Below are positions 1 to 64,000 of a stretch of 64,000 bases of DNA, one piece after another. This stretch comes from Chloranthus sessilifolius. Lineage: Eukaryota > Streptophyta > Magnoliopsida > Chloranthales > Chloranthaceae. Within the stretch, counting starts at the first letter, position 1; each line of letters begins with the position of its first letter. The notes beneath the pieces were generated by a model. It did not search any database, was not told the origin of the DNA, and worked only from the letters and a program-made list of their open reading frames with translations. The position numbers were made by a program, and so were the translations under genes. Location: NCBI GenBank assembly GCA_021018995.1, contig CM037589.1, forward strand, positions 12,849,001-12,913,000, in the 5' to 3' direction.

Positions 1-437
1 CCACCGTTTAAATTCAAGGATCATGTAGCAAATATGAGACTTGGTTTCATTATATAATTTTTCATTGTAATGATAATGTCATTTTATAAAAATTCTTAAT
101 TATTCTGATATTTTTCTCATATAGATGTACACCTTAATTTAATTTTGAGAAAATTCATCTGTGTTGGACCAAGAATAAACATAGAGTTTATTTATTAAGA
201 AATTGTTACTACATAAGTTATAAATATATAGTAATACATGGATGGTAATACTCGTCATTAGAGGACTTATCACCATGATTCATATACTTATTACTCAATA
301 TAGATTATCGATGGGTTCAAGATGAGACATTAGAAGTGTGGATCAAGTGGAAGAATGTTGACCATTTCTCAAAGAGGTCTCCAACTCCCCTTAATTTAAG
401 GAGCTCTTGAAGTGATTCACTCCTAGTCTCCATCACT
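1..437. other. AT-rich stretch without a recognisable gene
   Basis: I see no coding region. A TGTTGG motif near 162 could be the left end of the LTR-like sequence that continues to about 960, but no target duplication could be paired with it. Confidence 0.3.
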
Positions 438-447
438 TTTGTAGTTA

Positions 448-684
448 TGAAAGCTACCCATGATATTGGAAGTTGTGGGAACTACCTATGATATTTAAAG
501 TTGTGAGAACTACCCATAAAGTTGAAAGTTGTGGAAGCTACCCATGATATTAGAAGTTGTGGGAACTACACATGATATTGGAAGTTGTGGGAACTACCAA
601 TGAAGTTGAAAGTTGTAGAAGATACCCATGATATTGAAAGTTGTGGGAACTACCCATGAAGTTGGAAGTTGTGAAAACTACTCA
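448..684 (+). repeat. Degenerate ~31-bp tandem array in an LTR-like U3 region
   Basis: About eight imperfect units built on GAAGTTGTGGGAACTACCCA and TGATATTG follow one another. The array ends about 45 bp before a TATA box (TATAAATA at 729). Direct repeats just upstream of TATA are typical of enhancer-like U3 repeats of plant LTR retrotransposons, so I read 1-960 as part of an LTR. No primer-binding site or internal region follows. Confidence 0.55.
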
Positions 685-728
685 TGTTGTGGGACATGTA
701 GCCACTAAGGCTTGATGGAAACTTTGAC

Positions 729-736
729 TATAAATA
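729..736 (+). promoter_or_regulatory. TATA box of LTR-like sequence
   Basis: TATAAATA lies 3' of the tandem array and about 145 bp before an ATG in the context ATCAATGGCTGGAG, followed directly by GTATAATTT, which could be a splice donor. This looks like a retrotransposon leader rather than a host gene. Confidence 0.45.
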
Positions 737-960
737 CCAAGGTTTGTTTTCCAAACTCACACACTCAAGCCCCTTCAGTTTACACCATCTAACTAGAGTG
801 AGTAGAGTTTGGAAGTGCCAAAATCGTGAGAGATGTAGAGAGAGAAATAGTGAGAAAGTCTGAAGAAGCATCAATGGCTGGAGGTATAATTTCTTATATA
901 TTTTAATTTTGATTCTTATTAAGTGTTTAATTTCGCATTATAGAAACATTTTTGACTAAC

Positions 961-2876
961 ATGTCTATCAAATATCGGCCAATATGTATCGGCGTTGATA
1001 CATATGTTGAAGTAAACATGGCCCGTAAAATTTACTTTATGCTTTATTTCACCTGAATTTTAATCCTCATCTTGAATTTATTCTACCATTGTCTTTTTAC
1101 ATGAGTATTTTTAAGTTTTGCAAGACTAACTCTAATACTATTGTAGCCTTGTAGGTAATATTTTTGACACAAATCTCGAGATATTATTACAAAATAACAA
1201 GTGCAATTGTGCTTTTTGGTGTAAAATGCAAAGATTGCACGAAGTGAAGGTGCTCCATAGCTTGTGCAACTTATTTCTTACCTCGTGTTAGAGATGACAG
1301 AGTGAAGTTTATGGGATTTTGAGTTTAAATCAAAGGCAGCTATTGGAAAACTGACTTTCACTCCGTCGGAAATCTAACACCTGACGATCAATTGCTAGAA
1401 ATCTTGAATTCGATCATAGGCTCTTTCTCTCCTTCCACAAGAACACTAAACAATTGCCCAAATTTTGCCTAGCTCCATGCCTTTCTTTCGGAAAACACCC
1501 AATCGTTCCCTCCAAACCCGAGTTCAAATCCTTCTCTCTACCAAAATTTTCTAAAAAACTTCTCAAACCTCCCTCATCTTGCATCCAGAGACATCAGAAA
1601 TTTAGAAATCTTCTACGCAAACTCTTGGCACTGGTTTGCTCTTTATTGAGGTCAATCACGGAAGGTCGTCCCTCTTGTCGTGGCATCACTTGAGAGGATA
1701 ACCTTTAAAAGAGAGCGAGTCTGAAGATGATACCTCTATACCTCTATTTGCATCAACCAAAACTTTAAGAGTATTCACTTTTTATTTGCACTCATTTATT
1801 ATTAGAAAAGTTATAGTCACATTCACTTATGTTTTATTATTTTTTATAAAATCACTCAATTTGTACCCAAAAAGGGCCTCTTTTTCTTCTTCCTCATCTC
1901 CAACAAGCAGCAGCAACGATGATGACGTCATCTCCAATGATGGCCCCTTTCTTGGACGACGATGAGGATGACATCAACTTTGACGATGATGACAAATCTA
2001 GTGGCAGTGGAGATGATGGTAATAATAGCATGGTTAATGGGTAGTGGAGGTGATGACGACCGTGGTAGTCGAGTTGACAACTGTTGAGTGGTTTGAGAAA
2101 GAGAGAGTGCAAGAGAGAAATACTCATAGAGATGAGAGTAAAAAAGAAAAAGAAATGAGTCATTTTTGGCCAACTTTCTCGCCGTCTTTTGACGATTCTA
2201 GGAAGATTAGAGGGGTGGAAATGACAGAGGGTCATGAGGGGAAGTTCGAGCAGAGAGATTAGTAGCAATGATTATTCGATCGAGCCACTTGAAACCCTCT
2301 TGGAACCTATTGGAAGCACACACCGAAACCTTTTCGAATCCCACATGAAATACTCTTGAAACTCACTTGAAACCCACCGGAAATTCACTCGAAATACTCT
2401 CGTATCCTACCCGAAACCTTCATTGGCATCGTCGATGTGACTTGTTAGAACTACGAAAGAAAAAGAAGTTATCGTCAATCTTTTCGGATGAATTTCATGT
2501 GGGTATGAAGAGGGATTTTGATTTAGGATTTTGGTTTGGGGAGGAAGAAGTGGGTGTTCTCCTTTCTTTATTGTAAAATAAATTGAAAAAAATGAGCGAG
2601 TGCACTTCAATAGTGAGTGGAAGAAAAAGTGCGCTTGCACAGAGCTACTCATTTGTCAGTTATAGCCCGTCCAAGACAAGAGTGGGCGGTCCAGATCTTC
2701 ATACAAATACACAGATACAGATTAGTAGCACCATGATCCTTGATAATGTTGAGCACCCTGCTTATATTTAACAGCCATTGGATGGAAGAGAATCTTGAAT
2801 TCCACAGTTTCCAATTAAGATCCCCTCTTCGATCCAATGGCTGCAAACTGGTTGTAAACAGAAATCAAGTTCAACC
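961..2876. other. No recognisable gene; low-complexity pockets
   Basis: Short open frames exist but none resembles a known family. 1900-2040 is GAT-rich low complexity. 2283-2425 is a loose array of CTTGAAACCC-like words. A few words near 965-1010 (ATATCGGCC, GATACATAT) recall the CGATACGTATCG hAT family but have no defined ends. Confidence 0.3.
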
Positions 2877-2886
2877 CGTTGGACCA

Positions 2887-3200
2887 TCAATTGCCCTTCC
2901 AATCAGATGATAGAGATCATGTTTTACCCCAATCTTCCACACAATGGATCATGAGAACATGACATACTTATCAGACTGTAAGTGTGTTTGATTTCATGTG
3001 TCTGAGATCCTCAAAAAATGGATCTTCATTCATACAACACACATCATGCTTAAACATGATTTCATGGCATTTTTTTTGGCTAATGGAATCAAACACGGAC
3101 CATCTGATAAGTGTGCCATGTTTTCAAGATCCATTGTGCAGAAGATCGGGGTAAACACGATCTCCATCATATGATCTGAAGCAATCAACAATTTTCAAGG
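2887..3200. mobile_element. Foldback MITE (GATCTCCATCAT family), copy 1
   Basis: The left arm (AGATGATAGAGATCATG then TTTACCCCAATCTTCC) is the inverted, about 80% matching copy of the right arm (GGTAAACACGATCTCCATCATATGATC). The arms are over 100 bp and meet near 3060. The same terminal word recurs near 3490, 43820, 50800-51110, 52130, 62810 and 62980, so this is a dispersed family. No coding capacity is present. Confidence 0.7.
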
Positions 3201-3256
3201 TGTCTAAGACGTAATCGCTTTTCAGAAAGCACAAGAGTGCGGATGGAGCTACCCAA

Positions 3257-3505
3257 AAAATTGTTGACTACCTTGAAATAGATGATGGGGATTTTTTTTG
3301 GGCCCAATACTCTAGAAAGATCTTGCTATCATGGTATACCTATATGAGATATTGATTCCATATAGTATACATCTCCGAAAGTGGATATGTGTCATATGTA
3401 ACCAGAATGTGATAGGTTCGGCATGAACTTAATATCTATTATTTGAAATATTGGGAATAAAAAACGATCTCAATCATTTGATTCGAGGCCGTCAACGATT
3501 TTTTA
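3257..3505. mobile_element. Foldback MITE (GATCTCCATCAT family), copy 2
   Basis: The left arm AAATTGTTGACTACCTTG and the right arm ACGATCTCAATCATTTGATT followed by GGCCGTCAACGATTTTTT are inverted copies of each other and match copy 1 at the termini. It lies about 85 bp upstream of the LSD1 TATA box. Confidence 0.6.
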
Positions 3506-3589
3506 TAGTTGAGTTTAACAATAAAAACAGGTGCAAATACTCTTGCCACTTTGTTATTATTATTTATTATTTATTTTCACCAAGTCCAC

Positions 3590-3597
3590 TATAAATA
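3590..3597 (+). promoter_or_regulatory. Probable TATA box of the LSD1 gene
   Basis: TATAAATA stands about 30 bp before a G/C-richer leader (about 3620 onward) that ends at a good splice donor (GAG/GTATGA at 3852/3853). Its position 3.7 kb upstream of the first LSD1 coding exon fits a gene with a 5' UTR intron; this linkage is inference. Confidence 0.5.
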
Positions 3598-3619
3598 TTA
3601 CTAAAAAACAGGAAAACAT

Positions 3620-3852
3620 CTTCAAAGGCGTCGGCGTCTCGTTGAAACATTCAGACAAGAGAATCGACGAATTATACACTGGGTCGGTTCCCTTATCTCA
3701 CCTTAAATAACAAAGTACTAGAGTTGTTTCCTCTAATCCAATTTCGGCAAGATCCTTACGGTTTCGATCGGAATCTTCAAAAATTTTCAGATTTTTCGAG
3801 GATATCGCCCATCTATATCTTTCGTACGAACAATTTATTCCGAATTTTTGAG
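3620..3852 (+). other. Putative non-coding first exon (5' UTR) of LSD1
   Basis: The stretch is denser in C and G than its surroundings and has no long open frame. It starts about 25 bp after the TATA box and ends at a consensus donor. The following intron would run to the acceptor TTGCAG at 7343, two bases before the LSD1 start codon. A spliced transcript read would settle it. Confidence 0.45.
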
Positions 3853-4098
3853 GTATGATGGACAAAATTCATTCTTGTTGATACGCTAGGGTTTTAATCT
3901 CTTCTATGATGTGAATTCGAAATTTTCTTCTAAGTATTTTCTCCCTATTAATTAAAATTTTAGGGCTTTTAGTTTATTAAGTTAATTGGGTCTTTTTTAA
4001 TTGAAGTTCTAAGTTTTTTAGAGGTCGTTTGTATTGGCTACATTTATAATATTAGTATCATAAGGATCTGCTTATATATATATATATATATATATAAA

Positions 4099-4268
4099 AG
4101 TTTTGATAACCTGAGTATCCGGGCCTGAGTTTGAATCCCCTCCCCCCTTGAGGCCACCCTAGGGATTTATATCCTGTGCTGACCCGGCATGTGCTGAATT
4201 TGGGGTGCGCATGTGCCCCTGGGATTAGGCGGGTGCTCTAAGAGGCCCGGATACTCAGGTAATCAAAA

Positions 4269-4270
<2 letters not shown>
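4099..4270. mobile_element. 172-bp MITE with 27-bp terminal inverted repeats
   Basis: The left end AGTTTTGATAACCTGAGTAT and the right end ATACTCAGGTAATCAAAACT are inverted copies; over 27 bp only one base differs. Both sides are (TA)n tracts, so a TA target duplication, as in Tc1/mariner-type MITEs, is possible but cannot be proved. The body contains GAGTTTGAATCCCC, close to a tRNA B box. The element lies in the 5' UTR intron of LSD1. Confidence 0.75.
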
Positions 4271-4299
<29 letters not shown>

Positions 4300-4300
4300 G

Positions 4301-4619
4301 GAGCCGGTTAGGTCCTCCAATGGAGGACGGTGACCATCCTCCAAGATCCACGTGGCACCCAAAACACTTTTTGAGTGCCACGTGGAGCACAGGTGTACAA
4401 TTTAGATCAATATTAAAAAAAAAAAATCGAAAATAAATTTTAAACCCACAAGTCAAAGTTTGATGGTTTTCATTGGTCCACATTTCACGGTTCAAAATAT
4501 ACATGGTGGAGATGAGTTTTTAATTTTTTTTTTAAAAGATGATCTAAGAAATGCACCCAAGGTCCACGTGGAAGGTTGGACGGTGACCGTCCTCCTATGG
4601 AGGACGGAGGCCTTTTCCA
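4301..4619. mobile_element. MITE with GGAGGAC-rich terminal inverted repeats, flanked by (TA)n
   Basis: GTCCTCCAATGGAGGACGGT near the left end is mirrored by GGACGGTGACCGTCCTCC and TATGGAGGAC at the right, with ATCCACGTGG and GTCCACGTGG further in. (TA)n tracts border both sides (4271-4299 and 4619-4641). A related layout with CCACGTGGAGC words is seen at 48330-48690. Confidence 0.65.
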
Positions 4620-6409
4620 TATATATATATATATATATATAGATTTCACAGTTTTGGTATATGCATGCTGAGTGCACACTCGCTTTAGTATAGTCATTTT
4701 GTGTTTACCATTTGTTCTCATCTTTCGTTCCTTCACATTATTTTTTCTGATTGAAGCTTTTGGAAATTAAAAATCTTAATTTTTCCGTGGATTCCTAAAT
4801 TAGTCAATGCCCATATGATACAATTGATGTGAAATATTTAGTATAAAGTTTCTAATCTACTGCATAGAGTTGGATCTGTTTTTTTTTGTTCCATAATTTT
4901 ATTATGGTTTCTTGTTTCAATATTGTTTATTGATGTAAACTCAAGGTCATGTAACAAGTAGACCACTAGAAATTGGCATAATTTTCGCGAGGGAACCATA
5001 AAGAAGTGGGTAGCAGGCAAAAATAAAGCAGAAAATAAGTGATTAATAAACTTAATATCACAAAATCATTCAATAAAGAATAGGACCAAATGCTAGAGTT
5101 GAACAACCCCTTTCTAGGCTTTTATTTGAGTAATCTCACTAAGAGTTGCGTGATAAATATCAACCTGTGAATCAAACTATGAAGAACCTCATTCCTTCAA
5201 TTTTAAAAGTAAAAGGCTAAGATACCTTTAAACTACCATCGTCATATTGGCCTTATCCCATATATTTGCCATAAACACCAGGTACTAACACTTAACTCTA
5301 CCTAGTAAGCTTTACTCCATTCCTACTGATAGAAAGTTTTATTTAAAAAATTCTATTAAATTTATCCAAACTCCTATCCACCAATCAATTCCTGGAAAAG
5401 AAAAGGACAAAATAAAGAGCATGTGTTCTCTCTTTTTGACATTTTTTGTTGACGTTGATTTCCACATGGCTCCACATTGGACTGTGACATTATGGCTTCT
5501 TCTCTTCTTATCTATTCTTCTCTTATATTTCATATTATCTTCTATCTCAGCTACATCATTCCCCACAGTTGGGAGTAGTCGTCCTTGAGCTAAAAGTATC
5601 ATCTTCACCATGAAACTCTTAAAAATGACCCACATTGAACACATTAAATGTATCTATTCCGTTCAGCAGCTTGATTTAGTAAGATTCATCATTAATTTTC
5701 CTGGTATTTTGCAGGTCTCAATCATTTTGATCTTCAACTTATTCAGACACCTTTCTTTACGTAAATTACCAACAATTTATCACCTTCTTAAAAAACCTTA
5801 GATCTTTTACGTGCATTGATTACTTTATATGTAGTGTTAACTTCAATGAACTTGATTGTGGGTTTCTTGTATATGTTTTGCTATCTCCTCGGCATCTTCA
5901 CCAACCTTTCAAAATTTGGTAGAGGCATTGGACATGTGTCAGGTTCCATCCGTAAACTATTTTAAACGGACTTCTTTGAGTTTTTTTTTGGGCTAGTCTT
6001 TCATGAAAATTCAACTTGTGACATAGGTAGGTCCATTGTTTTGATTTGCCCCCAACAATACATTGTAGTAGATTGCCTAAACTCCTATTTACAACTTCTG
6101 TTTATCCATCTGTTTGGGGTCGATCTCTATCACCAAAATAATTGATTTTGTGAAAACAATCACGATGACATGGATAGTTCTTCTTTTGGAGAATTCTCCC
6201 AATTAAATCTTGAACAATTATGGCTATCGTTTTTTTTCAAGTAGCTGAATTTTTCATGAAAAAATTATGACTTATTCAATTATTCACTATATTTTAGTAT
6301 ATTATCTTAAACTTTCAATACTTTTGTTTTGAAATAAAGCTTTTCGACTTTTTTTTTTCCAAAAATTTTCAAATTATGATCTTGCCAAATCCCCAAATTC
6401 TAACTTGGT

Positions 6410-7050
6410 GATAACGGACAAGCGCTGTGGTTTACTAATTTATTTGGGAAGAGAGGCAAGCGCTATGGGTTAGAATTCTTTGGGCCAAATATTGGGGTTG
6501 GGAGCTAATGGTTGGTGTGTGAATCCGGGGCATTACAGTAGGGGTTTTGCATGGTGGAGAAGTGTTTGCTCCATTTGAGGGGAGTTCTTTAATTATGCCA
6601 GGCTGGATTGGGTGATGGCAGAAATGTGTTTTTCTGGCATGATGATTGATTGAGGGATCAAAAGTTGGCTCACAGGTTTAGTGCTATATTTGAGCTTGCA
6701 GTAGATAAGGAGGCTTTGATGATCGATATTGAGAAGTTCTTCAGTGGGGATCGTTTGTGGGATATTAAAATTAGAAGAAATTGAAGATATGATGAAGTGG
6801 GGCAGATTGTAACTCTCTTTCAGTAACTTCAGGAAGCTTCCCCAAATAGTCGAGGGGTCGACGGGAGAGTGTGGGTGCCAGGGAAGTAGGGGCGTTTCTC
6901 AGTTAAATCGTTTTATAATATCTGCATAATAAAATGGGGAAAGATCAGGTTTAGGAATGTATCTGGAGGTTCGCTGCTCCTCCAAGAGTGGCATTTTTCG
7001 CTTGGACGGAAAAGACAACGAAGGTTACTGCATTTACTAAAATAATAAAA
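6410..7050 (+). pseudogene. L1 LINE ORF2 fragment (3' part), plus strand
   Basis: Conceptual translation, with frame breaks and stops, gives GDGRNVFFWHDDWL and later FSLGRK-type sequence. These match the region between reverse transcriptase and the zinc-binding domain of plant L1 ORF2. There is no intact frame. It is an old fragment in the 5' UTR intron of LSD1, oriented opposite to the other LINEs nearby. Confidence 0.6.
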
Positions 7051-7345
7051 TGTTGACATCTACTTACATGTGCATGAACTGAAGCTTTGTGAAGATCATA
7101 TTCCAATTAGTCAATTTACAAGAACACGGATTGAGGGTTTAGAAAGATAAAAGAAACTCAACCCGTTTTCTCATTTATACCATAATTATTTTTGTGCCAT
7201 GTGTGCTGCTTTGTAGTGCAGAGTTTATCTATAATGTTAATAAATTTATAATAATAATAATAATTATCATTATTATTATTTTTTCCAGTTGGCTTTGATA
7301 GAGATTCTGCCCTATTTTCATTATTGACCATCTTACATTGCAGGT

Positions 7346-10300
7346 ATGCAGTGCCAGCTTGTGTGTAGTGGATGTGCACATGTTCTTCTTTACCCTAGAG
7401 GAGCCACAAATGTTTGTTGTGCAATATGCAATGCAATAACGGCAGTCCCACCTCCTGGTTTTTTTCTATTTCTCCTCTCCTTTTTTATTTTATGGTTCAA
7501 ATATCTATATATATTGATGGATTCCATATGCATATAATTTTGTGTTCTATTTTACTAAAAAGGTATATAATCTAGTTTTAGCCTTTTTTTTTTTTAATGA
7601 TGTTAAGCCATAGTTCCATTAAACCAAACGAAATTACAGCGAATTGAAAAGGCAACGTGAGATACTCCACCCAAAAAGAAAAAATGAAAAAACAAAGCAA
7701 AGAGAAATAGCAAACAACTAGGAATACATGGTAAGACCATGACAAGCAGCCTCAATGAGATGAAGGCAAGGGACACTATGGAGGTCTGATTTGTTCCCAC
7801 TCTAAGAGGAATATCACGACCACCAACTGCAACTCTTTGAGGGAACCAATTGCAAACCACGAAAACTCGATAATCGCGTTATCTATCAGAGAGTGGTATT
7901 TATTTCGAGATCTGTTTATTTAAGTGCAATTGTCAATGCATTCTAGATGGTTCCTCCCATTAAATGGGTCCTTCGGCCACCCAACAAAGACTGCCATGCA
8001 GGACTCTCCTAAACAGCCATTGACCCCAAACCACTTCAGAAACTTCTCTTAAATGGCTGACGCAAACCTACACCTTAAGATTAATTGCTCGACCATCTTA
8101 TCCACTTGTCCACAGACCCTACACTCCATAGGAATATTCACCCCCCTCTTCTTTAGCTGCACACACGTAAGCACCTTCCCCCATGCTACCTCTGAAGCAA
8201 AAATTTACCTCTAAATGGTGCCATCCTTTTCTATATTACAACCCAAGGTTGAATCACTAGTGGTCTCTCATGAAGAACCTATAAAAGGACTTGCCCTTGA
8301 GTTTACCTTTCCTCTTCCTATTTTCAAGTCAATTTGACATGTTCCTGTCTTCCCTCAGATTCTAACTCCTCTGTCAATCTTACGAACTCCTCTATCTCAT
8401 TGTCAACATATCTTTCTGCAGTTGGATGTTCTGTGCAAAATTTGCCTCCTGCCCTATCCCAAACAGCCGCTCACAAGACTTCCTTATTAATTACCAAATT
8501 GGAAATCAACCCATATTTCTTTCTTAAAGTCTCCCCACCACACCACCTATCCAACTAAAACCACATCTGAAAACTATTCTTCATCAAACTTCTTCCTTGT
8601 TTTGTTTATTCCCTTCCATCAACGGGGTCCTAATGGATCATCCATAAATATCTCTTCCATACTTCTGGTGAATACCCTCCACTCACAGCGACTCCGTCTT
8701 CCCAACGTCTTTCCAAAGCCACTTGCGCAACAACGTTAAGTTCATGCTTTGAATTGAATGAATTCTCAACCCTCCATCATCCTTAACGAGCCTCACCATA
8801 TCCCAATTAATTTTTGTCCCCAGAGAACCTCACTACATCCTAATTAGTCCCCTGTTTTTTTCTCTCCTTACCACTCGATAAAAAATTCCTTTGGTTATTT
8901 TCTAACCTGTTAGGGTACCCAACATCAATAAAAAGAAAAGTTGTAAATTTGAGAGTGTGGGTTTGATCATTGTTATAGCAACACCCATCCCCATCTTCAA
9001 CTAGCCAATTTCTTATTCTTTGATGAATAACAAGATTTCATTAAAAATGAAAAAGAAGTCAAGAATGAGCAAGGCACGTTATAGCAACACCCATCCCCAT
9101 CTTCAACCAGCCAATTTCTTATTCTTTGATGAATAACAAGATTTCATTAAAAATGAAAAAGAAGAAATCAAGAATGAGCAAGGCACTCATACTGATGCGG
9201 GAACTTACTAAATATAATGTTAGGGCTGAGATCAGGATTAAAATTAATTTAATCAATTAAAAATAATAATTTCTCATAACAAATTACCATGGAAAATTCT
9301 AGAAATTCAATTAGGTGATTTAATTTCGGCTCAAAATAGCGTTACTTTCGTGTACGTTCCCTATTGCAGATCTAGAAGACTAGGGTTCTTATGAACAGCT
9401 AGATCTCCGATAGTTTTAGGGAGTCGAAGGAACTTGCAAGCGGGATTCCTCGATACCAAACGAAAATAAAAGGCTAATAAAATTAATGATAAACAAAATA
9501 TTGATTTAAGGGTTTTTATGAGATCAATAAAATAATTAGGATTACGCTACTTACGCAAACCGTAAATCTAAAGAAGATAGAGATGGAAGAAGAGTTGGCC
9601 TCGCATTAAACAGCAAGCGGGAATCGAAGAATCGCTCTCCGTTTTGAGAGAATCACACCCTCACGAAAGTTTAGAACTCTCAATTTGCATAAGCAATTTT
9701 CATTGACCAAAAACTAATAATAAAAGTGTTTACAAGTCTTTAAATAGGCTAGCCAATGCATAAAATTAGAAATCCTATTATAACTCTAATTCTTAATTCA
9801 AATAAGAGAAATATCCTAATTCTTCTAAAATAATAAAGTCTTAAAACAATAAGGAAACTAATCCTATTTCTAATAAAAGAAACAACTCTTACTCTCTAAA
9901 ATAAAATAATAAAAGATACTAATCCTAATTCAATTAGGATTCTTGTAATTCGTCACTTTATGTCCAGCTTCTGAAAACTGACCATAACTTCTTCAATACT
10001 TGTCAGAATTGCTCAAATTTTGGCTCGTTGGAAAGCTACTTCGATAAGCTTTCAAATATGACCAATTTCGTATCAATCTGATTTCGTTTGTCACTTCAAA
10101 ATAGGCCAAACATAAAAGTGACGGGATTAAAAGTTGAAGACCCTAATAAATTTTAGATTTTCTTCTTTATGATCAAACGGGTCTTTAACGGGCCTTTTTT
10201 TAAAAACCCATTCGTGGGTCCACTTTCTCTTTTGTCATCTCCTCTTTATCCGACCACAATTCAAACAGGCGGATTTAAAATACACATCACATACCCAACA

Positions 10301-13300
10301 CCTAAATAGAGGACTACCAGCCAATTTCTTATAAATTTGTTCTATTATCAGATCTCACTGGTTTATCGTTGGTTTTTCTATGTATAGGAGTCCTAGATAT
10401 GTAGTGGGAAGTACCGAAGTAGGGTTGTCAATGGGCCGGACTGGCCCGCAACCCGGCCCGGAAACGTGTTTTTGGCCTTATAAAACCGGCTTGGCCTAGG
10501 GTGGGCCAGGTTTGGATTAAAACTTAAAAAGGCTGGCTTTGGTGTATGTATATTTATTTAAATTTTTATATCTATTTAAATGTCTAATTAATGTGTGCTA
10601 TATCATACCTCCTACATGTATAAGTTATTTTTTTGACTTCGTCGAGTTTCATATAGTTTTACCGTATGAATAAGAGGCAAATGATTAACAAAGAGTTGCT
10701 ATTAGATGATGGTTAGTACTATTGAAATATGAGAGTGTTCCCATTGTGCATGCACTCTTAAATCTATTTTTAATATAGATTATTTTAAATAATATTTTTG
10801 AAAAATTATACATAAATAAAAAATTGGCTTGCAACCTGGCCCTAGCCCGGCTCGGCCTGACCTAGGGTTGGGCATATGGCTGCCTGGATGGCTAGGGCCG
10901 GGCTGAGATTGACCTCGACTTGGCCATAACCTGACCCATTGACAGCCCTAGCGGGAAGACCATCCAACGACAGCCCATTAAATCTTCCAATTTTGCAACC
11001 TGACACTCCATTTTTACCCTGTAAATAATTGATATTTTTCATAACATCCTACGATTTTCTTAACATTCCAAATTTCCCTTCCAAAGCATTACAAAAGACA
11101 GTTGTATTATTGGCATATTATAGATGTTCCATTTCATAGGTCAAAATATCGTTCGATACCGATACGTATCGTCCGATACGTATCGGTTTTGGACGTGGGC
11201 GATACGATAAAGTGGATTTTTATCATATCCCCCTTAAAATGTAGAAGTTATCGTCCGATACGGGCAATTTATCGCCCGTAACGGATTCCCAGTAAAAAAA
11301 AAGGAAATTATCGTCCGATATGGATGATAATTTGACTGTATCGTCCCTATCGAACGATTCTTTGAAATTATTGGACGATAATTGCAAATTATTGTCTGAT
11401 AATTTGAATTTTTTTGCAGTGGGTCCCCCTAGCTTCTTTGACGCGTGAAAGAGGGTTTTAAACCCCTCTTTCTTCATTTTCAACTCCAGCAGCCACTTTT
11501 TTAGTTTCTCTTCTTGCTACTCTTGCACGGGAGAACTTTTTTTACATTTTTGGTGCCGAATTGATGCCAAATCAAGTGCCGAATCGCCGAAATCGCCGAA
11601 AAGAGTGTATAAGGTACGTGTTCTACCATTTTAAGCAAGGATCAAAATATCGGTAAACCGATACATATCGTCCTGACATCCAGGACGATACGTCACGAAT
11701 ATCGGCCGATACATTCAATGTATTGGCGATACATTGAATGTATCGGTTTGATACATTAAATTTTTTTTTTTCGATTGTCTACACAATCGATGGCGACTGT
11801 GTAGACAATCGGGAAAAAAAAAAAATTTCCGATTGTCTACACAGTCGATGGCGATTGTCTACACAGTCGCCATCGATTGTGTAGACAATCAGGATTTTTT
11901 TTTTTTTTTTTCGATTGTCTACACAATCGAAAAAAAAAATATATATATACATATTATCGGACGATATATTGAAATTATCGTCCGATAATTTCAATGTATC
12001 GTCTGTATCGTCCGATACGGGCGATACATTGCTCGTATCGGACGATAAGTACATTGTTTTTAAGGGGGTACGATACAATGCCTTTGTATCGTACCGCCCA
12101 AGTCCAAAACCGATACGTATCGGTATCGGACGATTTTTTGACCCATGAATTTTAAGTCATTTTCTCCTCATGTTCTTACATTTTAGGGTTTAAAATTTTA
12201 AGATCTACACTTAAATATGGTAGATATACACTTGAATTTCAAGATCTATCCATAAAATTTGAAGATCTACCCTCTAAAGTTAAGATCCACCATTAAAATG
12301 TCAAGATCTACCCTTAAATTTCAATATCAACTCTTATATTATTTATAAAAATTAAAATAAGAAATATTAAGAAAATAATTAAAATAAAGAACTTATCATA
12401 GTTTTGTCACTTTTCTCTTAAGTTTTTTTAATCAAATGGTACAAATATATTTAATTATTGATGCGTTTTTAAGGATGTTCTATATTTAATTATGGGGTAT
12501 ATGTTACATACCCCATAATACATGTGACACATGTAATTGATGTGTCACATTTGTATTTGATGTCTTACGTGTGTCATGGGGTATGTGACCCATGCCAAAA
12601 TTGATGTGTCACATACCCATGACACATGTGACACATGTGTAATTGATGTGTCACATGTGTCATACATATAATTGATGTGTCACATGTGACGCATATCACA
12701 TGACACATGTGACACGTGTAATTGATGTGTCACATGTGTCATACATGTAATTGATATGTCACATGTGACACATACAACACATGTGGGCATGTGGCATGGG
12801 GTATGTGACACATGTACGCATGGGGTATGTGACACATGTATGCAGGTGTCACATCAATTACACATGTGTCGCGACACATGTAATTGATGTGTCACATGTG
12901 TCACACATGAGACACATACCCCATGACACATCAATTACACGTGTCACATGTGTCGCATGTGGTATGGGGTATGTGACACATATGAGCTTGTGACACATCA
13001 ATTACACATGTGTCGCGACACATGTAATTGATGTGTCACATGTGTCACACATGTGACACATACCCCATGACACATCAATTACACATGTGTCACATGTGTC
13101 TCATGTGGCATGGGGCATGTGACATATCAATTACACATGTGTCGCGACACATGTAATTGATGTGTCACATGTGTCACGACACATGTGTTGCGACACATTA
13201 ATTACACGTGTCACATGTGCCGCATGTGTCATGGGGTATTGACACATAAATTACACATGTCACACATACCCCATGATGCATGTGACACATCAATTTCATA

Positions 13301-16300
13301 TAAATATAATTTTCAAATATTTTTAAAATTAGAATAATATGATTTTCTAATATTTTCAAAATTAGAATAATATCAACTAAATACTATTTTCAAATGTAAT
13401 ATGAAATAAATATGGTAAAATATAATATAATATTTTTAAAATAAGAATAATATCAAATAAATTTTCAAATGTAATCTAAATTTTTTAAAAATTAGAATAA
13501 TATCAAATAAATTTGTTAAAATATAATCTAATATTTAAAAAATAAGAATAATATCAAATAAATTTGGTAAAATGTAATCTAAATTTTTTTTAAAAATAGA
13601 ATAATATAAAATAAATGTGATAAAATATAATCTAATATTTTAAAAATAACAATAATATGAAATAAAATTTCAAATGTAATATAAATTTTTTAAAAATTAG
13701 AATAATATCAAATAAATTTTATTTTCAAGTATAATATAAATGTTTTAATTTAATCCAATCGTTTGCTCATTCATGCAGGTGAAATAAATAAATATGGTAC
13801 GATCATCAGATCTAACCTGGCAATACGGCACAACAATAGATGGTGATAGACTTCGAATAGAATGTAAGCTTTGTGAGAAAAAAATTGCTAGGAGGAGGTA
13901 TCATACGGTTGAAGGAGCATTTAGCTCACGTTAAGGGAGAGACGAAAGGGTGTCCCAATGTACCCAGAGAGGTGAAAGAAGATGTTAGAGCCAGTTTACA
14001 GGCGGCTAAGGGAAAGAAAAGAGCACAAGCCGACTGAGATAGAGAAATGTATGAGAGAATAAGGAGGGGAGATCCAGAGTTTCCTGCACCTGGATGTGAG
14101 GAGGATGAGGATGAGGATGAACAGACAACGAGAGTCATGAGGGAGAGTGCTAGAGAAGCACGACAACGACGAGATCAGGAAGAAGCTGATTATCGATTTC
14201 AGTCCAGGTTGAGGGGCCCATCCATCCCTACTAGTGGTGGTGGATCTAGTCATAGGCCACATGCTGTTGATGATGATAAGGATATTCAGGAAACTGTCGG
14301 ATTGCGTAGGTCAGCATCAGTGAGGGAGACCAGGCCGTCTATTATAGGCCATACTACAGGTCCCATGGATCCGTTCATGTATCGGATAGAAAGCTCCAAA
14401 CAAACTAAATTGAGTGCAATGTCACTGAAAAAATTGGGGAAGAAGTTTGGAAAATCCATTGCAAAGTTTCTGATATACAATCACATTCCGAGTCAGGTTG
14501 TGGAGTCGCCGTACTTCAAAAAAATGATTAATACAAGTGCAGAAGCTGGTCCAGGAGTTAAAAAGCCTACTGCATACGAGTTATATGAGCCTTTACTAGA
14601 TGATGAGTACAAGGAGATAGGAGCTTATGTGGACAACTTCCATGAAGTATGGGATGAGAGAGGTTGCACAATTATGTGCAATGGATGGACTGGTCTCATA
14701 AGGAAGAGTTTGATCAACTTTTTAGTCTACAGTGATGCTGAGACAATATTTCTAAAATCAGTTGATGCTTCTAAATACGGGAAGATGGCTGATTATCTCT
14801 TTTAACTAATGGATAAGGTAGTTGAAGAGATTAGAGAGAAGCGGGTTGTGTAGGTGGTAACAGATAATGTCGCTAATTACAAAGCCGCAGGAAGACAGTT
14901 AATGTTGAAGAGACGTCACTTGTACTGGACTCCGTGTGCCGCTCATTGCGTGAACCTCATTCTTGAGGATTTGGGTAAGAGAAGTAAGGCACATACAACT
15001 ATTCAGAAGGGAAAAACATTTACTTCCTACTTATACAACAGTGACAAGTTGGTGAATTTGATGAGAGACTTCATCAAGAACGAGTTGCTCCGGCCTGCGA
15101 TTATACGATTTGCTATATAATTTCTAGCCCTACAAAGCTTGGCTAGATATAAGCGTAAGCTGAAAAATATGGTTAACTCCGAAGAATGGAGAAAATATGA
15201 GTTAGAACTCCCACGAGTAAAGAGACCTGCTTGCAATGAAGTTGTTGACCTGATCTACAATCCTCAGTTTTGGATAGATATTGACCACCTGATCGCCGTC
15301 ACTACCCCGTTGGTGTAAGTGTTGAGGTTAGTAGATGGTGATGAGAAACCAACGATGGGGTATGTTTACGAGTCAGTGGATAAAGCAAAATTAGCTATTA
15401 AAATAAAATGCGATACAAAATATAAACGATATTGGGCGATCATCGACGAGAGGTGGGATGCACAATTCCACCAGTACTTGCATGTCGCAGGTATAATATG
15501 CTAAACTGCTTATGTAGTGATTTTTATTTATTTATTATTTTTAATATTATTCATTGTTTCCATATATTGATGAGATTACTCATATTTGATGTATAACAAA
15601 CTACTTGAATCCGACATTTCAGTATAAGCGATGCTTCGAGTTGAGTGAGGCCAATGAAGTGTACAACGGTTTGTTAAATGTGATCCAATGAATGCTCCCT
15701 GAGTTGGCGGACCAAGGTGAAGCCATAAAAGATGTGAGTAATCATACCTTAACTGATAAGTCAAGTGTCATATGATCTGTTTATTGATATGTGGGTTATT
15801 GTATTCCATCTTTGTAGATTGACATATTCTGCAAGAGATATGGGTCCTTTGGGTCCCTGTTGGCGCAATCTTAAATCAAGTACGATAAACCTGCTAATTG
15901 GTGGATGCACTATGGAGATGATGACCCGATACTGAGGTGGGTTACAATGCAGGTCTTATCACAAACATGTTCATCGTCCAACTGTGAGCGGAATTAGAGC
16001 ACCTTCTCTCTCATTCACACGAAGGCAAGGAATATGCTAACTATGGAACGATTAGAAAAGTTAGTCTATTGCCACTACAACATGTGATTAAGGGTCAGGA
16101 ATATGCAAATGACCAACCGTGGTAAGCAATTATATGAAGTCTTAGTTCGTATAATTTTTATTTGATGTAATTGATGAGGCATATATTAATTCATCTATCA
16201 TATTCTACCTTACAGATAGTGAATATTTTGATCCCATCCAGTTGGATTATATATTCACAGAGGATGACCCTTTGAATCAGTGTATCGAAGAGAGAGAAGA

Positions 16301-19300
16301 GCCAGTGTTGGATATTAAGAGCACTGCATGACTGGACAATGCTGAAAGACTAGCGGAGGAGCAGGCTTCCCAACCACCGAGGTGGAAAAGATGATTGAAT
16401 CACCATTCAGTGGTTGGATCTAATGACGAGATACAATCCAGTAGTGATAGTGATGATGGGGGTGATTGTGGAGGCGATGAAACCCACGTTGGCAATAGTG
16501 GTGTAGGGGATGATGTTGATCCCTCTTATTCTTATGGAGGTATTGCCGCATGGGATGATGATCCGATAACAATGTGTGACACTCCTACATTTAGAGGTGG
16601 AGGGGCTGAAGGAAGATGAGCGTCAAAATCTTACCAAACACCACCACCACCACAGGTCCACAAGATGATGTGGGTTATATAACTTCTAGCTTCGGGGGAT
16701 TTAGTTTGCAAAACACCGAAGATTAAGCAACCAGTAACCCATACTACCGGCTTCAACTAACTTATCTCAGGCCATATGACTTCGTTGGTCAAATTTTTAG
16801 AGGATCGACCTTTACCTATTACATTGAGTCATATTCGCCACTAATGCCTCAGTTTCAAGGGGGCACATATGATCATGGGTATCAATATCTCCAACATTAT
16901 AGGGAAAGCTCGCGCACCGATGATGATTATCACGAGAGCCAAGAACCACCACTAAATTCAATGTGACTTTAAAGTTAATTTTTCATGTACAATATACCTT
17001 CTAATTTTGATCATGAGTCATGTACAATGTAATTTAGGTTCTGCGTTGATAAAATTATGAAATATGCATCAAATAAGCCTTAAATAAATTTAAAAAGAGT
17101 TGAAATAAATAGAAAATCATTAAATTTATTTTTCCTAATTTTTTAGTATTTTTCAAGTTTTTTTTGAAAAAAAAATAAAAATTCAATGTATCAAACCGAT
17201 ACATTCAATGTATCGCCGATACATTCAATGTATCGCCGATACATTCAATGTATCGGACGATACCCGGTACGTATCGTCCTGGAGGTTAGGACGATACGTA
17301 TCGTTTTTCCAATTCTTTGATCCTTGGTTCCATTGATTAACTCCAATTTGGTTGCTTTTCTCATTAATATGTTGAATGCCTCTCCCACTAAATAAAAAAG
17401 GAGTGGAGGCAATCGACCATCCTGGCAGATACCTCTCGAGCTTCTTAAAAAACCTTTTGTTGCACTATTCACGATAGCCGAGAACCGAGGTGAGGATCTA
17501 CAATCCCTCACCCACTTCCTCCATTTTTAACTAAACCCCAATCTTTGAAACAGGTAATCTACAGGTTTCCAATTGACCCGATTATAGGCTTTTCCATGTC
17601 TAATTTACATATCATTCTTGGACTCCCTTCTTATATCTACTATCAATGCATTCGTGGGCCACCATTATGTTATCAATTATTTGCCTTCCATTGAGAAAGC
17701 ACGTTAGTTTGGTGCATTAATCTTCCCAATGACAGGTCTTGCACCTGGGCCAAAGTCTTATAAACATGACCCAACATATTGATTGGCCTAAAATCTTCCA
17801 GTCTCTCAACACTGTTCTTATTTGGGATTAGATATAATTTGCTCCTGTACATGTCCCCAACTTATCTTGCACATAAAAATCCAAAAAACCTTCCGATAGT
17901 TCCACTTTCAGTAGCTCCCTAAAGTGCTTAAGGAACTTCAAAGTAAACCTATCAGGGCTGGGAGCACGATCTCTACTCGCCTAAAAGATTGCCTATGCCA
18001 TCTCATTCTCCTAGAAAGCCATCTCCAATTTCTCAAGATCCTCCCTGTCAGTCAGATTGAATTCCATTCCATCAATTGTTGGATGATCCAACCCCTTATT
18101 AGAAAATAGCTCCTTGTAATAGTCCACTCGAGCAGTTTCTATTCCTTCAATATTCTCAAAATTCTCTTCTTTTACTATTAAATGTTGGATGGCATTGACT
18201 CGCTTTCTTGTAGTGGCCATTGCATAAAAGAATTTTGTGTTGTTATCCCCCTCTTTTCGCCATCTCACCTTCGAGAGTTGTCCTCTTTCACTCCTCTTGC
18301 AAGCCTCTTCTCGTCTCATCCTCCTCTTTGTAATTCTGAGTTCGTCCTTGTTTAATCAATTATTTGAATTTCTTTTAGAATTTCTTCTATCAACAATTAC
18401 ACGTTACCAAACACTCTTTGTTCCATCTCCTCAAGTCTTTCCTCAACCTTCCCAATTTTGAAGCCAGCTAATCTTTCTTTCGCACTTTCATTTGGGTTCC
18501 AATTTTGGCATATTTATTCACTCAAATGATTGATTTATGTATATGGTATCAGTAGCATACTTAAGAAATACTCAATTGTTTATTGTGAATTATGTTGTGG
18601 CTGCAACATATATCGTTTCGTAGGTGGTGTAGAACGAAGGTACAACTTATTTGAGAAATGTATTTTGAGATTCAGAGAGGAACATGATAACTTCTAAGCA
18701 AAAGTAATTAAGGAAAAACATCAGTGCAGGGATTGGGGGTGGTAATGTATATATCCTTTGGTGAGGAATTTGAATTTGGCATTTGACAGAATATTGGTGA
18801 TTCATTTAATTTTTTTTTGAAACGATAACAAAGCATATATATTAATATTAAAAAGAAGTACATACCTTAGTGGGTAGTAAGACACTTCCCAAAACAGGAA
18901 AACCCCCAGAAGGCTCACCCGGGAACCTGGCAGACCCGAGAAGAAGACAATTCCCCAGCAGCGACCGCCTCAACGCGCACCCACATGGCTCTTAGTCAGC
19001 ACAGTAATCCCATGCCAGTATAAACCGCTGCAACCCTTCCTGAAAGTCGGTCGTCTGAATCGCACTCCAGTTAACAGCCAAGTCCCTGATTTGACGAATG
19101 ACCATCCTAGATGGCATCGCCCTTCTTCGAAACACTCTACTATTCCTCTCGATCCAAATAGCCCAGAACACCGCATAGACAGTCACCTAGCACAACTCCT
19201 TTCGCTGGTCATCTACCTCCGCTGCCGTCCACATTTCCATCAATTGGGCAGGCCCTTCCAGCATAACCCACCAAACTTTGAAGAAGCCAAAAATCTTGCA

Positions 19301-22300
19301 CCAAATGTTATATGCAAAGGAACAATGCAGAAGGATATGCGCCACCGATTCTCTTTGTCTCATGCAAAGCAAACATTTGTTTCCGAAGGGGACGTTCCTC
19401 CTCACTAACTGATCCATGGTTAGGAGTCTACCATGCACCACTGTCCACGCAAAAAATCTGATCTTGGGTGGAATTTTGACTCTCCTGAATCCAGCCCACC
19501 ATCTACCACCATTGCTGCCCCTATCCCCTTTTAGCATTTGTCTGTAGATCGACTTGATAAGAAGATCCCCTTGGCCGAATACCGCCATAACCTTTGGTCC
19601 CTATTGCTATCGTTGGGGGTGAGCCCCCTAACAAGACTCATAAGGTTCCTGAATTCTTCTACTTCCCACTGTCTAAGACCACGTCTAGTTTGGACTGTCC
19701 AAACCCAAGCTCCTTACACCCACTGCACAATGTGGCTTACGACTTCATTCTTGGAATCGGAGAGCATATAGATCGTAGGGAACCTTATTTGAAGCGATTG
19801 ATCCCCCACCCATATATCCTTCCAAAACCTAATCCGCTGCCTGTCGCCCCAACTATACCTAGTACTATTTTGGATTACACTCACCCAGCTCTTCACCTCT
19901 TTCCACCATGCCGATTGAAGATTAGATCTGAAATTATAGTGCCAAGGGTCTCCTGACGCCCCATACTTATTAGAAACCAGCTGCCACCATAGCTTATCCC
20001 TTTCGCTAACTTCGTCGATCCTCCAAACCATGGATCAAAATATCGTCCGATACCGATACGTATCGGACGATACGTATCGGTATTGGACTCGAACGATACA
20101 TTGAATGTATCGTTCGATACATTCAAATGTATTGAATGTATCGAACGATACATTCAATGTATCGTCCGATACAGACCGGTACCGATACGTATCGTCCGAT
20201 ACGTATCGTTTTGGAGCTCGGACGATACGTATCGGTAACCCGATATTTTAACCCATGCTCCAAACCATTTAGCTAAGACGATGTTATTCACGATCTGAAG
20301 CCTTCGAATGTCCAAACCGCCTTTCTCCTTAATGTCACAGCAGTCCAACCACCTAACAAGATGAAACTTCTTACTACCCCCTTGCTCCATAGAAAATCCC
20401 GAATCATCTTCTCTTACTTCTTGATGATACTCGCCGGCACCCTGACTATAGACATCATAAAAACTGGCATGGAAGCGAGCGTAGATTTAATGAGCGTTAG
20501 CCTCCCTCCATTGCTAAGAAATTTGCTTTTCCATGCAGCCAGCCTATTCTGAAATCTCTGAATAAGCCCATCCCAACATCTCGCACTACACATCCCTGCC
20601 CCCAAAGTGATCTTGAGATAGGTGATCGACAACGAATCCATCCTACATCCCACCACCGCTGCCACTCTCTCGGTGTCCGCATTAGGGATGTTAATACCGG
20701 TCAAACTAGACTTGTGCAAATTAATCTTCTGCTTAGACACAGCTTCAAAGAGCACCATAATATCTGTAAGCGCCTTAACTTCCGTGTCCCCCCTGCTTCC
20801 ATTACAAAATACCATCGTATCATTAGCATATTGTAAGTGAGAAATTGACATCCCATTGTCCGCCATCGTAAAACCCGAAATGAGGTTACGATCTTCCGCC
20901 CTCGCCAACAACCTATGTAGGGCCTCCTCGACGCAATTAAATAACATAGGGGATAGTGGGCATCCTTGTCGCAGTCCTCGCATACTTCTAAAGTACCTAT
21001 AAGGCGCCCCATTAATCAACACTGAAAATCGAACTGACGCGTAACATCCCTTCATCCACTTCCCATTCTAAGTAGCATGTAATCGAGAAACTCCCAATGC
21101 ACCCTGTCATACGCCTTCTCCATGTCAATCTTAAAAATCCATCCTTTATCCTTCTGCTTTTTAACCGAGTTGATTGTTTCCACTGCCGTTACCGTGATGT
21201 CAAGGAGCTGCCTGCCCTGGATAAAGGCTCCTTGCACAATAGAAATCAGCCTACTTATTACTTCTTTGAGGTGTGTAGCCAACATTTTAGCAACGATCTT
21301 ATATGTGCACCTCTTTAGGCTGATCGGTCTAAAGTCCACAATGGCGGTGGCTCCAGTGCACTTAGGAATGAGAGCAATGAACGAGGAGTTGAAACTCTTA
21401 ACTATCTTACCATGAGAGTGAAATTTTGCCACAAAAGCCATGAAGTCCGTCTGAATGATATTCCAAGAAAATCTAAAGAATTCAATGGTAAACCCATCCA
21501 GCCTGGGCGATTTACTACTGCCCAACTTCTCCAAGGCATCCTTCACTTCATCTTCCGAGAACATCCTCTCAAGGGACGCAGCCGACTCCGCATCGATGGA
21601 ATTGAAAGCAATACTCTATAGAGACGGTCTAAAGACCTCCTCCGAAGCGTAGAGGCCCTTATAAAACTCTACTATCTTTGCTTGCACCGTGTTCTCATTA
21701 ATGTACGTAACTTGTTGCCATCGCCCTCTCTTAGCCAATGGACCTTCACTTTTTATCTCCAAATCAGCTTTCACATTGTAAGCTTTTGCATTTTGCCCTG
21801 GAAAAACTTTGTTCCACGTCTTTATTTGTGCTTTCAGATGTTTGAGCTTTCTGGACAATATATACGAGGGCGTCACCATAACCGAACATTGAATCCACCA
21901 AGCTTCCAATCTGCGTTGGAAATCCTCATTCCGTAGCCACGCGTTCAGGAACCGAAACAGCCCTGGGACGTTTCCTGGAGGGTGCCCATGGGAAGTACGC
22001 ATAAGCGGTCTGTGATCCGATATGGTTGAGTGTCGGATATGAACCGAAACACTTGAGATCGAGAAAATCAACGTGGCATAGGAACCTATCGAGCCTACAC
22101 AAAATAGGGACATCCTAGCCATTCGACCATGTAAACCGCCCCCGTCATTCCCAGTTCAACCAACCCTGCTTGCGAAATGCAGTCCATGAACAAATCTTTC
22201 GCCATGACATCGATCTAGCCCGTGTTTTTTTTTGCCGCATTGCACAGGGCATTGAAATCCCCCCCCCCCCCCCCCCACACACACACACATACCGGGTAGT

Positions 22301-25300
22301 CCCATCTATTGATGATAGCGCTTAACTCGAAAAAAACCCGTGCCTGAAGTTGTTGACCGTGGGCCCATACACCGTGACAGCCACCCACTGTCAAGCAATC
22401 CTCTTATCCTGAAGTAAAGTCGCTATCACGTAGCGTCCCACCTCCGAGTCCACCAAATTGTAGACATTTGTATCCCAAGCTAACAGCACACCACCCCTGT
22501 TATCTTCCGCGTTTATATCTAGCCACTCCCACGAATTATCGCCTATGACCGAGCGAACCAGAGCTTTGTTAACCGACTCCCACCTAGTCTCTTGCAGGCC
22601 AATCGCCTCAAGTTTCTGTCCTCTGATAAAGATTTAACCAACACCCTTTTATCCCTATCGCCTAGACCTCTAACATTCCAACCGAGAAACAACATAAAAT
22701 CGAAAGAGATAGCAGCCCACCGATCCACCTCTCTAACACTTCTCCTGTGGAGTCCCATAAGGGGAGCTGCGAGATCTTCTGCGGTCCTTCCTATACCTGG
22801 AATAATAAAGACCCCATTTAGGTTTAACCTTCCCCTTGCTGCCACTGATCTTCTCTCCGTTAGACCGCGCCTTTCCATTCTCCACAATATCTCGATACAC
22901 TTTGAGCAGGGCGTGCCGCGGGCCATTGAAAGACACCCCAAAAGTTTCACCTAGATTAGCCACCCTTTCCCCTTCATTTCCCTCTGATTCATCCTTGGAA
23001 TCGACTGCCGGCTTGCCATTTGATGAAAACTATTGAATAGAATGCGAGCCGGGTTCGGTAAGGTCATTCGGCCCCATTTCGGAGGTGGCCCATGTGCTGG
23101 GTGATGGTGCATACATTCGGGTCCACACAAGGTTCCGCTACATCTGCACACACAACCCATAGATACATTAGAAAAACAGTATTGCAACCCAAGCCCAACA
23201 GGCCCATGCTGCAGACCCGACTTGACATTAGTGGACTGCCCGTTAAAATTTTGTGCGAAGATATGGGGTTCATTATGAGTCCGTGACCCATTATGCGATT
23301 CCAAAAGTCCTATCTTGGAGTCTAGACCCGACCCTTCCACCCGAACATCCTCGTTGGCGACCGATTCGCACACCCTAGAACAGGAGCCCGTGTCAGCGGT
23401 GTACCCACGCCCTCCTGATAAACTGCCACGTGTGTGGATGGTCTTAAGGGGTGTCGACTTCGGATTCATCCGTTGACTAGTAGACCCAGACGCCATTCCA
23501 TTAAGGGTATTAGACGTGGCTGGCAAGTCATCATGTCGCTTGTCACTGGGACCCACGTTAAGACCACGTGACTCCCCCACCAGCCCACCCTCAGCAATAC
23601 GACCTCCCCCTTCCCTCATAAAGACACCCTCCGTTCCATTAATATGGCACATGCCAGCTATGGAAAAATCAACGCCATTAACATCCGCCACTCCACATGT
23701 TGGATTCTCAATCCCTTCCATAAATGAACGATCCTCTTAAGTGGAAGAGGGTTGAACTTGTCCAATCCTTCCATCCCTTTGCGCAGATCTCTCAAATGTC
23801 AGCGCAACTACCCTCCTCTGAGCCGCTTGAAGCGGCATATCTTCCGGCGAACAGCTATAAAGCAGAGGCTGTCCTTCTCCAGCGACACAAGCGTCATCGA
23901 AGGTCTGTTTCCATCGGTCAAGGACCAGCCGATCCTTCTTGTCCATCTTGTAATGCCACATCGATTCAAAGAGGCCGGCGACGTTCCTGGCAGAGCCGTC
24001 TAATATCGGAGCCAAAGACTAATCCGAATGGAGCCCGATCCGCGCACGATTGAGTACTAGGAGCTCCAGCGGCTGCTGTCGTTCCCCTCCCCTGTTAATC
24101 CCGAGGTTCTCGCTAAGATCTTCATCCCTTCCGATCGCCGTGTCTTGCACATCACCGGCCCCTACTCCGGATCTTATTTTGCAATTCTCAGTCGTCAGTT
24201 TCTGTTTACCCCACTCCAATTCGAACCGGCACCGATAGCGGGACCCATTAACGAGGACATCTCCCCTCCGAGGTATCCAGCTAGCGTCGTGGGAACGCAC
24301 CGAAATCCTTGCGAACCTGATATCCTCCCTAGCCACCGTGGAGTGATCGGTTCCGAGGCAAGTCCTGCGCCTTCTTCTGATACCGCTGAGTACCTCATTA
24401 GTCCAAGCGTGTGGCGGTAGTCCGTGAATGCGCAACCAGAGGTTGCTATCCCCATTTTGCAGCGACGTCCTGTACAACTCTTCCTGCCATCGAACGAAAC
24501 GCGCCTCTGAGCCCCCCAACGGACTGTCCCCAGCTTGTGTAAACGCTCCGTCGCTGGAATCACGTTGTCAGAGAAAACCAGGAGGAAACTATCCGAAAAG
24601 AGTTTTGAAACTGTGAATCTCGTTTTGTAATGGTTGCCTAGCAGCCATATTAAAGACTCTTTAATGTGAATGCAACCACTTTTGTAACTCTCTGTTGATA
24701 CATCGAAAGTTAGCAGTACCATCCTCCTGTGACAAAGTAAATTATTATCTTCATAGATGGTCCCATTAACTATTAAGGGAAAAGATTCATGCGGCTGGGT
24801 GTGTGCCCTTGAGGTCTCCACCCAGGAAGTAGGCAGCATCCCCGCCCTTAAAATCTTTCCCTTCCCCGTGAGCTCACCAGCACCCTTCCGATCTCCGGCA
24901 AAGCCTTGTCGTGTCTCCCCCCTTGTACCGTCAGCCTTCGCATGTTTGCCCATTTGAATTGTCTCCCCGCAATGTTCCACCCGTTATGGAGATCTTTTCT
25001 CTGATGCGGTGAGATGATCGTCTGCTTGTCTCCTCGCATCCTCCCTCTGGTGGCGGTAGACGTTCAAACAATTCTTGACAATAACACCCTCACTCCAATG
25101 GGCGTCACGCCCTCTAGCATGGCACCGAATCCTTCGCCTAAAATTTAAGTTCCCGCAACCATTACACATCCAATCCCCATTCTGAACCACCGCCACCGCT
25201 CCACCCATGGCCCGACAGGCTTCATCAGCTATTCATTTTAACTTCCTTGCCTTTTAGAAATCTGTTTCAATATATAATTGAATTTTGTTTAATTTTAAGC

Positions 25301-28300
25301 AGTAACTGGTTTCTATTTTGGAAGAAACTCGTTTCAATCTATATAGAAACTCTTCTCTATTAAAAAAAAAACTTCTTGGTGATTCATTTATGGTATTAGG
25401 TATAGGGTCGGAAGGGAGATAGAGTTAGGTTTTGGTTGGTCCTCTGGGCAGGTATGGTTTCATTGTGTAGGTTTTTACTATGTTCTTTAGAGCTGCTTAT
25501 TGTAAAGACGCTTTGATTTGGACTTTGGACCATTTTGAGGTCTTTTGGGTTAGGTTGTATGGTGTGGGACGCCCGAGGAGAGGAGAGGAGATGGGGTCTT
25601 TACCTGAGCTATTAGGGTCATTGGATTCAGTTTTCAGAGTCGAGGCATTCATTTTGGATGACAACACTCATAAGATTAAGATGCATTATACTTTGAGGAA
25701 TAAAGGGGAGACACTTGGTCACTTTTATGCATTGTGAGGTAATTAGAGGATCATAGTTATTTGCTTTTTCAAGACTTACAATTTGAAGAATAAAGAGGAG
25801 ATGATGTCACCTTTTTATTCATTGTGAGATACTTTAAAGATCATAGTTATGTCCTTATTCAAGATTTTTTCAGTATCCTAAAATATATTTATGGAGCTTA
25901 TTGGAGGTTAGACTTCTGATTCTTTAGTTTGAGGGGCCGTATTTTGTGTAGTTGTTTACCTCTTGCTTTGGAGACGACATGATCGGAATAAAATAATTGG
26001 ATATAAGGAACAAGTTCTTAACTTTTGAAGATTCCAAGGTCAGAATAGAGATGATGCTTAGCATTCAATAGGTGGTTTCTAGAAAAAAATGCTTCTCTGT
26101 ATTTGGTAAGGATTTGAATATTGTAAAGAGGAGAGTGAATGAATAGCTTGAGGTGGAGAGGGCCTTAAGATAGGAGGCCATCATGTTCAATTATGTTGGC
26201 AAGTTCCTTCCCTGCAGGAATAGGAGGCATTGCTAGATACTGTAGAGGGGATTGTGTGTTGACATTCATTGATCCTATTAGAATAGAGGTTTTAACAAAA
26301 CTGAAGCTTGAGCTCTTCTTGAAGGTATTAAGAACTCCAAATCAGATATAATCGTGGAGGGTAGTTCACGCTAGATGGGTTTCAACTCTAAGGCTTTCTA
26401 GGACATTTGCTGACATCATGGGTGGAACTCTAGATAGATGGGGTAGATAGAATATCTATTTTTCCCGTGTTTTACAGGAGGCGAGTGATGCGGACTCCCT
26501 GCTAAAGAGGGTATTAGTGGGGCTTCCTTAGGTCTTTGCAAAGTATAATGAGTTGTTGACGCAGGACAAGACCCTAAACTATGTGCGTGCGATGAATTAA
26601 TTACTTGCCGAAATTAATTTAAATTAAATTGAACAATGAATTTGAAAATAAAGCGAATACCTTAGGGCTTTTTTGTTTCCCATGTGAGAGATCGCGTTCG
26701 AGTTCAGGAAAGGTCCAGTCCATGCGCTAGATCTGTTAGGTTTGCGGTGTAGATCGGTTCTAGAGGTAGAACTCTAGATTTCCAGATTAGGGCGCTCACA
26801 ATTCAATGATGGGGTTACTGGTTTTCTCCGGGTATTTGATGCGGAAGGGTTTAATAGCTCTGATGGGATCTACGGTTGTTGAATCGGATCGGTTCAATAA
26901 TTTAGGAAAAAAAAACTAGGGTTTATGATTTCGGGTTTATGAAAATATTTAGAAGCAGAGAAAGAAAATAAAGTAAGAGATAAATAGAAGATAGATGGGG
27001 GCTTCACACCCTTGACTTCACACCAAACCCTTCTCGAGAAGCGAAGAATCACTCTTCGGGGAGGCTCATCTCAAGCACACAAGCAAAAACTCTATTCATT
27101 AATCAAAAACTAATTAATTACATTGTTTTTCTTAATGACCTTATATAGGAGGTCTTAAAATAAAAGAAAAACCTAAAACAATTAAATAATAAAGACAACT
27201 TTAACCCTGAAATTTAAATTCGAATTTTGAGAGAATTTAATTTGCGCGATTTCGATCGATTGATTTTTATATATATATATTCACTCCAGAATGAAGTCTC
27301 TTTCTCACCGCTCTCGCCGCCGTCGATCGATCGAAATATGAGGTCGATTTATCGAAGCAAAATTTCAATCGATCGAAGCAGAATTTCGATCGATCGAAAG
27401 TGCAGTATTCCTCCAGTACGAAATTCTCCTCCTCTAGACCTGGTTCTGATTTCCATTTCGCTTCTTTCGACGTTGGTTCACGCGAAACAGTCCGTATCCG
27501 ACGTCTACAATGTCGGGGTCCCCGTCAGTTGTGGATTCTTATAAAAAAAGAAGAGCGAAAAAGAAAGTCAACCCTTGATGTGTATAGTTCACTTATGTGG
27601 TGATTAATTCCGCACAAGGTATCTTGGTCTAGCTTCCCACTTACAGCTTCTGACCTGATACAGAGAGGAATGTATCTTGCATAACCATGTTGTTTGGGGT
27701 CCACTTTCTTTTTTAATTCATTTATTTGTTCTCAATTATTGCTGATTTTCAAAAGGTGGACATTTAATTAACTGAAAGATCAGATGATGCTGCTTTAATC
27801 AAACTTATTTTCTAGGAAGATGGATAGTGTATCTTTTAGATCTCCAGATGAAATTCAAAATGTTGAATTTCTGGATTCTAATCTTGCTGATACAAGTGCT
27901 CAATATTTGGTGGAGCTCCAAGTCTCCAAGATCTCTCTGGGATAATGAGCACCTCTGATCAAGGATAAAAATTTTGGGTTTCATTTTGGTTTCAGAGGGG
28001 ACTGAAACCGAAAATTTGGACCGAAATTTCGGCCGAAAATTTCAACCCCATACAAAAATGACTGAAATTTCGGTCCTATATTATCGTTTCGGTGGGGACC
28101 GAAACTGATAATTTCAGTCATTTCGGCCGAAATTTTGATCCTTGCCTCTGATTGCATATAAAATTTGCAAAATCCTTTATGAGGTTCACCTCCATATTAA
28201 TTACACAGACCAATCATCTCTTTAAGCTAATATGTGACCCCCGTAATTACCTCAGTGATGGTATACATAAATGTTCTACTCACGAATTTGGTATTGGAGA

Positions 28301-31300
28301 AAATCATCATGTCATTGATGTGTTTGAGATGAGACAACGGCTTGCCTCACTACCACATAACAAATGAAAGTTGCATCATGAAGAGCTTGTAATTCATTCA
28401 TATCTGTAGTGGTAAGTTCACATTTTAAACCAATTATACTTAGATTCTTTAAAATACTTGATGTTAAGGATTCCTTATCTCAATTTTCTTTTAAAATCAA
28501 GTCTGAAAAAAATGCAAATTAGACATGGGGAGTAGAACTAGGGGCCTCAGTCAAGGATATGCATGATCCCTTGAGTATTGATTATATATGATTTTTAGAT
28601 ATTTGACTAATAGAATAATTCAACAATAGAAATGCCAGAGACATGATTCAGAACTAGAATTAGTAATGAGTGTAAGAGAGAATTAAAGAGTAGTCCTGAT
28701 TAGCAAGAAAATCAAGGAATGGCTTTTGTGATCAGTTTAGCATGTTTATTGGAGATCCGAAACACCCTTGTATAAAGGATAGTTGCGATACAAGAACAAG
28801 GAACCAGGTGCAGGGGAAGACTGGTAAAGGCTTGGAGTGAAGGAGCGATCAATCACATGAGAAGGATTGTGGAGTGACAGAGTTTAACCCCCAACAGAAA
28901 TGGGTGCAAAATAGGACTCGCGAAGCTGGGCCCAAATAGATGAGACGAGGAGATGATAATGATGTTGGCGGCGACACGTTTAAGTTATAATCAACAACCC
29001 ATTCTGTACTGGATCCTTGCAATAGCCGTGTTCTTAATCTTTGGGCTTCGGTGGATTCCTCCTGTACCCAATGCCTGCACATATCCAGTTGGCATGTAAT
29101 TTAATCTCAATTCACATCATTGATAAACGAAATTCAGCTTGGCTTTGCTTAAATTTAGGAATTTACCAACATTAATTATTTAAAAAAAAAAAAGTTAACT
29201 TGGAGGATAAATCATATCAGCCAAACTAGATGTTGGTGTCAGTGAGTGTTTACTATTTTCACACCATAATTAAGCTTTAATATAAGTGACTAGAGGCAGA
29301 AATTGACTTTCAAACTTCTCAGTTGAGTATTATAAAATTACCTCCTGTATGACATTGTGCTAGAGGTCATTTAATCAAGCAAAGAATGTTATCATTTGCA
29401 TGGGCTTGGATTAAGAAAGATTTTCAAGTATGCTTGTTTCAAGACCTTGATTGCAAACGATGAGATGTTGAATAGAAAAAATCAAAAGAAGACGAGATAG
29501 TTTCCAAATGCAAGAATCTTCCGAAGGCATTATCAAAGTTAAATTTTGATGGAAGTCAGTTTATAAATCTGGATCTGTGGGAGTTTAGGGGTGGGGCTGT
29601 GGGTTGGGTAGTGGGAGGGGGTTTGTAATATTGGAAAGGCCATCTGATGCGAATTTTAGATCCACATGTTTGAATCGTTGTCGGATAAAGACGAGATGTC
29701 AAAATAAAAAGTGGACCCATGAATGGGTTTTTAAAAAAAGGCCTGTTAAAGACCCGTTTGATCAAAAAGAAGAAAATCCAAAATTTATTAGGGTCTTCAA
29801 CTTTTAATCCCGTCACTTTTATGTTTGGCATATTTTGAAGTGTCAAACGAAGTCGGATTGATACGAAATTGGTCATATTTGAAAGCTTATCGAAGTAGCT
29901 TTCCAATGAGCCCAAATTTGAGCAATTCCGACAAGTATGGAAGAAGTTATGGTCAGTTTTCGGAAGCTGGACATAAGGTGACGAATTTCAAGAATCCTAA
30001 TTGAATTAGGATTAATATCTTTTATTATTTTATTTTAGAAAGTAAGAGTTATTTCTTTTATTAGAAATAAGATTAGTTTTCTTATTGTTTTAGGACTTTA
30101 TTGTTTTAGAAAAATTAGGATATTTCTTTTATTTGAATTAGGAATTAGAGTTATAATAGGATTTTATTTAAAGGTTTGTAAATACTTTTATTATAACTTT
30201 TTGGTTAAGGAAAATTGTTTATGCAAAATTGAGAGTTTTAAACTTTCGTGAGGGTGTGATTCTCTCAAAACGGAGAGCAATTCTTCGATTCCTGCTTGTG
30301 GTTTGGTGCGATGCCAACTCTTCTTTCATCTCTATCTTCTTTAGATCTACTGTTTGCATAAGTAGCGTAATCATAATTATTTTATTGATCTCATAAAAGC
30401 CCTAAATCAATATTTGTTCATCATTAATTTTGTTAGCCTTTTATTTTCATTTGGAACCGAGAGAACCCGCTTGCGAGTTCGTTCGACGCCCTAAAACTAT
30501 CGGAGATCTAGCCGTTCATAAGAACCCTAGTTTTCTAGATCCGTGATAGGGAACGTACACGAAAGTAATGCTATTTTGGGCCGAAATTAAATCACCTAAT
30601 TGAATTTCTAGAATTTTCCTTGGTAATTTGTTATGAGAAATTATTATTTTTAATTGATTAAATTAATTTTAATCATAATCTCAGCCCTAGCATTGCATTT
30701 AGTAAGTTCCCGCATCACCATCCTTGCCTTTTCCGGTTCAGTTGGGTATAGGATTCAAACAAAGTGAAATTTTTCCTTGTATTAGTAGGGATTTGACTCT
30801 TCAAATCAAGGCTTGTTGGGTGGGGGGTATTATCATTGAAGGAAATTTGTCAAATGTCATTGGTTGGCTTCTTGGTAAGAATAGGGGGCCATGGCATTTT
30901 TTCCACTTCTAGATGAAATTCATGACCTATCCGAGGGGCTTTGCATCTCATTAAATCACATTCGAAGGGATGCATTGGCTTCTTGATAAGAATAGGAGCA
31001 ATCTAATAGGAGCAATCTTTTCCTCTTTATTTGCGTAGCAGGGAATTAATTTCTATTTTCAGCTTTTATTCTTCAACCAATAGCATGACAGTCTTCTAAA
31101 GATATCATTAAACCCCTATTTTTCCTCACATTTCGAAGATTCTCTTTTCTTCTTATATTCCTTTTTCTTCCCTTTCCTGTTAACTACTCGCGAGCATAGT
31201 TGTCATAAGTGATCGCTTCAGCGGTTTTATGCCATCAAATCGCATAAGCTATGATGGCTTATGCGATTTGGCCATTATGCGATCGCATACTTAGTATGTG

Positions 31301-34300
31301 ATGGCATAATACTCCAAGCACTTAAATTTTTTTTTTTTGCTTTTTGAGGTCCCATTGCCTCTATAAAATGGTGGGTTGGGTCCTCTACTCACAACTATTT
31401 TGGCTTTAACTTTCTCTATAATCTCCATTCTTTACTCCCAATCTCCTCCCATCTTTCCTATCTAATTTTTTTTTTTTAAATTATTTATTTTATGCTTTGT
31501 AATCCTTTTTTTGTGAATTAAATTGTCATAAACAACATCTTGCTTATGGAGCCGGATCAGATGCTAGGGCTTGTAGAAAAGCTATTTCGGAAATCCGAAA
31601 GGAAATAGTGGAGTATATGGATAAGCGTTCTAGGAAAAAACATGATCAAGATGTTGTTTTAGAAGGCTATATGGAAGATGATCATGATGATTATGAAGAT
31701 GATAGATCTACACCATCAACGGCCCAAAGTAGACGATACTGGTACTCAATATCAAAACTAAAGTTATAATTTTGAATATTAGTATGCAAAACTTCTTTTT
31801 TAAATGCAAGAATGTCTATTTTTCCCTTCTAGAGACTTGAATACTTATTGTTAATTTGTTTTTATTTATTTTAATTTTTTGAAAAAAAATAAATTAAGTA
31901 TGCCATCGCTTAAGCGAAATTGAGCAAAATCGCTAAAGCGAAATTAAGCCATTTGACAACAATGCTCGGAAGTCACGATTATTTCTTTTCTCACGTCTTT
32001 CTTCTTTAAATCTTTTAACCAATCACAGCTCTCCATAATCCCTATTTTTTTCTCTTCTCTAAGCTCCCACCCAATGACATTTAACTAGATTAATCTGTTG
32101 GCTAATTGCAGGCCAGCCCGTAATTAGTTATCTAAGTGTTCTCACATGGATTTTTTTAATCTCTTAAATTCTTAGTTAAGCTTTCATGTGTTAAGCGATT
32201 GTTGGATATTCAATGCCGGGTCTTACCTTTAAATCATTTAAACAGGCCCATAAAACCTAATATCAGGTCCTGTTACCAACAAGCATATGGGTGATTTTTA
32301 AACCCAAACATATCCTTTCACTTCCCTTACTTTTCTTCTTCTTTTTCTTCTTCATGTTCTTCTCTCCTTTATTTTCTTCTTTTCTTATTCTTCTTTTTTT
32401 TGGATCGGTAATGAGCAATATATTGAAAAACCAGCAAGGCGCTGAAAGGACAATTACACAGACACGACCAAGAAAAGAGAACAAAAAGGAAAAAAACGCA
32501 AAGCCAAAAAAATACATAAAGATAGAACCAGCCCAAGGCTACTGCAATCAGCCCCACTCCTATCCCGGGTCCTAGGGGGCGATCTCTCCCCAACCACCAT
32601 CGCAACTTCTAGCGACTCAAAACCACATGAAGTCCCTAACAGACTTGATGATCATCCCAACTGGCTGACGTTTATTGTTGAAGGTCCGACCATTTCGCTC
32701 GAGCCAAATACTCCAAGTTACCACGAAGAAAGCCACCTTTCAGTAGTCCTTGATGGGATTATCAAGAGAGACCGACGACCAAGCTAGGAACTGCTGATGG
32801 GGGTTGAAAGGGGTGGCCCAGCGCATTCCGAAAGAAATGAGAATAACACTCCAGATCTTGTGTGCTACCGGACAGTGGAGGAATAGGTGGGCAACAAACT
32901 CTTCTTCTTAGAGACACATTACACATTGATTGGAAATGTCATTCCCCCGCCGAATCAGTTGATCGATAGTTAGGATCTTTCCTTTGAGCAGGGTCCAAAA
33001 GAAGAATCTGACTTTTGGTGGGACTGTCGCCTTCCACAACCTTTCTTAGTCGTCATCCAAATATGGCTGCATCACTGTAGGTCTCCTCAATTCTCTAGTC
33101 CTAGTGTTGATTGATTTAGTCGGTCAAAATTGCCCCTTACATCACCTGTGGTGCACCTACATATGCACATACATACATAAACCCATGTGGGGAGCTTGAC
33201 AGATCCTCCTTTTTGATGCATTAAAAAATATATGCATCGATATAGGGTGCTGAAGGGAGATTGATTTGTTTGGTTCATTGTTGGGTGCGTAACACTCTAC
33301 TCTTGGGACAAGGAGAGGGTGGGGGGGGGGGGATTCTCATAAAAGAATTGAGAGAGATTCTTACAAAAGAATTTATAGTAGGCACACAACCTTTGCACCA
33401 AAGAATGCACATACGAATTTCGATCCTTCAAATAGGTCAAACCTTGGGAGTTGCAGAGACAATTATGAGGGCACATAACACTATAACGGTGAGTATTTTG
33501 ACATTTCATGATTTGTTGCTAAAAAATAGGTGTGTTTTTGTGGAGATTGACATAGGAAGATTGACTCATGCACTTACATTTGTGCGGGAGCTAATCAGTT
33601 ATTGCCAACTGAGGGAGAGACATTCCTTTTTTTCCCTCCATAAAATTATCTTAAAAAGGAGTTTGTATTTAGTGTCTGATCTGTACACCAGGTTTAATGA
33701 GTGGGTCAATCTCCCTCTGTGATACTAGTTTAACATTGGGAGATTCACAGATATTATGAGTGTGCTAATCAGTTATAGCAGACATTTAGTGTTCAATTTG
33801 TGCACCAAGGTTGGTTCCCATGGTTCAATCTCCTGTTCTCCACTAAACCGGCTAAACATTGGAGATTCAAATACATTTACGAGGGCAATAATTAGTAAGA
33901 ACTATTTTGAGTGCAATAATTAGTTAGAATTATTTTGATATTTTGGTAATTCGTCTTTAAAAACTAAAAAGAAAGCAACAGTTGTCATTAAAATATCACA
34001 TTGGGGCATTTTAACAAATAAAAGAAAAACCAAGGAACGCACACCGATTTTAAAACTCTACAAAAACATAAAGAATTAAAATTAAAATCTTGTATATGGT
34101 GCCAATTGGAAGGGTACTGTTGCAGGTTCTCTGAAATACTTAGCCTGCTTGCGATGGTAGTTATGGCGGATACATGCTTTTTGTTATTGGTGATGAGTGG
34201 GTCTGGGCGACGTTAACAACGTTTCCGTCTTGGATGGTGGGTGAGCTTTTGCTATGTTGGCAGAATATTCTCGTCCTTTTGAAATATGAATTTTCCTACA

Positions 34301-37300
34301 ATGAGTAGACTGCTCATTCTAGATAATGAGTGCGTGATGTGTGAGCCGCACACTGTGTGGACCTGGTGAAGTGTGCAGACATTTTAAAGAGCATGAAGAT
34401 CTGTGCTCGTCACATGGTTCACACATCACGTGGCTCACATGCCATGCACTCATTGTCTATAATGAGTGGTCCACTTATGGTAGATAACTTCTTGAAATAT
34501 AAGGTTGAGTGTGGTGCCGGGGGAGTGAAAAAGATGGATTTTTAAATGTAATAGAGGATTTTATTTTTTCTGTTTTGGAAATAAATTGGTAAGGGACTGT
34601 GTGTTGGGAAGATATATAGAATCAGTTTCAAGGAAATGAATTTCTTCCAACCATAATAGTGACATATTGACATTTTACTAATTTGGTGCTTAAAAAAAAT
34701 TTGGCACGTCCAAAGGTTGGCATATGGAGATTGATCGTGCTCTCAGTTAGACATCTTATACGAACTCTTTTGAGAGAGTGTTTTCTTCTCCCTAAAAGTA
34801 CTCAGGGAAAGAGTTTGTATTAGGTATCCGATGACCCATTGACGCGGGATAACGACCCTAAATTATGTGAATGCCCATGATATGCTAATTTGTCGAAATT
34901 AAACTAATTAATTGAATAATTAATCACAAATTAAAGCGATGCCTTAGGGTTTCGTAGGATTCTACTTAAGTGACCATGCTTGATTCACGTAGGCGCGCGA
35001 GATTCATTAGGAAATGTGGAAGAGGCGATCCTAGAGATAGAACTCTAGCTTCGTATAGGTCGGGGCGTTTGATCGTAATTCGCGGTGGAATCGGTAGCTC
35101 CTCGCTAGGGCTTTTGAATTGAGGCGATTGCCGGCAGAACTTGAACAAGCTCAAGCCCAACAACGGTCGTGGTTCGGCGGGCTAAGATCGAATTCGATCC
35201 ACAAGGATGGACATCGAGGTTGTTCTAGATCTCAGGTTTGAGAATTGGAACAATCAATTAAAAGGGGAAAATGAGATACAAAAGATTAATAAGAAAATAG
35301 GAAGACTAAACAAGAGCAAGAAGTAATGAGACGATCAAAGATAACATGGTCATCTCACCCTTGACCTCACACCAAACCCACATGGGGAAGAAGACTCACT
35401 CTTCAAAACTTTTCTCAAGCTCAATGCAAGGCACTTTCATTAATTCATCAACAAGTCCAAAAAGGGCTTACAAAAAGATGCTTTATAGTAATTACAAATG
35501 AGAATAATTCTAAAATAGAAAAGTACCACGTTACCCTAAAAGGGTGACTTACATTTGACACAAAAAGAAAACAAAAAAGGATAAAAAGGACAAACTCCCG
35601 TCACGTGACTCGCTCGAGTGGATCTGGTTCCTGCTCGAGCGAGAATCCTTACGAAGGGTCGCTCGAACGACAATTAGGATTGCTCAAGCGAGTTTTGGCC
35701 GAAAGTTTTGGCCTTGATTTCTGATACTCCCTCGCTCGAGCGACAAAATACTAAGAGTTTGCTTGTGTCTCTGAAACATTCTCGCTCGAGCTAGAATGAT
35801 GTTCGCTCAAGCGAACTTGGGCAAGGACTCCTTTTGGCTGCTTATTAAGGCCTTTCCTCGGTGGATCTTGGCGCTTCATGGTTCCTCTGCCGGTATACCT
35901 TGTACAGCTTGAAACCTAGGTCTTCGTTGTCGGCGTCCCCGTCACCCATACACCAAAGGCGGTGTACACAACAACCGCCATATGTTAAATAAATCAGGCC
36001 TTGGGAGTTGCAGAGGTACGTGACAAATATGCAAAATGATTTTGACCTTTAAGTGTCTTGTTGCTAAAAATAGCTGCACTTATGTGGGAGTAGTGAAGGG
36101 AGACTGATCCATACACCGATCTTAGTGTATGTAATGCACATCTAATAGCAACTTGAGAGAGAGAGAGAGAGCATGAATTATGATTTCACGTTCTGTATTA
36201 TTTTATCTCATTGTTTTCTTCACAAAAAAATTACATATGTGCCATTGATAAGTGGCAGATATTAAAATGACAATATGCTATTCGAAGTTCCTAACGCATA
36301 AAAAGATAAATATGACAGACATGAAAAGCTGTAAATGTAAAAACTAAAAGGTGAACAACTTCCACGTGCAATGCAAATTATACAATCTGTTAACAAATTA
36401 AAACTATTAGGTTCATTAGACAAGCAAGAACCCTTCATATTTACGTTTTGATTATTATTTATGCCAAGTTGATTGCATTCTTGTTGTAGGTCAGAAATCA
36501 AGTTAGTTTTCATTGGACAAGCTGTAAATCAAGTTGATTGCATTACTCAAGATTGTCTTCCCTTGAATTTCTGCATGGTGATTTGTCCTTTTAAAATGTC
36601 CAAGTCACATCCTCTGCAGGAATGGAAATGGCTCAGCTTATATGTGGAGGTTGCCGCACATTGCTAATGTATACTCGCGGAGCAACAAGTGTGAGATGCT
36701 CCTGCTGTCACACTATTAATCTTGCAAGACCAGGTATGTTTTTTGCAAATTTTTATGAAGCAGCTTGGTGAATCAATATCCACATGAATGAACAGTTATG
36801 GATGGCATTGCGATTGCATCAAGTCGTGATTGTATTGCTTGTTTCAGGCCCACTTTCTTGTGCATATTGTTAGAATGGTTGGTATGTCATTAGAAGTCAT
36901 CGGGTGTGTTGGAAGAAATGTTAACTTGTAATCTCTTTTCCTTTTCCCTATTGTACCAATATTCATGGAATATTGTACAAAGTATATAGCCTAATAATTT
37001 GAGGGGGTGAGATAGATTCTCTCAACCCTAACTTTCTCCATATCCCTTCTTCTTCTTAAGTGTAACTCTAACTGCATCGATTAATTCAACTTGGTATCAA
37101 AGCAGGATCGATGAATCCTAACTTGACATGTTGACGTCCTTCTCTTTGTGATGACATCATGTTGATGTCATCACGGTCAAAACTTTTGCCTCGTATAAAT
37201 GCGAGCTTCTCTTCACCAATATGATCAGAATTCCCAGGTGACTCATTCTTCTCTTGCATCAATTTGATTTGAAGTCTGTAGCAGTGAGTTCTCAAAGGGT

Positions 37301-40300
37301 TTCTATTGTACAAAGCATTCCCATTCCCAGTTTTCTGAACCCCTAGGCTTTGTGAGATCAAATTCAGTGTTAAGATGAACCTTGTTGTATCAGAATGAAC
37401 CCGTGTCAATCGATGATGATTGTTTGATGGTATGATTTTCATCTAACCCTTGTTTTTTTTTTCTTTTTCACCAAACTCTTGATTCGAGAAGTTTGTGCTG
37501 ATATTTTATCATAATGATATAAAGGGTTTAGAGTTTGGGCCGATTTGCTGTATTTATCGTTTGAATGTGCTCTTAGCAATTTGGCTGCCAATCGAGAGAG
37601 ATCTGTTGAATTTTTTGTGTCACAAGTACAGTGTTACCTAAGTCACTTTAGACGATATGGCTGTGAATATGAGTTCTTGTGATCAGATGTTTGTGTTCAG
37701 TAGCAGGAATCTTCTATTTAGTGTGCCGCTCCGGCTTCGAAACCTCGCTCCCTCTCCCGCTTCCAACCATAAAATAGTGTAATTTTAAGCTTTTGATGAC
37801 GCTCCCGCTCCCAACCAACTACACTCTTCCTGCCGCTTCCGGTAACTAAGGTTTGTGTGTGGTTTGAGAGTGCAGAAATCAATGGTATCACTGCTGGACT
37901 CAATGTTTGAAGCATGGGTCAAAATATCGTCCGATACCGATACGTATCGGACGATACGTATCGGTTTGGACCTCACCGATACGGTACATTCAAGGTACCA
38001 TATCGGTGCCTCCCATACAAAAACCTAATATTTCGGACGATACATTGGAATGTATCATCCGAAACCGATACGTATCGTGTTATTTGGAGCATCGTGTTAT
38101 TTGAAGCATGGTTTGAAGGCTGTGTAGCCTATAGCTATTTGGGCATCGTGTTATTTGGGTGGTGTACTAGGTTCAAGAATGTTCATCTTGATGGATGAGG
38201 TCATGCTGGTAGTGACGTAGAGGGATCCCATGGGCTGCAAATCACAACTGTAAAGTTGGATGCCATGGGACAAACTATTTTGAGTGGTCAAGGTCTGCAA
38301 CCATGTTTTTATTGTCAAGGAGGAAGTTAGGGTATGTAAATGGGGGTATACCCAAACTAGATATTACAGATCCTAGGCATATAGCCTGGGAGTGTGGCAG
38401 TCTTACCGTTATGACATGACTCCATTATATGCAGCCCGCCATTACTCGGTCATTTATGAATGCTACCAGTGCAAAGGAGTTATGGAAAGCAGTGCGTGAT
38501 GCCTTCTCACAATGACAAAATTTAGCCAAGATGTTTCAAGTGATTGAGAAAGTCAGCAACACTCATCATGGAGAGAGGTTATTGGTGAATAGTATTACAT
38601 TGATAAGGAGCATGTGTGATGAACTGGTACAGTACCAAGTGAATGATGTTTGCAGTGGGTGTGCTAGCATATTATGTTGCAATAACTCTGCGAGCAAAGT
38701 TAATCATAGTTTTGAAATAAAGAAAATATTTGACTTGTTGAGGGGTGTTAACCCGAATAGGAGAGTGTTTGTGCCAGTATACTGGGTCCCCTTGGCACCG
38801 TCTTCACTCTACTGCAGCATGAGGAGAGTAGATGCCAGTTGATGCATGTGTCCATTGATGCTCCTGAGCATTTAACACTTCCATCCTTCTCTGATTTTCG
38901 TCACGGAGGAGGTTGATCTCGCGGTAGAGGTGGAAGTGGTCATGGAGGTCCATCACGAGAAGACAAAGTGATGTAAATGCACCCACTGCAGTAGAAAGGG
39001 TCATCTAAGGGTGGCTTGTTGGGATTTGGTTGGCAGACCAACGTCTCAGGACAACCAAGACAACCGTGCATTTGTTACCGAGGGTGATGCTACAGCTCCT
39101 ACTTCTACTGTGGCCAGCACCCCCTACGGCTCAGACCTCATCTTCAGTGACACTGTCACAGAGACCTCATCTTATTCAGAGATTTTCTGATGCCTAGGCA
39201 TGGATCAAAATATCGTCCGATACGATAAAATGGGGGTTTTCTCGGGCCCCTTAAAAAATAGTCAAATTATCGTTCGTATCATCCAATGTATCATCCGTAT
39301 TGGAAAAATACCGGAACGCATCGTTTGGAATCGATACGTATCGTCCGGTACTTATCGGTTTTGGAGCTGAACGATACGATATGGAAATCTGAGATTTTGA
39401 CCCATGTGCCCAGGCCTCATCTTCTCACGTTACCGAGTTAGTTATCGTTGGGCAGCCCATGCACCATCTACGTCTCCGTCTCTCTGGACCATTGATTCAG
39501 GTGCCACCCATCACATGTTTGGTATGTCCACTTTAGTTGATTCCAAGGATCAAAATTTCGGCCGAAATGACCGAAATTTCGGTCCTATTTTGTATGGGAT
39601 TGAAATTATCGGCCGAAATTTCGGTCCAAATTTTCGGTTTCGGTCATGCCCGAAACCGAAATTTTGGCCAATATTTTGATCCTTGGTTGATTCTATTATA
39701 CCCATGTCGACTCCATGTAGGATTCAGGTTGCTAAGTGTCCCTTTTCCCAGTAATGGGGCAATGAAATGTTCACATTAGTCTGTTTCTTGATTCTACTCT
39801 TCACATTCCAAAGATTCTATTAAGTCTTCTCTCTGTCAGTAAAATCACAAAAATCATGAACTGCAATGTTATTTTTTCCCCTTCTCACTGTCTTTTTCAA
39901 GACCTGACTATGGGGAGGACATTTGGTTGTTGTCGTTGAGAGAGGGGGCTCTAGATATTTGAAGGTCAGAGGACTCTGAGTTCTGTAGCTGCAACAACCA
40001 CTTGGAGATGACTCGTTTATGACATCTCCGTCTGAGACATCTACCACTTCCTCGTTTGCATATTTGTTTCCAAAACTGTTTAATTCCTTTGATTACATTG
40101 ATTTTCAATGTTACATCGGGCAGTGATTTTCAATGTGACATTGGTCAGTTGTGTAGACATTGCAGAATTGTTTATCTTATTAGTAATATAAACTGTGATG
40201 TTCCTTTCAGAATTGTTCACTCAGGTGTTTGGGGGCCTTCTTTGATTGTTGCATTGCTTTGTTTTGTTTCTTTCATTGTCGAGTGTACCCGTTCTACTAC

Positions 40301-41746
40301 TTTGTTTCTCATGAGAACCAAAGATGAAGTTAGCTCGATTATTCCTATTTATCACTAGTGGGTCCAAACTCAATTCAACGTAGGTGTGAAGATCTTAAGA
40401 TCTGACAATGGGGGAGAGTGTTCCTCCCAATGTCTTCAATAACCAATCTTTCCTTCACAGAAGAATTGACATGTTCTCAAGGTTGCTTGATCCCTACTTC
40501 CTTGTATGAATGTTCCCAAGCGTTTATGAGGAGATGCTGTCCTTACCACTAGTTATCTCGTAAATTGATTGTCTACACCTGTTTTGAGCATGAATGCCCT
40601 TACAAAGTGGGTACTGGGTAGTCATTTCTATTCTGTCCCACTCCGTACCTTTTGTTGTCTTTGCTTTGCTCATGTTCCCTCTAGTCATCGGGATTAATTT
40701 TCCCCCAATGCTGTGCTTTGTATGTTCATTGGGTATCCACCATCACAGAAAGGGTACAAGTGTTATGACTTCTTCTGGGAAGTGTTTTGTTACACTGGAT
40801 ATTCCCTTTTTTGAGTCTACCCAATTTTATGCTGTGACAGGGGTTCTTAAGGTAGTGAGCAGCTAAGGACCCCATAGTTCTTGTTTGACTGAATGTGTGC
40901 TGTCTGGGCGCCTTTTAGGATGGCTGATTGTGTTTGTTTTGCCCTTTTAGGTTTTCTTTAGCTCTTTTGTTTCTTTTTACTTTTCTTTGTTCAGAAAAGG
41001 TTCTCACTATGCCATTTTTGATCTGCTATAATTTGTTTAATTAACAAAATTATGTCATTGCACCAATAAAAAAGAACTAACTGTGCTTTTGTGATTGTTG
41101 TGCAAATTATTGCCAATTATGTAGGCTAGACAGCAAGAAAGAAATCCCTTTTTGGTTTATTCTACTTCAAGTTTCTGTTATCCTCTGTAGCAGTCTGATA
41201 TATCTTCATCTTCTCGGTATCTATTTCATCTTCTCTGTATCTATGCATGCATGTGTTTTCCAATCCATTGACACAACTTCCATTTCTTTGTCGAGTGTGT
41301 GATCTGTGAGTTTCAGACATCGATGATCACTCTTACCGAATGTCTCTGATGTCAGTGCCGGATATACCAGTTGAATGCCTTACCCGCTTTATGTGCTCAT
41401 TAAGTGCACATTCATCCAGCTACTGGGTTTTCCATTTTTGTAATTAGTATTTCCAAAAGGGTACATCAGAATCATGTCATAGCTTGCTGTTTTAACTTCT
41501 TACATAACCTCTGTTTACGATGGAATAAGCCAAACATGCTTATCTTAGTTGTTTTTTTCAATGATATTAACATTATGGTGTGGTTGTGCATGCAAAGCAG
41601 TTAATCATCAAGTAGCCCATGTGAACTGTGGTCAGTGTCATACAACTCTTATGTATCCTTATGGAGAACGATCGGTCAAATGTGCAATATGTCATTACAT
41701 TACAACTGTTGGGGTAAGCGAAGTTTTGGGTTTTATCTCCCCACTC

Positions 41747-41791
<45 letters not shown>

Positions 41792-42207
41792 TATCTAATA
41801 TTTATTTGTTTCTACTTACGTATCTAATCTTTTATGCAGATGAATAATATGAGGGTTCCAATTCCTGTACATAGACCAAATGGAGCCATGCCCCCGCTCA
41901 TGTCCTCGACTTCATCGGTATCTTCTGAACTTCCCTATTTTCCAGCCTAAAAATAAGGCAATTTAGCACTGACATTCTATTTTGTCTTGTAGTCGCTGCC
42001 ACAGACCCACAGCCAAACTGTAGTTGTCGAGAACCCTATGTCTGTAGATGAGAGCGGTAAATTGGTAATTCTTCTAATTTCTTTGCCATCAATTTCGATT
42101 TCACTTCAACTCATGCGAAAAATCTAATTTACTGAACAAATGTCGCATCTCTTTTTACGATGTAGGTGAGCAATGTCGTAGTTGGAGTTACTACGGACAA
42201 GAAATGA
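7346..42207 (+). CDS. LSD1: LSD1-type zinc-finger protein (six coding exons, 176 aa)
   Basis: Exons 7346-7457, 36620-36733, 41601-41713, 41840-41917, 41993-42064 and 42166-42207 join in phase (531 nt) through GT-AG junctions. The protein has three LSD1 zinc fingers, each on its own exon: C7/C10/C25/C28, C46/C49/C64/C67 and C85/C88/C103/C106, with the signature LLMYP-RGA-xxVxCxxC. The tail carries [15 protein letters not shown] and ends [10 protein letters not shown], as in Arabidopsis LSD1. In that family LSD1 is a nucleo-cytoplasmic scaffold that restrains superoxide-driven cell death and binds bZIP10, catalases and metacaspase AMC1; function here is by homology. The start is the first ATG, two bases after the acceptor. 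Odd points: intron 1 of the coding part is 29.2 kb and the next is 4.9 kb, both filled with transposons, yet all junctions and the frame are intact, so the gene is probably functional. Finger 1 has Cys at position 24 where Arg is usual. Confidence 0.93.
7578..9187 (-). mobile_element. L1 LINE no. 1, 3' part (interrupted element)
   Basis: A T-tract at about 7578 marks the poly(A) end of a minus-strand LINE. The following 1.4 kb resembles the zinc-binding/3' part of ORF2 but is full of stops. The element continues after inserts at 10295-10419, 10951-11125 and 17335-18500, so it was split by a solo LTR, a short hAT-like repeat and a 6.2-kb hAT. The sequence order from low to high coordinates (3' end, post-RT, RT, pre-RT) supports one 5'-truncated element. 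Confidence 0.65.
8972..9186. repeat. Tandem duplication of a 106-bp unit
   Basis: Two nearly identical copies begin GTTATAGCAACACCCATCCC and end GAGCAAGGCAC. The second starts at 9078 and has a 3-bp insertion. It lies inside LINE no. 1, directly before a solo LTR, and is probably young given the identity. Confidence 0.85.
9193..10289 (-). mobile_element. Solo LTR (family I), minus sense
   Basis: It begins TGATGCGGGAAC and ends ACACATCA, flanked by the perfect 5-bp target duplication CATAC (9188-9192 and 10290-10294). It is the inverted, clearly homologous copy of 29645-30717. There is no internal region or second LTR, so this is a solo LTR from LTR-LTR recombination. Sense is inferred by homology with the plus-sense copy. 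Confidence 0.9.
10420..10950. mobile_element. Non-autonomous hAT-like element, TAGGGNTGTCAATGGGC ends
   Basis: The left end TAGGGTTGTCAATGGGCC and the right end CCCATTGACAGCCCTA are inverted copies, with GGCCCGG-rich subterminal words on both sides. It belongs with 53157-53500 and 57755-58252, which show 8-bp duplications. Here the flanks do not match exactly. It splits LINE no. 1. Confidence 0.7.
10951..11125 (-). pseudogene. LINE no. 1 ORF2, post-RT fragment
   Basis: The minus-strand translation reads [19 protein letters not shown] followed by LSLDGLP. This is the segment that follows the YADD-box core in plant L1 reverse transcriptase (compare LGLPLG context). It links the 3' part at 7.6-9.2 kb with the RT part beyond the hAT insertion. 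Confidence 0.6.
11636..12147. mobile_element. Short hAT (CGATACGTATCG family) nested in the 6.2-kb hAT
   Basis: It begins CAAGGATCAAAATATCGG and ends TTTTTTGACCCATG. ATTTTAAG flanks it (11628-11635 and 12149-12156, with one extra A on the right). Its centre is not the usual filler: the palindromes CGATTGTCTACACAATCG and GATTGTCTACACAGTCG alternate with A/T tracts between 11770 and 11940, forming several potential hairpins. Confidence 0.85.
12505..13290. repeat. Palindromic tandem array of ACACATGTGT and AATTGATGTGTCA words
   Basis: Nearly 800 bp consist of alternating words such as TGACACATCAATTACACATG, TGTCACATGTGTC and ACCCCATGACAC in both orientations, with small variations. Units are not of fixed length. 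It lies inside the 6.2-kb hAT between the nested copy and the transposase region. Strong self-complementarity makes this a likely hairpin-forming expansion. Confidence 0.9.
13794..16966 (+). pseudogene. hAT transposase (BED finger, DUF659, hATC), broken
   Basis: The reading begins at ATG 13794 with a BED-type finger (CKLCEKK after WQYG). A charged linker follows, with the frame recovered at 14047. Then come the DUF659 region ([54 protein letters not shown]) and, after probable introns near 15500-15620 and 15735-15820, the hATC dimerisation segment ([38 protein letters not shown]). The C-terminal tail is acidic and then aromatic, ending near 16966. Several stops (for example after MADYLF at 14803 and after CERN) and frame breaks show it is dead. 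Family knowledge: this enzyme cuts and pastes elements with 8-bp duplications, which are seen around its relatives here. Confidence 0.85.
17335..18500 (-). pseudogene. LINE no. 1 ORF2, reverse-transcriptase part
   Basis: Minus-strand translation gives the RT block [20 protein letters not shown] then [14 protein letters not shown] (17245-17511 is shared with the hAT end). Further 5' is the pre-RT segment [20 protein letters not shown] and [12 protein letters not shown] (18011-18319). There are many stops. The element stops near 18500 without endonuclease or ORF1, so it is 5' truncated. Confidence 0.75.
18970..22720 (-). pseudogene. LINE no. 2 ORF2: endonuclease, reverse transcriptase, zinc-binding domain
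   Basis: The endonuclease start is seen as [19 protein letters not shown] near 22700. The RT runs from about 21560 ([60 protein letters not shown]) through [13 protein letters not shown]. The active-site box is YAND (near 20830) instead of YADD, which would inactivate it. After the inserted hAT comes [20 protein letters not shown] and the finger [18 protein letters not shown] (19187-19588). The final block is [18 protein letters not shown], stopping at 18992 or 18970 depending on frame. Confidence 0.9.
20029..20257. mobile_element. 229-bp non-autonomous hAT (CGATACGTATCG family)
   Basis: It begins CATGGATCAAAATATCG and ends CGATATTTTAACCCATG, with the perfect 8-bp duplication CTCCAAAC at 20021-20028 and 20258-20265. 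Almost the whole body is made of CGATACGTATCG, GTATCGAACGATAC and ATTGAATGTATCG words. It interrupts LINE no. 2 ORF2, which reads through in frame once it is removed. Confidence 0.95.
22951..25208 (-). pseudogene. LINE no. 2 ORF1 with an N-terminal RanBP2-like finger
   Basis: The 5'-most frame (25208-24984) starts [20 protein letters not shown] and continues [13 protein letters not shown], fitting the RanBP2 finger pattern W-x-C-x2-C-x3-N-x6-C-x2-C except that the last Cys is Arg. Further on, in shifted frames, come a DUF4283-like region ([35 protein letters not shown], about 24519-24019) and a low-complexity tail to 22951. ORF1 proteins of plant L1s bind RNA; a RanBP2 finger also commonly binds RNA. 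Frame shifts and stops are present. Confidence 0.65.
25391..26551 (+). pseudogene. Decayed LINE-like sequence, host of LINE no. 2
   Basis: The region flanks LINE no. 2 and ends at the 5-bp duplication of a solo LTR. Words such as [15 protein letters not shown] (near 26100) resemble the linker between endonuclease and RT in L1 ORF2, and an [17 protein letters not shown]-type RNase H-like segment appears near 26300. There is no long open frame. The assignment is tentative. Confidence 0.35.
26557..27527 (-). mobile_element. Solo LTR (family II) with TCGATCGATCGA array
   Basis: It begins TGACGCAGGACAAGACCCTA and ends GGTCCCCGTCA, with the perfect 5-bp duplication GTTGT (26552-26556 and 27528-27532). 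Minus sense is inferred from a TATATAAGG box (27139-27147 on the minus strand). About 100 bp upstream of that box, at 27247-27403, stand several TCGATCGATCGA palindromes. It shares ends and many internal blocks with 34840-35944, which has a different palindrome at this place. Confidence 0.92.
27819..27957 (+). other. Unassigned small frame behind a good splice acceptor
   Basis: After ATTTTCTAG comes GAAG and an ATG opening a 41-codon frame ([20 protein letters not shown], then [16 protein letters not shown]). It has coding-like composition and closes just before the 8-bp duplication of a short hAT. I do not recognise the family. It could be a captured gene fragment or an alternative exon within the long LSD1 intron. 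Confidence 0.25.
27960..28144. mobile_element. 185-bp non-autonomous hAT (CCGAAATTTCGG family)
   Basis: It begins CAAGGATAAAAATTTTGGG and ends CCGAAATTTTGATCCTTG, with the perfect 8-bp duplication CCTCTGAT (27952-27959 and 28145-28152). The body is filled with CGAAATTTCGG and CCGAAAC words. The outer ends match the CGATACGTATCG family; the internal word differs. Confidence 0.95.
28153..29639. other. Intronic stretch without recognised features
   Basis: The region is AT-rich, with short frames only, and lies between a short hAT and a solo LTR within LSD1 intron sequence. A 71-codon frame at 28152-28367 has no recognisable family. Confidence 0.3.
29645..30717 (+). mobile_element. Solo LTR (family I), plus sense
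   Basis: It begins TGATGCGAATTTTAG and ends TCCCGCATCA, with the perfect 5-bp duplication CCATC (29640-29644 and 30718-30722). It is the inverted homologue of 9193-10289. A TTTATTTAAAGG box near 30165, followed by a pyrimidine-rich region, suggests plus sense. Confidence 0.92.
31195..31964. mobile_element. hAT-like element with GCGATCGC/CGCTTAAGCG subterminal words
   Basis: It begins CATAGTTGTCATAAG and ends CATTTGACAACAATG, which are inverted matches. The flanks CTCGCGAG and CTCGGAAG agree at six of eight positions, consistent with a decayed 8-bp duplication. Subterminal words ATCGCTTCAGCGG, TTATGCGAT and ATCGCTTAAGCG crowd both ends. The centre (31555-31740) translates as [20 protein letters not shown] followed by an acidic run, like the N-terminal part of hAT proteins. 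Confidence 0.65.
32390..33075 (-). mobile_element. 5'-truncated L1 LINE no. 3 (zinc-binding domain and 3' end)
   Basis: The T-tract at 32391 is the poly(A) end. Minus-strand translation gives [20 protein letters not shown], the finger CVMCL with VAHLFLHCP, and [15 protein letters not shown], the standard end of plant L1 ORF2 as also found in LINE no. 2. It is broken by a stop and lacks everything upstream. Confidence 0.8.
33238..33960. repeat. Dispersed low-copy repeat with GGGAGTTGCAGAG words
   Basis: Segments containing CCTTGGGAGTTGCAGAG, TTGTTGCTAAAAA, TTTGTATTTAGTGTCTGAT and GTACACCA recur in 33725-33960, 34640-34835 and 35945-36140. The last two are the halves of one copy split by a solo LTR. 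No protein is recognisable, although one frame (33261-33722) is open for 153 codons; I treat that frame as chance. Confidence 0.45.
34290..34490. repeat. Imperfect inverted repeat, MITE-like
   Basis: AATGAGTAGACTGCTCATTC and TAGATAATGAGTGCGTGATG on the left are mirrored by GCCATGCACTCATTGTCTA and TGGTCCACTTATGGTAGATA on the right, with GTGTGAGCC/GGTTCACAC inside. No target duplication could be assigned. Confidence 0.45.
34840..35944 (-). mobile_element. Solo LTR (family II) with TCGCTCGAGCGA array
   Basis: It begins TGACGCGGGATAACGACCCT and ends GGCGTCCCCGTCA, with the perfect 5-bp duplication CCCAT (34835-34839 and 35945-35949). Minus-sense TATA is CTATAAAG (35482-35489). From about 35610 to 35817, just upstream of that box, lie at least six TCGCTCGAGCGA-type palindromes. 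It was inserted into a dispersed repeat whose halves match elsewhere. Confidence 0.92.
37913..38110. mobile_element. 198-bp non-autonomous hAT (CGATACGTATCG family)
   Basis: It begins CATGGGTCAAAATATCG. The perfect 8-bp duplication GTTTGAAG flanks it (37905-37912 and 38111-38118). The right end has lost the usual ATTTTGACC; it reads GTGTTATTTGAAGCATG and a related GTGTTATTTGGAGCAT stands just before it, so the terminus was rearranged. Confidence 0.88.
39199..39406. mobile_element. 208-bp non-autonomous hAT (CGATACGTATCG family)
   Basis: It begins CATGGATCAAAATATCG and ends GAGATTTTGACCCATG. The 8-bp flanks TGCCTAGG (39191-39198) and TGCCCAGG (39407-39414) differ at one base. Internal words are CGATACGATA, CGATACGTATCG and GTATCATCC. 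It sits in the copia gag-protease region. Confidence 0.92.
39544..39685. mobile_element. 142-bp non-autonomous hAT (CCGAAATTTCGG family)
   Basis: It begins CAAGGATCAAAATTTCGG and ends ATATTTTGATCCTTG, with the perfect 8-bp duplication GTTGATTC (39536-39543 and 39686-39693). It is built of GACCGAAATTTCGG words. It lies 137 bp from the other-family copy at 39199-39406, inside the same copia protease region. Confidence 0.95.
41748..41788. repeat. (TC)n microsatellite in LSD1 intron
   Basis: An uninterrupted CT dinucleotide run sits in the short intron between the third and fourth coding exons. Only its length is notable; the acceptor at 41839 is intact. Confidence 0.9.
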
Positions 42208-42405
42208 CGTGAATGCCCGTCTGATCGTGCTTCCTGTATGATACATGTGGTGACGTTTATTATTGACTTACTGTAAGTTACAAGAATTTGAAAATGGTAT
42301 TTCTATCTTTTTGAGACTTTTTATCAGTGTTTTAGAAAATGACCAACATGAAGGGAATCGTATTTTAAGAGAGAATTTTAGTTCTGTTGCTGGGAAACTT
42401 CATTA

Positions 42406-42411
42406 AATAAA
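42406..42411 (+). terminator. Candidate poly(A) signal of LSD1
   Basis: AATAAA stands 199 bp after the LSD1 stop codon in an A/T-rich setting, the first canonical signal downstream. It sets a likely transcript end near 42430. Confidence 0.4.
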
Positions 42412-42639
42412 TAAGTGGGCAGGGTTTTATGTATCTCGTATGTTTTCTCATGTGATGGAAGGCGCAAGCTTGGCGCACACCCATTTTTTCTCTTGGTGCA
42501 CACGATTTAATGAATTTTCTTATATTCCCCAACGAAAGTTACTAGATTGAGCTCTTTCCCACCTCTAAATCCTCCCACTGTGCTACCTCAACGGAGGTAC
42601 AAAATTAAGCACCTCTGTGCCTCGCTTGGCCTGCCCAAT

Positions 42640-43240
42640 TTCACCCTGTGTCCGACACTAGTTTTTCGCACGCGACAGTAGCATGCAGTGCTATATAATG
42701 TCTCATTCCATACATGTCTTGCCGACATATTGAACAAAACCCGCTATCTTGTGTGGCCCACGCGACATCTTGGTGCCATGAGGGCACACGATGCGGTGTT
42801 AAAAAGGCATGCATCATCCTGGTGCAACGATGGACCTGACATAGTGCCAAATGGGCATAAAGCACGGTGCGATATGGTGTCATGAGACACGTGATATGGT
42901 GCTAAGAGGGCACGCGATGTTCAGGTGCCATGAAGGCACGTGATGCGGTGCCAAGACGGCACGCGATGCTGTGTCAAGAGGACACGCGACATCCAGGTGC
43001 TATGAGGCACGTGATGCGGTATCATGACGGTACGTGATGTGATGTCAAGAGGATACGCGATATCCAAGTGTCATAAGACACGTGAGGCGGTGCTATGACG
43101 GCACGCGATGTGATGTCAAGAGGGCACGTGATATCTAGCTTGTATGGCAGGTGATGTGGACCCAAGAGGGCACGCGCTATGAGACTATGAGGGCCTTGCG
43201 ACATAATCACAATACGAACGCGATATGGTCGCGACACTCA
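42640..43240. repeat. Minisatellite of ~71-bp units rich in CACGTG and CACGCGAT
   Basis: Units of the kind CAGGTGCCATGAGGCACGTG, GATGCGGTGCCAAGACGGC and ACGCGATGTGATGTCAAGAG repeat about three times with a 71-72-bp period from 42913, with shorter, looser versions before and after. GC content is far above the surroundings, and CG dinucleotides are frequent. It starts about 430 bp after the LSD1 stop codon. Confidence 0.8.
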
Positions 43241-44744
43241 AAAGCTGAAAAGTGGAATAAAATGCACCACAAATCACTGATGCATTCGGAGTAAACAATA
43301 CAATAGTAGATTTTGATTCAGGTTTTGGAAATGATGCTAAAGCATTATGTAGCAATCCAGATTTTCCAGAGATAATTAATTAATCAAGCTACCAAAATCT
43401 GGTTCTAAGCCTGATTATATGAAGAGAAAAGGTCAGCTGGCTTGAATCTGGTCTGAGTTTGGGCCCAAATAATAAATCTGAGCCGGGAAACACTCGGAGA
43501 AGTTGGCCCGTTGGTTGACTCGACCCTTTTGCCTCATGGTCAAATCTCAACAGATACACAACTGCTTTATCCCTGGTCGTCAACTATTATAATAGAATTT
43601 GATTCTCCCCCTATGTTCTCTCTCTACTTTGAAATCCCTCTATTGTTTTTTGTCTCTTTAGTAAAGATACGATGTTGCATGAGGAATAATAAAAGTGATT
43701 TTGGGGCTTTTTTTGGGGATCTGTTGCATGAAGAATAATAAAAGTGATTGTCTGATGGTAAGATTATGGTATCAAGATCCATTATGAAAGCTTATGGGTG
43801 AAAAACGATTTCCATCATTTGATTTCAAGCCGTCAAAGGGTTCCTTGGGTTTCTGATGTCGGTGGGGACAAATGTACCATATATCGATTTTTAAATGGAA
43901 AAAATGGAAGTCGTGGAAATCAAGATTCTCTCTCAAGTCTTATCCAATGGTTCTAGAGTAGCTAATCTATAGACAAATGATAGATCATATATTGAAGGGC
44001 AATTTGCTAAAAAATCACTCATTATGAGATTTTAATTATCTGATCTGTACATTCTAATATCAGCATTTGTTCTTATTTTCCAACGGCTAATATTAAAGTT
44101 CACCAAAGATGAATCCCATCCACTTTGTACATACAATTTTTTGGCTTACACTTGTTTCAATGATGGATTACTAATTGGACAATTTAGATTGTTCACATAT
44201 ATGTGCCACTTACATCACACTTTAATGTTGTAATGTCAAAAGTCTAAACTAATGGTATTCGATCATTTAAGCACCATATTGATGTTTAAATTCATACGGA
44301 CTATATTCTCCAACTTAAAAAAAAAAAGAATAAAATTACAACTATTTGCAACTTTTTTAAAAAGTTGTGAATTTCAAGAATTATTCACTAATTTCCCAAA
44401 ATTTTCCAGAATTTGAAAATTTCTTTATTTTTCATTCCTTTTTCTAATTTTTATACTTTTAAATTATATATTTTTAGTATATTTCTTTTTCAATTTCTAG
44501 AATTTTGACCCTTATTTTTTCCCAAAGTTGGCAAAATTTGCCGGATTTATCTAAGCTGATTGATTCCCAACCCCCCCGACTCGGTGACTTTATTTAAAAA
44601 TGGGTCAGGAGCCATTACCGTAAATATAATATGTAACATAGTCTTACGATATATTACTATAACAAGTGATATTTTGGTTATAGAAACCAGTATCTTATGA
44701 TCTCACCCTGTACCTATCTACCTCAAACCCAACTTTCTTTCTTA

Positions 44745-44798
<54 letters not shown>

Positions 44799-45120
44799 TG
44801 GGAAGAATTCTAGTTACCAACTTTAATCAAACACCAGCTTTCCTTCTTTTGATACGATTCCCTATAAGTCTAGTTACTAAATTTAACCGGAAGATTTTGC
44901 TCATATAATAGTATATATAGATGTTTGTAAATTTGTTTACAAATAAATCTAATCTAATTAGTTATTGTAAATTTATTTCCATTTATATTTCTGGAAATAA
45001 TTAAATTAAAAAATTGAGGGTTTAGTTGTATAAAAAAAATACAAGGTTAGAGGACCTAGGAGCTCATTAAGCGTAGGCTGATTTCTGTCTTTAGTTTGTA
45101 TCTGAGTCTCCTCTTTCTTT
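43241..45120. other. Intergenic, AT-rich, with MITE remnants
   Basis: 43740-43842 is a half copy of the GATCTCCATCAT foldback family (ACGATTTCCATCATTTGATT then CCGTCAAAGG). 44080-44295 matches 46590-46790 (TTGGACAATTTAGATTG, then GATCATTTAA and TGATGTTTAAAT), a second dispersed family. 44746-44795 is (AT)n. No gene is recognised. Confidence 0.5.
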
Positions 45121-45384
45121 AAAATGTCTATTGCCGCCTTCTCTTCTATATCTTTGACCATCTTTCTCATGGTGTTCTTTGCTTATTCTGCGACGTTTTG
45201 GTGGTTCGTTTCTGAACTTACCACTTTTGCCATCTTATCTGCTGTTTCTTTCTCTAACGACACTATGGCTTTCACTATCATTCTCTTTCTCTATACCTCT
45301 CCATCAAGCTGGATGATCAATATGATCATGGCCTACTTGTTAATCTGCTCGAATATGGTTTACTCTTCTGTAACAGAGGTTTCT

Positions 45385-46141
45385 TCAAGCAAAGCAGGTG
45401 ATGAAATCCACGACGACACTCTGAAATTTTCATCCCCTGCTCTCTTGAAAACTAGTGCCCAACAAGTCATGAAGCAAGAGTATGCAAAAATTGCAGAAGA
45501 AGCTGTTTCAGGTAATAAATTTTCCCCATCCAGTCTTCTTTCTTCATCTCTTTCATGGATAATTAGATTAAAACATGAGCATCTCTGATAAATCGGTGCA
45601 TCCAATTTAAAACCAATTGGTATGTGTTGGTGGGATTAAGCCAAATCACGTGGGCAATTGAACCGAGTGACATGGAGTGGAGAAGGGTATGCTTTGATAC
45701 CAATTGGCATTGAGTGGAGTGCCCAAGATATTATAAGGGGAGAGATAAGGCTATAATTTCTACAATGTGAGACTAAACTTCAACAGTCTCTTTCTAATTA
45801 TGTATTTAAATTTTGAAAAACTAGGGTGGGAAAAAGCAGAGACCCAAGTTGGGGATTTGAAGCAGCAGCTCGACGCAGCATCAAAGAAGAGCTCTGCCCT
45901 TGAAGCTCGAGTGAGCGAACTTGATGATGGCCTTAAGGAATGCGTCAGGCAGCTCTACCGATCAAGAGAAGAGCAAAATCAGAAGGTCATTAAAAACTCA
46001 AGAAAATGGGAATCGGTCACGATTGAGTTTGAGAGATTGCATGGAATTATAGGTTTGTTAGAGATGGAACTTGAAATAGAGCGATGTCGGAATTTGGAGC
46101 TTGAGAGATTGAACAAGAAACGAGAAATTGAGGTTTGGTAA
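45385..46141 (+). pseudogene. Fragment of a filament-like plant protein (FPP, DUF869) gene
   Basis: Two exon-like blocks (to 45511 and 45825-46141) join in phase through a GT-AG intron into QEYAKIAEEAVSG then [40 protein letters not shown] and [11 protein letters not shown]. This is the hallmark N-terminal coiled coil of FPPs ([25 protein letters not shown]), long coiled-coil proteins of plants. The expected start is missing: upstream (45124-45380) the same frame is hydrophobic, while the opposite strand reads like charged coiled coil. After 46141 the frame stops and no further exon is recognisable. It is probably a truncated duplicate or captured piece; a degenerate real gene cannot be excluded. 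Confidence 0.7.
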
Positions 46142-46589
46142 GCGGTTACCACCTCTGAGCACTCTTTGTTGAGTGTCTCATTCTTTTAAACAAGACCTGT
46201 TTATTATATCTTATTAATATCGATTACTGTACAAATGTTTTTTTTTTTTTTTTTATGAATAAGATTACTGTACAAATGTTAATTAGATATATAAAGGCCT
46301 TAATTTATAATACATTTTACTTAATTGTAAATATTTTATTTCATTGTTAAATGATCAATTCTCTTTCTTTTTTCTAATTTTCTATTTTAATGTTTTTCAG
46401 CCAAAATTTAAACACCAAACTTCATTTTAAATAAACTTACACTATCAATGGTTTAAGATGTGGATGATCTTTAACTATCAAAGTGATAGATTATATTAAA
46501 GAGCAAAAGAGCCAAAAAAAATGTGTTTTAGAGAGATTTAAACCATCATATCTATGAATTATAATATCATCTGGTATTTTTAGGGTAAG

Positions 46590-46790
46590 TGGCTGATATT
46601 AAAGTTCGTCAATGGGATGGTTGCGACAGATTGCCACTTGGACAATTTAGATTGATCACAATGTGCGTCACATGACATAATGATAAATTACATTTCAAAT
46701 GGTGTGCAATAAAAATTCTAATTTAATAGTGCAAGATCATTTAAATCCTATTTGATGTTTAAATGCCCCATATATTAGTTTTTAAAGCAA
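46590..46790. repeat. Dispersed MITE-like repeat, second copy
   Basis: It shares TTGGACAATTTAGATTG, GATCATTTAA and TTTGATGTTTAAAT in the same order and spacing with 44080-44295. No terminal inverted repeats could be fixed. Confidence 0.45.
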
Positions 46791-47861
46791 TCATCCGACT
46801 TCAAATAGTTCAAGAAAAAATGGCTTTTTCTTTTTTCCAATGCATGGTTTAACCTAAAACAACATCCGTTTTGGCTAATCAATCAACATAGACGTAATTT
46901 TTTTTAAAAAATAATTTTTAAAATTTTTGCACTTCATTTAATGAGTTAAAGATAGGGTAACGCCCCCTTAATATGGTGCATTAATTTTGGCCCCAAATTG
47001 TTTAGGTGGCATCCCATGGTTGCTGGGCATGTTGCCGTAGCACCTGATCTCTGTGTGAATGGCACGTGGAGCCACACAAGGATGGGCATGCTTTTCTAAA
47101 ATTAGAAAAAGGCCCTTCTATAATTGTGTTCGTGTAGGCTTTGTAATTAATTCCCCTATTACTAAGCTTAGTGAAGGGTTACGAGGCTTCAAATTCCAGC
47201 TTACCGATTAATGTTTAGAATAAAAAGAAATAAGTTCAAAAAAAAAGGAAGGAAAAAGGCCTCAATGCGAAGACAAATAACCTGTAAATCTTGGTTAAAG
47301 TGCCATTATATATTTGCCCTGTCGTTCTTTGGAAAGTTGAAAAAGATATCATACATAATTCAACACAAAACAGAGTGTTAGCAACCAACCTAAATCATCA
47401 TCAACTGGTCACTACTAGAGCATCATTTCATTAGTCAATAAAGAAGAAAAAAAAAAAACACATGGTGCACCCACATCAGCAATCGCTGTGACAGGTAGAC
47501 GAGATGCCAAGGAAGACCCATGAGAGTTTAGATGTTGAGAATTGAGATAGGAAGGGAGTAGTTGTTGAGGCAGCAAAGCCAGCTGCTAAGCTTTAGCCTA
47601 ACTGATCTTCTAACTCTGCATTATTTTTTATTTATTTGATTAACGTTTCATTCATTTCCTTTTTTTTTATTTTTTCTAATTAAAATTACCATTGGTATTT
47701 CAGTGGCTTTGTCCAAGAAAAAGTCACAAACTTTCAAAGTTCAACGATAAATTAATGCACTCTGAATTAGAGCATACATATAATACATATTGATAGATAA
47801 TAAATTTAACAACAATATTTTTGCTCGGGGACGATGCTCATCTCACAATAAACATACATAG
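46791..47861. other. Intergenic stretch without recognised features
   Basis: The region is AT-rich, with only short frames and A-tracts. I see no gene, RNA or defined repeat. Confidence 0.3.
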
Positions 47862-48322
47862 GGGAATGCTAACCTCACCATCTTCATTGTGAGATTAGCA
47901 TTGCCCCCCAACAATAATATCTTTAATAAAAGACATTTTTATCAAATTACGAGTGACATTTTAATAAAGGACAGTGTTATGTGAAGGACAAATTTTATAC
48001 AGACAAAATGCAGATGGTTGATGTGACATGAAACAATTGGCTACAAGTGCGTTGGTGCGGTGGAGCTCAATTAATGCTGGTCGGTGCTGCCAATACATCC
48101 CGCCACATCAGTCGCGTGAACTTTGTCCTCAACAAATCTTTCCGGCTCCCTTTATAATTTTCCTTAGTAAAATTAATAAATGAGGTCTCATCATTTATTA
48201 TTAAATTTAATTTTACTAAAATGTCCCTCATATATTTATCAAAATGCACTTTAACAAAAATATTATTGTTTGAGAACAATGGTAACCTCGCAATGAAGAT
48301 GATGAGGTTAGCATACCCCATA
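47862..48322. mobile_element. 461-bp foldback MITE with ~107-bp inverted repeats
   Basis: The left arm ATAGGGGAATGCTAACCTCA ... ATCTTCATTGTGAGATTAGC, continuing with CAACAATAATATCTTTAAT, is mirrored at the right by ATATTATTGTTTGAGAAC ... GATGATGAGGTTAGCATACC then CCCATAT. The arms match at roughly three quarters of positions. A smaller palindromic zone lies in the centre (GACAAATTTTATACAG to TTTGTCC). Confidence 0.75.
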
Positions 48323-48329
48323 TATAGAT

Positions 48330-48690
48330 AGGAGAGCAGATAGGTGCCCCAACGGGTCACGGTGAGTGTGCCCACTAGTCCACGTGGAGCTCCACATGGG
48401 ACCCATAATGCTGTTTTTGTGCCACATGGAGCAAAGCTGTTTTATTTAGATTATTATTAATTAATTTATTTTAAAAACTCATCTCCACCGTATTCTTTTA
48501 GCTTTAAAATCTAGACTATCAAAATCATTCAATGTTTGACTTTTGCCTTAAATAATTATTTATTTATAAGATTGATTTAAATAAGGCATCCGACCTCTAC
48601 ATAGCACCAAAATAGTATTTTGGGTGCCACATGAAGCCCTAATGAGACAAGCTCACCCGTGGCCCATTGGAGCATGCAATCCTTATATAT
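48330..48690. mobile_element. MITE-like inverted repeat with CCACGTGGAGC words, near (TA)n
   Basis: GTGCCCCAACGGGTCACGG and GTCCACGTGGAGCTCCACAT on the left are mirrored by GGTGCCACATGAAGCCC and AGCTCACCCGTGGCCCATTG on the right; TATATA tracts stand at both outer edges. The organisation resembles 4301-4619. Confidence 0.5.
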
Positions 48691-50319
48691 ATAAGGCTCG
48701 GGACTATACAATCGGCTGTAGCAAAAAATGCTACAATCAGACCATTTGGGCACTGCGTGGCATTAATCGAGATGATCGGATGCGACGAAAACTTGGGTAA
48801 TAACAATTAGGTATTATTTAAAAATTTTGGGCTCTATCCAATGCATATCTACTGTTAAACATATGGTTAAAGATGCCTAAAATCAATGCAACAAATTGAT
48901 TAGATGTTACACGATCTCTGATCCATCAAACAAAGGGCAAAGAAGTAAAAAAAGTAAATTAAATTTTCTGGAAAATCACATGTCTCTTGACTGATCAACA
49001 CAAAACATGTGTTACTTTGGGTTGATCATGCCACGTGATAGGTGATTTGATGTCTGATTGTAGTGTCTCTTTACTAAAATCGATTGTAAAGTCTCAATTA
49101 AATCATTCTCTTTCTCTCTCTCTCTCTCTCTATATATATATAAAATGATCCTCTCACTCCAGACATGAAATATAATCACATGACTCTGACAACTATTAAA
49201 TGCATGTCGCATCAAGTTGACATATTTTTTAGATCATAGGACACGTGGCCAAATGAGTGCACATTACCCTTGTGGGTAATGTCTTATCCCTCACTCTTTG
49301 TCTCTCTATATATAGCCATGTAGGTTTATATAGGCACGTAGTGTTCAACGTTGTACTAGAGTTATTCGGGTGCCATGTAGGACTTAATCAAAAGATTAAG
49401 TGATAAGGCAACATGCACGAAATCAATCAAATCCATCCCTAAAAATAAAAAAATAAAAAATGCATCTTAACTACCATCCAATATAAAGTTAAAAATAAAA
49501 ATTTTCAATCCATCAAGTTAACGGTGGAGAGAGGTCAAATTTGGACTCCATTTTGTAGGGGCAAAAAATCCTAAAAACAACTTTTTAGTAATGACTTGTC
49601 CCGTGGCTAATGTCTCAAAAGGATTGTTTATTTTAGAATCACATGTTCTGTGATACGTGATCTCGACTCTAGTGTAACATTCAAATCACCCTCCACCTCT
49701 AAGGCAGCACCCTTACCTTATAATATATATAGTGGGTGTTTCATTTGTACAAGAAGCGCCATTGATAGCACAAAAAGCACGAGAAGCGATATAAATCGGT
49801 CTACATCTACATTATTATCTACGTTATTGTTTTATATTTGATAGTTTTATTGTTTTATATGTGGAAGTGACGCTTCTCACTCACACCATAAACCAAACGA
49901 GCTTCCGAGTTCCGACTATCTTTTGGCATTGACCCCTGTCAAATGCTGACTTTTGTAAGTTTCAATAGCCTAGCCATCTATTGATGTCAACTTTTTGACT
50001 GGGTTTATGGGTGTAAGGCTCTTCATAAGCTTCATAATCTTATCATACAGTTGAAGCCGTCAGTTAGGGTTTCTTGTCTTCTACCCTACTCCAACCAAAC
50101 GTAGTCAATATCACCTTAGACATTGGCAAAAGAGTGGAGTAGTTAACCCAATTAAATCCCAAACCCTAAACGAAAACAAAAACCAAATCGTGTTGTGTGA
50201 AAAAATCTATATACTAAACTTGGCTTGTTAGACTCAGTAATTGATTTAAGATTATCAAAAAATTAGGAATGAGTATATAGTGCCCATGCTGGAGCACTGT
50301 GGATGGTGCTCTCATAAAT
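48691..50319. other. Intergenic stretch with microsatellites
   Basis: (TC)n-(TA)n runs occur near 49110-49140. No gene is recognised. A pair of CTACAATCAGACC/GTAGCAAAAAATGCTAC hairpin words stands near 48717-48760. Confidence 0.3.
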
Positions 50320-50510
50320 TTATGAGTTAGTCTACAATGGATGTCCACCTATTATGTGCATTAAAGCAGTTCACTCATCTGTGTGATCACATGACGTGCA
50401 TGAATTTCTATGCATTTAAATTCCGTACATGTCATGCAGTCACATAGATATGAGGACTACTGCCATGTCCACCTATGATGGGTGGATACTTATTGTAGAT
50501 AACTCTAGAT
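50320..50510. repeat. MITE-like imperfect inverted repeat
   Basis: GTCTACAATGGATGTCCACC, TCATCTGTGTGATCACATGA and GTGCATG on the left are mirrored by CATGTCATGCAGTCACATAG and TGTCCACCTATGATGGG then TTATTGTAGATAA on the right. It is similar in style to 34290-34490. Confidence 0.5.
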
Positions 50511-50794
50511 TTATTTATAGGTAACATGCCTGACAAAGAAAATTAGATGGGATGCTAAAGACTTGCTATACTAAACAAAGGTAAGTTGCCTGCAACGTCG
50601 ACGGGTTAGATCTACAATCATGCTTACGACACGTCCTAAGTAGATGAGGGAAACACCCTATACTCACTTCAAAAACTATATGCTATACTAATCGCTTGCT
50701 TGTTAGATTCTATAGACTATCTAGTGAAGAGGTAGATTAAATATCAGGTTTCCAATATTTGCAGCCCAAGATTGGGTCTATGGATTCCAATGTT

Positions 50795-51115
50795 TCTACC
50801 GTGAAAACTGTTGACTGCCTTGAATTGGATGATCTAGATCATTTTTAGTTCCAATCTTTCATATGATAGATCTTGAGATCATGGAGCACCTATCAGACTG
50901 TTTGATGTTGATTCCAGGTTGAACATATCCCCAAAAGTGACCCCGAGAAAATTTCTCATGGTATGGCATTATCATGGTCACTTTTGAGGATGTGTGCCAC
51001 GTGGAATCAAGCATGATTGTCTGATAGGTGGGTCATGATCTTAAGATAGTACATGGATGATTGAGATGGAAAATGATCTCCAACTTCTGAATCAAGGCAG
51101 TCAATGGTTATAACG
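50795..51115. mobile_element. Foldback MITE (GATCTCCATCAT family) just upstream of the CASPL gene
   Basis: The left arm AAAACTGTTGACTGCCTTGA and the right arm AATGATCTCCAACTTCTGAA then AAGGCAGTCAATGG are inverted copies, with further pairing of ATGATAGATCTTGAGATC, CACCTATCAGAC and CCCCAAAAGTGACC inward. It ends about 170 bp before the TATA-like box of the CASP-like gene and so may sit within its promoter. Confidence 0.75.
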
Positions 51116-51285
51116 GTGGAAACCCAGGTTGTGGATATAGAATCTTCCACTGCTAATATCAGTACCCTATACTTTACACTTGGCTTGTTTGACTCAATAA
51201 ATGAATTGGTGACCCGCACAGCCACTGTAACACCAACTTTTTCTAAGCTCATAGCACGTTCATTATCTCAGACTTTCTCCGGCCT

Positions 51286-51292
51286 TTAAAAC
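51286..51292 (+). promoter_or_regulatory. TATA-like box of the CASP-like gene
   Basis: TTTAAAA stands 90 bp before the start codon and is followed by a long CT-rich leader (51300-51365), a common arrangement of plant 5' UTRs. No other TATA-like word is nearer. Confidence 0.4.
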
Positions 51293-51375
51293 CATTACTA
51301 CTTCCTCTCTCATACTCATCTCTCTCTCTCTCTCTTTCTCTAAGATCTTTCTCTTTCTCTCTGTAAGATCTATCA

Positions 51376-54300
51376 ATGGCTGTTGAAGGTGGTGAGAAAA
51401 CTGTTGAAGGGTGGGAAAATCAAGAGGCTTGTATGATTCTAATTGGAAAAAGTAAGGCACGAGAGTGGGTGGTTGTGTCACTAAGGTTGCTAGCACTATG
51501 TGCGACGGTTTCAGCCACAGTTGTTATGGCATCTAACAAAGAAACCAAGACCAGAGCTGTTGCCACTATTGGCAGTACACCCATCTATGCACGTCTCACT
51601 TCCAAGTTTCAATATACCCCAGCTTTCGTGTAAGTTTTTCGATTTCTTCCTTTAATTTACAGTGATGCTATGGCCACACCAATTTAATTTTGCTCCCCAC
51701 ATACACATCAAAGTGACCAAACTAAAGAAAATTTTCTAAATGTTTTTCTCAAGTTTTGTGAGTAACAGCACTCTTTATTTAATTTAAGTTGTTTTTTTTT
51801 TTTTCCATTTACCCTTGCTTTGTGTTTCCTTTACATATTACCCTTAGTGGCAAGATTGGTTACAAAAATAATCTTTCACTGCTCTGAATCAGACGATGTT
51901 GATCGTTTCTCACCTCAATCTTCTACCCAATGAATCTTGGCATCAGAAGCTTCCCATCAGGCGCTCAAATTTTGATTCCACATGATGATCCTGGGTGTAC
52001 GTCAAATGTGGTTCTTGTATCATTTTTCGAGATATTTGTCATGTGAAATCAAAATCTAACCGTGTGATTGTAGGTCCACAATCTCAAAATCAATTAGAAC
52101 AAAGATCAGGGCAAAAAACAATCTCCATCAACTAATTCAAAGCAGTCAAAGATAATTTTGTCGAATAATCCATTACTTGTAGGGGGTAATATATAAAGGA
52201 AACATAAAAACAATGGCCGCAATGCAAATAGGTAAAACACGGGGGTGGAGTGCAAGTAAGATATATCTCAGGGGATAAATGCAAAAACCCCTTAATATAT
52301 ATATATTTTTTTATTTATTATTATTTTTTTTTTATGGTTTTAGAAGTTAGCCACAGGATTTATTTTTATTTTTTAGACATCATAGTAACCATTACAAATA
52401 GGTTCTAAGATGGTTTCTGAGGCATGCCTTCTATCTGCATACCTATCATTGATCTGTAACCGTCCAAGCATTTGGGCAATAACCTGAAAATCAAATCTAT
52501 TGAAGTTCTTGCCCATTTGATGAAGATGGATGCACCAGTCAGTAAAGTTACTAAAAATAGACTATAAAAGATAAAACTAATTAATCAGTCTGATATTTGA
52601 GCTACAACCTCTCTGAAAGGTGCCCAAAAGATTGACGGTGCAGATTCATCATCATCATGTGTGCTTAGACTTAGAGGACTCTAGAGTCCGGAATGGTCCT
52701 GGAATTGACTTACATTATAGGGCGGCGGAGTTTGATAACTAGGGGCTTTTCAACTCCACATATCTCAAATTCTACACAATGCACAACAGTGACTCAAGGC
52801 CGATCAGTGCACGGGCTGTGCACACAATACTAGGCTCTTTGAAATCTAGGTTGTGAATACTTGTGGAAGTCAGGGATTCCCTCTCTTATCATTGTCTGAT
52901 CAGATATTGGACGGTTAAGGAGGTACATCATTAGTTCATTGAATATTACAGGTTCGTGTCTCCAATATATGCACGAAGGGAGGCAGATAAGTAGGCTCAC
53001 TCACGCCATGGTATTATAACTGTGTATCAGATACTCCAAGTCCAAGCACCAAGGACGGTGCTCAGGTCATCTATACCACACACGGTTCAATGATGTAGAG
53101 TCACCTATAAATAGCATCAAACAGCTGATCCGGTCTCTTGATAAGGGTGTTACAATTAGTCATCTCAATGGGCTGGGCTTGATCCTGGACTGGCCCGGTC
53201 CACCATGGGCTAGGCATGTCCTAAGGTAGGTAGCCCCGATATATAATTGGGTTGGTCTAGCCTGATAACTAAGCCGAGTCTCGTATGAGCTAGTTCCAAA
53301 AGCCCTATTAAAAATCCGCCCATTTAGTCCCTGCCGGACCCAATAAATTCAGACCCTTCATATAGATATTATCAGATCGGCTTGCAGCTAGCCCTGCCTG
53401 CCATGGGCCAAGTACGGGCTAGTTCCAAAGATCTTGATTATAATCAACCAGTTTAAGTCCTAGCTCGAACCCAGCCTGGCCTGACCCATTGAGACCCCTA
53501 GTTACAATTGTTGGAATAATGTGATCTTGGCTCATACTGCTGACCCAAACAGTGACCTTGACCTTTCTCATGAACGATTTGGATAGCAGTATATATATGC
53601 ACACATGCTGAGTTGGTACAGATTACCCAAAGATTCGAGCTTGTGCTGATATTTGGTTAGGAATGCCAAAAGAACTACACAAAATTTGTGTAGTTCACAC
53701 GATGTGGACTCTGGCCGATAAGATTTGTACTTGTAAATGGTTCATGGTACTTTTGAAGAGAAAAGTAGTAAAAAATTAGAAAAAATGGACTGACACACTT
53801 TCCAATGTCCCAAAAAAGAATTAGATCAATGTTTAGGGGAAAAGGCAATTTGAAATTCAAAAAAGATTTTCAAAAAATTATTCGGTCTGTGAGAAACATT
53901 TATAATCAAAATTATAAAAATACCTTTATAATAAATGTCATATGTCACAAACAATATCATTTACATAGGTGGGAAGAAGGGTGTGATTTGATAATTTGAG
54001 CTATATATGCTTCCGAAACTTTGACCGAATGAAATGTTTTTCTTTTAAAAACTTTCCAAAGTAGTTTAATATGATAATTTTTTTTGAAAATAATCCTTGT
54101 TTTCTAAAAGGCATGATTCCTTCAAGAAACTCAGACATTTTTATTGTACTTCTAACTTTTAATCTTGGGATTATGCAGGTTCTTTGTGGTAGCCAATTCT
54201 ATAGCCAGTTTCCACAACTTAATATTGTTGTTGGTTAGTTTGTTTGGTAAGAGGTTTGATTTCAAGTGCCTCGGTCTTTTGATCGCCCTTGCCGACATGG

Positions 54301-57300
54301 TAATCACCAATATCTTTTTTTTCTTCTTATTTTGCCGCCAAAAGGTGGTAAAATAACCCAACTCAAAGTCGAAAACCAGAAGAAACTAGGAAAGAAAACG
54401 GATGAAACTTGTCTTTTTTTACAATCCCTATAGATATTGGCAACTTTATATAGGGAAGCTGCATATATATGTAGGAAAATTATAGGGGACCTTAAATGAA
54501 TGAACGGGAAACAAAATGCTTATGTGGCACGATATAAGTCGTTGCCCTGACGTCCATTGCTGGGCCCTACTATGCTTGCATAGTGCCACATCAATAGTCC
54601 TTTGAATGGTCTGCAATTTCCCATCCACGATATAACATTTTCCTATGAGACCTATTCAAATAAGTTTTGGCGGCATTTTCCTATGAGACCTATCCAAATA
54701 AGTTTTGGCGGTTTATTTTATAATGCTTGTAGCATATGAGTCATGTGATAGAAATTATTTTTTATGTAATCTTAGGCTGCGTTTGAATTAGCTCTTGTAA
54801 GAGTAGACACAACTCTCTGCCTGCTCTCCGTTAGAGCAGATAAAATCTACTTTGGAGAGAGCAAGTAGATAGCAGTTTTATCACTTAAAACAGCTCCTTG
54901 GGAGGAGGAGCTGTGTTACCAAATGCAAGGATCAAAATTTTGGCCGAAATGACCGAAATTTCGGCCAAAATTATCTGTTTCGATCCCTACCGAAATGATA
55001 ATATGGGACCGATATTTCGGTCATTTTTGTATGGGGTTGAAATTTTTTGCTGAAATTCAAATTTTCTGCCAAAATTTTGGTTTCGGTCCCCTCCAAAATC
55101 AAAATGAAACCCAAAATTTTGATCCTTGACCAAATGTGAAAACAATTCTCCGTTGAAGCCAAAGTGTGAAAGATCTGTTGTTTGATCTGAAAGAGTTAAC
55201 TGAAGCACACCCTTATTGTGACACCAAAATTAGTGGCACATGAACAAAATTAAGTGGTGCGTGAATGACAAAAGTTGGTTTGCATTTAGGAAAAAATCAT
55301 TATATTTAAGCAAAAGAAAAAAAAAATACATATTAAGAAAAGCATATACTTATGCGCACTCAAAAGATGCTATGGACACACTTTTGCTAAATAATACACT
55401 TTTTCTACGTACTCTAATGTTTTGGATCTTTGCTAAGTAATACATGTTTTCATTACTTGGTGTGTGCATAGCAAGAGTTGATATGCGTCTAGAAATAGTG
55501 TGCTGGAAAAAAAGAGTGGTGTGCACGTAGGAGCCCTCTAGAAGAATTATAATTTACAAAATGAGTTGGTATTAAGTACCCACCCATGCACTAGCAGTGG
55601 TGCATAGGTCAACCTTCTTTAACCGAAAGGAAAATTGCAAACGACAAATAGGCTTTTGTGCAGGCAAAGTGCAGGCGACTGATATGGCGCGGAGTGACTG
55701 ACTGTGCCCACCTGCATTACTTTGGCTCCACTGCACTTGCAGTCAATTACATTGGGAGACATTAATTGCATGTACTTTGCCTACACAAAACCTGTATGCC
55801 AAAAAAACACCGTCCAGATCTCATATTAAGCTTTCTAGCTATTTTTTTGGGGAGTGTTAGGTTGGCTCCCAATCACATGAGAAGAATAATAATTTTTATG
55901 CAATCAAAGAATGAATCTAATCTACATATTAGCTTAGTAAACCACGTGGCACTACATGGAATTAAAAAATGGTGCCACATGGACAGAATCCATGATCACC
56001 CCAATTTTAGTGTGGGCTGGCAGCTCTATACTAGGCTCAATCTCCTTAAAACCATGCATATAAGTGAAAGTACACATTAGAAGTATAAAAATTAGTGAAA
56101 ATCACTACAATAAATAAGACTATTAACAGAATTATTAACAAAAAAAGTTATTAAGACTATCAGCGACAGCTTTTTCGTTAGTAGCGGCAGATTTTGACTG
56201 CTGCTAATAGTCTTATTTTTTGTAGTGAATACACACTTGATTACACATTTAACTGTTTTAAGGCCAAAGAGATTGACCTGTTCCCACTTTGAGAGTGATC
56301 ACATAGCTAGGTTAGAGTGGCTAGACACATGCCTACATAAATTCTCTTCGGCTGTGCTTGGATTAACTCTTATAAGAGTAAAAGCAACTCTTTACCTGCT
56401 CTTTGTCGGAGTAGATCAAATCTACTCTTAGATAGAATAGGTATAAAGCAATTTTATTATTTAAAACAGCTCTCCGTCAGAATAAATGAGGCAAGGAACT
56501 GTATTATCAAATATAAAAATAGTTTTCTCCCTGATCGGATAAAAGAGATGCTCTTTGCCCCAAAAGAGCTAACCCAAAGCAAAATGACTTGGTATGTACT
56601 AACCAATCCGTCTATTCTCTTATGAATGGGCCAAGGTCCTAGGTAAATAGTCAAATCCATACTTTCAATGACTTTTATGATTATAAATAGCTGTCCACTT
56701 GTCAAGGCTATACTTTGACTAAGGTGATTGATGGTTAACACCCGTTAACACTTTGAAAGTGAAGGGTCAGTTACTCAATACCAACCCAATAATAATACTC
56801 AAAATTCCCTCATCCATTCATAGGAAGGGAGAATGACCATAGATTTAAAGACTCATAAATAGCAACTTATTGGTTGGGTCTCAGGCCAATAAGTATCGGA
56901 TATTATATCAGATACGTATCAATCAAATCGGTCGATTAAGAAGCTTCTTTTTATTTGTAAAATAATATCATATAAAAATAATAATAGAAAACTTGTACGA
57001 AGAGCATTTTCGGTATTACTAAATATATATAAATTATTATAGAAAACTTTCCCAAGGAGCATTTTCATAATTATGTCCGATTCATATAGGATACATATCG
57101 GCAGGCGATATGACTCGATATTGACCGGCCTATATTTGCCAAGTTTAACGTGATAATTGAGCTTATATTGAATCGGAGGTGTAGATAGTATTAGAGGGCC
57201 TAACCTGATACATATCAGCCGATATTTATTGGATATGACCGATATTTAAAACCATGAGTATGACTAATATGAGCTTTTGAGTAGGTAATGGTTGCTCTAG

Positions 57301-57515
57301 TGTCAGCCGGGGCGGCAGCTGCAGCTTCCATGGCCGACTTGGGAAAGCATGGCAATTCACATGCCAGGTGGAACAAGATCTGCGACAAATTCCCCACCTA
57401 CTGTGACCACGGCGGCGGCGCCCTCATTGCATCCTTCGGTGCAGTTGCTCTCCTCATGGTGCTCAACGCCATCTCCACCATTGCACTTTACAAAAACCAA
57501 GCAAAATGTCGCTAG
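51376..57515 (+). CDS. CASP-like protein, CASPL1-type (three exons, 201 aa)
   Basis: Exons 51376-51629, 54179-54299 and 57285-57515 join in phase through GT-AG introns (606 nt). The protein has four predicted membrane segments (about 31-52, 82-107, 114-142, 170-193). It shows the family hallmarks: an Arg in the first (SLRLLAL, R37) and an Asp in the third (LIALADMVM, D124). Further marks are FQYTPAFVFFVVANSIAS, KHGNSHARWNKICDKFPTYC and a short cytosolic N terminus. Length is normal for the family. CASP-like proteins sit in the plasma membrane as four-helix MARVEL-related proteins; Casparian strip members scaffold lignin deposition, while most CASPLs have no assigned role, so function here is open. 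Both introns (2.5 and 3.0 kb) contain transposons (MITE at 51866; hATs at 53157 and 54926; CACTA MITE at 56103) but splice sites are intact. Confidence 0.93.
51866..52156. mobile_element. Foldback MITE (GATCTCCATCAT family) in CASPL intron 1
   Basis: The left arm TCACTGCTCTGAATCAGACG, with TTGATCGTTTCTCACCTC, is mirrored by GGGCAAAAAACAATCTCCAT then CTAATTCAAAGCAGTCAAAG on the right. It is the same family as the copy upstream of exon 1, so exon 1 is bracketed by two relatives. Confidence 0.7.
53157..53500. mobile_element. Non-autonomous hAT (TAGGG-TGTCAATGGGC family) in CASPL intron 1
   Basis: The left end TAGTCATCTCAATGGGC and the right end CCCATTGAGACCCCTA are inverted copies. GTTACAAT flanks both sides (53149-53156 and 53501-53508); the next base T is shared, so 8 or 9 bp are possible, and 8 bp fits the TAG...CTA ends of hAT. 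GGCCCG- and GGGCTAG-rich words fill the body. Confidence 0.85.
54636..54713. repeat. Perfectly placed 38-bp tandem duplication
   Basis: CATTTTCCTATGAGACCTAT, then CAAATAAGTTTTGGCGG, occurs twice head to tail with one base difference, in intron 2 of the CASP-like gene. Confidence 0.85.
54755..55208. mobile_element. MITE with GGCTGCGTTTGAATTAGCTC end, split by a short hAT
   Basis: The left part (to 54925) and the right part (from 55137) together match the uninterrupted copy at 56350-56582: GTAAGAGTAGACACAACTCT ... TAAAACAGCTCC ... AAGAGTTAACTGAAGC. The insert is the CCGAAATTTCGG-type hAT with its own duplication ACCAAATG. Both copies lie in CASPL intron 2. Confidence 0.7.
54926..55128. mobile_element. 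203-bp non-autonomous hAT (CCGAAATTTCGG family)
   Basis: It begins CAAGGATCAAAATTTTGG and ends CAAAATTTTGATCCTTG, with the perfect 8-bp duplication ACCAAATG (54918-54925 and 55129-55136). The body has GACCGAAATTTCGG, TTTCGGTCCC and CCGAAATGA words. It is nested within the GGCTGCG MITE. Confidence 0.95.
55650..55796. mobile_element. Small MITE, AGGCTTTTGTGCAGGCAAAGT ends
   Basis: The left AGGCTTTTGTGCAGGCAAAG and the right ACTTTGCCTACACAAAACCT are inverted copies with two differences; GCAGGCGACTG, CAGTGGAGCC and CACTGCACTTGCAG words pair inside. It lies in CASPL intron 2. Confidence 0.65.
56103..56227. mobile_element. 125-bp CACTA-type MITE
   Basis: It begins CACTACAATAAATAAGACTA and ends AATAGTCTTATTTTTTGTAG then TG. 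A 3-bp duplication AAT flanks it (56100-56102 and 56228-56230), as expected for CACTA elements. The subterminal words CTATTAACAG and GCGGCAG match the copy at 59150-59309. Confidence 0.88.
56350..56582. mobile_element. MITE with GGCTGTGCTTGGATTAACTC end, uninterrupted copy
   Basis: The left end GGCTGTGCTTGGATTAACTC and the right end AAAAGAGCTAACCCAAAGC are inverted matches. It shares its body with 54755-55208 (minus that copy's insert). It lies in CASPL intron 2. Confidence 0.7.
56892..57255. mobile_element. Decayed relative of the GATACGTATC-rich repeats, adjacent to CASPL exon 3
   Basis: AAGTATCGGATATTATATCA, GATACGTATC and GGTCGATTAAG at the left and CTGATACATATCAGCCGAT, GGATATGACCGATATTTAAA and ACCATG at the right form an imperfect inverted arrangement. 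No duplication was found. It ends 30 bp before the acceptor of exon 3 at 57284. Confidence 0.4.
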
Positions 57516-57754
57516 AATTTTACACAGCCCATGTAATGTGTGTACCTTTTTCTCCATCACCCCTTATATCCATTGTTGTGTCTGTGCTGGCTTCTCGGTT
57601 TGGCTAAGGCATTTACTGTGTTTGCTTCTATTTGTTAGCTATAAGGTATTTGATTTGATGGATTTGCTTAGTTATAGTTGATGAATAACAAAGCGCATAG
57701 TGCTAGAAAATACTAAGCCAAAAGTTTGGCTTCTATTGTGGAAATCATTCAAAC

Positions 57755-58252
57755 TAAGCCTATTAATAGGGCTGGACTAGCCCGTTAGCCTCTGTGGCCC
57801 AGCCCTAAAATATTAGGGCTAGGACTAAAACATGGGGTGACTAAGCTGGGCCAAGGCTTCAAAACCTAAAGCCTATTGTGCATTGGGCCAAGTAAAGGCT
57901 TAACAAATTAAAGCGCGTAAGATATATTAATATAAGTATATAAGATATATTATATCATTTACATTTAAATTATCAAAATAACTATATATCCATATTACCG
58001 TTGGATGTACGAAATATAGGATTTTCTTTTTCCTCATTCTCTAGACTCTAATTTTGTTTTTAGCTGGAAATTTTTATTAGAACTTATGAGAAAATAACAA
58101 TAACTAATAAAGATCAATGCCCGAACTGAGCCCGCCCCGCCCTACCTAGGTTAAGTCTACGGCTGGGGATATCAAATCCTACCTAAGTTAGGGCGGGATT
58201 GCTTTTAGGGGGGCCCGGTACTAACCCAGCCCATTGACAAATGACAACCCTA
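57755..58252. mobile_element. Non-autonomous hAT (TAGGG-TGTCAATGGGC family) 3' of CASPL
   Basis: The perfect 8-bp duplication ATTCAAAC flanks it (57747-57754 and 58253-58260). The left region has AATAGGGCTGGACTAGCCCG and the right CAGCCCATTGACAAATGACA then ACCCTA; GGCCCAGCCC, GGGCTAGG and CCTACCTAGG words fill the body. Confidence 0.8.
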
Positions 58253-58746
58253 ATTCAAACGATCCACTTCGCCAACTTTCCAATTAAAGGGTGGGCAATG
58301 GTCAAGTCCTACTAGGTAGAACCGAATATTCAGTCCTACCCCATCTGCTATCATTAGAAATAAGAGAATCTTGACTGCACGCCATGCTATAAAAGTGAAA
58401 ATAAAAAAAATTCAAGATTTTCCGATTTCTAAGGATAGCGGATGAGGTAGGACTGAATATCCAGTTCTACCTAGTAGGACCTAACCATTCCCCATTAAAA
58501 GGTTGAATTACATTTTGTTTAATTCAGACAAACACGATCGCCCAAGCATCCCTAATTAAGTATTCTCAAGTTGTGTTAGATTATATATATATATATATAA
58601 AAACATATATTTTATAACTTCCATAGTTATATATAAACTAGTTAAAATATTGTGTACGCATTTTTAATAACTTCACTTTTATTAAAGTAGCTTTTCCATG
58701 CAACCACTTATTTAGCGCCTGTGGTCGTTATGTATAACCGAGACTA

Positions 58747-59308
58747 GGGGTGTATTTGGTTGGGTTTGATCGATTTTGGATCAAAATTATAAATCAAATA
58801 GGTCCTAATCGATTTCTAGATTTTCAAACCAAATCAAATCAAACCCTCCAACTCTTAAACCAAACTAACTCGATTCGATTCAGTCCGTTTCGATTTTCCT
58901 ATAAGTTCTACTTGTATGCACATCAAAATTTTCTCAACTTCTCAACTTGTTTTACATTTATACTATTTTCATATTTTCCGTAGTTGTTTTACTTTTATAA
59001 TCCATTCACCCTTCTCAAAATAAATAACAATAATAAATGCATCACATTACCTCCAATTAATCAGAGTTTGGATAAAGAAGAATATTGGAAGAGGTGAATA
59101 GATGATGGCCTCTTTAAAATTAACCAACCCTCCGCCTATATATATATATACTACAAAAAATAAGACTATTAGCGGCAGTTTTTAGCAGCCAAAAATTGCC
59201 GCTATTAACAAAAAGGCTATTAAGACTATTAGCGGCAAGGGTATTAGTGGCATTTTTTTGTTATTAGCAGTAGTTTTTGGCTGCCGTTAATAGTCTTATT
59301 TTTTGTAC

Positions 59309-59381
<73 letters not shown>

Positions 59382-59560
59382 CAAACTACATTCGGTTCTG
59401 TTTGGTTCGGTCGGTTTCGGCTTGGGGAGGCTTGGAACCGAAACCAAACCAAACTTTTCGATTTTCTTTTTTCTCAAACCGATACCTGTCCAAACCAGAC
59501 CAAACCCGGTGGTTCGGTCCGATTCGGCCGGTTTGGTCCAAAAAATGCACAACCCTAACT
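58747..59560. repeat. Fragments of TTTGGTT/CCAAACC-type elements around a CACTA MITE and (TA)n
   Basis: 58747-58870 begins TAGGGGTGTATTTGGTTGGG and is full of CCAAATC and GATTCGATT words. 59395-59560 has GGTTCGGTCGGTTTCGG and CCGAAACCAAACC words and ends AAAAATGCACAACCCTA. Both look like ends of non-autonomous elements but no duplications could be fixed. (TA)n occupies 59310-59379. Confidence 0.45.
59150..59309. mobile_element. CACTA-type MITE, second copy, ends degraded
   Basis: ACTACAAAAAATAAGACTAT then TAGCGGCAG at the left is mirrored by GGCTGCCGTTAATAGTCTTA then TTTTTTGTAC at the right, with TTGCCGCTATTAAC in the middle. It matches 56103-56227. The first C and last G of CACTA are lost against (TA)n flanks. 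Confidence 0.75.
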
Positions 59561-60004
59561 GAGACACCTTTTTCCATGCTAGTTTCAATATGCACACTCG
59601 GGATATTTCATTTTAATTATCCCACTCTCTTAGTATTTGGCAAATGGGACAATGGGTTTGAACCCATATTAGGAATAGTGATTTAGAACCTCAGATCACC
59701 TACCACGTGGCATGTAATTCCCAAACAACACCTATTTTGGGATCATGTGCCATGTGGCATGTGATTTATAAAAAAAAATTCAAAAGAAAGTTTTTTGGGT
59801 GTTCAAAATTGTAGTCCAAGTTTGGGTACTGCTCACACATTATGGTGGGTTGAATATTCCCTCTTTGACCACAGTTTGGACGGTGTATATGCATCGGATC
59901 ATACCACATGGCCTTCAACTGAGTCTAACCCAGCCCCCTGGGGTGGGTTGGAACCCATAATTAAGTGTTTTATAACTTATATAGGTACATTTTTGATTGG
60001 GAAA

Positions 60005-60150
60005 TTATAAATGGTGAAAAAAAATTTTAGACAATTTTGCAGGCAACTTATGTGGCACAACGTGGCTAGCTAGAGTTCTTGGGCGCACTATGTCTTCATG
60101 CAGTCATGTCGCGCCACATAAACTGCCTACAAAATTATCCATTGTATAAC
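60005..60150. mobile_element. Small MITE with GCCACATAA inverted words
   Basis: ACAATTTTGCAGGCAACTTA then TGTGGCACAACG at the left is mirrored by GTCGCGCCACATAAACTGCC then TACAAAATTATCC at the right. A similar arrangement of TTATGTGGCACGA and GTGCCACAT is visible at 54515-54600. Confidence 0.6.
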
Positions 60151-60280
60151 ACTGCCCTTTTTAAAATATAACAGATAATATAATATTATTGGGGTTGCTT
60201 ACTTGGAATTGAAGACAGATCGATAACCATTTGATGGAATTTTCAACTGTTATATAATTAAGGTAAATCATAGTAGAATC

Positions 60281-60567
60281 GGTTGAGCCATAGCTCAATT
60301 GGTATCTTCTTTCCTTATGGAAGCAAAATTTTCAACTGTTGTATAACTAATGTAAATGGCGGTAGAATCGGTTGAGCCATAGCTTAATTGGTATCTTCTT
60401 CCCTTATAGAAGCAACAGATCGTGGGTTCTAATATCCACTCATGCTCCAATCCTTTGTGTGGGTCTCTTTCTAGTGTGGGGCACTGAATTAATTCTTCTC
60501 TGCATGCAGTTTGCACTGACATGTGATGTCTATGCCGTATGACCTTATAGAAAAAAAAATAAAAAAA
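60281..60567 (+). mobile_element. tRNA-derived SINE with duplicated head
   Basis: The unit at 60370 reads GGTTGAGCCATAGCTTAATT then GG, a good pol III A box, with a B-box-like GGTTCTAATATCC at 60425-60437 and an A-rich tail ending near 60567. An 89-bp upstream unit (from 60281) repeats the A-box head and then the flanking sequence ATTTTCAACTGTTRTATAA, so the head plus flank is tandemly duplicated. It does not fold as an intact tRNA, so it is not a tRNA gene. Confidence 0.65.
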
Positions 60568-61093
60568 TCGTAATAAGGAGTAAATATATATCTTCTTAAA
60601 AAGATGGACTAATCAGTATCTTAGGCTTAATACATCTTTTACTTTACCTTCGGAAAAAAACAAAAAAAATCTTTAACTTTGTATTGCATTATTTATAGCT
60701 TATTTCCTCTTTCTAACCACCAAATTCCAAACATATTGTTGGTTTACTTCCGATTGCGTCATCAAGGATGAAATTGAGACTTTGAGATTCAAACTTTTTG
60801 GAGTTTGGAAATGGGTTGCTTTCAAGAAACCCACACTTAATAAAATAAAATCAAATCAAGTGAGATTCTAATCCTTTATTGTTCGGTTGGTTGAACACAC
60901 CAACCTAATTATGCCATATACTATTATATATAGAGAACAGAGAATTTAAGGTGACATCATTAGACCTAGCTAAGGGGTTTATTTTCTCTCGTCACCTGCT
61001 TGCTGGTCAGCAAATCTCATTTGAGATCTAATTGAAAAATCAACAATTTAAAAGTAATCGACTGACTTTATTTAAAATATGTACTATAGATGG

Positions 61094-61856
61094 TGTTATT
61101 ATAGGTTTAACCCCAACGGAGGTCGCTCGAGCTCGAGCGGGAACCAAATCCGTTCGAGCGAGGTAAGCACGCAACAAGAGCAAAATTTTTGAGAAAAGTC
61201 ACTTGAGCTATTTTGGTTCTCGCTGGAGCAACATGCGCACTCTTGCAAGGGAAAAGTTTCGGGTGTAAGTCGCTCGAGCGACTTCAATTCTCGCTCGAGC
61301 GACCAGTGTTGACCCGCGACATTAAGTTACATGCAGATTCTGTTTTTTGGGCAGTTTCTCTTGAGTTAGAAATATGACTCGGGATTTCTATATAAAAAGA
61401 AAGATTATGGACGAAAAAGGCTAAGAGAGAAAGGGCTTTTGAGAGAGCTTTTTAGAAGAGTTTTTCAAGAGAGAAAAGCTTGGGTGAATACTTTGAGAGG
61501 TAAGGTATTAAGAATTGCTTGAGGATTGAAGATCCGATTGAAGTCGTTCTTGTGCCGAGATTGTTATTATATTTCGACAGATCTCTTCTATGTTCTTTGA
61601 AGGACATTGTCTTTAGTTTAACAGTGATTTTACTATTGAAGATTGTGTTTGATCTTGTTTGAAAGTGTACTAGAGAGAAGAGAGTGTGTGCATTGTAAAT
61701 GTTCATAAATAATACATATACTCCAGTGGACGTAATCCTCGATTGGGTGAATCACGTAAATCTTATGTTATGTGTGTGACTGCTCTCTTACATGTTCTTA
61801 TTTTTCCGCATTTATTGCAATTGGGAGTTCATTAATACAGGTTGAATTCCTAACAG
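61094..61856 (+). mobile_element. Probable solo LTR with TCGCTCGAGCGA array upstream of TATA
   Basis: At 61126-61304 stand several TCGCTCGAGCGA-type palindromes. TATATAAAA follows at 61389, and later comes a leader with TTCCGCATTTATTGCAATTG and an end CCTAACA typical of copia-type LTRs. The left edge TGTTATT near 61094 and the flanks ATAGA on both sides (one base off on the right) suggest a solo LTR, but the duplication is not clean. No internal region follows. Confidence 0.55.
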
Positions 61857-62690
61857 ATAGATCAGTGGTTTACCCAGATGTAATCAATGAGTTTTCGAAG
61901 AAGAGAGCACCATGAAATGCAGCTAGCACATTGCATATGCTGAATACCCCATGGCACGCCTCATCAACGCCCCTCAAAATTACTATTAAAGTTAACTGAT
62001 ATTAGATAAATCAAGATTTCTCCTATCTTTGAGATAGTTATAGATAAAATTATATCATTATCTATAATAAAGTTATTTCGGCCATTTAATCCGATTTTTT
62101 TCATTTTCCTATTTCACTTATAGTTAAAGTGAAAAAAAAATCTTCAGGGCTATCACTCTTTTTGTAGCGTGCCCGTCTCAGAGCTCATGCTCTCCTTATT
62201 GCCTATTTTGTACTTTTCTGAATGACTAAAATCATTATTTTAAACTTTAAATATATTATAATATATTTGTTAAAATTTTACTTTTCTGATTTTTCCGACT
62301 TTGACAGATTTTGCCGATTTATTGCCTGACTCTCGACTTGGTGACTATGGACATGAGATGAGATGGCTCTAGCCATAGTACGTAGGCTTGGTGTTTTATT
62401 TGGTACAAATGGGGTCAAACATCTCTTCTGAGCAGCCAAAAAGGAGTCTATGATCACTTCAATTTACTATTTCTGATTCGGGGGTGGTTGGATGTCTACA
62501 TTTTGATGACTAACAAAATATATAATGTCCCCGTTTGTGAAAAATAGCTGATCACTTTTGGGTTCAAATCGAGATTATGATCATTTTGGTGTGACTTAGC
62601 CTTCTTTTGGATGCACAATCCAAATTTAAAGGGTGGCTCTATTTCCACCCACTCAAAATCTAGAGTACCAAAGCCAAAAACCACCTCACT
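61857..62690. other. Intergenic stretch without recognised features
   Basis: The region is AT-rich, with only short frames and no clear repeat boundaries. Confidence 0.3.
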
Positions 62691-62696
62691 TGATTG

Positions 62697-62999
62697 TTTG
62701 GTCATTTTTGGGATTTGTGTCACATGGAATCTACATCTAAGTCATCTGATGGTACGCCCATAATCCCAAGATCTATTGAGTTGACAAATGAGATGAAAAA
62801 TGATCTCCATCGTCTCGTTCAAAGCAGTCAAAGGCACATAAATGCACTTGATTTTCAAATCACTTGTTGGGACATTTTCGATGTGGAATCAATATTTGAG
62901 TCATCTGATGGTACGCTCATAATCTCAAGATCTATTTCGCGGAAGAATTGGGATGGAAAACAAACTCCAATATCTAATTCAAAGCAGTCAATGGTTTCG
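62697..62999. repeat. Two head-to-tail half copies of the GATCTCCATCAT foldback family
   Basis: 62697-62835 and 62866-62999 share TCATCTGATGGTACG, TCATAATC, CCAAGATCTATT and TTCAAAGCAGTCAA in the same order. Each resembles the right arm of the foldback elements near 3 kb and 51 kb. Left arms are not evident. Confidence 0.65.
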
Positions 63000-63470
63000 T
63001 TCTTCGGTGCTCTTTTACTGGGAGTACATAGAGCCACCCAAATTTATAATAGCATAATTTTCAAACTGATTTCACATAGGTTCCAAATGTCACTTCTTTT
63101 TATAAATAATATTAAACGAATAGAGTTAACACTTAACAAAACATATATAAATTACATAAATTGTTTTTAAAAACTTTTTTAGATTATTTTTTTAGAAGAA
63201 TGTGAATTTCCAAACTTAGAGTTAATTCCAAACTCAATTTCTTGACAAATTGAATGCTCACTAAGCAAGTTTTTCACAAGCAACTACTCTATGACACATT
63301 TTTACTCAAGTAATATAACATAGTAAATTCACATGTTAAGTAGCTCAAAAAAATTTCCAATACAGGAACCACTCACAAATGTGCAAAGCTACGAAAACCC
63401 CACCCCTTATTATATATACACACATAAGTTGGAGTCCATTGAAGTTACATGGCCTCAAGTCTCAAAGGAA

Positions 63471-63920
63471 TCAGCGCTGGTTCCACATAGAGGACAACCC
63501 CACTTCAGATAAGTAACTCCCTGAGCTTCCTTCTGCTAAATTTGGTGATTCTTCCAACTTTGGATTGCTACCAAACTTAGTGAGGTGATCCAAAACTAGC
63601 TTCATCACCTTTTTGTCACAAGATAAAGGGTTTAGGAGACCACCCAAATCTGGTAAGCCCCCCAGTTGGGCTAAGCTAAAGGAGGGCATGCTTGTTTCCA
63701 TTTGAGGAAAGTCTGAGAATGTTGGGTTTGTGCCTTGGGAATAATTGGAGAAGCAAGGATCTGGCTCAAAGTCACCAAAATTTAGAAGATTTTGGTCAAA
63801 GGTGAGGGGGTCTAATAGAGGTGGGAGTGAAGAAGAAGAACTTGGTTCATCATTTTCTGTAGGTTCGGCCCCAGTTCCTCTATTATTTTTGCAGAAGACT
63901 CGGCACAGAACCCATTCTTG
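63471..63920 (-). CDS. Last exon of a NAC transcription factor, NAC1 (NAC021/022) type
   Basis: After the minus-strand acceptor GAGCAG (63921-63926) an open frame of 150 codons runs to the stop at 63471. It starts QEWVLCRVFCKN, the end of the NAC DNA-binding domain (subdomain E). The rest is the activation tail: SLPPLLDPLTFDQN, PCFSNYSQGTNPT, CDKKVMKLVLDHLTKFGSNP and EGSSGSYLSEVG ending SMWNQR. The order and motifs parallel Arabidopsis NAC1 (SLPPLMDPY, CFSNLSQ, GEGSSES, ending in VWNC), an auxin-linked regulator of lateral root formation; the role here is by homology. The subdomain A-D exons lie beyond 64000 (upstream on this strand), so the gene is cut by the window edge. No breaks are seen. 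Confidence 0.9.
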   Translation of the reverse strand, partial: QEWVLCRVFCKNNRGTGAEPTENDEPSSSSSLPPLLDPLTFDQNLLNFGDFEPDPCFSNYSQGTNPTFSDFPQMETSMPSFSLAQLGGLPDLGGLLNPLSCDKKVMKLVLDHLTKFGSNPKLEESPNLAEGSSGSYLSEVGLSSMWNQR

Positions 63921-64000
63921 CTGCTCAATGAAGAATGGAAGAAAAAGTCAGAAAACTAACAATTTTTAATTAGTAATAAGCAATACTTGCTAGGATTAAG

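Follow-up and report, generated by a model that had tools for sequence, protein, structure and literature searches.

Maize Ds1 has little in common with Ac beyond the terminal repeat. In maize Ac/Ds, the hexamer AAACGG is repeated behind the ends and binds the transposase; this hexamer is absent from 314 of 331 Ds1 elements, which are taken as mobile nonetheless (PMC3260210). The Hermes transposase is reported to bind subterminal repeats with its BED domain; two of these repeats make up a quasi-palindrome, on which two BED domains act cooperatively (PMC10368747). High-copy plant hAT MITE families are reported from Brassica nigra (PMC7385995). The window analyzed here, a stretch of 64,000 nucleotides from Chloranthus sessilifolius, contains five elements of group A, whose filling is of the CGATACGTATCG type, and three of group B, whose filling is of the CCGAAATTTCGG type, the grouping proposed by an earlier sequence-only reading (Table 1).

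The common start of these elements, CAWGGRTCAAAAT, was found at all eight of them by a window scan, with zero or one mismatch. At two mismatches the window held 24 matches against a shuffle mean of 13.4, and 2 of 100 shuffles reached 24; this count within the window alone is weak evidence for shared ends. Genome-wide, exact copies of CAWGGRTCAAAAT numbered 22,525 + 22,701 and those of its reversed pattern 106 + 86, and the claim of common ends stood. The division of the fillings also held. The 15 window places of CGATACGTATCG at one mismatch or fewer (0.02 expected) all lay within the five A elements, the element at 11135 being taken as running to 17326, and all seven places of CCGAAATTTCGG (0.09 expected) lay within the three B elements. 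Six duplications proved to be perfect or one base off and two to have an extra base, as had been read.

Table 1. Elements, target-site duplications (TSDs) and transposase remnants in the window.
Feature	Position	Strand	Details
A-type full-length element	11135..17326	+	Decayed, 6,192 bp; ends CATAGGTCAAAAT (left) and CAAGGATCAAAGA (right)
Left TSD of the full-length element	11126..11133	.	GTTCCATT, then one extra T
Right TSD of the full-length element	17327..17334	.	GTTCCATT
A-type short element, nested inside 11135..17326	11636..12147	+	TSD ATTTTAAG, extra A on right
BED zinc-finger remnant	13788..13934	+	Frame broken; Pfam PF02892, E 9.4e-5
Transposase remnant, first part of DUF659	14038..14802	+	Pfam PF04937, E 6.7e-20
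Transposase remnant, second part of DUF659	14854..15117	+	Pfam PF04937, E 9e-15
A-type MITE	20029..20257	+	TSD CTCCAAAC, perfect
B-type MITE	27960..28144	+	TSD CCTCTGAT, perfect
A-type MITE	37913..38110	+	TSD GTTTGAAG, perfect; right end degenerate
A-type MITE	39199..39406	+	TSD TGCCTAGG/TGCCCAGG, one mismatch
B-type MITE	39544..39685	+	TSD GTTGATTC, perfect
B-type MITE	54926..55128	+	TSD ACCAAATG, perfect

The first element was found to extend to 17326, to hold a transposase remnant and to enclose the short element at 11636, none of which appeared in the earlier reading. Pairing its left end with the right end at 12147 was rejected as the flanks disagree, and TTCCATTT/TTCCATTG was rejected as its duplication, GTTCCATT flanking both sides. 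The B-type MITE at 39544 may have two related empty sites elsewhere, at three mismatches.

Elements in the window and copies in the genome carry 8-bp target-site duplications and a short terminal inverted repeat beginning CA, as expected of hAT elements. The first DUF659 part of the remnant was matched at 149 or more scored places, a number that includes the remnant's own; identity at the other places is 71-83%. About 150 candidates were scored per search, and all such counts of transposase relatives are lower bounds. The N-terminal BED zinc finger was identified in A by PF02892, in the window; in other A copies the PF02892 match was under the cut-off (L037) or absent (L036). No BED match was returned by Pfam for the B N-terminus, where the BED assignment is by alignment to A only. 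Pfam found DUF659 (PF04937) in both A and B transposases. The C-terminal dimerization region, looked at in A only, was represented by Dimer_Tnp_hAT (PF05699, E 1.4e-12) in L037 and was not found by Pfam in the L036 piece. A search by sequence of the solved structures in the PDB matched no transposase.

Short copies were sampled to compare the groups (n = 43; 24 A and 19 B). They have the properties of MITEs: less than 1 kb, high in copy number, putatively non-coding, and with terminal repeats and duplications at two mismatches or fewer. The counts leave out duplicate loci (L002, L004 and L007), pairs longer than 1 kb and a repeat row at L021 (846); the copy at 37913 falls outside the 43 owing to the strong degeneration of its right end, and that at 11636 was added by hand. 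The A and B consensus ends, built from the copies with assignable orientation (10 of 43 being excluded), agree at 20 of 24 positions on the left and 17 of 21 on the right, each end having its own A-B likeness. Because the left-end word served to orient the copies, likeness of the left ends at nucleotides 14-22 is partly built in; that of the right end is unaffected. The common ends thus exceed 13 nt, reaching about 24 nt on the left and 21 nt on the right. The sequence-only reading had held that shared ends of another length than first seen, arising by chance convergence, would count against it; the ends are indeed longer, and this points to common descent, not chance. A whole-genome count of the 24-nt left end gave 6,349 occurrences of the A form and 2,325 of the B form, longer copies included.

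The half-sites of the two fillings, CCGATA in A and CCGAAA in B, are one base apart. The outermost palindrome (nucleotides 13-24) overlaps the terminal repeat, and there A and B align base for base with differences at single positions. In the short elements CCGATA occurs 129 times in A and 20 times in B, and CCGAAA 124 times in B and three times in A; both words are mixed in three of the 43. The words are retained at many sites per element in both groups. Position 18 is coupled to the triplet, being T in 65 of 69 ATA ends and non-T in 27 of 28 AAA ends, and end positions 3, 14, 18 and 23 covary. When CCGNNN words were counted over the terminal 350 nt, eight A elements gave 71 CCGATA; two B copies with a transposase gave 11 CCGAAA and six CCGAGA.

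Full-length homologous transposons with ends of each class exist. Eight full-length A copies have 8-bp duplications at zero or one mismatch: the window element, C1:838165-843738 (of the same kind, with a perfect duplication) and six of eight further DUF659 loci that were fetched. Paired ends were not found at the remaining two fetched A-like loci (L033 and L037). One complete B copy, C1:20312817-20319905, is 7,089 bp long, has the perfect duplication CTATAGAG and contains DUF659. Of 24 nt at its left end, 23 agree with the short-B consensus and 20 with the short-A consensus; at its right end the numbers are 21 of 24 and 18, respectively. The left part of a second B copy was also found, and its left end scores 22 against B and 21 against A. 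In both of these B transposase copies the terminal word has the form CTCGG, and some CCGAGA is present. A 6,155-bp candidate B element (L010 3611-9765) was rejected as both of its ends resemble right ends; its one frame of at least 90 aa resembles none of the A transposase pieces. These pieces were also unmatched in the long B elements L010:485, L017:4363, L019:1605 and L021:813.

The distribution of ends bears on whether one transposase mobilizes both kinds of element, the word carrying little weight and the fillings being drift or filler, as maize Ds1 might suggest. CTYGG-type B left ends lay upstream, on the same strand and at 3.3-6.9 kb, of seven of the 19 B-like (at least 65%) DUF659 places listed, where random placement gave a mean of 0.019. 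Among the matches listed they lay upstream of none of 40 A-like places (0 of 12 at 57-61% and 0 of 29 from the A search, one locus being common to both). Besides the window, A ends were present on seven of nine fetched A transposases, which is all that could be paired with ends. This association of CTYGG-type B ends and of A ends with their own transposase lineages, the covariation of the four end positions and the maintenance of both words at many sites argue against a shared enzyme. In its favor are the Ds1 elements lacking the Ac hexamer (PMC3260210), the three mixed copies, and a small test in the comparable stretch of C1 in which TTCGG-type B ends, usual in short B copies, were near none of three B-like places among the matches listed. 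A shared enzyme is on balance unlikely. Short B MITEs of the TTCGG-ended type presumably belong to the B transposases found.

The A and B transposases are homologous and collinear, with 43% identity over 82 aa at the N-terminus and 56% over 226 aa of DUF659. Unrelated transposases in full-length members had been named beforehand as grounds for giving up the link between the groups, and they were not what was found. Mean identity among A copies was 0.827 in the BED region and 0.804 in DUF659 (15 of 21 pairs having the higher value in BED), frame-shifted stretches in several DUF659 rows depressing the A-A values; for the one B pair it was 0.741 and 0.705. Between A and B it was 0.447 and 0.577, BED being lower in all 14 pairs; the B side consists of two transposases, one from the complete element and one from the left part. 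Fixed A/B differences occupied 25 of 52 conserved sites in BED and 26 of 131 in DUF659 (Fisher p 2e-4), or 21 of 48 and 26 of 128 with seven clean A copies (p 0.004). In trees of A and B copies alone, the branch separating A from B measured 0.75 for BED and 0.39 for DUF659, with support of 1.000 in both. By these alignments the predicted BED region has changed faster than DUF659 between the groups. Constraint on it may have been relaxed soon after the lineages parted, in which case no new specificity need be involved.

The 56% identity of DUF659 and the long branch between A and B fit an old split, and they would also fit a split in separate hosts, with one lineage arriving by horizontal transfer and the word shifting outside this genome. 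Such a history is improbable, and it would alter the history without altering the mechanism. Weaker still is the module swap proposed by the sequence-only reading, in which one recombination event replaced the subterminal palindrome block and kept the cleavage ends: the nearly identical outer ends and mostly exclusive fillings fit it, but it is made very improbable by the length and two-sided likeness of the common ends, the column-by-column alignment of the outermost palindrome, the single-base difference between half-sites, the few mixed copies, and a B N-terminal region that is homologous to that of A and not foreign. What stands of that proposal is its combination of the same cleavage ends with different subterminal words, together with related transposases whose divergence is greatest where DNA binding is predicted; replacement as a whole is not supported.

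The explanation that probably accounts for these observations is divergent co-evolution of word and BED domain in two sister hAT lineages of one genome. Both lineages would derive from one ancestor, each now having a BED and DUF659 transposase of its own, along with a separate swarm of MITEs. The terminal 13 nt or so, where the transposase would cleave and transfer strands, stayed nearly unchanged, while the subterminal word would have shifted in concert at most copies, to CCGATA in A and CCGAAA in B, the outermost palindrome overlapping the terminal repeat included, and the BED region would have moved along with it. The BED domain presumably reads these words: BED domains of a transposase multimer would bind the repeated half-sites and draw each element to its own enzyme, and the catalytic core would then work on the common tips. 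The word would in this way determine which enzyme mobilizes which MITE.

A more specific form of co-evolution, put forward tentatively and with somewhat less than even confidence, is a specificity switch within one genome, in which BED domains came to read CCG followed by ATA or AAA, the many binding sites of each element were remodeled, the tips were kept and cross-mobilization ended. Were this true, maize Ac would read TTT on the same plan, and the 25 fixed BED differences would contain a triplet recognition code.

It is hard to explain how a DNA transposon can change its specificity and still not lose its copies, since protein and binding sites, the latter at both ends, have to change in step. 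A pair of hAT MITE families is in itself an ordinary entry in the catalogue of a large plant genome. Side by side in this genome are thousands of left ends of each form, half-sites one base apart, and two homologous enzymes that differ mainly in the region predicted to bind DNA, so that two small domains and two words would suffice for a direct test of the question. To judge from sequence, the pair resembles a natural record of how an enzyme changed its recognition word; it could yield the code by which BED fingers recognize DNA, and a means of keeping transposon systems orthogonal.

In the literature searched, to the extent that its text was available, there was no account of two same-ended MITE classes with shifted words tied to sister transposases; of six exact end or word strings sought in it, one was found, once, in one enset paper. 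By word count these elements lack the subterminal AAACGG (CCGTTT) repeats typical of Ac/Ds proper: over the terminal 350 nt of the eight A elements and two B copies, CCGTTT did not rank in the top eight CCGNNN words of either group. Like the MITEs reported from Brassica nigra, the short copies are of hAT type, high in copy number and putatively non-coding. The likeness to Hermes, an insect hAT, lies in the BED domain of the transposase and the short repeats near the ends; the Hermes word is AAGT (PMC10368747), and binding is shown for Hermes, whereas here it is inferred. Like Ac/Ds, these elements have 8-bp duplications, a short terminal repeat and many non-autonomous copies alike in their ends and in little else. 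They also share a short word repeated behind the ends, the Ac hexamer reading CCGTTT on the other strand; the likeness of CCG plus an A/T triplet is a comparison of our own. Unlike in Ac/Ds, the words here are CCGATA and CCGAAA, they are palindromic, and there are two related transposase lineages.

The eight hAT elements named in the sequence-only reading are real, and all eight begin with CAWGGRTCAAAAT (0-1 mismatch). The two palindromic words that fill them are well over chance in the window (15 places vs 0.02 expected, and 7 vs 0.09 expected) and divide the elements as that reading had divided them: the ATCG-type word is found in five (group A; 11135, 11636, 20029, 37913 and 39199) and the TTTCGG-type word in three (group B; 27960, 39544 and 54926). 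Their target-site duplications were confirmed as well. The genome (2.17 Gb, 32 contigs) was searched with the joined flanks of the 39544 insertion at up to 3 mismatches, giving three matches; the reversed control gave zero. One match is the insertion's own right flank, and the other two, both at 3 mismatches, carry a single target copy and may, from their sequence, be related empty sites. A Copia-like gag/pol remnant (window 38110-39800; assigned from sequence by eye) contains one A and one B MITE spaced 137 bp apart, and at 20417-24983 the minus strand has open frames resembling reverse transcriptase, LINE-like by eye.

The 11135 end partners with a reverse end at 17326, and the pair is flanked on both sides by GTTCCATT, with an extra T on the left. 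The element so delimited encloses a BED finger (E 9.4e-5) and two DUF659 pieces (E 6.7e-20 and 9e-15), and a partner transposase for group A is therefore present in the window, albeit in broken frames. The 11636-12147 element is nested within it. The full-length element is, by eye, densely packed with TGTGACACATG-like words that have internal inverted symmetry at 12500-13300, past its left end and ahead of the BED finger.

Full-length and partly read hAT elements of groups A and B in the window and on contig C1 of the same genome
Element	Location	Features
Full-length A	window 11135-17326	6,192 bp; ATCG palindromes at each end
Full-length A	C1:838165-843738	5,574 bp; perfect duplication
Full-length B	C1:20312817-20319905	7,089 bp; transposase organised as in A; duplication CTATAGAG perfect
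Second B copy	C1:33376579 onward	left end through DUF659 only

Among the best 149 of 6,638 candidates (self included) from a genome search with the window's DUF659 piece, the others were 71-83% identical. Eight A-like transposase loci were fetched; six held complete A elements, 5.0-5.7 kb long and flanked by duplications that differ by 0-1 mismatch, and paired ends were not found at two. With the window copy and one on C1, complete A elements total eight. Left ends of full-length A elements (loci L011 and L030-L036 and window 11135) read CAWGGGTC in 6/8, and oriented short A elements have a CATGGATC-type left end in 15/18 and a GGGTC right end in 12/18. The short A elements may therefore descend from one variant parent.

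For group B, places with CTYGG-type left ends (254 + 238 matches; first 100 listed) were crossed with the best 150 DUF659 places, and one coincidence, on C1, turned out to be the full-length B element tabulated above. The left end of the full-length B element agrees with the short-B consensus at 23/24 nt and with short-A at 20; its right end scores 21 and 18, respectively. The second B copy is hardly separable from A by ends alone, since its left end scores 22 vs 21; its DUF659 is 70% identical to the transposase of the first. The best 150 of 7,091 candidates from a search with the B transposase fall into rough identity tiers of 83-93%, 65-79% and 57-62%, the lowest including known A copies. 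Some top DUF659 matches, e.g. C14:91467393 and C10:65488500, lie outside the A (best 149) and B (best 150) lists; they may represent additional sister lineages that use different words, or an outgroup.

Genome-wide, the 13-nt end occurs 22,525 + 22,701 times, vs 106 + 86 for the reversed pattern. The A form of the 24-nt left end (CAWGGRTCAAAATWTCGKCCGATA) was found 3,129 + 3,220 times and the B form (...CCGAAA) 1,186 + 1,139 times; the reversed patterns of both gave zero matches in the whole genome. A looser pattern, unconstrained at positions 14, 18, 22 and 23, gave 4,902 + 4,867 matches, so the A and B forms make up 8,674/9,769 of them. Among the matches listed (first 100), the final triplet is ATA in 69 and AAA in 28, and position 18 is T in 65/69 of the former and not T in 27/28 of the latter. 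Of the short elements with duplications, 43 were sampled (24 A, 19 B); in these, CCGATA and CCGAAA occur 129 and 3 times in A, and 20 and 124 times in B; 3/43 are mixed, with at least two of each word.

Consensus ends, built from the 33/43 that could be oriented, are identical between A and B at 20/24 left positions (differing at 3, 14, 18 and 23) and 17/21 right positions. The common palindromes are CCGATA-CG-TATCGG (A; spacer 2) and CCGAAA-TTTCGG (B; spacer 0), and by sequence comparison the two fillings are related. The outermost palindrome, at nt 13-24, is TATCGTCCGATA in A and TTTCGGCCGAAA in B; it overlaps the terminal repeat and is a putative protein-binding site. Two long B elements (L010:485-1857 and L021:813-1589, at loci elsewhere in the genome) have a doubled left end, the second starting 41 nt (L010) or 33 nt (L021) past the first; the 8 nt preceding each resemble the target duplication (L010 identical, L021 2/8 off), which looks like a trace of aborted or single-ended transposition.

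The transposases of the two groups are homologous and align from the N-terminus. A and B are 43% identical over 82 residues of the BED region and 56% over 226 of DUF659. Within groups, mean conservation of the BED region is slightly above that of DUF659 (A-A, seven clean copies: 0.827 and 0.804, BED higher in 15/21 pairs; B-B, one pair: 0.741 and 0.705). Between groups the means are 0.447 and 0.577, with BED lower in 14/14 pairs, and the excess drop in identity exceeds zero in 399/400 bootstraps. Fixed A/B differences occupy 25/52 conserved BED-region sites vs 26/131 in DUF659 (p 2e-4), or 21/48 vs 26/128 in clean copies (p 0.004), these p-values assuming independent sites and having two B sequences behind them. 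In the BED tree the A|B branch measures 0.75, against 0.39 in the tree built from DUF659; both have support of 1.000.

Within the stretch common to both listings, and among the matches listed, CTYGG-type left ends lie upstream (3.3-6.9 kb, same strand) of 7/19 B-like transposase places, vs 0.019 expected from random placement. They lie upstream of 0/12 places at 57-61% identity and 0/29 places of the A search, also among the matches listed; these two sets have one locus in common. The listed B-form 24-nt left ends, nearly all of the TTCGG type that is usual in short B copies, could be compared over 42 Mb; in the same comparison they go with 0/3 B-like and 0/4 and 0/10 A-like places. Because the two B transposons read have the terminal word CTCGG rather than TTCGG, and also CCGAGA, the short B MITEs may derive directly from a different tier of B transposases or from a different lineage.

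Replacement of the palindromes as a block in one step, with the cleavage ends kept, had been proposed; it fits poorly and is not required. The mixed elements and the CCGATA left over in B copies suggest that intermediates are tolerated, and a shift across many sites need not be one event. Such a word shift would set apart two families with one ancestor. No published account of an A/B pair of this kind was met in the parts of the open-licence literature covered. By analogy with Hermes and maize Ac, each word is predicted to be bound by the BED domain of its own group's transposase, and the tips are predicted cleavage sites of a catalytic core common to both. In Hermes, short repeats located behind the tips are bound by the BED domains, and two of these repeats form a quasi-palindrome that is bound cooperatively (PMC10368747); in maize, the Ac transposase is bound by AAACGG repeats (PMC3260210).
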